Below are positions 1-64,000 of a DNA stretch of 64,000 nt, piece by piece. The notes under the pieces are model-generated. The model was given only the letters and a program-made list of their open reading frames with translations, had not been told where the DNA came from and did no database searches. Position numbers and translations under genes: made by a program. This stretch comes from Macrocystis pyrifera. Taxonomy: Eukaryota > Sar > Phaeophyceae > Laminariales > Laminariaceae. The stretch covers positions 12,007,102-12,071,101 of the forward strand of contig JASSKH010000001.1 of NCBI GenBank assembly GCA_031763025.1. Direction: 5' to 3'. Numbering within the stretch: the first letter of the stretch is position 1; every line of letters begins with the position of its first letter.

Positions 1-1056
1 CTGTTGCCTGTGCAATGGACGATCGCTGCCAGCATGGTCTGTCAGCGTTCAGGTGAGATATTGAGCCCAATACCAAACACATAGGAATTATGTATACCCC
101 TCGTATTTAATACCCGCGGAATGGGAGATTCTGCGGTGAGGATGTCAACAATCGCGAATCAACAACGATGTCGTTTGTTCTGTAGTTATCCCAAGTGTTC
201 GTTCGAGTTCTTTCTATCACTGGCGTCAAATTGACGGCTAATACAGGCAAAGACAATACTGGGTCGCAGAGAACTGATGAAGTAGTCCATAACCTAGATT
301 ACGTCACGTCTTAAGGAGAGGGATCCAGCTTAACAATGTATTGGGAGCGGTCTAGCCTAAATCTTGGCTGCAACGTGTCATCCATTGTTAAGAAGCGCAA
401 GAACCCCCACCTGGGGTATAGGTATAGTATATGCTACCAGCCAACACTAAAACCCGTACCAAGTACACACCTACGTCCTGCTGTACTCATCACAAATTAT
501 GTCGACCTGGTTCCGTGTATATATTCTCGTTTATGGAGTAGCTCACAACAGAAGCATCTGCTATTGTTTATCAACCCCTTGCAGTTTGATGGCCGGGCCA
601 ATCGAACCGCCGCACTCTTCGAGTTCAGCACACATGTTGGTGTGATTGTTTGGACCTGCTGAACACGTTTTGACGGGCGCCAATCATATTGGTACATGCC
701 AATCATACGTGGGATCGCGGAAATCTCCGTTGGTTCGATGTGTATTCCTGGCGGAAGAATATTTTTATCAACTTCCATTGACGTAGGCAGTATTGAAAGT
801 CCCATGAACTTTTACCACAGCCAATATGGCGATCTGGTATCATACATGAGTGGTAACTCTAGTTAGAAAACTCCAATGGACATAATTTTATCCGCGAGCA
901 TCAGCAGAAAATGGAACGCTATGGTAGAGCCTGTTGCGCTGGACTCTGTACATCACAACAGTGCACGTAGAAACAGAACGTTCGCAATAGTGTACAGAGC
1001 CTAAATTATAATACAGGCACCTCCCGTTCTCCCGACTCATGGCGTTCACCTACTAG
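1..1056 (+). other. Intron 1 (3' part) of gene A
   Basis: This stretch aligns along its length with intron 1 of genes B, C, D and E, so the window opens inside gene A and its signal-peptide exon lies upstream of base 1. The intron ends at a TACTAG acceptor (AG at 1055-1056), directly before the conserved exon 2. It contains a block near 391-545 that shares a protein-like reading frame with the introns of the other copies. No independent gene is supported here. Confidence 0.75.
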
Positions 1057-1493
1057 CTCTCGTCGACGCGAGTGAGCGGACCTGGGTCGACGTCAAGGCC
1101 AATGGATACGACACGCGGACGTCCGGGAGTGGCTGCAGTCCGAAAGGCTGCGTACCGGACAACACCCGGGACAACGACATCTGGGCCAACTCTCGCTGGT
1201 CGTGCAAGGGCGATATCCTCGACAGGTCTGATGAGGCCGACGGTTGCTGCATCACCTATTACTTTGAGGAGCCCCAGGACATAGAAAAAATTCGAATCGC
1301 CTTCCACCTGGGTACGTCTAGAACCCGGACGCTGGACGTATTCGACAACCATGACTACCACAGCACCATCTCGTCCAGCGGCAAGACGAACGGATTCCAG
1401 TCGTACGACCTTTATACCGATGAAACGGAGGAGCTCAAGCTTTGCCTGTACGACCCTAAGTGGAACACGGACGTCTGGCTGAGCATCACCGAG
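1057..1493 (+). CDS. Gene A, exon 2: secreted discoidin-like (F5/8C-like) domain, partial gene
   Basis: This is exon 2 of the first visible copy of the secreted protein family; its signal-peptide exon is off-window. The exon begins in phase 1 (the split alanine codon is completed by CT) and runs 437 nt without a stop to GAG, followed by a GTGCGT donor. It encodes a beta-sandwich-type domain: an SRWSC motif, the GCCITY strand, FEEPQDIEKI, IAFHLGTSRTRTLDVF, then SSGKTNGF and a terminal DVWLSITE strand. All six cysteines of the family are present (positions 46, 51, 69, 83, 84 and 149 in the full precursor). By family resemblance a sugar- or glycan-binding role outside the cell is likely, but no ligand can be read from the sequence. 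Distinctive changes in this copy are K70, R76 and A80 in the acidic loop. The copy looks intact; whether it is expressed is unknown. Confidence 0.72.
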
Positions 1494-2137
1494 GTGCGTC
1501 GCAATAGATTGTGGGATAATTTCGTTGTCTATGTGCAGGACATGTTTGCGTTCACCCAGTCCCATAAACCACAGGGTACAGTGTCCCGAGGATGCGGTAG
1601 CAACTGCCGTGATGCGCTCGGCGTTTCCCACTGCTTCAATATGGTGTTGCAAGTATATGACCTGTCGAAAGTTGTCGGCTGTGTGTTGGTTGTTGCACGT
1701 TACGGGGAAACTAAAATTAAAAATACGCTGAGCATGTATGCACGCCACAGCATACATGTCGGTGGAAACCAAATAGGGGTTATAATGGGTTTCGTTCGAA
1801 ATGAAATGCGAGACATCGAAACTCCACTGGTCTTTCTCCCATCGACAACCTTCATCCCCAGTACTCAGCTTACAACATGGGATTCACAGAGGGTTACAGC
1901 GGCGCAAAACAATTCCCCAGTACAGAAATGAGAATCTCTCGCCAGAGGTGTTAGTGATAACCTTGGTGAACTACCAAAACACTTGGGTCCATGATCGTGC
2001 CTTGTCATAAAGTTGTCACCAGTACGGGAGACCGTGGTAAATAGGACGAAGTACTGTTAGGAAAATTAGTTGAATATGTTGGTTTTTGTGTGTACCGTAG
2101 GTCTCATTTACTTTGGACTCCCGCAATACTACTGTAG

Positions 2138-2260
2138 GTTTCACGGGAACGCATCACGAATCATGCGATCACGGGACTGTCAAAGCAGAGCACAGCTGCG
2201 AACAAGCGCTGATTGACAGCAACGAGACATACGCTATCTGTGAACGCTTCCCAACGTTGT
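2138..2260 (+). other. Possible exon 3 of gene A (exon-like conserved block)
   Basis: The block follows a TGTAG acceptor-like site 0.64 kb after exon 2. Its frame is open to 2463 and shares a cysteine/histidine pattern with the equivalent block after gene B (14702-14823): C-D-H-G-T-x-K-A-x-H-x-C, then E-T-Y-A-x-C. The two copies differ by one whole codon. The same block after genes C and D is interrupted by stops. This frame needs one base from the preceding exon, yet exon 2 ends in phase 0, so it cannot be joined simply. In phase 0 the block would instead add about 24 residues and stop. It may be an exon, a decayed exon or a conserved non-coding block. Confidence 0.25.
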
Positions 2261-4789
2261 ATTGCCGTCGTTGCACTGTTACTAATTTTACCGCATTAGC
2301 GCAGCCTCTTCGATGTTACCACACGTACATTCCATTTCAACTGCACCATCGGAGTAGGTACTATGTTCGCACTTGTGTAGATCCCCTCGCGCAGAGAAGC
2401 ACTGTTCCGATGTATTTAAAGCACTCTTCTCGCCATATGTTCTCCAAACGGTCAACCCCCTGAAGGCTCATTTTGCTCACTAGCGAAGGTGCCCTAAATA
2501 CGTTTACGTTGGGGTACCCGTGGTAAAAACATTCACATGGGCATGTACTCCCATACACTTCCGCTCCCCGGCACCACACCCGCCTTCATCCTAATTCCTG
2601 TAAAACTCGAGAGATGACAAGGGGGGCTTCGACGCGCCGGGCTGGTGTGCTGCGCTACAGCAGGTTCACGCCCGTTTTGTCTCCGTCCATGCTCGTATTG
2701 CACGAGGGTGTCGCCAAATCGACAACTAAAATAAGCCAGTGCTGACAAGGTGTATAGGCATTGAAACCAAACATTGTTTGGGTAAAGATACACCTAACAC
2801 TTGAGTCACTTTCGACGAACCAACAATCGATGAAGCTTCGCGCATGTCCGTAGTGACAGAGCGTGTAGGCAACGGCAGCCCGGAAATGTGGCGGTACTGC
2901 CAAGGCGTACATTTCAAATACTACTGTCTGAGTTAAGAAGAAACAAACATCTCGACATACTCGATGATTCAGAGAGAAATAAATGACGCCATCGAGAATC
3001 CTTTGACACCTGGTGCACTGCAAAAATAAACGATCTAACTGCATTGCACAGAATTGACGATGAAGCACGTAAAACGTCGACTGTAACGCCCTTGATGTGC
3101 CCATCGCGAATCGTTATACCTGGCATTTTGTAATCTTTCCGTTTCTACTGTTGTTGTACGTACCGGCACGTTTTCATCAAACAGCAACAACAGGACTACT
3201 TCGAATAGAAAAACTTGTTGTACGTTTTTAGACCTACAAAATTTCTCCGTGTATTTATTCTATTCCACGTGATAGAAAACGTTGTTGTCAACAACGAACA
3301 GCAGCACAGAAAATGCAGAAAATGCACGATGACGATGAAACAACAGAGAAACATTCGTAGATATGCACGAGCTACACACAAACAAGAAACAAGCTCTGCG
3401 GTACTCGAACCTGGGCATGGTCTGGTAGACGTTAAGATACACACTTCGTTTAACCAACCTGCACCTTCGATGATATGCCATACACCGAAGAAATTCTATG
3501 TGCCAAATTGGATGATTGAGCTTAGAACAATGCTTTAAAGAAGAATACGAAACGTGCACACGTTCGCTGGACGCCAAGCGAGCCGGCAAAGACTACCCCC
3601 GGCAAGATGGGTTGAGCAAACAAGATGGCGTGAATCCGGCAAACAGCCCAACGAAAGGTGGACCTGAACATAAGTTTGTTGTTTGCGGCTGAAGACCTAG
3701 AACAAAATCGACCTTCACACGGCTGAGGATCAACCTCATGCGTGATGATGTACATATTTCATCCGCGAGTACGTACTCGTAGTCGTTGATGGCGTTTGCA
3801 TAACCCTCCAATCTTACATGTGATTGGTAATTCGGCTTTCTACCAGATGTCATCACCGTATATAACCCGGGAAATAAATGATTATCTCAATGCACCAACG
3901 GTGAAAAATTCCGATGTTTATCACCGCGCAATACGATAGACGCCGACCAACCTCGTTCATTGATAGATGGAAAACGAAAAGGATGCAACGCCTGAAATCA
4001 TACTACCTTCAACACGTCAATATAACACTACCAGAAAACGCGTCCGATCTTCTTGTTTGACTTAACCTTTGCAACGACTATCACTCAAGTCCATGATATG
4101 AAACCCGAGTAGTGGATGGTATGGTCGTATTCCAGCGACCGCTACACGCTTTCGAATCTTGTGATATGCTTATTCACAGCCAGACCGGGCACGGTCCCGT
4201 TAGACCACCTCTCATAGACTGCTTATGACGATTTCCGTCGAGATCGGATGACGTTGGATGCAAGACAGCATTCCAAGATTGTCTGGTAAATAGAGAGCAG
4301 ACTTCAGACATCCCGTTTCAAGGTAGAGTGGTGTGGTTCAGTTGTTCTCGTTACCAGATGTTGAAGTGAATTTCATTGCAAGCAGAGGATCCAGAAAAAT
4401 GGTGATACGCTCTGCCTCTTGGAAGACACGTAGAACACGGAGGCGATCTAATGATATTCAAAACTGATGATTCGATCAGAGTTTTGCTTTGGTTGCCAGC
4501 TTAGGCGTCTACCACGCGTCGTGCCGAGGATCTAAGAATGCCGCGATGATGTCACTAAACGATCAAGCTGCAAAAGGACCTTAACTTATCAGAGTATGTG
4601 CATCGCCACACTTGGGCAATAAAATGATTGATCCATGTCATATACAGCTGAAGTCTGTCACGCACATCCATCCCCCTTCTGGATGAGGGGGTGCATTCAC
4701 GATGCACACCGCAAGCTTTCTATTTGCTGTCCATCCTGTGAGCTAGAAGCTCAACTGTTTTTACCTGACGGGATTAAATGTTGTTTGCG

Positions 4790-4975
4790 CCCGACTCTTT
4801 CATACCCCTCGATGTATCGTCCAGGTGGAGATCTTGGTGAAGTAGAGCTTCGGTCTAATCGGAAGAGCCTGGACACCGTAAATCAGGCTGGGAAACAGCC
4901 ACGTGACGTCTACTTTCAAGCTTCGGTTCGTCTTCCTGTGTCCACACAACCGTGGTTTCAACGAAGACTGGCTGT
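4790..4975. repeat. Unit block 'G' (about 170 bp), copy in unit A
   Basis: This block recurs at about 17925-18110, 21300-21490, 33320-33470 and 45890-46040. Four of the five copies keep an open plus-strand frame containing RPGGDLGEV, then LDTVxQAGKxPR. Several copies also stay open on the minus strand (ALLHQDLHLDD). Some plus-frame differences are synonymous. I do not recognise a protein family. It could be a relic exon of a second gene carried by the ancestral unit. Confidence 0.35.
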
Positions 4976-5733
4976 GCGGGCTAGATGAGGTTCTGACGAA
5001 CGTGTATCCCAGCGGATGTATTCCGTCGAGGTCGTTCGCGCATCACTATAGGCCGCCCTACAACGATCGATCAGTACGCGGACATGTGGTGGAGACCCTC
5101 CGTTTTCTTTAAGCATGCTTGGTATTCCTTGTGGAGACATTCAAAAATGTAGCTAGCCGCACAGTGCTTTGCCAATATTTGCTTTCGATATGTTTGAGGT
5201 CTTGTTGCGGTGGACGCTGTCCCACAAGAATTTTGTAGTTGCCAACATTTTTCATGGTCATGATCCCTTCCATATGTGTACTCTTTAATCTGACCGCTGC
5301 GGTTGCTTCCCCGTAATAAATGTATTGCCCACTACGCATGCAGAGTGCATTTAGTACGGCGGCATTGGCGATGCGTGTAATTGGAGTGCGTGGGCGATGA
5401 TTTAAATCGATGATGGGCTGTTGGGTGCTTCTTGAATCTAGGATTGGCCGATGCGTGGGTGCCGCCGCACATAGAACGTCGAACATGATAGGTGGACGCC
5501 ATGCGTGTTGTCAGCAGTTCGTCGATAATACGTGGCACACTTATGTATTGTAGGTTGATGTCGCTACCGATGATCGAGCAAAGCAATGACTAGGATATAT
5601 GGTATGATCATGCAAACAAACGGAGTCGTTAAGCTGATGTGTCAAGTCAGGGTCAACATTGATGTTTACGCTGTGGATGGTCTCCGCGTCTACAGCCGTG
5701 TTAGATTAGAATTTCGCATTGGCAACTTAGAGC

Positions 5734-5737
5734 GACC
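5734..5737. repeat. Target-site duplication (left), GACC
   Basis: GACC directly precedes the 5' LTR and is repeated directly after the 3' LTR at 7727-7730. If the first T of the LTR is counted with the target, the duplication is the 5-mer GACCT (7727-7731). Confidence 0.6.
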
Positions 5738-5969
5738 TGTAGCCAAAAGATACCAAGCCGTGGAGGTTTCAGTGTAATCGCATGTGTGAGTGGAGCAGTG
5801 GCCGGGGATCCTGTGTGATGTCCCCTAGCCACCTGGCTCGTGGTCCGATGAGGATCACTCCGTGATAATACAAGCTCTAAGAACAAGACTTACTGAGTGC
5901 GAGGCCAGCGAGACTGGTGGAGTCCCTCGCTGGAAGCCCTCTTGCTGATATCATCTGGCAGAGGCCATA
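5738..5969 (+). repeat. 5' long terminal repeat
   Basis: 232 bp, starting TGTAGCC and ending GGCCATA, and identical by eye to 7495-7726. The outer ends are TG and TA rather than the canonical TG and CA; this assignment is the one that gives matching flanks. It should hold promoter and polyadenylation signals, but no convincing TATA box or poly(A) signal stands out. Confidence 0.88.
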
Positions 5970-6176
5970 ATATCTAGATATTCGCGGAACTTCTGTTGGA
6001 GGAGTTTTCGGCTGCGGAGTATTGGGTCACAGCTGGGAAGGCAGTTGGCCCGTTGGACGGATCGAAACGGCTTGAAGCGCACAGCAGGGGAGGACGCTCC
6101 GGGAGCTGGAGGACGCACAGGTCAGGCGGCAGTTTCTCCGTTATTACAGTAGAGTCCAGGTGGACTGCTGTGGATT
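5970..6176 (+). other. Retrotransposon leader (5' untranslated region)
   Basis: This 207-nt stretch lies between the 5' LTR and the gag start codon. A primer-binding site complementary to a host tRNA is expected at its left edge. The bases there (ATATCTAGATATTCGCGG) do not match a tRNA 3' end that I can name. A packaging signal would also be expected here, but none is recognisable. Confidence 0.6.
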
Positions 6177-7499
6177 ATGGCGCACACGGCAAGCACGCCG
6201 CTGGTGGTAGGGGAGTCTCTGACTCCACCGAAATACGGAGAGGTGTGGACCGAGCAGGCCTCTCGTGTTTTTTACGCAGCGTACCTCGATTATGAGGAAC
6301 GGCTGCAGCTCGCCAACGCTCAGGGGGTGGTTCAGCACTCCAAAGTGAGCATGGGCCAGCTTATCCCCAATTACATTCATCGGTGTTTTGAGGGATTTTA
6401 CAAGCATCAGACTACGATGACCGCCTCGGAGTTGTTGGACGCTGTTAGGCAGCACGCTGGTTACACAACCACCAGCAACAGATTTGACACCTCGCGGGCG
6501 GCAGCGGACTTGCGTCGCGTTCTCTCAATGAGGCGCGATGAAAAGCAGGGCGGTGAAACATCCGTCAAAGACCGCGCGATGATGGTAAACTCCGCTATGG
6601 AAAAGTATTTTGCGGAGAATCACGCGGTGCATGCCATGTACCGCGCGCAGGACCGTTCGTGGTTGCCCGGACCGGCGGAATTTGTGAGCATGGCGTTGGT
6701 GGATGGCTTATGGCCGTCCGAGTTCAAAAAGTACGTAAAAGGTCAGCTAACGTACGCTGCAGGGTGGAAGAAGGACCCGGCATTGGTCATGGACCAAATT
6801 TTTTCTGCTGCAGAACAGTGGAAATTCATCGAGGCGTATGGTCGGAAAGATGCTGCAGGGGCAGCTGAACCGCGACGCCAACAGCAGCAGAAACCGAAAC
6901 AGCAGCAGTCCGCGAAAAAGTCGTTTGTTCGCGTCTGTTTCGAGTGTGGTGATCCCAACCATTATGTTTCTGATTGCCCAAAAGCTCGCGGTGGCGGCAC
7001 AGCTCCCAGCAGTGGTGGGCGCGGGTCGTCAGGGTATCGCGGGGGCCGCAATGGCGGCCGGGGCAGATTCAACCATGGACGCGGGCGCGGTGGCCGTGGT
7101 GGCAATCAATTGACAGCGGGCGGTGGAACTTCTGCTGTTGCTTCTTCAACTTCTGGTGCGCCAGCGGCAGGAGCCGCTGGGTCGGGATCTGGTTCGTCTG
7201 TTGCCGGCCGAGCTGTATACGTTGGAGGAGCTGGAACATCGGTGGGTGCTGCTGGAGCGAGAACTTCGCCATCCACCGAGCGGGCGGAGTCAGTGTCTGG
7301 TGCTGCTGCAGGGGCGGTAGCGCCGGAACCGTCTGTATATTCGACGTCTTGGTCGGGGTGGACCGCCGATTCTATTTCTTCGGCGCCGGCTGTAGGAGGG
7401 CAGCCATGGCGTCAGGTGACTCTTGGTACCGACCAGAGTTCAACGGCAGGTGAAGTGCCTGCGTTCGTGTCGAGTGAACTCGCTTTGGGGGTGCTGTAG
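6177..7499 (+). CDS. gag: Retrotransposon Gag protein with zinc knuckle
   Basis: This is a 440-residue Gag-like structural protein, expected to assemble virus-like particles and package element RNA in the cytoplasm. Residues 1-230 form a helical capsid-like region. A Q/K-rich linker follows (about 232-250), then a CCHC zinc knuckle (Cys254-x2-Cys257-x4-His262-x4-Cys267) that binds RNA. Next comes an RGG-type Gly/Arg-rich stretch (about 273-315) and a low-complexity Gly/Ala/Ser tail. No protease motif follows and there is no pol frame, so the protein ends with Gag. The ATG at 6177 starts the only long frame of the element. The TAG stop (7497-7499) is formed by the first bases of the 3' LTR, so the coding region and 3' LTR overlap. 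Whether Gag derives from the Copia or Gypsy lineage is not clear by eye. Confidence 0.9.
   Translation: MAHTASTPLVVGESLTPPKYGEVWTEQASRVFYAAYLDYEERLQLANAQGVVQHSKVSMGQLIPNYIHRCFEGFYKHQTTMTASELLDAVRQHAGYTTTSNRFDTSRAAADLRRVLSMRRDEKQGGETSVKDRAMMVNSAMEKYFAENHAVHAMYRAQDRSWLPGPAEFVSMALVDGLWPSEFKKYVKGQLTYAAGWKKDPALVMDQIFSAAEQWKFIEAYGRKDAAGAAEPRRQQQQKPKQQQSAKKSFVRVCFECGDPNHYVSDCPKARGGGTAPSSGGRGSSGYRGGRNGGRGRFNHGRGRGGRGGNQLTAGGGTSAVASSTSGAPAAGAAGSGSGSSVAGRAVYVGGAGTSVGAAGARTSPSTERAESVSGAAAGAVAPEPSVYSTSWSGWTADSISSAPAVGGQPWRQVTLGTDQSSTAGEVPAFVSSELALGVL
7487..7491 (+). other. Polypurine tract of the retrotransposon (candidate)
   Basis: A run of five G lies three bases before the 3' LTR, where plus-strand DNA synthesis is normally primed. 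It is short and falls inside the last gag codons. Confidence 0.5.
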
Positions 7500-7726
7500 C
7501 CAAAAGATACCAAGCCGTGGAGGTTTCAGTGTAATCGCATGTGTGAGTGGAGCAGTGGCCGGGGATCCTGTGTGATGTCCCCTAGCCACCTGGCTCGTGG
7601 TCCGATGAGGATCACTCCGTGATAATACAAGCTCTAAGAACAAGACTTACTGAGTGCGAGGCCAGCGAGACTGGTGGAGTCCCTCGCTGGAAGCCCTCTT
7701 GCTGATATCATCTGGCAGAGGCCATA
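7495..7726 (+). repeat. 3' long terminal repeat
   Basis: 232 bp and identical by eye to the 5' LTR (5738-5969). Its first bases supply the gag stop codon. It is followed by the GACC target duplication at 7727-7730. Confidence 0.88.
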
Positions 7727-7730
7727 GACC

Positions 7731-8860
7731 TCACTCCCCTGTGAATCAAACAGCGATTGCTTGATGAGAAAACTCAGCGCAGACGTTTAATGCGACACAC
7801 GGGCTTCAGGATAAACCCATCGAACATAACCCCGACGAACGCGCGTGAGGTGTGCGTGAGAATAGTTCACTCGTGCATACCGAATATCTAAGAGCCTGGA
7901 CTCTGCTGGAGGATTCCTACCACGCAGCTATTCTCTCAAGGGGGGTGTTCTCAGCCCTTCTTCACTCGTTCTACACGTCTCACGGCGCAGCCCACGGATT
8001 CGCCGCTAGTAATCGCCTTTGCCATGGCCACCCTCCGTGGGTATCGTGCAATCATATCTTCTGTGCAAACGTGGGACCCACGGCGCTGAGAGACACGCGG
8101 ATGGGTAGCAACCCGCCGCATGTCGGATGCCGCCGTGGCCGATTGCCAACTCTACAATGTCTCGTCCATGATTGGAGTGTTTGTCCTGTGGCGAAGCTCC
8201 GTTTCCGCAAAACATCGGTGTGCTGTCGCGAGAGATACCTGGTCCCAGGTGCGAGTCTAGCCAGAAACAAAAGCCAAAAAAAGAAAGCACAAAGTTCACA
8301 AGATCCCCGTCACAGCTCAAACGAAACATCGACCAGCAGGAGCAGCATGAACCACAAGGAGAAACATCTATAGATTAGTAGAACGCCTGCACAAAAGGTT
8401 GTCTCGTGGCGCTTCAATGTCGATTGCAGGTACAGAGTATGCCACCGAATTGAAGATCATACCACAGAGTCAAGAAGTGCGCGTGTCATGCACGATAGCG
8501 TAGTATTACAGGGCTCTCCTATCGATATATCGTTTGCCCCTAGGCGGGGTGCTCAGATGGGCTTACCCTATAAAGCATCCTGTATTATTTCGTTGTCAGA
8601 GCAAACCGGGAAGGAAAGCCGTCTGGCAAACGTTGACACGCTCAAGCTCTGTCAATTCGATACAAAGACCGCAACCTGCACTCCAGTTGTCCCACACAGC
8701 CTGCAACACGCACGCCTGAACCATCTCCTAGTTACCTCAGTCGGTGCTCTTGTTGTGTACGGGAACACTGCTGGTCACAGTACGAGCAAAAATATGCTAA
8801 AGGGGTGGAGGAGGGTTCTGACCGTCTGCTCACATCTATTTTTTTTATAATGTTCGGGTT
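7731..8860. other. Single-copy stretch after the retrotransposon, no supported gene
   Basis: No counterpart of this stretch was found in the other units. Plus-strand frame 7852-8373 is open for 173 codons but has no ATG at its start and an ordinary composition. A minus-strand frame over 8006-8329 is also open. Neither shows a domain. Together with 5655-5737 this may be an older insertion that later received the LTR element. Confidence 0.4.
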
Positions 8861-11800
8861 CAATTCGCATGATCCCGTTTGCCTGCATGTCGTGTCCACT
8901 CGGGAGACCCATCGGATACTTGAACTACCACCGTAACATATAGACGAAACTTGTGCACGAGATGAATACTACATTCGGGAAATATATCACAATATATGTA
9001 GCACAACTCATGGCTCAAGTCATGAACGCAATTTATTTCCCCCCCCCCCCCGACACACACCCTGGTCAGTGAAAACCTGACAAGCTCCGCCCCGGCAGTG
9101 TCGGATGCGAAGGTCTATGTTCATACGACTACGGCCATGCATTATTATAAGTACAACCCCCCCCCACACACCCCTCCGTTATTTATAACTCTACAAGATA
9201 TTACGGCAGTCATCGTACATGGACCCAATCCAACACGAATTACGTCGCAGAACGCAAGTAGAGAACTTTCACGATTTTGAGGAAGGCCCTTCGCTCCATG
9301 GAAAGAAACTTAAAATCGGAGCTTCTTCCAGATGTGTACTTCACAGCGGTTCCTTCCCAATGAGGATGGCTGGTGCTACATCACGTAACCGTCACAGAGC
9401 AATAGTCCACACGCGCATTTAAAATCAACGTGGCGGAATTGAGATCATCACGCAGGTTGAAAAATCTAGTTCATTGCGGTTAGAATTATATTGTGTTTTC
9501 TCCATCACCACGCACGGAGTTGACACATCCGTACTGTAGTTTTATATTATAAAGCAGATTTATGAATGCGACTGTTGTTTAATTTATTCAAACAATATCT
9601 CTAGCTTCTCAAAGCTCCCCTTGCTGGACGAAGAATACACTATAGACAGGACGTCTCCCTGTTTAAAATCATTATCACAGTATAAATCTGGACCGCACGA
9701 GCCTATACTAACATGTAAAAAGTATTGCAGCTTCATACATAGTGCAAAAAAGCACAAGTTCGTTACGCAACACACGAACATTCGTTACCGTTGCCCTTGA
9801 AAGGGTTGTCAAGAACTCAACTTTGTGGCCAAACGGCGAGCCTCTCTGTACATTGAACATCACGCAGGTCGCGGATGTGCATACGCCCGTTGTAACTAGC
9901 GGGGGCATGGATGTTGTAAAACTCGCCCACGTTAGGACGTATATTACAGATTTTCCCAGATAACGCTCACCTGTACCACATTGCGCTCTGCAATTACAAG
10001 AAACAATTTGAGCTTCAAGCTCATAGCCATATTTCGGACAGACTAAAGTAAGTAGCTTTAATGAATACCTTCACAGTGAACTACTGATCCGCGGAGAACC
10101 AATAATGCCTATTTTCCCTTCCTATTAAGAAGTTGCATTCGTGGTTACGTCGTCCCGGCGATTTCCGTCCTGAAGCAGACGTGGTTGGTCACAACATTAA
10201 GGTTTGGCAATGGATTCCAAGGAATTGTTTTCAGCGAGTATTGCAGATCATTTACAAGCTTAAATAACCCGAAAATTAATTACATCTTCCGGAAGTAGTT
10301 ACGGACGTCGTTGCACAACCCAAGAAGTATGCACGTTCAGGCGTTAAAATGCAACACATAATTTGTTCACCATAGGTGTGAAAATGAACTAAATATTTAG
10401 GGACATGGCAATACGTCCCATCGGGTGAGGTTGAAAGACACCAGTGAATTTTTAAGGAATGCATTGTCACAGTCCTACCACGTACCAGGGTATCTATATC
10501 TGTTGTTTATGCCCTTCTTTTATGTAATCAGTCGTCATTCTCTTAAATGACGGCATGCTATTTTCAAGGGAAAACAAGCGGAGCACTTACACCAAGTAAG
10601 TGTTGCCATGCATACGTGCAGTGTATTCCATACAAGGGAAAACATACAACTAACATGACCATGTACCCGAATGGGATAAAGTGGTTTGAAAAATCAATTT
10701 ATTCCTTCAAATTTTCAAACAAAGGAAGGCACGGTATCATGCCGTTGAATCCGTCATCGGCTAGGTAGTACCCATACCATCGAGTTGGTTCCCACCCGCC
10801 ACGAACCAGAGTCCACCTGAATGACATATGACACTGCATACGTCATGTATCGACATTAAGACATGGGCCGACAACGAGGGTAACAAACTTCGCTCCCATC
10901 CTCACGGACATCGACAGGTATGTAGAGTAACTGCTGTACGTATTTATTCATGCAAACAAGCTTTGCTCGCGCTGACTGCTGTTGTGGAAAATCACGCTCT
11001 GTGAGTAAACAGACTATTGTCGACATACCTACATCTAAATATAGGATTGGTATATAATGCATATTTCGCTAGTGGAGAACAACATAATTCACGCTATGCA
11101 TAGCTCAAATCACGAATTGACTTGTTTCACCACCCCTTCACTAACCCCCCCCCCCCCCGTGATTTGAAATTCTCCATAGTGAGACTTGATTGTTCGCCCA
11201 TGGACAAAATCCGCGATATTGATTCGTTCGCGTCCCGGTATGACAATATCCATTTTTACCTGGAACGAACGTAAGGGAAGACCGGCGCTTGTTGACAACA
11301 AACTGCATGATAGCGTTTCTCGCAGACGTATACCTTACCATATCCCCTATCTTAAACGGTGGTTCTTGGTGCCAACTAACGCCACTTTCAATCGTGGCTG
11401 ATTTCGCGTCAGAATGCAGGTTGAAATTTTCATATGTTTGAATGTGTTACTACTTTTCTGCCTGTGCCACCACGAATGCGGAGGATGTCCACGTACCGTA
11501 CATTAGATTATCGGAAGGAGCATGTAATTGTGGCTGTTATTCGTTGTACTTTAACGATATCGCCAATATTTTCACAGCTCTCATTGATATACAACTAACA
11601 AAACGACAATACAGCTCCATGTGCGATTAATAGGTAGAACACACGAACAAGAATATTATACAAGAATAATGGCACAGCTCCATGCATGGTACCAAAACAA
11701 AAAATATATTAAACGGACTGGAAATATGACACATTGTTCCAACTAGGTAAGCCAGAACTTCATCTTTCAATTTGTTTAGGCACCACAATCGCCTTTTCAT

Positions 11801-12349
11801 CTTTTGGAAATCATGCAAGTTGCTAATGTGAATACGTCGGGCGCAGTTGACGTGCATAGATGATCGAAACGTGCCTATAAACATTCTCATTGGGATTGCG
11901 ACAGGCGACGCCTTCCCGAAACATACTATGCTAAATACCCACGGAAAAACAAATGAGCATTAGCCCATCAATATTAGGGGCATACTGGTATTCAATACAC
12001 ACAACACGAACCACTGCTGTATTGTTTCATCTATGTTGATGTATTTTTCGCCGTCCAATGCGTTGTTAACGTGGTGGTTCAGTCGTCTCGACTATTTCCC
12101 TATTTTAACGAACGACGCACGGTGTGCAAGCACGAATATCATGTTTTCTTCTGAGCTCGATATGGCAGATCACCACACTCATGTTAGGAGCTAGCCTCAA
12201 CAAGTTGTGACCGATGGGTATGTCCCGCCGGATCGTAGACCACATTCTCATTCTAACAGCCCGAAGCATGAATTATCGCTTCCTAGAACGAATACATTGT
12301 TTCGAGGCAAGATGTACGATTATTCTGGCGTGTAAGTTCTTCCGTATTG
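8861..12349. other. Diverged unit sequence between units A and B
   Basis: The sequence aligns in pieces with 25300-26500, 34100-35740, 39700-40600 and 52500-53900. It includes a motif shared between 9060-9170 and 25440-25570 (CATACGACTACGGCCATGCA) and two long C runs. Frames are short and not conserved between copies. I see no gene in it. Confidence 0.5.
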
Positions 12350-12464
12350 TTTTCCCGCCTTCAGCAACAAGCTCCCGTAACGCAACACCGCATTCCGCAC
12401 TACTCATCTCCAAACCTACTACCCTTCTTACTTCACACTACATACTTTCCGAGACTCCATCACC
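12350..12464 (+). promoter_or_regulatory. Conserved upstream / 5' UTR block of gene B
   Basis: A pyrimidine- and A/C-rich stretch ends in CTCCATCACC directly before the ATG. The same ten bases precede the start of genes C, D and E, and a CAAxxAGCT-centred element lies about 90 bases further up in all four. There is no clear TATA box. Confidence 0.5.
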
Positions 12465-14200
12465 ATGCGCTTTTACGGTATCCTGGCCACCATATTCGCT
12501 GCCACCGTTGGCACTACTTCAGGTATGAACTTTTCAGAGTATATATAAAATTTGTCGTGCTTGGTTCCACAGCTGTGATAATAATTTGTTCGCACCTGCT
12601 CGTAGCAGGATGATGTAGCTGTTGCTTGTGCGGCTAACCAATGATGTCGTCCTGGGTTACACAGCGATGCCAATGAATAGCTGTAGCTACCTCTTCGAAT
12701 CAGGACGATGTGCTGAGTGTTAGCTGTCATCATGGCCCTGGAGCGCTCGGGTGCAATATTGAGCCCACTACGAAGCGCATACTAAGTATGTATACCGCAC
12801 GAAATATAATACACGCGGTATTGGAGCGTCCGGCGGTGAGGATGTCAACAATAGCGAATGAACAACGACGCGGTATCTTCCGTAGTTGTCGTAAGTCCTC
12901 GCTCGAGGTCTATTTATCACTGGCGGCATCTTGACTAATGACATAGACAAAGGGAAGACTCGGTCGCACGGAACTGATGGAGTGACTCAGAAGCTAGCGT
13001 GCGCCACGTTTGAAGGAGAGGCATCCAATTTAACATTGTGTTCAGAATCCTCTAGCCGAAAGCTTGGCCGCAACGTGCCATGCATTGACAAGAAACGCAA
13101 GAACCCCCACCTGGTGTTAAAGTATGCTATATGCTACCAACGAAATTTAACACCCGTACCTGGTACACACCTACGTTCTGCTGTATTAATGACGAGTTCT
13201 GTCGACCAAGTTCCGTTGATATATTGGTTTTATGGAGTAGCTCACAACAAAAACGTCGACCCTTGCCTATCAGCCCTTCCTGTTCAATGTCCGGAACATC
13301 GACGCCGCCTCACTCTTCGACTTCAACACATGTGATGGTGTGCCGGTTTCGGACATTCGTAACACATTTTGACAAACTCCAATCAAATACGTACATCCTA
13401 ATACTACGTGGTAACGCCGAAATCCCACGTGTTTCCATGTATACTCCTCGCGGAGGAACTTCTGAATCACCTCCACCTTCCATTGACGGAGGCAGTATTG
13501 AAAGTCCCATGGAGGTTTGCCACATCCGATATAGCAATCTGTTAACATAGGTGAGTGGTAGATATAGTGAGAAAGTCACAATGGGTATTCCTTCAAGCCC
13601 AAACATCAGCGGAAAATGCACAGTTAAGGTAGAGCCTGTCACGCGGTACTCTGTACTTCGAAGGGGTACACGGAGAAACAAATTGTTTAGAAATAGTATA
13701 CAGAGCCTACGCATATTACACGCGCACATTCAATTTTCCCGACTCACGCCGTTCACATACTAGCCCTCGTCGACGCGAGTGAACGGACCTGGGTCGAAGT
13801 CAAGGCCAATGGGTACGACACGCGGACGTCCGGGAGTGGCTGCAGCCCAAATGGTTGCGTACCGGACAACACCCGGGACAACGATATCTGGGCCAACTCT
13901 CGCTGGTCGTGCCAGGGCGATATCCTCGACAGCTCTGATGAAGACGACGGTTGCTGCATCACGTATTACTTCGAGGAGCCTCACGATATCGAGAAGATTC
14001 GAATCGCCTTCCACCTGGGCACGTCGAGAACCCGGACGCTTGACGTGTTCAACAACCATGACTACCACAGCACCATCTCGTCCAGCGGCAAAACGAACGG
14101 ATTCCAGACGTACGACCTGTACACCGATGAAACAAATGAGCTCAAGCTTTGCCTTCATTAACCTAAGCGGAACACGGACGTTTGGCTAAGCATCACCGAG
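12465..14200 (+). pseudogene. Gene B: secreted discoidin-like protein, inactivated by a premature stop
   Basis: Exon 1 (12465-12522) encodes the signal peptide MRFYGILATIFAATVGTTS and ends in phase 1 at a GTATGA donor. Intron 1 is 1,241 bp and ends at TACTAG. Exon 2 (13764-14200) is full length and carries SRWSC, GCCITY and LGTSRTRTLDVF. The conserved pair Tyr/Phe151-Asp152 has become His-stop (TAA at 14159-14161), and Trp155 has become Arg. The stop removes the last beta strand, including DVWLSITE, so a folded domain is unlikely. The splice sites and all six cysteine codons remain, so the loss looks recent. A sequencing error could mimic the stop, but the neighbouring changes argue against that. 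Confidence 0.75.
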
Positions 14201-16616
14201 GTGCGTCGCAATAGACTGTGCATTCTGTTTGTTGTATATGTGCACGACACGTATGCGTTCATCGGGTCCAATATGACACAGGGAATAGTGTCCCGAGGGT
14301 GCGGTAGCAATTGCCGTGATTGCTCTTGGCTTTTGCGACTGCTTCAATATTCTTGTATTACGAATTTCTGGCCCGTCGAAGTTTGTCGGCCGGGTGTTTG
14401 TTGATGTACAATAGGTTACAGTGAAACTTAGAATTTTTCTAACTGCTGAACATGTATGCACGCCGCTGCATCCATGTCGGTGGGAACCAAATAGAGATTA
14501 AATGCTAAATCTTGTTGTTCTCCACTGACTACCTTCATCCCCAATACTCCGGTTTGAATATGGTATCCACACTGGGTTATAGCGGCGTAAGAACAATCCA
14601 CAGTATCGAAACGGGAATCATGGATTGATGATGACCATTGTGGACTCGAAACACATCGGTCCAGATGGTCATTCCTTGTTATTCAGTTATCCATTTTCTA
14701 GGTTTCACGGGAATGGGTCATGAATGTGATCACGGGACTGCCAAAGCAGGACACAGATGCAAACAAGCGTATATCGAAAACCACGAGACATACGCTACTT
14801 GTAAACTTTTTCAAACGTTTTAGTTTCCTTGTTGCACTGTTACTGTCGTTACCGCATGGGCGCGGCCTGTCGACGTTGCCTCACGTTCACTCGGGTCTAC
14901 TGCAATATCGCAGTAGGCATGTTTTTCGTACGTTTCAAGATACCCTGGCACAGAACTACTACCCTTATGTATTTGTATCACACCTCTAATAAAATCTTGT
15001 CTTGGAGGTCAACCCTTTTGAGGCTCATTTTTCTCACTGGCAAAGGTGAGTTAAATACGTTGTACGTTGGATGCCCGTGGTAAAAACCATTTAATGGGCA
15101 TGTGCTCCCCTACCCCTCCACTCCCCGACACCATACCCGCGGGTATTCTACGTCCATTAAAATTCGACACATGACAAGAGGGGCGTCTACGCGGCAGGCT
15201 GGGGTGCTTCGCTGCAGCAGGTTCACGCCCGTTTTGTCGCTGCGCATGCTCGTAATGAACGAGGATGTCGGCAAATAGACTTCTAAAATATGACGATACT
15301 GATAAGGTGTATAAAAATTTGCAAACCAAAAGTTGTAAGTCAAGATTTACCTAACACTGGGATCACATTCGATGAACCAACAATCAACAATGTCTCGCGC
15401 ATGTCGGTAATGAGCGAGGATGTAGGCAGCGGGAGGCCGTCAATGTGGTGGTACTGCCGAGGCGTGCATTGAAAACATTAGTGTCTTAGCTAAGAGAAAA
15501 AAACACCGGAAGTCGATGAACCAGATACAAATAAATGACGCCATCCAGCACCCTGTTTCAAACCTGGCGCATTGCATAAATCTATCATATAACTGCATTG
15601 CACAGAGTTGGCCATAGAGTACCTAAAAGGCCGACTCCGACGTGCTTAACGTGCCTATCGCGTATAGTTATATGATGTTACCTTTCCGTACCCCCTGTTG
15701 TTACATGTTACATGCCGGTACGTTTTAATAAAACGACAGCAACAACAGGACTAATTTGAATAGAAAACTTCTACGTTGCTCTATTTACAGCATTTTTCTA
15801 TTTACTGTTGTATTTAATTCTTCAACATGATTGAAAACGTTGCTGTCAACCACGAACAGCAGCATAGAAAAGGCACGATGACGATGAAAAAACGGAGAAA
15901 CATTCGTGGATATGTACGAGCTACACACTACACGTAAGCACTAACCGAGTCCCGTTGTACTCAAACCTGGGCATCGCCTGGTGAACGTGACAATACACTT
16001 CGTTGAACTAACCTGCATCTCCGATGCTGTGCCATAGACTGATGTTTTGCTATTTGCACGATTACAGAAGATGCTTGAATTCAGAACAATGCTTGAAACA
16101 TTTTTTGAAAACTTTGCACACGTTCCCTGGACGCAATTCGAGCCGGAAAACATTACCCTCGGCAGGGTCGGTTTGGGCAACCAAGGCGGCGTGAGTCGGG
16201 CAACCAGTACACCGAAAGGTGGACCTCAATATATGTTTGCTGTTCGCGGCTGAAGACCTCGAACAAAATATTCTTTCACACGGCTGAAGATCAACCTCGC
16301 AGGCCATGTTGTACGAAGTACATATTTATCTGCGAGTACATACTCGTAGTCGTTGATAGCGTTTGGATATCCCTCAAATACTACATAATAGTAAGTAATT
16401 CGGTTTTCTACCAGGTGTCATCAGTGTGTTTACCCGGGCAATTAATATATAGTTCAATGCACCAACGGTGAAATTTTCCGGAATATAAAACAGCGATATG
16501 CCATGGACGCTAACAAAGTTCGTTGCATGATATTTGGAAAACGGCCAAGATACGACACCGGCGACAGGTACTACCTTGCACACGTCAATACGACACTTTA
16601 ACGAAACGTACCCGTC
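14201..16616. other. Downstream unit sequence of gene B, no confirmed gene
   Basis: The sequence follows the same block order as after gene A: a GC-rich block near 15180-15260, then a block near 15720-16300. Frames are broken between copies. An exon-like block lies at 14702-14823. Confidence 0.5.
14702..14823 (+). other. Possible exon 3 of gene B
   Basis: The block follows a polypyrimidine-like stretch and a TTTTCTAG acceptor, and aligns with 2138-2260. Its frame reads with the conserved pattern C-D-H-G-T-A-K-A-x-H-x-C and E-T-Y-A-x-C, then stops at TAG 14821-14823. As after gene A, the phase does not fit exon 2. The host gene is itself broken upstream. Confidence 0.22.
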
Positions 16617-17220
16617 CTGCTTGTTTGGCTTACCTTTGCAACGACTACCACTCACGTCCAAAAAATGAAACCCGAGTAGTGGTTGGTGTTGTCATAGTCC
16701 AGCGCCCGCTACACGCTTTCTAAGCTTGTGATATGCTTATTCACAGCCAGACCGGGCACGGTCCCGTTAGACCACTTCTCACCAACTACGTGTAACGTTT
16801 TCCGCGGAGATCTGATGACGTTGGGTGCAAGACAGAATGCCTCTATTGTCCGGTAACAGGGGCGCAGACGTCAGAAATCACCTAACAGTCCAGAGTGATG
16901 TGGCTCAGCTGTTTTCGTTAACCGATTTCCAAGTGAAATTGATCGTATCCGTTCTGCTTGTTTGACTTACCTTTACAACTACTACCACTCAAATATATAA
17001 CATGAAACCCAAGTAGTGGTTGGTGTTGTCATAATCCATCGCCCGCTACACGCTTTCGAACCTTGTGGTATGCTGATTCACAGCCAGACCAGACACGGTC
17101 CCGTTAGACCAGTTCTCACAGACTGCGTGTTACGTTTTTCGCTGAGATCAGATGACGTTGGATGTAAGACAGAAGGCTGATGTTGTTCAGTAACAGGGAC
17201 ACAGACGTCAGAAATCACCC
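16617..17220. repeat. Local tandem duplication (offset about 337 bp) in unit B
   Basis: The stretch from about 16617 to 16885 is repeated at about 16958-17220. Both carry the block AGTAGTGGTTGGTGTTGTCA, the CACAGCCAGACC motif (16742 and 17079) and CAGACGTCAGAAATCACC. Other units have a single copy. The two arms have diverged clearly. Confidence 0.65.
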
Positions 17221-17924
17221 AACAAGAGTCACCCCACGGTAGGGGTTGCACTTTTTGGGCAAAAAGTTTCTGACCAATTGAGTTCATTAAGTGAGGAACT
17301 ACCGGTTAGGAAGAAAAAAATACTCGCACATTCGTTTTAGAATTAGCGCATACAAGTGCCGGTCGGATGGCCCGACCGAAATTCTTCCAAGTATTGTATC
17401 GGGTGAGATATTGAGTTCCTAATGTGAGGGACTCAGGAACGTCGGGTGCATCCCTACCGTCGGATGGCTCACAAGCAAGAGTGATGTGGCTCATTTGTTC
17501 TCGTTACCCGATTCTCAAGGGAATTTGATTGCAAGACCGAAGGATTGAGAAACACGTGGTGTGGGCTGCCACTTCGAAGACGTGGTTAACGCGGAGGTGA
17601 CCTATTGATATTCAAAAAGGACGATAGATGAGATGATTATTTAGGGTGCCAGCATGGGCGTTCACGATGCCCTTTGCTGAGGATCTGAGGATGCCGCGAC
17701 GACGCCACTTAAATATGAAGCTATACCAGGGCCTTAATCTATCAGAGCAAGTTGGTCGAGAAACGTGCGTAATATTATGAAAGCGATTGAGTCACCCACA
17801 TGCATCCCCCGTTTGAATAACGGGGTGATTTAACGATGCCCACCGTAAGCTTTCTCTTAGATGTACATCCTGTAAGCTAGAGGCTCAGGTTTTTGTCCTG
17901 ACGACTCGTTGATCGTATGTTGTT

Positions 17925-18110
17925 TGCGCTCGACTCTGCCTCGCCCTTCGATGAATCGTCCAGGTGGAGATCTTGGTGCAGTAAGGCTTCCACCAACTCG
18001 GAAGGGCCTAGACACCGTAAAGCAAGCTGGGAAAATGCCACGCGCCGCCTGTTTTCAAGCTTCGTTTCGTCTTCTTGTGTTCCAACAACCGTGTTTTCAA
18101 CAAGAACTGG
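17925..18110. repeat. Unit block 'G', copy in unit B
   Basis: Homologous to 4790-4975. The plus frame reads RPGGDLGAV then LDTVKQAGK. The minus frame is also open across the whole block. Confidence 0.35.
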
Positions 18111-19370
18111 CACAGTGCGCTAGCTTTTGTTCTGAAGTAAGAGTATCTCAGTGAATGTATTTCATCGACGTGGTGCGCGCATTACTGTAGGCTGAACTCA
18201 AATACAATGTCGATCATTACGCCGACGGGTGATTGAAGTCTTCTTTTTACGTGAAGTGACCTTGGCACTGCTTGTAAGTATATTCCAAAACATGGCTTAC
18301 CGCAAAATCTTCGCTTTCGATACGTTTGATGTGTTCTTACGTTGTGCGCTGTCCCACAAGAACTTTTTATTGGCCAACATTCTTCATGATCGTGGTCCTG
18401 TCCTTATCTGTACTCTGTAGTCCGACCGCTGCGGTTGCTTCCTCGTAACGAATTTGTTGCCCACCACGTAATCAGCGTTACGGCGAGGGCATTTCGTACG
18501 ACGGGATTGGTGCTTGATGTAGTTGGAGTCGGTGGGCGGTTGTACGAATCGATCATGGGCTGTTTTGTCCTTCTTGAACGTAAGGTATACCATAGCGTGG
18601 GTGCCGACGCACATAGATTGACTTGGTCAGGCGTCAGAGCTCCATCAGGCCCAACAGGCATGATGAACGTCGAACGTGGGAAGTAGGCGTGATACTTGTT
18701 TTCAGCAGTTAGTTGACAATACGTGGCACATATACGTATTGTTTGTTAATATCGCCACCAATCATCTATCAAAGAAACGATTAAGATATATGTTGTGATA
18801 TATACAGAAAAACGCAGTCGTGAAGTTGATGTGTCAAGTCAGTTCGAAGGGTAGTGTTCCTTGAAAGCTGCGAAATTGTCTGTAAAAATTCGACTTCGCA
18901 CCCCCCTCCTCCTCACGCTTTCCAGTAAAGAAGGATCAGGGTGACCATGCTCTTGTCGATTTGAAAATACCTTCTACATACAGACTGTAATCAATGGGGC
19001 GTTCGAATATTCAAAGCATGCTACACGTCGCTGCCTGCTGGGCTTGTGAGCTAAATAGTGCATGTGATCACAGCTTGCTTCGAGGGTTGTCCACAGAAGG
19101 CTAAGCTTCTCTGACAATATCCGAGCGAATGTCGTCTGTCTCATCATGTGAATAGCGGAAGACCTACTTTGTGTCTCGATCTTGTAGGTTCAATGATGTT
19201 CGTTATGACACAATTCCTACGTGTACACCACGTTTGCGGGTGGTATTCCCCTCTGCTTTCGTTGGCACTAACAGCGAAATAATAATCGGTTTGCGACATT
19301 TCCATTTTTCGACGTTGGCGACTACGGAGATATGAGTGCGACGTTCAAGGCACGGCTGTTGTCAAGTCTT
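18111..19370. other. Unit B sequence, no gene
   Basis: Includes the older relative of the R repeat (about 18600-18735) and a stretch from 18830 matching 46780-47310. No supported reading frame was found. Confidence 0.45.
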
Positions 19371-19374
19371 ACTA

Positions 19375-19810
19375 TTAATAAAAAGCGACCTTCTTGCATC
19401 TTGATATGTTGACAATATTGTATATTGCGTGTTCTTCAAATTGAGCGTATATTTCCAATCGTCGACGTTTAGCACAACCAGTGTCTGTGCTGATTCTTCA
19501 ATCCTAGAGGAGTACAAGTTGTGTGGTCGTAAAACTTTGCCGTTCAAAAAAGCCGACGCTGAGGTTGGCGGAACGTCTCTCGGCGGTCTCATGTGGGAGG
19601 CGGCTGCGAGAAAGAGCCTTCCTTAGAAGGAACACCACGGATGACACGCGAAGTAGAGCTGACGCTGCCCTGGCATAGAAGCTGCAAACGCTACCTCTGT
19701 CCAAAAGGGACGAAATCAAGATCAAATGGGCGCTCTATAAGTTGTCAGGGGTTAGGATAAAGTCTCCTACGAGTTAGGCTGGAAGTACAAGTGATGAGTA
19801 AAAAAAAACA
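19375..19810 (+). mobile_element. Retroposon 3' fragment with A-tail (possible LINE or SINE tail)
   Basis: Native unit sequence stops near 19370 and resumes near 19820 with a second copy of block sequence, so this segment sits at a junction. Its last 105 bases (about 19704-19808) match the tail of the SINE at 53521-53621: an AAGGGACGA motif, then CTCCTACGAG, GGCTGGAA and AAGTGATGA before a run of A. No reverse transcriptase motif is visible. The body could be the truncated 3' end of a LINE or of another SINE. Confidence 0.45.
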
Positions 19811-19819
19811 AAAATGCAG

Positions 19820-22080
19820 CAGCATAGCAAATGCACGATGCCGATGAAACAACTGGGAAAAATTAGCAGATACGCACGAGCTACACACATGAATGAAAAA
19901 CGAGCTTTGTTGTACTTGAACCTGGGGTGGCCTGGTGTACGCGAAAATACACTTCGTTCAACCAACCTGCATTTTCGATGCTGTGTCATGGACTGATGTA
20001 TTTCGATGTCACCAGTAGATGCTTGAAGCGACATGATTGAATTTAAGTGGAAACAAAAATAGGAAACTTGCACACGTTCCCTGCACGCAATGTGAACCGG
20101 CAAAGAGTACCCCCGGCAAGATCGGTTTTGTTAGCGAGGTAGGGTGAGTCCGGCTGACCGCACATCCCAAAGGGGAGCAAAGTTTACGTTTGATACTTGC
20201 GGCTGAAGACCTAGAAGTAAATCTACTTCCACACGGCTGAGGATCAACCTCATGGGTTATGATGTACGAAGGTCATATTGTATCCGCGAGTACGTACTCG
20301 TAGTCGTCGATAACGTTTGGATAGCCCTCAAAGTCTACCTTGTACGTACATGTATATTGGATATTCGGCTTTTGGCTAGATGTCATCAGTGTGTTTACCC
20401 GAGAAATCAAAAACTATTTCAGTGCACTATCGGTGAAAGTTTCTGGAATATAAAACCACGAAATGCCATGGACGCCAACAAAATTGGTCGCACAATGTAT
20501 GGAAAACAAGCAGGAAGCGACGCCGGCGAAAATGACTACCTTGCACACGCCAATTCCATACTTTAACAAATCGCATGCCTTCTGGTTGTTTGCCTTAATC
20601 TTTGCAACGACTATCGCTCAAGTCCTAAATATGAAACCTGGGCAGTCGATGTTTTTTTTGTCATAATCCCGCGATCTCTACAGGTTTTCGAACCTTGTGA
20701 TAATCTTCACAGCCAGACCGGGCCACCAGGTCTAACATACTACGTATTACTTTCTTCATTGAGATCGAATGCCGTGGCATGTAAGACAGCGTGCCGGTGT
20801 TGTTCAGCAACGGGGTCGCAGACGTCGCAAATCACTCATGAAGCCCGAGTGGTGTGGTTCAGTTATACTCGTTGCCCGATGTCCAAGTGAATTTGATTGC
20901 AAGCTCATACGGTCCAGAAAAAACAACACTGTTGTGGGCTGCCTCAAGGAAAACATGTGTAACGCCGAGGCGACCTATTGATGTTCAAATTGACCATTGA
21001 TTTGTTTTGGGTGTCAGCTTGGATGTCCACGACGCGTCGTGCTGAAGATCTGAGGATGCCGCGACGATGTCACCAAAGATCAAACCGCCGGGACCTTAAT
21101 CTATCAGAGTATCTGGACACACGTGCCCAACGCTATGATTGATCCACGTCTCATACAGCTCAAGTCAGTCGCCCATGTCCATCCCCCTTCTGGATGAGGG
21201 GGTGGTATCACGATGTCTACCGCAAGATATATATTGTCTGCCCATCCTGTGAACTACGGTTGGGGTAAAAGTGTTTAGTCCAGACGGCGCGTTTATCACC
21301 TGTTGTTTACGCTCGACTCTCCTACACCCCTATATGTATCGTCCAGGTGGAGATCTTGGTGAAGTAACGCTTCCATCATCTCGGAACGGCCTGGACACCG
21401 TAAAGCAGGCTGGGAAACAGCCACGTGCCATCATTTTACACACTGCGCCTCGTCGTTTTGTGTCCAAAGAATCGTGGCTTCAACGATGACTGGTCGAGTT
21501 AGCTAGCTGTGGTTTAAACGAACGAGTGTAGTGGCTGTATTCCGTCGAGGTTTGTGCGTGCAATACTGTAGGCCGCTCTCAAAAACATGTATTCGATCAT
21601 TACCCGGAGATTTGATTGAGACCCCCTTTTCGCGTAAAATGAGGTTGGCATTCCATGTGGAGACATGCAACAATGTGGCAACTACCCACTAATTGCATGC
21701 GAAAGAATCGGCAACATCTGGAAATTTCATATAACTCCGACGCATACCTTGACTGCTCCGGTTTGTCTTTAAAAGTTTACCCGACGAAATTTACTGCCAA
21801 ACAATTATTGGTTTGGTTCGGACTGATCAGCGATGTTGTTTTTTGCTCTGAGTCACGCACTTCCTTGTTACGCAATGCACCAACGCGATAAGTTTTGGAC
21901 GTGTTTTCTACGCACAATCTTCCAGCGTTGCACGGCGATTCGGAGCCCTGTCGACGTGGACTGCCACTACCGGATATATGAAGAAGCAGGAGTAGACTGA
22001 GAGAAAGGTTCATATCACGTACTACTGTGTAAGAGGTCGTTGCACCGACGTGGTTCGGTACGTGCTCCACGTAGATATGT
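19820..22080. repeat. Partial second copy of unit-B downstream sequence
   Basis: This aligns in order with about 15860-18110, including the hairpin motif near 20708 and block G at 21300-21490. It is a partial tandem duplication without the gene exons. Divergence is high, so it is old. Confidence 0.5.
21300..21490. repeat. Unit block 'G', copy in the partial unit
   Basis: The plus frame reads RPGGDLGEV then LDTVKQAGKQPR; the minus frame reads EALLHQDLHLDD. It is the closest copy to 4790-4975 by eye. Confidence 0.35.
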
Positions 22081-22615
22081 AAACAACAGTCAGCCTAACC
22101 GAGGAAATCAGGTACGTGCAACTATATACCATGAATAAACAACGTGTGCACAATTATCGTGGCGTTAGTAGCTGCCGGCAATCAGTCACCGGGGGTATAC
22201 TCCTTGTGCGGTGTAATCAAACTGGTCTTAGGTCTTTCTGTAAAACCGGACGAGGCAGTCTTCTGTATCAGGCCCGAGGTACACATGACTATAGTCAGCA
22301 GCAACATAGGACAAAGCTGTTCAGTTTTGGCCCGCAACTAACCACAGCATGAGGTCCTTTCGAAACACATGCAAAACGTACCGCTGCCGTAGGTATATAT
22401 GGTGTACTGCCGTAGCAATGGAGTACGTGACCAAGACAGATCTGTGCTTAGTTGATCAATATGTGTCGTAATCGCGATAGATAGTTGTGATCGGTTCGTA
22501 GACCGCACGAACGGACGGCAGACAAAAACCGTCCGCGTTGTTCAGCTTTCAGTCTGACCCCTGAAATATTCGCTTTTGGATGAAACGCTTGATCGGAAAC
22601 AATACACAAGCCTTT
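22081..22615. other. Unit sequence with no gene
   Basis: I see no coding frame, RNA gene or clear repeat in this stretch. Confidence 0.35.
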
Positions 22616-23400
22616 TTTGCGTACAACAGTTTATCAATTGCCAGTGTGGCCCTGCCAAGACAATACATTCGTGATGACTAGCCGACAAAATGACTATGCT
22701 TATGCTGGTCAAGCAGCAGCACCGGCTGCTGTAGCAATCGCACCCGCCGCTACACTTGCTGCCCCAACATCTGTTTCTGCGTCAACAGCTGCTGCGATCG
22801 ATATCTCATCCAAAGGAGCATATACGCCACGCGCCAGCGATCTTTTGACGGAAGCTTTCAAGACTGCAGCACCACGTATCGTTGTCATTCTACAACTGCA
22901 CACACAAATGTAGACGTCGTTACATATCCAAAGATCGCTCCAGTGAAGGCATAATTTATCAGGTTTTGTAGATAGTTCGGTCCAAGCGGAGTCAGCGGAA
23001 ACCGTGAAACGCTTCCTAGGTCGCAGAGATGGCACACGGTGTCCGCTGGGCACCAACAAAGGCAGAAAGGACCGTGAACAGTGGATTGGCTTTGGCGGAC
23101 GTCGTAGTAGAAACAGAAGATCGCCACATATCACGCGCCGTCACCCGCGCTGACCCGTGGAAACAGTTAGGCCGCGTCACGGGTGGGGCGGAGCTGCCCA
23201 TGTACAGAGTAAATCACAGAGACCGCGGCCCGGCACACCCCCATGATTTTTCGAGGGGATGTGCCGCTGCCCGGGCCGGCCAAAACCGCTTTCAAACATT
23301 TCCGGGCGTTCCCTTCTAAACTATTCTGGCCGACCCGGTCCGTGGGATGACAATGTTTGAATCGGCCCTGACCATCGGCCCGTGACAAGCCCGGTATACA
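22616..23400. mobile_element. GGCCCGG-rich decayed DNA-transposon-like element, copy 1 (right part)
   Basis: This copy shares with 36889-38122, 50730-51930 and 56654-57886 a GCTGCTG/Ala-codon-rich core and a right end dense in GGCCCGG and CGGCC motifs. The GC-rich left end is not recognisable here. Plus frame 22617-22913 (Ala/Pro/Thr-rich) is low-complexity and not conserved. Clustered GGCCSGGCC subterminal motifs resemble those of plant hAT elements, but the class assignment is inference. Confidence 0.4.
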
Positions 23401-26400
23401 ACGGTATGTTGGGTCATGGGGAAACGAGCAAAACACTTGCCACAAAAGGTGCTGTAAACTGGTGTCGGGTATAGTCCAGGTCAGTGAATATATAGCCCAA
23501 CATGGCAATGCATCCGGATCAATCTAAGGGGTGCATATGTCGCCGAATATGACTGCACGTTTTCACTCAAAGATGCCTTTGCTCGATCAATACATGAACG
23601 ATGACACAGCTTTATATGTAGGTGCATGATAACACGTGAGACATGGAGTACGCGAATACTTTTCCAATATATCACACATGTCACAGTTCCATATGGTACC
23701 AATGTAGCAGGTATGACATGCAACACTTGAAACCTATTTTTCCTAGCTCCACAAGGGTGGACAAGAGCTCTAGCTTCCAACTGTGTAGGCATAACGCCTG
23801 GTCTCTGCGGATGTGCATGCATGTCTTAAAATTGATGAGGACATGTACGCCCTAAAATTTGCCTACACCTCAAATACTCCCGATTTTTCCCAGTAACGTT
23901 CCCGTAGCACATTGTGCCATACACAGACAGAAACTCAACTGAGCTATATTCCCACAGGCATACCTCGCCAATAGTAGTAACTATTACCTTAAGAGCGAAC
24001 TATACAAATGCTGAGAATACTTGGAATGCCTATTTCCCCGTGCTGTTAACCGTTGCGTGCGTGGTTCCGTCGTCCGGACGACTTTCGTATTCAAACAGGC
24101 GACGCACCGTGTGCAAGGTGGACCTCATGGAAAATTCCTGAAACGAACGTGGTTGATCATAACATCCAAGTTTAGAAATTGTTTTTGACAAAATATATGC
24201 TGAGAGTGTATCTTGCGAATCGTAGACCCCTTCTACGCTGACATATCCCGAAGAACATTTTAGCATTTTCCTATTACGGGAGACCATAGTTAATAGGACC
24301 TATGGTATACAAAAAAACCTATACATTTACCTATTTCTAATATCAACACTAGGTTCTATTTAAATTTTTCCCCGTAACAAAACAAGGAGAGCAGGCGCGG
24401 CGCAACCCCCAAAGTACCCACATTAGGGCTTTTAGATGCCCCTTATTACTTCGTTCACCGGTCTCAACCAACGGTTTGGAATAGTGGCAGTAGGTCACTT
24501 CGAAAAACGTTCGACGACACCAGTGAATCTACGAGGAATGACTCAGCCAGACAACGCACGCACAGGTGTTGGTGATGCTCTTCAACGCGACCAATCCCCA
24601 TACGTTCATTAAAACAGTATAAATTATGCAAGGGAGAACGAGTGAAACACTTACACCAAGTGGTGTCGTATTGGCGTGCTCTACATATTCCAGACAACAT
24701 CTTGTAAAAGCAAATTTGATGATGTATCTAGATGGAGCGAAAGGCTATACATATTGCGGTGTGTATCTTCATTTTGCTCAACAATGGAAGGAACGGCTTC
24801 AATAAGTTCGATATGACATGAGAGGGGTTCTACGATCGAAATTAGTTCCACAATATCTTGTCTTATATGCCCCCCCAAGGTATATTGCGGAATTCAACGG
24901 GGTCTAAAGTGTAAGTACGACTGATGCTGCACGCATCTCGTACGTGTGCGTACGCATTATGCCCAACAATGAAGGGCATTAGTCAGATGTTCATCCTTTA
25001 CCTAACCCCCGGCAATATTATATATATATTATCTATGGGTTATATGAGTTGGGTTGGCGTCGGTTGGCAACAACACTGTAAAACATGCCGCTCACTACGT
25101 GAGCTAGTCATCCAGGGTACCGTTTTTTTTAATTTTTTTTTGGGGTCGCCCACAGCTGGTCGTTCTAGTTAGATCATATGTGCGAAGTGAAGAACCTTTA
25201 CTCTGCACAAGGGAATTGATCGTGTCTCGTATTTTTCAAAGCAAGGTACCCAAGAAGCAGTTACATAGTACTCCCATTGCTGTCTCTGGAAGTGGCTACA
25301 CCGGAAATTAAACTAACTCATTGAATCTGTCATCCATATGCAAGTCCGCCTCACGCGGTTCTTAATAGGATGCAGCTCACCCTTCATGCTACTCGCCGGA
25401 CACCTGACGGCGCTTCGAGCTTGGTGCATGCAATGTCTGCCTGGTCGGTGAAAACCCGACATGCTCCGTCCCGGCATTGTAGGGATGCGAGGGTTCATGG
25501 TCATACGACTACGGCCATGCATGATATCGAGCACATCTCTCCTGTCGAGTACACCCCCCCCCCCGCGGTAAGGACGCCGTGGTGGCTTAGATTTTGTTTT
25601 TCCCCAATCTGGTACCCCTAGACTAAAATGCCTTGTATGACAAGCAGACCCGACACCATAAACTTGGTTCTCGCTCGCGACGAATCGGAGTCCACCTGTA
25701 CGACGTATACAGCAACATACGAAATATGACGGAAACATGTGAAGACAACGGGGGGTATCGAACATCGTTCACGTACACATCAATTCACACACACACGGTT
25801 TGCTTGCCCTTACAGATGTTGTGGCAAATCACGCGCTTTAAGTAAACCCAGTCCTGTGCACGTGTACATGTCAACCTTGTGCGTGGAATACATTGACTAT
25901 TCCGTTATTCCGGGGCACCATAGTATTTGTGGGTAAAAATAGTTAAACATAGAGTACGTTATATTTACCGTAGGTCCTATATGCTTCGGTCCCCCGTAAT
26001 AGTATATGAAAAATATTTTGTACTCAGAGCTGAAGTCATGACTGATATATATTCACTCCCCCGCAATGCCCCTCTCCCTCCTTGATTTGAAATTCTTCTG
26101 GATACAAAACCAGTCATCGCACAGGGACAAAATCCCCGATATTTTTGCTGACTGCCAATAAACAACTCTCACGAAAATGAGGCAAGGTCAATGCCCTATG
26201 ATAACTAACTGCTTCTTCCAGATGTATACCCTACATACCATACCTCCTTCTCAACGATGGTCCTTGATACCACATAACGAACATTTTTTATGGAGATTTA
26301 ATTGACACGTGCGTGTGAAAGAACGTGCGTGGCTGATCAGACGTCATCATGCAAGCTGCATCTTCCAATCCTAGAATCTACAATGTTTCTCTCTGTCAGC

Positions 26401-26550
26401 CATGCAGTTGATGTCCACGTAAATCAGTTTGGGATGTCGAAGCACGCATATTATTGTAGCTAGTGTTGGCTGATTTTACCAATGTTACTAGTTTCTCACA
26501 ACTCCCATGTATTGATAAAGCAATGCATATATATGGAACACCCGAACATT
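23401..26550. other. Unit sequence before gene C, no gene
   Basis: Blocks here align with 38200-40600, 8900-11900 and 34960-35740. The 25630-26430 part is highly similar to 34960-35730 and 54720-55500. There is an 11-base C run at 25554-25564. No supported gene was found. Confidence 0.45.
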
Positions 26551-26554
26551 TATT

Positions 26555-27575
26555 GTTGTCTTGATATTATATCGTCCTTTCTGCCCAGCCCCATCAGCAC
26601 ACCCAATGTCCGTGCATAATCCTTATCCTAGAGAGATACTGATCCTGTGGTCACACAATGTGAGACGGAGGAAGACCAAAAAAACTATAAGAAATGGCAA
26701 ATTCAAGGGTCAAGCAAGTGAAGTGTCAGCTTACGGGGTACGAGAACATAAGAACACAAGCAAGACTATAAAATAGCAACCGATAGACAATAAAACAAAA
26801 CTAAATTACATTTATTATGCTTGCCTTCCGAAAATATAGCGTAGATGCCGTTCCAATATACCGGTAAACCCAATACCCCTTCGTAGATCAGCACTATCTC
26901 TCATACGCTTCTCTGCCAGCCGTTTCTCAATTTCCATTCCTCACAGCATTTCATTTCAGCTACCGGTATATTATTTCCTATTCCTCATAAACGCAAAGCC
27001 ATGAAACAGAATACCAATGACGCCAGGAGACCAGAAAGGCTGCTAGACGGAAAGTATACCTACTCAGGAAGTACAGATAGCTGCCGTGCGGACGAAGCAA
27101 CACAAAGTAGGGGAAGATACCGGCATTCGGACGGCGGGTCGGGGGAAGGAAACAAAGGTAGAGACAAGGCAACAGGCACGAAGGATGGAAGAGAGAATAA
27201 AACGAGAACATCGTACTCCAGACAGTGCTAGTAACATGAGCGCCTGTCTGAGCTAGAAAATCGATTCAGGAACGTAGCCACACCCATTGCCGTCTGAATT
27301 CTACTCCTGTCAATAGCGGTGCCAAGTGTCAGTACGATCGCTGTCGAGGCCCCCCCTCCTATTGAATAACTCAACAAGAAACATACTAAACCTGCTAAAC
27401 TTCAAGAGCTAGTCGAACCGATACCTACCCACCCAATCTGTCATTTGTTTTAGACATTCGTCGACAGCCGTATCGGTTCGGCTGCCCCCCCTCCCATCTC
27501 CCCTCCCCCCCCTCGCATCGGCGCGGCCGGCATCTCTGTGCCTCGTCTCCGTGTCACCATGATACAAACTATATC
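26555..27575. mobile_element. About 1-kb insertion specific to unit C upstream region, class unknown
   Basis: The flanks match continuous sequence in other units (about 11640-11690 and 40330-40390), so this piece is an insertion. The ends show a short inverted match (TTGATAT at the left, ATATCAA at the right). No target duplication is clear. The only ATG frame inside (27001-27231, 76 codons) is low-complexity and polar. No transposase was recognised. Confidence 0.4.
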
Positions 27576-28262
27576 AAATATAACATAACTCTATGCATGG
27601 TACCAGAAAAGAAAAGCATGATACGAAACGGACTGAAATTAGCACACATTATTACAACTATGTTTGCTAGAACTTCCTCTTTCACATTGATGGGCAATGA
27701 AATCGCATATCTCTAGGTTAGAATCATGCAGGTCGAGAATGTGTATACGGTCGGGCGCACTTGGCGTGAACATAGACCTTCGGAAACGCGCCTAGAAGGA
27801 TTTTAGTTTGGATTCCCATAGGTGACGCCTACGCGTAAGACATTGCGCTATTCTTCGACGGAAAACAATGTGAACTCTAAGATCATCAAAATGTTCGGAG
27901 AGACTGGTTGTCGGTGCGTAAACAAAGGATTGTGCTGCTGCGATGGTCGAGAGTCTCTTTTGCCGTCCTTTGACGTTGTTACTTCGTGGTTCCGTCGTCA
28001 CGACGATTTCCAGTTTGTCAACGAACGACGCGCCGTGTGCAAGCACAAATATCGTTGAATATTCTGAGCTCGAGTTAGTGAGTCACTACACTCCGACTTG
28101 GGAATGGCTTCAACAAATTGAAAGCGCGGGTACGTCCCGCCTAATAGTAGACCACACGCACACTCAAACAGCGAGACGAATATGCTATGGCTTCTTAGAG
28201 GAAATACGGGCGCCGTTGTTACAACACATGACGTACACCATTTCGGGAGTTTAAACGTTTCC
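27576..28262. other. Upstream unit sequence of gene C
   Basis: The sequence aligns with about 11690-12350 and 40390-41030. It may contain distal promoter elements. No coding frame was found. Confidence 0.4.
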
Positions 28263-28381
28263 GTATTGTTTCCCCGTTTTCAGCAACAAGCTTGGCATAC
28301 GCGCCACCTCATTCCGCATTCTCCAAACCTACTACCCCCTATCATACCTCACTACATATTTGTACCCAAACCTCCATCACC
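28263..28381 (+). promoter_or_regulatory. Conserved upstream / 5' UTR block of gene C
   Basis: Shares with genes B, D and E the CAGCAACAAGCTTGGC-like element, a C/T/A-rich leader and CTCCATCACC before the ATG. Confidence 0.5.
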
Positions 28382-30111
28382 ATGCAGTTTTACGCTATCC
28401 TGGCCACCATGTTGGCTGCCACCGTCGGCACTACCTCAGGTACGAACATTCAAGGGTGTGGCCAACGTTGTCGTGCTTGGTTTCACGGTAGTGAAAATGC
28501 ATTTGTGTACCCCCCCCCCCCCAGCTCGTGTCAGGACTATCGAGCAGTTGTTTGCGCTCTTGGCGCATGTTGTCATCCTTAGTTTCAGAGCGATGCGAAT
28601 AAATAGGGGTATTTATCCGTTCGGAGCAGGACGATGGAGTTGTTGCTTGTGCGATGGATGATAACTGTCATCATGGCGCTGGAGCGTTCGGGTTAAATAT
28701 TGCGCCCATTTCCAAGAACAGATGTATACCGCTCGTATAAAGCACATAGGGTATGAGGGCGTCCGGCGGTGAGGATATCAACAATCTCGAGCCAACCATG
28801 GCGTGATTTCTGCCGATTTCCAGTGCTTATTCGACCTTTCTTTATCCCCGACGTGAAGTTGATGTAAGGAAATGGGCAAGACTCGGTCTCACGGACTGAT
28901 TGAGTGGTCCAGAACCTACCTTGCCCAAAAGGCTAAATAAGAGGGATACAATCCAACATTGTACTGGGAGCCGTCATTATGTGTAGCATCCAAGCATTTA
29001 CCGTAGTTACAACGTTGCATACGTGACTACACAGCACGAGAATCCGTACCTGGTGTATGCGTATGGTTTATGCTATCAGGCATTTTTTTAACCGGGCAGA
29101 CGTACGTACCGCAGTAATAATCACGATTTGATTCAACCTGGTTCGTGTGAAATACCCATTTTGTTAGAAGCTCACAGGTATTTTTTTAGTCCTACCTAGG
29201 AACGGAATGCTGTATAAATGGCGTTACCAAAGACGTCGACCCCCTCCCCGAGTTCAACACAGGCATTGGTGTGCTTGCCTTAGTTTGCTGGACACATTTA
29301 TTAAACTTCCTATGATATACGTAACTACTAATCGTACGCAGCTTCGACAAACCCCCATTGTTTCGGTGCGCACTCTTTGAGGAGCAACATCGGAATCATC
29401 TTGCATTTAAGTAGGCAGTATTGAACGTCCAATGAATATTTAACACAACCGATATGACCATCAATGTGAGTACATGAGTGCTAGAATAGATTGAGATATT
29501 CGCAGGAAAGGTAGACATCACCGAATAAGGAAACCTTAACGCAGAGCCTTTCACGCTGCTCTCTTTACATCATAAGAGAACTCGCAGAAACAGAACGTTC
29601 GAGGTAGTATACAGAGCCTTATCATTTTACGCACTGACCTTCATCGTACCCGTCCCACAACGTCCTTATGCTAGCTCTGGTCGACGCAAGCCAGCGGACC
29701 CGGGTCGATGTCACGGCTAATGGGTACGACACAAGGAAATCTGGGAGTGGCTGCAGCCCTAAAGGTTGCCTACCAGAAAATACGCAGGACAACGATATCT
29801 GGGCCAACTCTCGCTGGTCGTGCCAGGGTGATATCCTCGATAGCTCAGATGAGGACGATGGATGCTGCATCACGTACCACTTCGAGGAACCTCAGGACAT
29901 TGAGAAGATTCGAACCGCTTTCCACCTGGGTACGTCTAGAACCCGGACGTTGGACGTGTTCGATAACCATGACTACCACAGCACCATCTCGTCCAGCGGC
30001 AAGACGAACGGATTGCAGACGTACGACCTGTACACCGACGAAATTAAGGAGCTTAAGCTTTGCCTTTTCGACCCTAAGTGGAACACCGACGTCTGGCTGA
30101 GCATCACCGAG
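28382..30111 (+). CDS. Gene C: secreted discoidin-like (F5/8C-like) protein
   Basis: Exon 1 (28382-28439) encodes MQFYAILATMLAATVGTTS, a typical signal peptide with a hydrophobic core and small residues before the cut. It ends in phase 1 at a GTACGA donor. Intron 1 is 1,235 bp and contains a 13-base C run (28510-28522); it ends at TGCTAG. Exon 2 (29675-30111) completes a 165-codon frame with the six family cysteines, SRWSC, GCCITY, FEEPQDIEKI, LGTSRTRTLDVF and DVWLSITE. It ends in phase 0 at a GTGTGT donor. The domain resembles a discoidin/F5/8C jelly-roll, so extracellular glycan binding is the likely role. The last exon is not resolved: the equivalent of the exon-3 block (from about 30609) has stops in the frame used in copies A and B. 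Copy-specific changes include R29 for the usual Trp, L133 and I143. Confidence 0.75.
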
Positions 30112-33100
30112 GTGTGTCGTGATACATTATACTCTCAAGATGTTGTATACCTGTAAGACATGCATTTTAACATGTTATGAGGGTACCACACCGATTTCCG
30201 CTTCTGCTTTCGACGTTCGCTACGGCTTAAATAGTTGGTTTGCAGGCTATCGGAGGTATCACAAGTTGCGGCTAGGTGTTCGATGCACTCCACGGAGAAT
30301 GGTTGAAAAATTCCCCGAGTCGAAATGTGTCTGCACGCCAACGCACCCATATCGATGGAATCCAATAGGTGTTTATTCCATTTCATTCCAAATGAAGTGC
30401 GGAACACAGCAAATACGTTGTTATTCGCCCTCCATCCGCCATTGTACTAAAAGCAAGTATCTTTACGCGAAATTTACACGGGGTACCACGGCGCAAAACA
30501 AACCCGTACTTGGACAATGGGTATCGCTCGCTTGAGGTATCAATGATAACGTTTGCGAGGTCCATGGCCATCGTCCGCCGACCATTGTTTTGTTAGTCAC
30601 CACCAGGTTGCATAGGAACCAAACCGAAATGAGTCCACGTAACCGGCAAAGCAGGGGATTGCTGCATTTTTGAGTGAGAAATATCCCACGAGATATACGT
30701 TACATGTAAACTTTGCCAGTGTTGTATTGTTCTTGTTGCAACTTAATTTTAATAACCACTCGAATACCACCTGCTTAATGTTGACACACGTACACGAATG
30801 TCTACTGAGCCTCTGTAGCGGTCACGGTACCCAACGTCTGGACATTCATGACACAAAACGATTTCTCGAATAGACAATACCACAGCTACAACAATATTCT
30901 TTGTCAAGGGTCATAGCCCATAAAGGGGCATGTATAGACATGCATCAACTTTACGTTTGCTCATTGTTGAAAATGTGATAAATACGTATGTACGTTGTAG
31001 AAACCGTGATGGAAACCCACATACGATATGCACGATTCTACGTTTTCGCCGCCCTATATCATCACCGCCTCCATACCATGTAGTACAATATATTCTATAT
31101 TACAAAGAGGACTTCGCCCCGGCGGGCTGAGGGGCTTCGCCGTTGCGGGGTCTCGCCCGTCTTGCCCCTGACATGTTCGTAATGACGAAGGATGTTAGGA
31201 AATCGAGGTCGTAAAAGTAACAGTACTGCCAAGGTGTACATTGAAAACAAAATGTTGTTGGGTAAAGAGCAATATACCTCTGAGATCACCTTTGACGAAC
31301 AAGCAAGAAACCAAGTTCCGTGCATGCCTGTAATGACGGAACATATAGGAAACTTCAAGCAGCAAGTGCGGAGGCATGCCTTAAAAAACTTCGGGTCTGA
31401 GTCACAACATGAACAACACCGGGGAATATTTGTTTAAAACATACACAATTGTGTGGTTTTGTCGTCCGGCAGTCTGCTTGACACCTGGCGCACTGTGTAT
31501 ATTAACGGCTTAGCTGAATAGCACAGTCGTGGCCATGAAGTACTCTAAATGCAGAATTTCACGTAGGTATTGTCCCCATCTCGCATCTCTGTAAACTGTT
31601 GTCTTACCGTCTCCACTGTTAGGCCTATTCGAAGGTGCCGTTGTAACCTGCTGCCACTTGTTCGTATAGCGGCAGCGACAGGACTACTTGGAATGGAAAT
31701 ATTTTCACTTTTTTGTTACCCCCTTGATGGTATCAATATAATAACATGATAAACAACGTCAGCAACGGAGAGAAGCAGCACAGCAAATACATTGTGCGGA
31801 ACCAAAAAAAGAGAACAAGTTACATGTGTGTACCTACTACCCACATAAACAAAGAACGATCCCTGTTGCAATACAAACCTTCGTGTGGCCCGGTGAATTC
31901 GACAATAGGCTTCGTTGAACCAAGCTGGAAAATATATACTGAGCGATAGAATGGTGCCTTCCCATGTGCACAACAAGAAACTTAAAATCGGGACAACGAT
32001 TTGTTGAAAAATACGGTATTTTTCCCGCCCCTTGGACGCATTGCGATCGGTCAAAGATATCCCCTGGCAGGATCGGTGGGGGCGAGGAAGGTGAGATAAG
32101 TCCAGCAAGCAGCGCACCGATGGGTGGGCCTCATTTTCAGTTTGGCTGTTGACGGCTGAACACCTAGAACAAATTCTACTTCCACATAGCTGAGGGCTAA
32201 CCTCAGGGGCCATTATGTCGATAATCATTCCGCGGATACGTGTTCGCCGAAGGCGTTCCTTAGCTCTAAACAACTACACAATACAGATAATTCGGCTTTC
32301 TACCCGATTCGGCTTTTTGCCCGATTGCTGGTTTTTCGGCTTTTCATCCGGTGTCATTAATGCGTACGCCCGAGTAACATCTACTTCAACAAACCAACCG
32401 GAACGTATTCCGAGCCATTCAACCGCTCCATTCCAAGGAAGCCCCCACAATTCGTTGCATATTTTTCAAAACCAAATCCAGGATAAGACACCTGCGAAAG
32501 TACGGCCTTAAACGCCGCAACATGCAAACGAAATGCATTCGTTTTCCTCGTTCCTACTTAATCCAATCAATGAACAAGATCACCCACTCAAGCCCAAGAT
32601 CAACCACTCAAGCCCAAAACATGAAACCGAGTAGTGGTTGCTGTCGTCATAATCCAGCGCCTGCTTCTCACTGTTGAATCTTGTGAATGCTAATCTACCA
32701 CTGGACGCGAACCTACCGCTGGACGCGAAACCGTCCCGTTGAACCAGATACCAACAACTACGTATGACGTTTTTCGTTGGGATCGGATGACGATGGATGT
32801 AAGATGATAAGCTCCTGGTGTCCAGTAACAAGGCTGCAGACGCCAACAAACGAACTCCATATAGCTCTGTTTCGCTGGTCACTCGGTGTCCGAGTAAACT
32901 AGACTGCCGGAAGACTGTACCTCTCAGAAAAACGTGGTATGGATTGCCTTTCGGAAAACATCCCTAGGACGGAGGCGATCCATTGATATTCAACATTGAA
33001 CATTGATATAATATACTTTCGGAGTCTCAACTCGGACGTCCACGATACGTCGTGCTGAGAATGACGCGACGATACCTCCCCCAGATCAAACTGGGTTATA

Positions 33101-33976
33101 ACTGTAATCTACCAGTATATAGGTACGGACGGGTTTCCACAATGACATGATTGATCCATCTCTCTACAGCTGAAACCAATTTCCCGCGTACATTTCCCGT
33201 CTGGATTAGGCTTGTTATCACGACGCCCACCTCCAGATTTGTTTAGCTGCTCACCGTGCGAAATGTAGTCTCAAGTATTTTGTTCTGACGAAACGTTGCT
33301 AAGACGTTCTTTACACTCTATTCCTCCGCACTCCTTGATGCATAATGGATCTTGGTGAAGTAACGTCTCCATCTAATCGAAGGGACCTGGACACCGTCAA
33401 GCGACCTGGGAGGAAGCCATGTGCCCTCTGCTTTTAAGCTGTGTTTCGTACGTATGTGTCTAAACTAGAGTCGCTTCAACGTAAGCTGGCCGTGTCCGCT
33501 ACCAGTGGATCCGATAACCGAGTATCCCTATGTATGTACTCCCTCGAGGTTTGACGCGCACTACTGTAGGCTGCACACACGTACGTATTCGATCATGATG
33601 CGAGCAGGGGATTGACACGCCCGTCTTTCGTCAAGGAAGGTTTGCATTCCGTGTGGAGGCATTGCAGAAGGTGGCAAACCCCACTACGGTGTGATAATCT
33701 TTGAGTTCGGTGTGCGTGATGTATTGATACGTTGTGCGTTGTCCGACATGACTTTGTATTGGCCGATTTTGTTTTCAAGACGTCTATCTGTGTACACTAT
33801 AGCACGACCGCTACGGTTGCTTCCGCGTAGTATATACTGCCCACCACGTATGCACCATTGCAGCAAGGTCATTCGTTATACCGGATGACTGCTCCATGTA
33901 TTTAGAGTCAGTATACGGTGATAAGAATTTATCGTGGGTTTTTGTAGGAATTCGTGGATGTAGTGTGGACCGCAGC
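30112..33976. other. Downstream unit sequence of gene C, no confirmed gene
   Basis: This keeps the block order seen after genes A and B: GC-rich block at about 31110-31180, then 31680-32180, 32580-32760 and block G at about 33320-33470. Here block G has lost RPGG to a deletion. Frames are broken. I see no independent gene. Confidence 0.45.
33320..33470. repeat. Unit block 'G', damaged copy in unit C
   Basis: Homologous to 4790-4975, but with a deletion before GATCTTGGTGAAGTAACG that closes the plus frame. Confidence 0.35.
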
Positions 33977-34100
33977 GTTTGTATGGACGCACATATGTAG
34001 ACTAGGTCAGGCCGCAGAGCACGATCGGGGCGGAGTGGACATGATAGACGTCAACCGTGTGAGTCAGAATTGACGCGTGTCGCCAGCATTTGGTCGACAA
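33977..34100 (+). repeat. R repeat, copy 1 (124 bp)
   Basis: Nearly identical to 35741-35864 and 55510-55633. Older relatives lie near 18600 and 46540, where the sequence continues into TACGTGG after GACAA. Here it instead breaks off at AAT and continues into unrelated unit sequence, marking a deletion junction. Confidence 0.8.
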
Positions 34101-35740
34101 TTTGTATCCCAGCATGCATATATACAACTCTTACGAATTTGAGGGAAGCCCATCACTCAGTGATGACCAGCTGCTGAACAGAGCTTCTTCCAGACAGACG
34201 ATACCTTTCCATACGCAACATTCAAGGATATCAAGTCGACACGCGATCGTAACACGAACTGGTTGATTCGGCGTCGTTAAGTTGCACGCTTGAAATTCTT
34301 GCATTTATGACGTTTGTTTCGCACTGTGCTACCACGCATGTAATTGATGTCGACGTACTGTAGTTCGGGTTACCGTGGAAAATATCTAAATGTGGCTGTG
34401 GTTCGTTGCATTCTAACGATATAACACAATTATAGATGTCATTGCTACGCAAGACAAGGCAGCTGCATGTGTAGTGCCAATAAAATATTTGAGGGGTACA
34501 CATGTGACGCTATACCACAATTGCAAGGATAACACAGAAAGCAAAGATTCGGTACGGAACGGACTAAACATGTACTTCAACTGTTTTACACAGGTGTGTT
34601 TAAACACCCCTCTTGAGAATTGTTGGGCATCGAAACGACGCTGGCACCTAAGCGTACCCTGGTTCCCGGGTTTCCGGAGACTCAAATCTCTAGATATTTC
34701 GTCTAAACAGAAACAACATATCTATCATAACACGCTGCGTTGAGAACGTCGGCTGGTTCGAACTCACCGGAGAGCGACGGTGACATGTTAGAGGTTCATC
34801 ACAGGAGCTTCGTTTTCTCTCGAGGTTGATCCCCCGCAGGATCTGCCCAGAGGTCTATATACCTCTACTAACAGGTGCTCCCGCGGTGCCAGAAGTTGGA
34901 CGAAATTCAAGATGCACAAAATGAGACAATAAACAACCGTTAACTAAACGTTTTCAAAAATGCCTTGTCTGACAAGCAGACCCGACACCATACACTTGGT
35001 TCTCGCTCGCGACGAACCGGAGTCCACCTGTACGACGTATACAGCAAAATACGAAATATGACGGAAACATGTGAAGACAACGGGGGGTATCGAACATCGT
35101 TCACGTACACATCAATTCATACACACACGGTTTGCTTGCCCTTACAGATGTTGTGGCAAATCACGCGCTTTAAGTAAACCCAGTCCTGTGCACGTGTGCA
35201 TATCAACCTTGTGCGTGGAATACATGGACTATTGCGTTATTCCGGGGCACCATAGTAAACATGACAAAATACAGTTGATAAAAATAGTTTAAAATATAGT
35301 ACGTTTTATGTACCATAGGTCCTATATGCTTCGGTCCCCCGTAATAGTATACGCAATATATTTTGCACTACTGAGAGCTGAAGTCATGACTGATATATAT
35401 TCACTCCCCTCTCCCTCCATGATTTGAAATTCTTGTGGACACAAATCCAGTCATCGCACAGGGACAAAATCCCCGATATTTTTGCTGACTGCCAATAAAC
35501 AACTCTCACGAAAATTAGGCAAGGTCAATGCCCTATGATAACTAACTGCTTCTTCCAGATGTATACCCTACATACCATACCTCCTTCTCAACGATGGTCC
35601 TTGATGCCACCTAATGAAACTTTTAAGGAGATTTAATTGACACGTGCGTGTGAAAGAACGTGCGTGGCTGATCAGACGTCATCATGCAAGCTGCATATTC
35701 CAATCCTAGAATCTACTATGTTTCTCTCTATCAGCCATAT
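33977..35740. repeat. Truncated first unit of the recent tandem array
   Basis: The R repeat (33977-34100) is joined directly to the tail sequence that in the next unit starts at 53856. The joint has a 3-base AAT microhomology. The tail then runs to 35740 and meets the next R repeat. This is what remains of a full 19.8-kb unit after loss of about 18 kb. Confidence 0.65.
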
Positions 35741-35761
35741 GTTTGTATGTACGAACATATG
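35736..35761. other. Near-perfect 26-bp palindrome at the tandem-unit junction
   Basis: Arms CATATGTTTGTA and TACGAACATATG face each other around TG with a single mismatch. It sits exactly where the unit tail meets the R repeat, and is repeated at 55505-55530. The R copy at 33977 lacks the left arm. Confidence 0.7.
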
Positions 35762-35864
35762 TAGACTAGGTCAGGCCGCAGAGCACGATCGGGGCGGAGT
35801 CGACATGATAGACGTCAACCATGTGAGTCAGAATTGACGCGTGTCGCCAGCATTTGGTCGACAA
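35741..35864 (+). repeat. R repeat, copy 2 (124 bp)
   Basis: Matches 33977-34100 and 55510-55633. It is followed by the native continuation TACGTGGTACATAT. Confidence 0.8.
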
Positions 35865-35873
35865 TACGTGGTA

Positions 35874-35899
35874 CATATATATATATATATGTATATATT
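35874..35899. repeat. AT-rich microsatellite
   Basis: A run of TA dinucleotides that differs between this unit and its duplicate at 55642-55665. Confidence 0.7.
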
Positions 35900-36050
35900 G
35901 AAGATGTCCCTAACGATCATCGAGCAACGCATTGGTCAACTATATTCACAAATATTGGGTGTAGAAGCTGATGTTTCAACTCAATTCGAGGGGTGAGTGT
36001 CCCGCGAAAGCAGCAATATTTTCCCATGAAGAACTAATTATTCACCCCCT

Positions 36051-36078
36051 CCCCTCTCGCCCCCCTTGTCGAGAGGGG
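36051..36078 (+). other. Conserved hairpin, CCCCTCTCG / CGAGAGGGG
   Basis: A 9-bp perfect stem around a 10-base C-rich loop, repeated at 55818-55845. A related 8-bp stem at 46846-46876 keeps pairing with a different loop. Its role is unknown. Confidence 0.55.
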
Positions 36079-36888
36079 GTCATGGTGGCAACGTTACACG
36101 AGAAATTGTAACATATTCATGGTTCAGCATATCATCAATGGGGCGCTAAATGAAAAACATCAATTTACCCGTCGTTGTCTGTTTGAGCTGGGAGCCATGA
36201 TGTGTACGTGTTCATATGTCCTTCGAAGGGGTGTCCGCTCCAAACTCAGTAATTTTTTGTTCCTTCTGCTCGTTTGACAATGGAAAAAAAAACATACCGT
36301 GAAATCGAAAATTCAACCTCTTGGAAAAAACTTAGTCAATTTCCAGGACGACATCCGCCCCGAAGGAAAACACGCAAACTGCGTTCGCTTCGCGACATGT
36401 GCTCTGTAACTCGGATCTCCCCTGCCTAACCTTTGGATTTAATCGTTCGAAGATGGGGCATAAGAACGAAGTGTTTTCGGGAACAACGGTGGCACACGTG
36501 ATTCAAATATCCTTGTTGTCTGGAGTTTTGGCAGTGTCAATTTTTGTTGGTCAGTGCAACACAGGTTTCACAGCAGTCCACGTCGACAATGTGCCCATTG
36601 GCAGTGCAAGTTCGGTGAGTTCTACTCAGCAACCACGTCGAGTATCTATCGCTTTTGTCTACTGGATGGATAGACTGCACATGATCCATATCAGAATAAA
36701 ATTTGTTTCATCAGTCCAAACAAACATTTCGGATATTGGTAACAATTTCCCTCAGGTATACTCCTGAAACAACGAGTGAACGGCCAAAGAATGCCTTGCC
36801 GTAACTATCGATATGCATATATATCGTTATGTCGATTGTATCGCCATAGGCTGCAAAAACTCTAGACTTGTCAGAAACTATCTCCGGT

Positions 36889-38122
36889 GGACGGGACCGG
36901 GGTTGGACCCGGCCGCGGCGACCGTACCGGTTCGTCTTTTCCGTTTGTCACTTGATGGACGACGGCCCGACCCGGCCAATCGCACCATTACATATTCCTG
37001 GCGCGGCCCGGCCCATCAAAGATTCAAAATTTTCCGCCCGGCCCGGCCCATCTCATTGGTCAGTGAAACCCCATCACCGGGGCTCTACACTAGTCGGCCT
37101 ACCATAACAGATTGGCCGGCCTGCGTATCTGACCGCCCGGACCACGGGATGGCCAATGTACTGTCCCATTCTGAAAGGTCAGGCATGTGCGCACCTAAGT
37201 TGGCTTTTCAATTTTTGTTTTTGTCTTCCGTTTGCACCCCACGGTCCAGATGCTTCTACCCTACAAAGAGCTGCTCACGAGGCACACATGCTCTCTATCC
37301 ACACCATTTTTCAACCTCAACGGCCTAGACCGATGTCTTCACCGCTGACTGACGTATATCCAGATCCTTCTGCTGCTGTGCCCAGCACAAACTGCTGGAG
37401 CAGCACCTGCTACTGCTACACTTGCTGCTGCAACACTTCCTAATGTAACGACAGCTGCTGCCATCGATGCATCACTCAAGTGAGCATGTAGACTACGCTG
37501 CCACTGATCCTTTGACGTCCGCTTCTAAGACTAGAGCACCAGCTCTCACTATCGGTTCGACAACTACACATATGAAGGTGAACGCTGTTCAAGTTCATTT
37601 CCGAGCGTATTCGATCACGTCTTGGTGTGAAGTTCGGTCTGAAACGCACCCGGGAAAATACGTTCAGGATGCTAGGTCACGAAGATGGAAAGTAGTGTTC
37701 TCTGTACGCCCACAACGTTGCCAAGGCCACTTGTACGAATACCACGAACTGCAGATTAGGGATGACGGACGTTGCAGCAATAGGAGCTGTAGACATTTCA
37801 TGTGCCGCGGCCCAGGTCGGGCTGCTAACCTATGTGAACGACCTAATGGGCACAGTGGACGTCGTACTAGTAGCCGCCGTAGTTCACCTCAAGCTATGGG
37901 TTGCGACCGGGCCCGAGCCGTCGAAAAAACGTGGGCCGCAGCATTCGCAGGGCTGGGTGGTCCATGTAGAGCGCACATCCTACGGGACGCGGCCTGGCCC
38001 GCATCCACCCTCTTGCCAGGTGATAGGCAGCTCCCCGGCCCGGCCAAAAACTGTTTTGAAACATACCCGGCGAAACCCGTTTCAAACTCGTCGGCCCTGA
38101 CCGGCCCAACCCGGTTTGTCCA
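36889..38122. mobile_element. GGCCCGG-rich decayed DNA-transposon-like element, copy 2
   Basis: The ends form an imperfect inverted repeat: GGACGGGACCGGGGTTGG at the left, and the reverse complement of CCAACCCGGTTTGTCC at the right. Dense GGCCCGG motifs lie inside each end and a CTGCTG-rich core lies in the middle. The long frames (36813-37328, 37467-38126) shift or break in the duplicate at 56545-57864 and are not genes. No transposase is present. Because the same element occupies the same place in three units, it predates their amplification. hAT affinity is suggested only by the motif style. Confidence 0.45.
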
Positions 38123-41028
38123 ATAAAATGTTTAGGGTCGTCCCGGCCCGCCTGACACTGAATGTCGGTTTAAAACAAACCCTGGAGAAAATATGGTTTG
38201 GATGCAGGAGTAAAACATTTACCCTACATGAGTGGTGATGTTCATTCGCGTAGGGTTCCGAACAGATCAGTAAGACATGCAGGGCATGAAAGCTTTACCG
38301 ATTTATCAACTTTAACACAGCCCAATACATGGCACCAATAAAGCAGGTGCGGCACTAAAAGAGGACAGAAGAACTCCACCTTTCAATTTTGAAGGCAACG
38401 CCTCCGGCCGTTCCGTTCAATAGAACATCACGCAGGTCGCCGATGTACATGCCACCTGTACAATTGGCAGGGACATGGATGTTAGAAACGCGCCTATAAG
38501 GCGCATATTCCACATTTTCACGGATGGTGCTCGCCCGTAACACATTGCCATAAACACAGACATAAACCCAATTGAGCAGTCTGTAGCCATATTTCGCACA
38601 AAGGAGCAATATGTATATATATATATATATATTATCAGCGAACTCCGTACTGCTGAGATTAATTAATGTCGATTTCCCCGTGCTATGAACAGATACATTC
38701 GGGAACACGTCGTCCGGACGATTTTCAAACAGGCGACGTACAGTGTGCAAGTACGAGTACTCACGAATAAAATTAGCCCGATTATTGAAATATAGTTTCC
38801 TGGAATAATAACGGACGTCTTTGCACAACTCTGGCCGTACGCACGGTCGGCCGTTCAAAAGCAACAAATTGCTTGGTGCACCACTACCAACACAAATTGC
38901 TTTCTTTATAAATTTTGAAATACGTCAGCTGTGAGTTCGACAGATTAAATAGTTGATACTCAACTTTGCAAGCTGCGTAATACACCTCGTCTATATTCCA
39001 TTTTTACCTAATTTTACAACTATTGTGATAAACCGAGCGCGCGTAATTGCTTTGGGAAAACAACAATACGTGTCTTCGAGTGAGGTTGATCGACATCAGT
39101 GGACTCTCCAGTAATAATGCGTCGGCCTTCTTGCACGTACATGTAAATGTTTATCGTGATGTTCTTCTGTGTAATTAGTCACCACACTCTAAAACAAATT
39201 ATTGGTATACAAGTATACCTTCTTAGGGGAAACAAGTTAAAAACACACGCCATGTGCTGACGAAGATACGTGTAGTAGATAGTCCAAGCCCGTCAATAAA
39301 CATAAAAACATGGCAATATACCCCGATGGAACAAACAGGTAGCAATTCTTCGAATTGCCAAATAAGGGAACCGACGGTATCAAGCAGTTTTAGCCGACAT
39401 AGGCTACGTAGCGAGATTATCAAGTTGCTTCCCACCCGCCTCGAAGCAAAGTGAACCTATGAAGCATGTACCACAAATACCGACTTTCTTCACATGAACA
39501 TGCTGTGACAATGCATGTTATCAAACGTTATTCACATTCGCACATACATTTACAGACATTTATGTGTGTATTTTTTCCTCTGTGGCCAGTTATTCATTTG
39601 CTCATGGTCTCACGCTATGCTCGCTCCAACCGCTTTTGAAGAAGGTTACGCACTGGGAGCTTGCCGACTATTGCCATCATGCCTACATCAATCTTGCTTA
39701 CGGTACTCGTATGCATAACATATTCCATTAACACAGCACATTGATATATTTCACACACAAAAAGGCTCAAGCCATGAAAATAATACCTTCACTCCATCCC
39801 CCCCGCCTTTGATTTGAAACTCTCTTCGATGAAACGCGAGTCTGCGCAAATTTGTCCAAATCCGCGCTGATATCGGTTTGTTCGCGTCACTGGGTATGTT
39901 AAAAACTATCTGGTACATCTTACGAAGTTAAAGCAAGGCGGACGCTCCATGATACCCTACTGGACGACGGAGCTTCTTTCAGACGTATACCTTTCCATAA
40001 ACCTTGTTCAAACGATGACTCCTGTGCCACATCACGCAGCATTCCAGGAGATAGAGCCGACACGCGCACCTAGAACGAACATGGCTGATTTGACGTCATC
40101 ATGCGAGTTGCACGTTTCAGATCGTTGAAGTTGATTTTTTTCTCCGAGTTCTACCACACATGTAATAGATGTGCGCATACCTTTCTTTTTCTGAACTATC
40201 GACGAAAATATGTCAACGTGGCTGTTGTTCGATGTTTTTTACTATAATGCCAACTTCTCTCAGCTGCCATTGCTACACCACCACTGTAAGGGAAAACGAA
40301 TGAAGATAGCTCCATAGTGTGGAATAAGATGTGGAATACATGAACACTATACCCAAACAACAAATACGACACATATATATACATGGCACCAGATAGAAAC
40401 GCACGACACGGCACGGACGGACAATAGTTTAGAGTGTTCCCGAAAGGTCTGCTATTGATACAACTCCGCCTTGAAACCTCCAGTTAAGTAGAAATCACCC
40501 AAGTTGCCAATGTGTATACGTGGTGCGCACTCGTCGTGAACATAGATGTTAGGCAACGCGCCCAGAAAGTTTCTCGCTCGGATTTCTACAGGTGACGCAC
40601 ACATCGCGCTATTCATCGACGGAATGACAAATGAGGTTGAAGCCCATGTCATTAATGTTTCGGACATAGTGGTATTATGTACTTTCCTCCAGCGATATTA
40701 TACTTTAAATGCCTCGTTCCCCGTGATATCAATACTGGTAGTTATATTCGCGATTCGGCCGTCTCAGCGTTTGACCTACTTCAACTCACGACGTATCGTG
40801 TGGAAGCACGAATATCATGAATACTTTCAACAATAGTGGATCACTGCACCCTGGTTGGGATATACTTCTCAACAAGTTGTAAGCGACAAATATTTCCCGC
40901 GGAGCCCTAGACGAGTGACACACCCTAATAGCCCGAATAATTTGATATTTCTCCCTGGAGAAAACACGGGCATCGATGATGCAACCCAAAGAATACGAAA
41001 CATCGGGGGTGACAAATCTTCAGTGTTG
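38123..41028. other. Unit sequence upstream of gene D, no gene
   Basis: Near-identical to 57887-60791 and diverged from 23400-25000 and 9700-12300. A TA microsatellite lies at 38610-38633. No conserved reading frame was found. Confidence 0.45.
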
Positions 41029-41145
41029 TTTTCCGCCTTCATCAAGGAGCTTGGCGTACCCACCACCTCATTCCTCAATCCTCCTGTCCAACAACACTAC
41101 CCCTCTTTCTCCACACTACAAACTCCTACCCAAGACTCCATCACC
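41029..41145 (+). promoter_or_regulatory. Conserved upstream / 5' UTR block of gene D
   Basis: The CAAGGAGCTTGGCG element, C/A-rich leader and CTCCATCACC before the ATG match genes B, C and E. Confidence 0.5.
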
Positions 41146-42741
41146 ATGCGCTCTTTTACAATCCTGGCCACCATCTTCGCTGCCACAGTTGGCACTACCT
41201 CAGGTGCGAACTAGTCCGTGTGAAGGCAATGTTTTCGTAGTTGGTTCCACCGCGATGCGAATGAAATGATGTACCTGCCTGCCCGTGGCAAGACGACGGA
41301 AAAGAAGGTTGCGCAATATATTGTTGATGTCCCCATGGCCCTGAAGCGTTTGAGTGTAACATTCGGCCCATTGCGAAGCACATATGTAGCCGCTTGTAAA
41401 AAAATGCACGCGGTGTGGGATCGTCCGGCGGTGAGGACGCTAACAATCACAACTCCGCCACGACGCGATATCGTCCGGACGAGGTTCGTCCACTTCTCGC
41501 TCGAGGCGTGTCTATCCCTGACGTCACACGACGATAGGAAGCGACACTGCTCGGTGACACGCTACTGGTTCAGTAGTCCACACTCTGCAGTAGCTTCCCT
41601 CAGATTGAAAGAAGACTGGTGAATTTTAACGTTGTAATGGCAGCCGTATATACATGCAGCACATTTGACCGTAACGTTTCATTCATGGTTAAACAGGCCG
41701 AGAATCCCCACCTGGCGTGTACGTATGGTACATGCTGCCAGTCATTTGTCAACCCGCACACCGCTGCACTCATCATGATTGATGTCGACCTCGTTCAGGC
41801 GATCGGTTCGGTTTACGGAGTGGCTCACAAATATTTCCGCAGTCTTGCGTGGCAACGTTGTCTTGTTTAATCGCCATTAACATAGACGCAGGATCACTCT
41901 CAGAGTTCAAAACCCGTGTTAGTGTGCTGGTTAAGGGTTACTGGACACGTTTTAAAGACGTCGATAAGATACGTACATACCTATCGTACGTAACATCGCC
42001 AAACCCCCGTTGTTCCGATGTGAACTCCTAGCGGAGGAAAATATTTATCATCTTCCCTCAATGCAACATCATATGTATCCATATAGTTTGGTACATGGGT
42101 GTTACGTACGATGATAACGTTTCAGGAGTTTCTTCGACGAGCACAACGTACCAGTTAAGGTAATTTTGAGGTAGACTCCGCCACGATGTACTCTGTACAT
42201 CATAAGAATACACACATAATCAAAACGTTCGGAATAGTACACAACGCCTAACCACATTGAGCACGATTCTTCATGTTTCCCGTCTCAACGCGTGAACATA
42301 CCAGCCCTGGTCGACGCGAGTGAGCGGACCTGGGTTGACGTCAAGGCCAATGGATATGACACGCGGACGTCTGGGAGCGGCTGCAGCCCGAAAGGTTGCG
42401 TACCAGAAAACACCCGAGACAACGACGTCTGGGCCAACTCTCGCTGGTCGTGCCAGGGCGAGATCCTCGACAGCTCTGATGAAGACGACGGTTGCTGCAT
42501 CACGTACCACTTCGAGGAACCCCAGGACATTGAACAGATTGGCATCGCCTTCCACCTGGGTACGTCTAGAACCCGGACGTTGGACGTGTTCAACAACCAT
42601 TACTACCACAGCACAATCACGTCCAGCGGCAAGACGAACGGATTCGAGACGTTCGACTTGTACACCGACGAAACTAAGGAGCTTAAGCTTTGCGTTTTCG
42701 ACCCTAAGTGGAACACAGACGTCTGGCTGAGCATCACCGAG
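41146..42741 (+). CDS. Gene D: secreted discoidin-like (F5/8C-like) protein
   Basis: Exon 1 (41146-41203) encodes the signal peptide MRSFTILATIFAATVGTTS and ends in phase 1 at a GTGCGA donor. Intron 1 is 1,101 bp and ends at TACCAG. Exon 2 (42305-42741) completes 165 codons. The mature domain carries Cys46, 51, 69, 83, 84 and 149, which can form three disulfides. Its motifs are SRWSC (65-69), the acidic loop DSSDEDDG (75-82), GCCITYHF (82-89), IAFHLGTSRTRTLDVF (100-115), SSGKTNGF (126-133) and DVWLSITE (158-165). The fold prediction is a jelly-roll, by family pattern; a glycan-binding extracellular role is inferred. Reading on past exon 2 gives 46 codons that other copies do not share, so GAG with GTGCGT is taken as an exon end. 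The terminal exon is not identified. Confidence 0.78.
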
Positions 42742-45700
42742 GTGCGTCGTCAAAGCGTTAGGGTTATTTGGTTGTCGTTCTGCACAGCATTCTTGTCTTT
42801 TTCCCGTGTCTCACATCATAAACGGCGTCGTGTTTCTAGCGTACGGTATCAGTTGCCGTCGGTTCTCCCAATTGTTTACTAATAGTTAAATAGCAGGTGT
42901 GCAGGGTATGAGACCGGTAGAAAGTTGTCCGCTGTGCGTTTGTTGATGCCCGCCACGGAAACAGTTTGGAAAGTTCCAAAGGCAAAACCTGTATGCACGC
43001 CAAGACGTTTATATCAATGGAATCCAAACTTATGTTTAATCTATTTCATTCGAAATGAAGTTCGTAACAATGAACGAACACTGTTTTTCTTCCTCCGATC
43101 GCCTTCATATATAAGTGCTGCACGTTTTAATTATCATTCACACAAGAGCAGCAGTTGCGCAACAAACTCATACTATGGCAATGGGTATCGCTCGCCAGAG
43201 TTATTAACGATACCGTTTGTGAAGTCGATGACCATCGGCTGCCAATCATTCATGTTTTTTTGGTTTGCCACCACTAGAGTTCATGGGAATCAAGCAGGCG
43301 TGAGCCCTAGTGTCTGTCAAGAAAGGGACTGCTGCATATTGTTGTAGGACAGACTCCACAGGATATACGCTACATGCAACGAGGCCAATGTGGTATGGTC
43401 TTCGTTGAAACGTCATTGTAGTAAGAGCATGAATACCGCTTGCTAGATGTTGAGACGTACACGCCGGCCTTACTGCATCATTGTAACGGTATTTGTCTTC
43501 TTACTCGCGGAGATCCCATGACATTAACTGACTACTAGTATGTAATCAAGTCACAGCTCTGGCAACATGTCGATAAAAACGCCATACTGACTAAAGGCGC
43601 ATCTACAGACATGCACGAACAAGTATTTTTCTCACTACCGAAGATGTGTTACATACGTGTGCACGTTGGGGTCACCGTGGCTCAAACCTTCCGCCACCTG
43701 GTATCATACCTACCTCAACACCACGAACTTTACCAATCTAGATACTGTTAGGTGAGCGTCGACGCGGCGGGCGGGGTAGCTTCGCTGCCGTTGATTCACG
43801 CCCACCTTGTCTACGCGCAAGCCCCTAATGATCGAGGGTGTCGTTCAAATCGAGGACGTAAGCGTGACAGTACTGCCAAGGCGTACATTGAAAACCAAAC
43901 ATGTGTCGGTGAAAATAAATAAAACATTGGAATTGCATTCGACAAACAAGCAGCACAGAAAGTTCCGCGCGTGCCCGTATTGACCGAGGATGTACGAAAC
44001 TTCAAGCCGTAAGTGCGGCGGTACTGGCAAGGCGTACATAAGAAAACGTCTTGTCTGAGTCGCGACATAAACAACACCGTCAACGTCAAACCAGAAACAA
44101 AAGTGTCGCCACCCGGCACTTTATCAGGCACCTGGCGCACTCAATATATCAATAACACAATTATAGTGTACAGCGTTGGCCAAAAAGTACGAGATATGTA
44201 GACTTCAACGTCTGTAATGCGCCCATTATCTATCGCTCTCGTTCGTTATCGAGCCGTCTCCCCAGTTTCGCCCATTTTCCAGGTGCCGTTGTTACCTGCT
44301 GTAACTTTTTCTTTTAACGGCAGCAACAGGGGGACGACTTTAAATATAAAATGATTTTTCGCTTGTAGGTATGATATTATGCTTATTTCAGCGTGACAGA
44401 AAATGTCAACAACGAACAGCATCATCATTTTCAAATACATGGTGCCGAATAAACATCGGATAGCAGATCGTAGGTCTGTACGCCGTGCACACATGAACAT
44501 ACCACGGACTCTGCTGGATTAGAACCTGAGTATGGCCTGGTGAACGTGACAACGCATTTGGTTGAACTATTCTGTATTTAATATAATGTGCCATGTACTG
44601 GTGCCTTTCTATGTGCCCAATTAGATGCTTAAAATCGGAACAATTCTGTTGTGAAAACTCGAAACTTGCACACGTCACATGGACGCATTGCAACCCAGCC
44701 CAGATTGCCCCTGGCAAACTCGGTGGGGGCAAGGAGGGTGAGGTAAGCTCAGCAAACAGAGCAACTAGAGGTATACCTCGATATACGTTTGTCCGTTCGC
44801 GGTTGAACACAAATAACAAACTCGGCTCGTACGGACTGAGGGCCAACCTTATTGGTCGTAATGGCTCTATTTTTCTACCCACGGGTACGCATTCGTCGAA
44901 CGTGTTGCGATAACGCTAAAACCCTACATTTTCCTGGAAATTCGACTTTTAACCCGATGTCATCAGTGATTTTACCCGAGTGATATCTAGTTTAACCTAT
45001 AAACGGGAAACGATCCCTAAATAAACAACCGCGCAGTACCATAGAGGCTTGTAACACTCGGTGCATGGGACGTGTAAACACTGTCAGGATACGACACCTG
45101 CGAAACTTGCTACGTCAGAGGCAGCAATACAATATGAAAACAGATGCACCCGCTCTGCTTGTCTGAAAGGATCCAATCAATTTCCAAGGATTATCACTCA
45201 AGTCCATATATAACCCGAGCAGTGGTTGGTGTTCTCAGACGTCAGCGCCTGCTGCACACTTTCGAATTTTGTGATAGACTTATTCACCGCCGACGGGGGC
45301 ATGGTGCCGTTGGACTAGTTCTCACAAACCGTATATGACGTACTCCGTTGATATAGGATGACGCCGGAGGCAAGACAACTACTGCTGTCCAGTAACAGGG
45401 GTGCAGACATACGACATCACCGATCAAGCAAGCCTTGTTTGACTTAGTTGTGCTCGTCACTCGATATTTCAGAGAGTTGTATAGCAGGAAGACCACACGA
45501 CCCATGAAATGTGGAGTAGGCTCTCTTCTTTGTGGACATGTAAACCGGAGGCGAACCATTGATGTTCAACAACACAGATTGATGAAAATTGTGTTTCGGG
45601 TGTCCGTTGAGACGTCCAAGACGCGTTGTGCTGAGGATACCGCGACAATGTCACAAAAAACTCTACCTGGGCCAGGACCTTAATCTACCAGGGTTTATGC

Positions 45701-45889
45701 ACCGACTCGCTCGCGCAATGGAATCATTCATCCACTTCTAATCCCGCTGAAGCCAGGTGCCCACGTGCATCCCCGGGGGATGTTATCACGACACCCACTG
45801 AATACTATATATTTGTTGTTCACCAGGTGTGCTACTGGCCCAAAGATTATGTTTTGATCATGCGTTGATCACAAGATATTTACATTCGA
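42742..45889. other. Downstream unit sequence of gene D, no confirmed gene
   Basis: Near-identical to 62505-64000 for the first 1.5 kb. The exon-3-like block is at about 43278-43385 and contains stops in the frame used after genes A and B. It then follows the usual block order, including the GC-rich block at 43744-43800. Confidence 0.45.
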
Positions 45890-46040
45890 CACCTCCGCAC
45901 CCCTCGATGTATTGTCCAGGTGGAGATCTTGGTGAAGTAACGCTCCCACCGAATTGCAAGGGCCTGGACACCGCAAACCCTGCTGGCAAACTACCCAAGG
46001 AAGTCTATTTTCAAGCTGTACTTCGTCTTTCTGTAGTGTT
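45890..46040. repeat. Unit block 'G', copy in unit D
   Basis: The plus frame is open from 45829 to 46245 and reads CPGGDLGEVTLPP then LDTANPAGK. The minus frame is also open. Homologous to 4790-4975. Confidence 0.35.
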
Positions 46041-47309
46041 GTCAACGTGGGTGGGCGGTGGGCGCTGGCTGAAGCATCCCCGTGGAAATATTCCGTCGAG
46101 GTCGTGCGTGCACCATCGTAGGCCGCACTCAAGTACATATTTCATCAAAATGCGGACCCGTAATCGAGACCCCTGTTTGACGCAAAGGGAGCTTGCCATT
46201 CTGTGTGGTTACATTTCAAAATGTAACCACCGACCCAATGTTTGAGAAATCGTTGATGCCGGTACCTTTAACGTGTTGCTACGTTCAGCGTCGTCCCGCA
46301 TGAACTTGGTATACGCCAATTGTTTTCATTGTCAGGGTCCCGTCCGTCTGTATACTTGTTTGTGCGACTGCTGCGGGTTCTTCCGCGTACCATCTACTTT
46401 GCCCACTACGTATGCAGCGTTGTGGTAAGAGCATTTCGTACTTCCTAATAGGTGGCCCAGAAGATCCGAGTCAGCGGGCGGTAATATTCATGAATCATGG
46501 GCTCTTTCGTCCTTTTTGAAAGTAGGGTGGACTGCAGCGTGGGTACCGACGCACATATATATATTTGGTCAGGCCTCCGGGAACTATCAGGGCGGGGTCC
46601 GATTGATAGACGCCAAACGTGAGAGGCGAACTTGATACATGATGTCAGCAGTACGTTGACAATACGTGGTGTGTAGGTATTGCTTGTAGAGGTCGATATC
46701 GATCATCGAGCGGACGAACCGTGCAGAAATTCGGTGGTATGAATTAAAATATATATGAAGGCTTGAAGCTGATGTGTCAAGTCAGTTGGAAGGCTGAGTG
46801 TTCGTGATGGCTGAGAATTTGTCTTGGAATGTCCGACGAACAACCCCCCTCTCCCCCCCACGCTTACCGAGAGGGGTCATGGTGGAAATTCTCCAGGAGA
46901 CCTGGTAAGACAATTCAGATTGTCATCCATGGCGCGTTCAAGATAACTTTGCAACCCATCCGTCTTTGCTTTTTTTGGCTTTCGAGGTTTTTCTTGCACG
47001 TGTTCACTTCAGGCTCAATCGATGTGACAGCATCACGAGAATATATCTTTTGTCTCATGTTATTATTTTTCAAGCCTACATTGCATCTTAACCTTGTGGA
47101 GTTCGTTGATGTTTGTCATGACACGATGCCTACGTATAAGCAAACTTCTGCGGGACATATCGAGTTGTGCTTTCGATATCGCCATCAGTCGAAGAGTCTC
47201 GGTTAGTGTCACTTCAATTTTTTTACATTGGCGGTGAATGTGATTTCGAAGCGACGCTCATACCACGGCTGTCGCCAAGTGTTGCCAATCACTGACCCCC
47301 TCTAATAGT
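46041..47309. other. Unit D sequence, no gene
   Basis: Holds the older R-repeat relative (about 46540-46670) and the hairpin at 46846-46876. Similarity to other units ends near 47310. Confidence 0.4.
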
Positions 47310-47330
47310 ATATGTTGTCGGTGTCGTCGT

Positions 47331-47633
47331 ATGAGGCCCACCCGTTTAGATCATTGTGCAGACTTTATGCGGAAAACAGTGAACACGTATGGTTCCAAGG
47401 ATGCGGGTGTCAATTTGCAGGCCTGGAACCCTCATCAATATGACACACCATATTCCTATATGCTTTACATGTTGGGAACGATTCGGCTACAAGCAAACTC
47501 GCGTGACACGAAAATAGTCCGGGACATTGAACTGGGGTACAAACCTCCTATCCCAGCTACCGAACGTAACCGTCACCGGATACATTTGGTAAAGCACAGC
47601 ATGGCTAGACATTTTTATACAAACCATGACTAG
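47331..47633 (+). CDS. Hypothetical 100-residue frame, unsupported
   Basis: An ATG-started frame with ordinary, non-repetitive composition, basic towards its end. It contains no signal peptide, membrane segment or recognisable domain, and the window contains no second copy with which to test conservation. It could be an exon or chance. Confidence 0.2.
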   Translation: MRPTRLDHCADFMRKTVNTYGSKDAGVNLQAWNPHQYDTPYSYMLYMLGTIRLQANSRDTKIVRDIELGYKPPIPATERNRHRIHLVKHSMARHFYTNHD

Positions 47634-50175
47634 ATTCGTTTATGATTTACCGGCAGCAAAGATGAGGGCGATATTCACATAACGAAGCACTGGCAACGTT
47701 TTAGCTAAACGCCTCATTGGAATTGCCGGCCGCGGCGGCAAAAGGGTTGAAATCACACGATGTCGTATCCAAAACACGGAGTTAGTATGTACGAAGCACG
47801 AGTCCCATATATGGAGGTATATAAAAGGGAGAATGTGATATATAACTGATGAGGGGTGACCTATTTGGACTTATGTACAATAACTCAACGCACGAAACAA
47901 TTATTGAGTGAGGATTGGGTTCCTCCGCCTTCCCCAAAGCTGAACCATCACACGAATCGTGAAGCCCGTCTTAGACAACGAACATCACTCCAAGCAAAAC
48001 ACCGTGATGTTAATGGCGAATGGCAATTTCACTGAGGTTAATTCGAGGCCTCATAAGCTAGACGTGGAAAAGATACTAGTAGTAACTCACTACTAATAGC
48101 GCTGCCCTTGCTTTCAGGAAATAGCGCGGGCGAAGGCCTTGTACTATAAACCATGTGGGCATTCTGCGGGACCACATGTCCGCCAACAACGGGCTTCCAA
48201 TCTTGATTCGTCGTGACCGGTGTTATTCGTAATTAGCCACTCCAGTAAATGCGGGGGGGGAGCGGTGTTGAGTGCGTGAACCAAAGGACTTTATTATCAT
48301 CTACGTGCGCATTATCAAGGTTTGCAATATTTTCGCAACGAATTCATGGGTGAGTCTTGTTTTGCCAAGACCAAACAACAACAACCGTTGAGCCAATCAC
48401 ATACCCGATATTGGCGAGCGAAAATATGTACAGCTAGCTATTGGAGACTGTCAAGCTTTGCGTTTTTTAGGGCTGCGTCAATATGATATTTGTTGGTAGT
48501 GTACCAAATAAGCGCTTAAGGGTTGAGGCATTTTCAATGAACAATCAAATATGCCGAATCAGTTCCGGATGAAGTTTTTAGATTGACAAATACGCTAGTT
48601 GAACACAGGCTGTATCACCTACCGCTAGCGAACAACAAGGGTATTAGTGTTATCGTTATGCCCCAGCTAAAGAGTGTAGAACAAAGTAGAAACTAAAGGT
48701 CTTGCGTATGACGGGGCTACAGTGGTGTGACATTTCTGTGCAGTGTTTCAACGACTGCCACATTGCTAAGTTAGCTTCTGTTGTGCAAATACGTATTTGA
48801 GAAGAAACTCAAGATGGACGATTCGGAGGTGTAGACCTCATTATCTCTCTAGTGAACAGCACGGCTGCATGTATGGTCATCGCCGGAACAGCGACCATGC
48901 TTGAGCTCATCCGTTACTAGGTATAAAGAAGCACGATCACCAACATAATTGCCGTTGTCTAGTTCCACGACCGCAGGGATTCTCCTGTGTGGCGTTTCTG
49001 GGCTGTGTTGTTATGTCTGCCACTATACACGGTTGCCTTCTGCACAGATTAGCGAAACCTATTACCAACTCGAATCTCGACAAACGTGTCAGACGATAAA
49101 CACTTTTTATGCTGCTTTTAATGATGAGAACAGTTCCGCATCCGAGCTCCTGGCGAGAGCATCGTTATTGCCCTCGTCAACTGTCGATTCTGTGACGACC
49201 AGAACAAGCGTATACGCCGTCCGTGCAAAATAAATATCTACGGTAGGTCTGCTGTTCTTAGCGACACACGTGCGCGGAACGTTTCGGTAGCGGATAGACT
49301 ATTTCTGGATGTCCATTTTTGTACTTTGTATGTAAATTGATATATATTCAAGATGTGTATTCAGTTCACGATAATACATCCTGACCGGCAATGCTTTAAA
49401 TCTCTCTCGTGGAGTCAAGGGCTACATTCCAGGCCCTGGCAAGAACGGCATCGATCCTTGAGCTGAAACGTTCCCAGACAAGGACCAGCAACCGCAGGAG
49501 ACGCATTCCTAATTAAACCCATATTTTGGGCTTGCCAGGGCTTCCCCGGTGTGATATTTTGATGGTAGTGCTGCAATGACTGCTACAAGATCGTGTCGGT
49601 CAAGCATTACGGCTAATGATGGCGCAGTATTTCACGATGAAATATTCGGAATGATGCCTTTGTATCTCGCAAGTGAGACGAAGGGTTGCATCGAAGGTTA
49701 TGGCTACAACGCCGACAATTCTTGACATGATGACCTACTCGGTAACGACCAGCAATAGCCTACTCCTAACCGTCGGCTGCAGTAGCCATCATCAAGTTCA
49801 ACAATCGAGATGTTTTATGCCAGTTATGTATCTGACAACAAAACAAGGCAAAAGCGAATGTTTCGGCGATCAGACTGACATCTGTAAACGCGGACGGTTC
49901 TTGCCCGTCGTCGGCGCTTACGGTCTACGACCCGATCGCCCCTTTCCACCACCAGTATGATGCATATTGATCAACTGACACAATGATGTGTCCTGATCCA
50001 GACTCTAATCCTACGGGAGCAAATCATCTTTGACAGCGGTACTTCCTCTATATACCGAAATGACACCCCGCTGTGATTGATAGTCAGCAAGGACTGAAGA
50101 GCTTGGTTGGTTGTTTCAGCCGCCTAAAGTCGTGGATTCTTCTGTCCTGGTACGCGAGACGACCTCCTCCTCTAG

Positions 50176-50442
50176 AATATGAAGGCGTCTGAGTTCAACC
50201 TCACAGGTGGGTGTACCCCCGATGACACAATGAATGTGCCTACGTTTGCTCATGGTCCAGTATTGTATCTATCCGACTGCCGATTACATATCTGCGGGAA
50301 TCACGTACCGGAGTATGTTTGCCCAACAAGCCCCTGCACAGTAGTAAAAATTACGAAGCGTTATCCAGTCTGTCCCGATTTTTGCATGCACACAGGAATG
50401 GCATTTCACGACCATATCGCTATTAATTGCAGTGAAATTAAG
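50176..50442 (+). CDS. Candidate cysteine-rich internal exon (89 codons)
   Basis: A CCTCCTCCTCTAG acceptor (AG at 50174-50175) and an AAG/GTAAAA donor frame exactly 89 open codons in phase 0 at both ends. The encoded segment has eight cysteines (SDC, HIC, YVC, SPC, PVC, DFC among them), suggesting a disulfide-stabilised extracellular module. I do not recognise a family. If the donor is not used, the frame continues nine codons to a TAG at 50473-50475. No partner exons are certain. Confidence 0.3.
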
Positions 50443-50729
50443 GTAAAACTGAAAGAGCTAACACGTCTACTATAGTAGTTATCACTTTGGTGCCCTCCAT
50501 GAAAAGGAATTACGAATTTAAGTCAACCAAGACAATAGTTTACCAGCATGAGACAAACTACGGGGATAATGGTAAGTACATCCCTCGGAAAAGCTTCCTA
50601 TAACACAAGTGAACAGTCAATAAATGCCTCACATTGACATAGAATATACTGATGTTGCCGATACCTTCCTCAGTAATCAATTGACATAGGCTGGAAAGAA
50701 TCAAGGCTTGTCATTTACTGACTGTGCAT

Positions 50730-51930
50730 GGCGGGCCCCGGGATCGGGTTGCGTCGGCCCCCCCGACCTGGTCTATCTACTATTCAGGTGATTGACCTCG
50801 GCTCGGCTAAGGCAATCAAGATTTCGGACATTCCCGGGGCATTTAGACCCATCAACGTTTCACCATCTTCGGCCCGGCCCGGCCGGTAACATTGGGACCG
50901 AGATACATGAGACCCGGGGTCTACACGAGCCGACCAACACGAACACATTAGCAGACCCACGCAATAGACAGCCAGGGCCACGGCCCGGTCCCTGTGCAGT
51001 TTGGTTCTTACGAGCTACCCATGTGTGCTTCGGAGGTTTGGTTTTCCATTTTTTTCGTTTGATTTCTTCCGGACATCGTGATTCAGCTGTTTCTGGCATA
51101 CACCGAGCTACAAACTAAGCACACATACCGTCTGCACACACCATTTTCGTCCAAGAACGGCCTAGCCCAATTGATTCCACGCTGTTTAGCGCGCCAATAC
51201 TCCTGCGACACCCGCAGCAGTATCAAGCGGCAGCAGCGGCAGCTGCACCTGCTGCTGCTACACTTGCTGCAGCAACACTGGCTCTTGCAACCACACCTGC
51301 TGCTAACGATATCTCGTCTGGAGGAGAATATTTATCAAACCACCAGCGATCCTTGGAGAGAGGCTCCCTAAACTGCAGCATTACATATACTTACCGGTTT
51401 GACTACTACGCACAAGAAGGTGAACATCGCCGACGTTCGGTCCTAACATGTCTCCTGTCCGGGCGTACTTCATCGACCTTCACCAGCGGTTTGATCTGGG
51501 CCAAACCGTATACTAGTTGGCGGGGAAGGCAAGGATTGTACTCGTTACACCCACAATACCCCCAAGGCTGCGATCAGATGTATGTACAAGGATCACGACC
51601 AGCAGACGAGCATTGTCGGACGTCATAGGAGGAACGGCAGTGCGCTACACGTTTTGCGCTGCGGCCCGGGCCGGCATATAAACACACCCGTGGCCGCGTC
51701 ATGGCCAGGGCGGAGCTGCCTACGTAGAGAGAAAATTTCGTGGACCGCGGCCAGGCCCACCCCCATTCTTTTTGAGCTGATGGGCCGCTGCCCGGCCCGG
51801 CGCAAACTGTATCCAACCATTTCCGCGCATTGGCGTTCAAAGTCATCGGCACAGCCCCGCTCTTCCAAGCACCATTTTCTATCCGGCGCGGCCCGATGAC
51901 CCCGACTATCGGCCCATGGCGAGCCCGAGA
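50730..51930. mobile_element. GGCCCGG-rich decayed DNA-transposon-like element, copy 3
   Basis: GC-rich left end (50731-50910), CAG/CTG-rich core near 51225-51300 and GGCCCGG-rich right end to about 51920. The flanks and layout match 36889-38122, but divergence is high. No transposase was found. Confidence 0.4.
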
Positions 51931-53300
51931 TGCAACGGCATATTTTTCCATTTACCATACGTGGTGATGTAAAAGCATGTAGTGTATAGTCCAGATCAAT
52001 GAATGTGAAATCAAGCATGACAATGCACCCGGACGCAGCTGAACGGTGCATGTGTTGCCGAATATGCCTGTCGGTTGACGCTCAAAGCTCTGCTTGCTAG
52101 ACCAATGCATGGAAGATAACACAGCTACATCTGTAGTTGCCGAATATAATGTGAGAGACATAGATCATGAAAGCTATACCATTTACCCCAATATGTCACC
52201 GCTCCATACCTGGCACCAATATCACATGTAAGATATGCCACACTCTAACAAGACGAACGTCGTGGAAGTGCGTACGTCCTGTGCATTTGAGGGCGACATG
52301 GATGTTCCAAAACGCATCCGGAGACCGTGTATTCAAACTTTTGCTCACCCTAAACACGTTGGTTGGGCTATAAACAGATTTAAAACCACCTGAGCTTCAA
52401 GCACGTAGCCATACTTCGCCATGATTAGTCCTCGATAACTTTACAGCGAGCTGCTGAACTGCTGACACTATGGAATGTCAATTCCCCCGTCCTCTAAAAG
52501 TTAGTTGCAGTGGTGGTTCCGTTGTTCGGACGACTTCCCTTTATATACAGGCGACGCACGGTGTGTAAGCACGAATATACATGCTTTGTTCGAAACATGA
52601 CATGGTTGATCACAACATTTCAATTTGGAAATTATTTTGACCAAGCTTTCTGCAAAGAGTATGTCTCGTCCGATTGTTGACCACCTGCAAACATAAATAT
52701 CCCGAAGAATATAATCATTTTTTCGTGGAACAATTAAAGAAGTCGTTCCGCAAACCGAAACGTACGCACGTTGGGGGGTCAATACGCATGGCGTCAACTT
52801 GTTCGCCAGTTTTGAGTACGTTTCCGCACGTGAGGTTCGACGACATGAGTTAAACTTCAAGGTATAGATCCGCTTTATTGCGTACGTGTAGGTGTTGGTG
52901 GTACTCTCCCGTGAAATCTATCGACATACTCTCAAACCAACCGTATACATCTTGCAAGGGAAAACAATTAAATCTCTTACTGCAATCAAGTGCTGCCGTA
53001 GATACGTATAGTGTATAGTCCAGGCCAGTCCAGTTAAAAATGAATTAGAAAACATGACCATGTACCCAAATGGAAAAATGTCTACACTTTTATCTTCACG
53101 TTGCATCTTCACGTGGCCGAACAAAAGAAGGCACGGTTTCAAGCAGCTTGGCCAGTACCGACACTATCAAGTTCCCCCCCCCCCCCCACCTGGAACCGGA
53201 GTCCACATATATGACGTACAACAACAAGTACGTAATATATCAAGGTAAATAGGTAGTGACAACGCATTCATATCATGGACACACATTTCGTTCGCCCCGC
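51931..53300. other. Unit sequence after the third GGCCCGG element, no gene
   Basis: Diverged from 23400-25600 and 38200-39500. A 14-base C run lies at 53174-53187. Nothing coding is supported. Confidence 0.4.
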
Positions 53301-53393
53301 GTCCCCGGTGGCTTGGTAGGTGGTCCGCGAGCCTATCAAGATCAATTTCGTGAGTTCGAGTCTCACCGAGTGCATGCTCGTAGGGACCTTTTT
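53301..53393 (+). ncRNA. tRNA-like Pol III unit at the SINE head
   Basis: GTCCC at 53301-53305 can pair with GGGAC at 53383-53387, closing a structure that contains the T arm and an extra CGAG/CTCG hairpin (53367-53380). TTTTT at 53389-53393 is a Pol III terminator. The bases after the T arm do not pair with the expected acceptor side, so this is not a functional tRNA. It could be a short Pol III transcript or simply the SINE promoter. Confidence 0.4.
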
Positions 53394-53621
53394 CTTGCAT
53401 AAAATTGATTAGCGGAAAGCGCGAGAGCGTGAGTTAGCTGTACATTCGATGAAAATCGACGAGCAGTGGGAATGCTGAACCCTATGCGCGATTAAAACTA
53501 AAGGCACGTACCGGGGGGGAGAAGGGACGACACCTGTGACCACGGCTTGTCCAGAAGATGGTCGAGGGTAAAAACCTCCTACGAGTGGGCTGGAAAGTAA
53601 AAGTGATGATGAAAAAAAAAA
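53301..53621 (+). mobile_element. SINE with tRNA-like head and A-tail
   Basis: The head has RNA polymerase III promoter boxes: A box TGGCTTGGTAGG (53309-53320) and B box GTTCGAGTCTC (53354-53364), 33 bases apart. The B box sits in a perfect T arm (GTGAG / CTCAC, 7-base loop). An unrelated body follows, then a tail shared with 19704-19808 and ten A (53612-53621). The 3' tail shared with another retroposon is the usual sign of dependence on a LINE reverse transcriptase. It lies within a stretch continuous in other units, so it is an insertion. Confidence 0.6.
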
Positions 53622-55509
53622 GAAAATAAGACTCGTTGCTTTTGTTTCGCATTGTAAGTAAACCCAGTATTTTCCACGTTGTATATATGAAACTTGCGTA
53701 GAATGGATTTGACGTATATACATATATTCCGCGAATACAAACCCATTATATATCACACTATTTTCTGTTGAAGTCGTGATCTGTTTCTTTACGTACGAGA
53801 TTTCTTCCGGATGGAATTTCAGTCTGCGCACATGGACGAAAATAGGATATTGATTAATTTGTATCCCAGCATGCATATATACAACTGTTACGAATTTGAG
53901 GGAAGCCCATCACTCAGTGATGACAAGCTGCTGAACAGAGCTTCTTCCAGACAGACGATACCTTTCCATACGCAACATTCAAGGATATCAAGTCGACACG
54001 CGATCGTAACACGAACTGGTTGATTCGGCGTCGTTAAGTTGCACGCTTGAAATTCTTGCATTTATGACGTTTGTTTCGCACTGTGCTACCACGCATGTAA
54101 TTGATGTCGACGTACTGTAGTTCGGGTTACCGTGGAAAATATCTAAATGTGGCTGTGGTTCGTTGCATTCTAACGATATAACACAATTATAGATGTCATT
54201 GCTACGCAAGACAAGGCAGCTGCATGTGTAGTGCCAATAAAATATTTGAGGGGTACACATGTGACGCTATACCACAATTGCAAGGATAACACAGAAAGCA
54301 AAGATTCGGTACGGAACGGACTAAACATGTACTTCAACTGTTTTACACAGGTGTGTTTAAACACCCCTCTTGAGAATTGTTGGGCATTGAAACGACGCTG
54401 GCACCTAAGCGTACCCTGGTTCCCGGGTTTCCGGAGACTCAAATCTCTAGATATTTCGTCTAAACAGAAACAACATATATATCATAACACGCTGCGTTGA
54501 GAACGTCGGCTGGTTCGAACTCACCGGAGAGCGACGGTGACATGTTAGAGGTTCATCACAGGAGCTTCGTTTTCTCTCGAGGTTGATCCCCCGCAGGATC
54601 TGCCCAGAGGTCTATATACCTCTACTAACAGGTGCTCCCGCGGTGCCAGAAGTTGGACGAAGTTCAAGATGCACAAAATGAGACAATAAACAACCGTTAA
54701 CTAAACCGTTTCAAAAATGCCTTGTCTGACAAGCAGACCCGACACCATAAACTTGGTTCTTGCTCGCGACGAACCGGGGTCTACCTGTACGACGTATACG
54801 GCAACATACGAAATATGACGGAAACATGTGAGGACAACGGGGGGTATCGAACATCGTTCACGTACACATCAATTCATACACACACACTTTGCTTGCCCTT
54901 ACAGGTGTTGTGGCAAATCACGCGCTTTAAGTAAACCCAGTCCTGTGCACGTGTGCATATCAACCTTGTGCGTGGAATACATGGACTATATTCAGTTATT
55001 CCGGGGCACCATAGTAAACATGACAAAATACAGTTGGTAAAAATAGTTTAACATATAGTACGTTTTATGTACCATAGGTCCTATATGCTTCGGTCCCCCG
55101 TAATAGTATACGCAATATATTTTGCACGACTGAGAGCTGAAGTCATGACTGATATATATTCACTCCCTCGCAACGCCCCTCTCCCTCCACGATTTGAGAT
55201 TCTTCTGGACACAAATCCAGTCATCGCACGGGGACAAAATCCCGATATTTTTGCTGACTGCCAATAAACAACTCTCACGAAAATTAGGCAAGGTCAATGC
55301 CCTATGATAACAAACTGTTTCTTCCAGATGTATACCCTACATACCATACCTCCTTCTCAACGATGGTCCTTGATGCCACATAACGAAACTTTTAAGGAGA
55401 TTTAATTGACACGTGCGTGTGAAAGAACGTGCGTGGCTGATCAGACGTCATCATGCAGGCTGCATATTCCAATCCTAGAATCTACAATGTTTCTCTCTAT
55501 CAGCCATAT
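53622..55509. other. Tail of the duplicated unit, no gene
   Basis: From 53856 it matches 34099-35740 closely. The sequence just before 53856 runs smoothly into it, as in the related stretch near 11200-11280, so this is the native arrangement. Frames such as 53988-54260 (minus) are shared only because the two copies are nearly identical. Confidence 0.5.
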
Positions 55510-56653
55510 GTTTGTATGTACGAACATATGTAGACTAGGTCAGGCCGCAGAGCACGATCGGGGCGGAGTCGACATGATAGACGTCAACCATGTGAGTCAG
55601 AATTGACGCGTGTCGCCAGCATTTGGTCGACAATACGTGGTACATATATAAATATATATTTATTTTGAATATGTCGCTAACGATCATCGAGCAACGCATT
55701 GGTCAACTATATTCACAAATATTGGCTGTAGAAGCTGATGTTTCAACTCAATTCGAGGCGTGAGTGTCCCGCGAAAGCAGCAATATTTTCCCATGAAGAA
55801 CTAATTATTCACCCCCTCCCCTCTCGCCCCCCTTGTCGAGAGGGGGTCATGGTGGCAACGTTACACGAGAACTTGTAACATATTCATGGTTCAGCATATC
55901 ATCAATGGGGCGCTAAATGAAAAACATCAATTTACCCGTCGTTGCCTCTTTGAGGTGGGAGCTATGATGAGTACGTGTTCATATGTCCTTCGAAGGGGTG
56001 TCCGCTCCAAACTCAGTAATTGTTTGTTCCTTCTGCTCGTTTGACAATGGAAAAAACATACCGTGAAATCGAAAATTCAACCTCTTGGAAAAAACTTAGT
56101 CAATTTCCAGGACGACATCCGCCCCGAAGGAAAACACGCAAACTGCGTTCGCTTCGCGACATGTGCTATGTAACTCGGATCTCCCCTGCCTAACCTTTGG
56201 ATTTAATCGTTCGAAGATGGGGCATAAGAACGAAGTGTTTTCGGGAACAACGGTGGCACACGTGATTCAAATATCCTTGTTGTCTGGAGTTTTGGCAGTG
56301 TCAATTTTTTATTGGTCAGTGCAACACAGGTTTCACAGCAATCCACGTCGACAATGTGCCCATTGGCAGTGCAAGTTCGGTGAGTTCTACTCAGCAACCA
56401 CGTCGAGTATCTATCGCTTTTGTCTACTGGATGGATAGACTGCACATGATCCATATCAGAATAAAAATTGTTTCATCAGTCCAAACAAACATTTCGGATA
56501 TTGGTAACAATTTCCCTCAGGTATACTCCTGAAACAACGAGTGAATGGCCAAAGAATGCCTTGCCGTAACTATCGATATGCATATATATCGTTATGTCGA
56601 TTGTATCGCCATAGGCTGCAAAAACTCTAGACTTGTCAGAAACTATCTCCGGT

Positions 56654-57886
56654 GGACGGGACCGGGGTTGGACCCGGCCGTGGCGACCGTACCGGTTCGT
56701 CTTTTCCGTTTGTCACTTGATGGACGACGGCCCGACCCGGCCAATCGCACCATTACATATTCCTGGCGCGGCCCGGCCCATCAAAGATTCAAAATTTTCC
56801 GCCCGGCCCGGCCCATCTCATTGGTCAGTGAAACCCCATCACCGGGGCTCTACACTAGTCGGCCTACCATAACAGATTGGCCGGCCTGCGTATCTGACCG
56901 CCCGGACCACGGGATGGCCAATGTACTGTCCCATTCTGAAAGGTCAGGCATGTGCGCACCTAAGTTGGCTTTTCAATTTTTGTTTTTGTCTTCCGTTTGC
57001 ACCCCACGGTCCAGATGCTTCTACCCTACAAAGAGCTGCTCACGAGGCACACATGCTCTCTATCCACACCATTTTTCAACCTCAACGGCCTAGACCGATG
57101 GCTTCACCGCTGACTGACGTATATCCAGATCCTTCTGCTGCTGTGCCCAGCACAAACTGCTGGAGCAGCACCTGCTACTGCTACACTTGCTGCTGCAACA
57201 CTTCCTAATGTAACGACAGCTGCTGCCATCGATGCATCACTCAAGTGAGCACGTAGACTACGCTGCCACTGATCCTTTGACGTCCGCTTCTAAGACTGGA
57301 GCACCAGCTCTCACTATCGGTTCGACAACTACACATATGAAGGTGAACGCTGTTCAAGTTCATTTCCGAGCGTATTCGATCACGTCTTGGTGTGAAGTTC
57401 GGTCTGAAACGCACCCGGGAAAATACGTCAAGGATGCTAGGTCACGAAGATGGAAAGTAGTGTTCTCTGTACGCCCACAACGTTGCCAAGGCCACTTGTA
57501 CGAATACCACGAACTGCAGATTAGGGATGACGGACGTTGCAGCAATAGGAGCTGTAGACATTTCATGTGCCGCGGCCCAGGTCGGGCTGCTAACCTATGT
57601 GAACGACCTAATGGGCACAGTGGACGTCGTACTAGTAGCCGCCGTAGTTCACCTCAAGCTATGGGTTGCGACCGGGCCCGAGCCGTCGAAAAACGTGGGG
57701 CGCAGCATTCGCAGGGCTGGGTGGTCCATGTAGAGCGCACATCCTACGGGACGCGGCCTGGCCCGCATCCACCCTCTTGCCAGGTGATAGGCAGCTCCCC
57801 GGCCCGGCAAAAAACTGTGTTGAAACATACCCGGCGAAACCCGTTTCATACTCCTCGGCCCTGACCGGCCCAACCCGGTTTGTCCA
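56654..57886. mobile_element. GGCCCGG-rich decayed DNA-transposon-like element, copy 4
   Basis: The duplicate of 36889-38122 produced by the tandem duplication. Frames differ from the first copy by single-base indels, supporting a non-coding state. Confidence 0.45.
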
Positions 57887-60791
57887 ATAAAATGTTTAGG
57901 GTCGTCCCGGCCCGCCTGACACTGAATGTCGGTTTAAAACAAACCCTGGAGAAAATATGGTTTGGATGCAGGAGTAAAACATTTACCCTACATGAGTGGT
58001 GATGTTCATTCGCGTAGGGTTCCGAACAGATCAGTAAGACATGCAGGGCATGAAAGCTTTACCGACTTATCAACTTTAACACAGCCCAATACATGGCACC
58101 AATAAAGCAGGTGCGGCACTAAAAGAGGACAGAAGAACCCCGCCTTTCAATTTTGAAGGCAACGCCTCCGGCCGTTCCGTTCAATAGAACATCACGCAGG
58201 TCGCCGATGTACATGCCACCTGTACAATTGGCAGGGACATGGATGTTAGAAACGCGCCTATAAGGCGCATATTCCACATTTTCACGGATGGTGCTCGCCC
58301 GTAACACATTGCCATAAACACAGACATAAACCCAATTGAGCAGTCTGTAACCATATTACGAACAAAGCAGCAATATGTATATATATGTATATATTATCAG
58401 CGAACTCCGTACTGCTGAGATTAATTAATGTCGATTTCCCCGTGCTATGAACAGATACATTCGTGAACACGTCGTCCGGACGATTTTCAAACAGGCGACG
58501 TACAGTGTGCAAGTACGAGTACTCACGAATAAAATTAGCCCGATTATTGAAATATAGTTTCCTGGAATAATAACGGACGTCTTTGCACAACTCTGGCCGT
58601 ACGCACGGTCGGCCGTTCAAAAGCAACAAATTGCTTGGTGCACCACTACCAACACAAATTGCTTTCTTTATAAATTTTGAAATACGTCAGCTGTGAGTTC
58701 GACATATTAAATAGTTGATACTCAACTTTGAAAGCTGCGTAATACACCTCGTCTATATTCCATTTTTACCTAATTTTACAACTATTGTGATAAACCGAGC
58801 GCGCGCAATTGTTTTGCGAAAATAACAATACGTGTCTTCGAGTGAGGTTGATCGACACCAGTGGACTCTCCAGTAATAATGCGTCGGCCTTCTTGCACAT
58901 ACATGTACATGTTAATGGTGATGTTCTTCTGTGTAATTTGTCACCACACTCTAAAACAAATTAATGGTATACAAGCATATCTTCTTAGGGGAAACAAGTT
59001 AAAAACACACGCCATGTGCTGACGAAGATACGTGTAGTAGATAGTCCAAGCCCGTCAATAAACATAAAAACATGGCAATATACCCCGATGGAACAAACAG
59101 GTGGCAATTCGTATCTTCGAATTGCCAAGTAAGGGAACCGACGGTATCAAGCAGTTTTAGCCGACATAGGCTACGTAGCGAGATTATCAAGTTGCTTCCC
59201 ACCCGCCTCGAAGCAAAGTGAACTATAAAGCATGTACCACAAATACCGATTTTCTTCATATGAACATGCCGTGACAATGCATGTTATCAAACGTCATTCA
59301 CATTCGCACATACATTTACAGACATTTATGTGTGTATTTTCCTCTGTGGCCAGTTATTCATTTGCTCCTGGTCTCACGCTATGCTCGCTCCAACCGCTTT
59401 TGAAGAAGGTTACGCACTGGGAGCTAGGCGACTATTGCCAACATGCCTACATCAATCTTGCTTACGGTACTCGTATGCATAACATATTCCGCTAACACAG
59501 CACATTGATATATTTCACACACAAAAAGGCTCAAGCCATGAAAATAATACCTTCACTCAATCCCCCCCGCCTTTGATTTGAAACTCTCTTCGATGAAACG
59601 CGAGTCTGCGCAAATTTGTCCAAATCCGCGCTGATATCGGTTTGTTCGCGTCACTGGGTATGTTAAAAACTATCTGGTACATCTTACGAAGTTAAACCAA
59701 GGCGGACGCTCCATGATACCCTACTGGACGACGGAGCTTCTTTCAGACGTATACCTTTCCATAAACCTTGTTCAAACGATGACTCCTGTGCCACATCACG
59801 CAGCATTCCAGGAGATAGAGCCGACACGCGCATCTAGAACGAACATGGCTGATTTGACGTCATCATGCGAGTTGCACGTTTCAGATCGTTGAATTTGTTT
59901 TTTTTTCTCCGAGTTCTACCACACATGTAACTGATGTGCACATACCTTTCTTTTTCTGAACTATCGACGAAAACATGTCAACGTGGCTTGTTCGATGTTT
60001 TTTACTATAATGCCAACTTCTCTCAGCTGCCATTGCTACACCACCACTGTAAGGGAAAACAAATGAAGATAGCTCCATAGTGTGGAATAAGATGTGGAAT
60101 ACATGAACTCTATACCCAAACAACAAATACAACACATATCTATACATGGCACCAGATAGAAACGCACGACACGGAACGGACGGACAATAATTTACAGTGT
60201 TCCCAAAAGGTCTGCTATTTATACAACTCCGCCTTGAAACCTCCAGTTAAGTAGAAATCACGCAAGTTGCCAATGTGTATACGTGGTGCGCACTCGTCGT
60301 GAACTTAGATGTTAGGCAACGCGCCCAGAAGGTTTCTCGCTCGGATTTCTACAGGTGACGCACACATCGCGCTATTCATCGACGGAATGACAAATGAGGT
60401 TGAAGCCCATGTCATTAATGTTTCGGACATACTGGTATTATGTACTTTCCTCCAGCGATATTATACTTTAAATTCCTCGTTCCCCGTGATATCATTACTG
60501 GTAGTTATATTCGCGATTCTGTCGTCTCAGCGTTTGACCTACTTCAACACACGACGTATCGTGTGGAAGCACGAATATCATGAATACTCTCAACAATAGT
60601 GGATCACAACACCCTGGTTGGGATATACTTCTCAACAAGTTGTAAGCGACAAATATTTCCCGCGGAGCCCTAGACGAGTGACACACCCTAATAGCCCGAA
60701 TAATTTGATATTTCTCCCTCGAGAAAATACGGGCATCGATGATGCAACCCAAAGAATACGAAACATCAGGGGTGAAAAATCTTCAGTGTTG
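57887..60791. other. Unit sequence upstream of gene E, no gene
   Basis: The duplicate of 38123-41028. The TA microsatellite at 58377-58396 is shorter and interrupted here. No conserved reading frame was found. Confidence 0.45.
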
Positions 60792-60908
60792 TTTTCCGCC
60801 TTCATCAAGGAGCTTGGCGTACCCACCACCTCATTCCTCACTCCTCCTGTCCAACAACACTACCCCTCTTTCTCCACACTACAAACTCCTACCCAAGACT
60901 CCATCACC
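60792..60908 (+). promoter_or_regulatory. Conserved upstream / 5' UTR block of gene E
   Basis: Nearly identical to 41029-41145, ending in CTCCATCACC before the ATG. Confidence 0.5.
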
Positions 60909-62504
60909 ATGCGCTCTTTTACAATCCTGGCCACCATCTTCGCTGCCACAGTTGGCACTACCTCAGGTGCGAACTAGTCCGTGTGAAGGCAATGTTTTTG
61001 TAGTTGGTTCAACCGCGATGCGAATGAAATGATGTACCTGCCTGCCCGTGGCAAGACGACGGAAAAGAAGGTTGTGCAATATATTATTGATGTCCCCATG
61101 GCCCTGAAGCGTTTGAGTGTAACATTCGGCCCATTGCGAAGCACATATGTAGCCGCTTGTAAAAAAAAAGCACGCGGTGTGGGATCGTCCGGCGGTGAGG
61201 ACGCTAACAATCACAACTCCGCCACGACGCGATATCGTCCGGACGAGGTTCGTCCACTTCTCGCTCGAGGCTTGTCTATCCCTGACGTCACACGACGATA
61301 GGAAGCGACACTGCTCGGTGACACGCTACTAGTTCAGTAGTCCACACTCTGCAGTAGCTTCCCTCAGATTGAAAGAAGACTGGTGAATTTTAACGTTGTG
61401 ATGGCAGCGTATATACATGCAGAACATTTGACCGTACCGTTTCATTCATGGTTAAACAGGCCGAGAACCCCCACCTGGCGTGTACGTATGGTACATGCTG
61501 CCAGTCATTTGTCAACCCGCACACCGCTGCACTCATCATGATTGATGTCGACCTCGTTCAGGCGATCGGTTCGGTTTACGGAGTGGCTCACAAATATTTT
61601 CACAGTCTTGCGTGGCAACGTTATCTTGTTTAATCGCCATTAATATAGACGCAGGATCACTCTCAGAGTTCAAAACCCGTGTTAGTGTGTTGGTTAAGGG
61701 TTACTGGACACGTTTTAAAGACGTCAATAAGATACGTACATACCTATCGTACGTAGCATCGCCAAACCCCCGTTGTTTCGATGTGTATTCCTAGCGGAGG
61801 AAAATATTTATCACCTTCCCTCAATGCAACATCATATGTATCCATATAGTTTGGTACATGGGTGTTACGTACGATGATAACGTTTCAGGAGTTTCTTCGA
61901 CGAGCACAACGTACCACTTGAGGTAATTTTGAGGTAGACTCCGCCACGATGTACTCTGTACATCATAAGAATACACACAGAATCAAAACGTTCGGAATAG
62001 TACACAACGCCTAACCACATTGAGCACGATTCTTCACGTTTCCCGTCTCAACGCGTGAACATACCAGCCCTGGTCGACGCGAGTGAGCGGACCTGGGTTG
62101 ACGTCAAGGCCAATGGATATGACACGCGGACGTCTGGGAGTGGCTGCAGCCCGAAAGGTTGCGTACCAGAAAACACCCGAGACAACGACATCTGGGCCAA
62201 CTCTCGCTGGTCGTGCCAGGGCGAGATCCTTGACAGCTCTGATGAAGACGACGGTTGCTGCATCACGTACCACTTCGAGGAACCCCAGGACATTGAACAG
62301 ATTGGCATCGCCTTCCACCTGGGTACGTCTAGAACCCGGACGTTGGACGTGTTCAACAACCATTACCATCACAGCACAATCATGTCCAGCGGCAAGACGA
62401 ACGGATTCGAGACGTTCGACCTGTACACCGACGAAACTAAGGAGCTTAAGCTTTGCGTTTTCGACCCTAAGTGGAACACGGACGTCTGGCTGAGCATCAC
62501 CGAG
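60909..62504 (+). CDS. Gene E: secreted discoidin-like (F5/8C-like) protein, recent duplicate of gene D
   Basis: Exon 1 (60909-60966) has the same signal peptide as gene D. Intron 1 is 1,101 bp and ends at TACCAG. Exon 2 (62068-62504) is intact and ends in phase 0 at GTGCGT. Compared with D it has V61I, Y120H and T125M plus a few silent changes, so the duplicates have begun to differ in the loop before SSGKTNGF. All six cysteines and the core motifs are kept. Upstream and downstream sequences are near-copies of those around D, so regulation is probably shared. As in the other copies, the final exon is not identified. Confidence 0.78.
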
Positions 62505-64000
62505 GTGCGTCGTCAAAGCGTTAGGGTTATTTGGTTGTCGTTCTGCACAGCATTCTTGTCTTTTTCCCGTGTCTCACATCATAAACGGCGTCGTGTTTCT
62601 AGCGTACGGTATCAGTTGCCGTCGGTTCTCCCAATTGTTTACTAATAGTTAAATAGCAGGTGTGCAGGTTATGAGACCGGTAGCAAGTCGTCCGCTGTGC
62701 GTTTGTTGATGCCCGCCACGGAAACAGTTTGGAAAGTTCCAAAGGCAAAACCTGTATGTACGCCAAGACGTTTATATCAATGGAATCCAAACTGATGTTT
62801 AATCTATTTCATTCGAAATGAAGTTCGTAACAAGGAATGAACACTGTTTTTCTTCCTCCGATCGCCTTCATATATAAGTGCTGCACGTTTTAATTAACAT
62901 TCACACGAGAGAAGCAGTTGCGCCACAAACTCATGCTATGGCATTGGGTATCGCTCGCCAGAGTTATTAACGATACCGTTTGTGAAGTCGATGACCATCG
63001 GCTGCCAATCATTCATGTTTTTTTGGTTTGCCACCACTAGAGTTCATGGGAATCAAGCAGGCGTGAGCCCTAGTGTCTGTCAAGAAAGGGACTGCTGCAT
63101 ATTGTTGTAGGACAGACTCCACAGGATATACGCTACATGCAACGAGGCCAATGTGGTATGGTCTTCGTTGAAACGTCATTGTAATAAGAGCATGAATACC
63201 GCTTGCCAGATGTTGAGACGTACACGCCGGCCTTACTGCATCATTGTAACGGTATTTGTCTTCTTACTCGCGGAGATCCCATGACATTAACTGACTACTA
63301 GTATGTAATCAAGTCACAGCTCTGGCAACATGTCGATAAAAAACGCCATACTGACTAAAGGCGCATCTACAGACATGCACGAACAAGTATTTTTCTCACT
63401 ACCGAAGATGTGTTACACACGTGTGCACGTTGGTGTGCACGTTGGGGTCACCGTGGCTCAAACCTTCCGCCACCTGGTACCATACCTACCTCAACACCAC
63501 GAACTTTACCAATCTAGATACTGTTAGGTGAGCGTCGACGCGGCGGGCGGGGTAGCTTCGCTGCCGTTGATTCACGCCCACCTTGTCTACGCACAAGACC
63601 CTGATGATCGAGGGTGTCGTTCAAATCGAGGACGTAAGCGTGACAGTACTGCCAAGGTGTACATTGAAAACCAAACATGTGTCGGTGAAAATAAATAAAA
63701 CATTGCAATTGCATTCGACAAACTAGCAGCACAGAAAGTTCCGCGCGTGCCCGTATTGACCGAGGATGTACGAAACTTCAAGCCGTAAGTGCGGCGGTAC
63801 TGGCAAGGCGTACATACGAAAACGTCTTGTCTGAGTCGCGACATAAACAACACCGTCAACGTCAAACCAGAAACAAAAGTGTCGCCACCCGGCACTTTAT
63901 CAGGCACCCGGCGCACTCAATATATCAATGACACAATTATAGTGTACAGCGTTGGCCAAAAAGTACGAGATATGTAGACTTCAACGTCTGTAATGCGCCC
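62505..64000. other. Downstream unit sequence of gene E to window end, no confirmed gene
   Basis: Near-copy of 42742-44237. An exon-3-like block is at about 63040-63150 with stops. An 11-bp local duplication (GTGTGCACGTTG) at about 63420-63442 distinguishes it from the D copy. Confidence 0.45.

Follow-up and report, generated by a model that had tools for sequence, protein, structure and literature searches.

The window, the 64,000-nucleotide stretch of Macrocystis pyrifera DNA analyzed here, lies in an array of about a hundred units carrying a three-exon gene for a predicted secreted CBM32-like protein, which would bind uronate ends, most likely those of alginate. We put the probability of this reading at about 55%. 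Its broader component, putative recognition of a glycan by the protein, is well supported by kinship and modeled fold.

The five 437-nt domain exons (exon 2) of the original prediction are borne out, all on the forward strand: copy A (1057..1493), copy B (13764..14200, with an in-frame TAA and likely a pseudogene), copy C (29675..30111), copy D (42305..42741), and copy E (62068..62504), each with AG before and GT after it. Exon identity is as high as predicted, the D/E pair reaching 98.2% of nucleotides and the other nine pairs 86.5 to 90.6%. The predicted drop in similarity at the exon edges is likewise seen in 60-column windows for these nine pairs, with about 75 to 97% identity inside against 33 to 88% outside, where values of 50 to 75% prevail; the D/E pair has no such drop and stays at 92 to 100% throughout. 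The claim that exon 2 is the sole well-conserved part did not hold, as conservation is also conspicuous in exon 1 and in a 21-nt exon 3.

This gene model was derived by comparing copies. Eight compact copies, taken from twenty retrieved stretches with L014 left out, were aligned over 10 kb, and conservation peaks at exon 1 and exon 2, with identity elsewhere, to about 7 kb past exon 2, being mostly 76 to 91%. A third peak, with 98.3% identity in a 30-nt scan whose mean is 87.0% (SD, 5.1), falls where CCAG meets GTGGAGATCTTGGTGAAG, followed by a stop codon. The pattern of this exon 3 occurs four times in the window (three exact, one with a mismatch), with 0.14 occurrences expected and none of 100 shuffles reaching four. 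Exon 3 continues the exon-2 frame, joining SITE to VEILVK and a stop, and its addition raises the match to the CBM32 of the lyase AlyQ from 20.3 to 24.9 bits, SITEVEI now being aligned with SITEVAI. The coding sequences of D and of E are intact, each with 516 nt and 171 residues. Their leader, MRSFTILATIFAATVGTTSA, is hydrophobic (mean hydropathy of 1.5 over residues 5 to 18), ends in TTSA ahead of the domain, and looks like a signal peptide; the mature protein has a calculated mass of about 17.1 kDa and a pI of 4.5. The comparison of copies thus shows a gene of three exons, predicted to encode a leader resembling a signal peptide and a single CBM32-like beta-sandwich domain that contains six cysteines.

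Two larger gene products were considered. A longer protein read through the exon-2 donor was rejected since the open frames end at differing places and conservation stops at the donor. A downstream catalytic exon was rejected as well, none standing out in about 7 kb; the compact-copy alignment contains no further conserved exon over that distance, within which a very short exon would escape detection. The three exons encode the leader and the CBM32-like domain alone, with no lyase catalytic domain and, in the domain, no Pfam family at cut-off. Separately, a stretch about 45 to 95 bp ahead of the start codon (L009:323-373 and the corresponding positions of seven more copies) is conserved at 95 to 96% against a mean of 87%; it is a candidate promoter or leader element, and a few 30-nt windows in the introns score equally high.

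The kinship to characterized CBM32s is significant. When the paralogue profile was compared with the PDB, the AlyQ CBM32 was matched at E = 7.7e-7 and YeCBM32 weakly, at E = 0.11. The structure model of the protein has a pLDDT of 88 and the F5/8C jelly-roll fold of CBM32. The eight structures that match it best are either CBM32s from alginate lyases or YeCBM32, which binds pectin, at 24 to 31% identity, and the best of them is 7d2a, with 4,5-unsaturated mannuronic acid. The discoidin-like pattern noted in the original prediction was therefore right with regard to the fold and can be refined, from profile, model, and structural matches, to a CBM32-like jelly roll; in the structural matches, the identity of the kelp domain to discoidin and other F5/8 type C domains is 6 to 18%. 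Pfam F5_F8_type_C was not listed for four window copies at E values up to 10 and was found in 5 of 31 paralogues (best E = 3.8e-4), while the Pfam matches RAG2 and PITH were rejected as below their curated cut-offs. NCBIfam and PHROGs gave nothing credible (best E values of 0.036 and 0.18), and tblastn confirmed no match for relatives in viral contigs or, with one diverged paralogue as query, in prokaryote contigs.

According to PMC5651945, the calcium site of the AlyQ CBM32 comprises N206, D209, N211, T214, and T307, the Trp W303 has a counterpart in YeCBM32 that is needed for good binding, and R248 holds acetate. In HMMER alignments these sites fall on N35, D38, D40, S45, T144, W140, and R88 of D. 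Conservation was followed in an alignment of 31 of 51 distinct copies, chosen for diversity, with near-identical copies, B, and the second L025 match (which has stops) left out. By alignment, the positions of the structural calcium site of CBM32 (N206, D209, T214, and T307 of AlyQ) are kept, with N35 in 29 of 31 paralogues, D38 in 30, S or T at position 45 in all 31, and T144 in 25; position 40, where AlyQ uses the main chain, is variable. Arg and Trp occupy the aligned uronate-site positions (R248 and W303 of AlyQ) in all five window copies. Across the paralogues, W140 is kept in 27/31 and R90 is Arg in 27/31. R88 is Arg in 15/31 and Asn in 13/31, a split which suggests that branches of the family may differ in ligand. 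Among the cysteines, C26, C49, and C63 are present in 31/31 and C31 in 30/31, while C64 and C129 co-occur in 15/31 and are jointly absent from 16/31, as expected of a disulfide. The six cysteines of the original prediction are thus found in all five window copies, but two of them are missing in about half of the paralogues.

In brown algae, the principal gel of the cell wall is alginate, and how these algae sense, cap, or loosen it is, to our knowledge, poorly known. We envisage that the leader would export the 171-residue protein to the wall or mucilage, where the domain, probably holding a structural calcium ion, would bind the ends of uronate chains. These are most likely ends of alginate, as produced, for example, when the alga's own alginate lyases or those of attackers cut it. 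Acting as a stand-alone lectin rather than an enzyme, the protein might then cap cut alginate, mark it, or bridge it. According to PMC11468063, brown algae not only produce alginate but also degrade it by means of PL41 lyases, whose products are unsaturated. A ligand of this kind is seen in 7d2a, and a stand-alone module could act on such ends. The AlyQ CBM32 was reported to bind chain ends; cleaved alginate was bound, but neither intact alginate nor treated poly-M (PMC5651945).

Two other functions would preserve the same fold. The protein might be a secreted lectin for a different glycan, such as fucoidan or sugars on microbial or gamete surfaces, in which the CBM32-like fold was kept and the ligand changed. 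We consider this unlikely, as uronate binders rank first among both the sequence and the structure matches and the window copies retain Arg and Trp at the aligned positions. Improbable, too, is a loosening of the alginate gel, whereby the secreted module would bind the calcium-alginate gel and swell it without cutting, in an expansin-like role in wall growth. The isolated CBM32 of the lyase VxAly7B indeed bound to beads of alginate gel, which it caused to swell from 2 to about 4 mm with no cleavage (PMC8776709), and the kelp domain shares its fold class and calcium-site positions with CBM32s; against this, the AlyQ CBM32, the closest structural match, left intact alginate unbound. If alginate ends are bound, as we favor, these proteins would offer natural probes of cut alginate and be candidate players in damage sensing, wall remodeling, or adhesion in kelps. 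A more tentative extension is that about a hundred stand-alone kelp lectins serve the ends of the alga's own wall polymer, the repertoire reading cut alginate as a sign of damage or remodeling and the Arg and Asn branches reading different ends.

In the usual CAZy sense, a CBM is a module attached to a catalytic enzyme, YeCBM32 being an exception. Because the kelp protein has one domain and no enzyme attached, we term it CBM32-like rather than a CAZy module. Nearest to it in kind are the CBM32 modules found in alginate lyases, together with the single-domain YeCBM32, and the closest evolutionary story is that of the CBM32-PL7 lyases of Nitzschia sing1, a diatom living on polysaccharides of brown algae. 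The AlyQ CBM32 (Persicobacter; PDB 7d29, 7d2a, and 5xnr) is one module of a bacterial lyase, whereas in the alga the domain makes up the entire mature protein, which has cysteines and is encoded by intron-containing genes in an array of about a hundred units. YeCBM32 (Yersinia enterocolitica; PDB 2jd9 and 2jda) has a single domain like the kelp protein but is bacterial and without an array. The CBM32-PL7 alginate lyases of Nitzschia sing1 are likewise a stramenopile family grown by tandem duplication; they were gained from bacteria for feeding on alginate and have CBM32 domains in 77/91 genes (PMC11960938), whereas the kelp genes are without a catalytic domain.

What is new is that an alga has a stand-alone CBM32-like family which bears cysteines and introns and numbers about a hundred array units. 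It is unreported in the literature searched, which was limited in scope. Publications on CBM32 and Phaeophyceae, judged from their listing, concern bacteria and a marine fungus, and the term CBM32 is absent from the main text of a brown-algal survey (PMC11468063). That survey gives average brown-algal family sizes of 27 for mannuronan C5-epimerase and 19 for PL41 alginate lyase; at about 103 units, 72 of 87 full-length ones being stop-free in the domain, the kelp family outnumbers both, in counts that were made differently.

Selection was assessed by Nei-Gojobori counts on the window copies and on the 28 pairs of the eight compact copies, which offer the firmer test given that the diverged introns of the window align with uncertainty. 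For the nine window pairs other than D/E, dS is 0.35 to 0.65, dN is 0.036 to 0.061, and omega is 0.08 to 0.16; for D/E, dS is 0.057 and dN is 0.009. Intron divergence of the nine pairs is 0.32 to 0.52 upstream and 0.34 to 0.69 downstream of the exon, with means of 0.48 and 0.57 next to a mean dS of 0.45. In the compact copies, dS is 0.154 and dN is 0.0074, compared with 0.156 for intron 1, 0.168 for intron 2, and 0.159 for the 3' flank. Since dS approximates intron divergence while dN is far lower, the exon stands out through the removal of amino-acid changes; the protein is under purifying selection and the introns are near-neutral. This agrees with one of the two forces originally proposed for the domain exon, purifying selection, and dN/dS is not near 1. 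The description of the proteins as fast-evolving does not fit, amino-acid change being slow relative to neutral change.

The other proposed force, gene conversion limited to the exon and homogenizing the copies, is not needed and very unlikely to be what makes the exon conspicuous. Some comparisons do lean that way, namely, A-D and A-E, whose dS (0.37) lies below their own intron values (0.51 to 0.56), and individual compact pairs, in which the ratio of dS to intron-2 divergence goes down to 0.32 (median, 0.87; range, 0.32 to 1.63). However, dS equals intron divergence on average in both sets, dS for A-C (0.65) exceeds both of its intron values, and dN is 6 to 21 times below dS. The match between dS and the introns contradicts exon-limited conversion as the main cause, and the low A-D and A-E values leave room for patches of conversion.

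The tandem array of five genes that had been predicted is indeed a tandem array, but a far larger one. The whole genome (537,376,219 bases, 223 contigs) was searched with the protein of copy D, and of 189 candidates the best 150 were scored. Among these, at least 108 are on the same contig as the window, in a span of 2,343,579 bp, and at least 42 are on other contigs. Merging split matches leaves at least 103 units on the window's contig. These are at least 87 full-length units, of which at least 72 are without a stop in the domain and 15/87 have one, and fragments (16/103), as flagged by hand from the search coordinates, with a few matches short by up to 15 residues taken as full-length. Between 11.81 and 12.84 Mb on the contig, 55 of 56 units share one direction, with a median spacing of 15.9 kb (6.6 to 51.9 kb); unit size is about 10 to 20 kb. 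For 30 equal-length copies out of the roughly 103 units (435 pairs), identity is lower the farther apart two copies lie on the contig (Spearman, -0.82; as low in 0/1000 permutations), and in a tree of the same copies D and E group with full support, 8 of 27 inner branches being well supported. The decay of identity with distance and the shared orientation show that the array grew by local tandem duplication.

Copy D lies in the first copy (34099..53855, forward strand) of a 19.76-kb tandem duplication, followed from 53856 by the second copy, which extends beyond the end of the window. Identity between the two is 97.6% across 10.1 kb of the window and 96.0% across 2.4 kb outside it, which supports the prediction of a family still expanding through D and E. 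A 125-bp sequence, 97% identical between its places (33977-34101, 35741-35865, and 55510-55634), has one end at the left border of this duplication (34099) and is found again 1.76 kb farther in; it is a possible participant in the D/E rearrangement. On another contig, a copy at G000:C201:11161624-11162058 is 88% identical to D, and its score and open-frame length equal those of the array copy at C189:11946249, so that it is possibly a recent transposition or an assembly duplicate.

The five exons predicted as five genes are present, but only in D and E are all three exons intact, B and C being damaged and A, as assembled, frame-broken. Copy D has exon 1 at 41146..41203 and exon 3 (VEILVK and stop) at 45920..45940, both on the forward strand, as is exon 1 of copy E (60909..60966), whose exon 3 lies beyond the window on the same contig (G000:C189:12072816-12072836). 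Copy B has a 58-nt, signal-peptide-like exon 1 (12465..12522) and an exon 3 ending in VEILVQ and a stop (17964..17984), with a second exon-3-like sequence (21347..21367) inside a partial internal duplication of its unit, all on the forward strand. In copy C, also on the forward strand, exon 1 (28382..28439) is followed by an exon-3 remnant (33340..33362) that is missing the acceptor AG and first bases. The coding part of exon 3 of copy A (VEILVK and stop) is at 4825..4845 on the forward strand, and its exon 1, just upstream of the window on the same contig (G000:C189:12006853-12006911), has seven T against six in in-frame copies. A seven-T run also occurs in L011 and L017 and a ten-T run in L010, so that, as assembled, this run breaks the reading frame in A and in 3/8 compact copies; it may be a read error.

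A reading in which most of the array is dead, or assembly error has inflated it, and little function remains would accord with these frame breaks, with the damage to B and C, and with the domain stops and fragments counted above, but it is most improbable given the stop-free majority of full-length units, the low dN/dS, a D/E difference of 2 to 4%, which is much for read error, and the haploid gametophyte named in PMC10498591 as the source of an assembly with matching figures, which, if that is the assembly used here, makes allelic duplication unlikely.

Some further features were observed in and outside the array. A type III polyketide synthase exon of this genome matches PDB 4b0n, the enzyme of Ectocarpus, at E = 2.1e-54, in keeping with a brown-algal host. 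The B unit holds partial internal duplications (16607-16882, 16944-17224, 15857-16943, and 19817-20897). On other contigs, distant paralogues (L051:1202-2317, L052:409-810 and 1401-1853, and L053:1374-2150) have the domain split by an intron and adjoining cysteine-rich stretches, such as DGGDCCECTC, that we take to be reminiscent of Lin-12/Notch repeats; in six ORFs from four such loci (L051, L052, L053, and L055), Pfam gave nothing at E 0.01. We propose that they are multidomain cousins of the array genes. Finally, downstream of gene A, two identical 233-bp direct repeats (5737-5969 and 7494-7726) flank an open frame of 448 residues (6153-7499) with a zinc knuckle (Pfam zf-CCHC, E = 9.5e-5), and the element at 5737-7726 looks like a young gag-only LTR retroelement.
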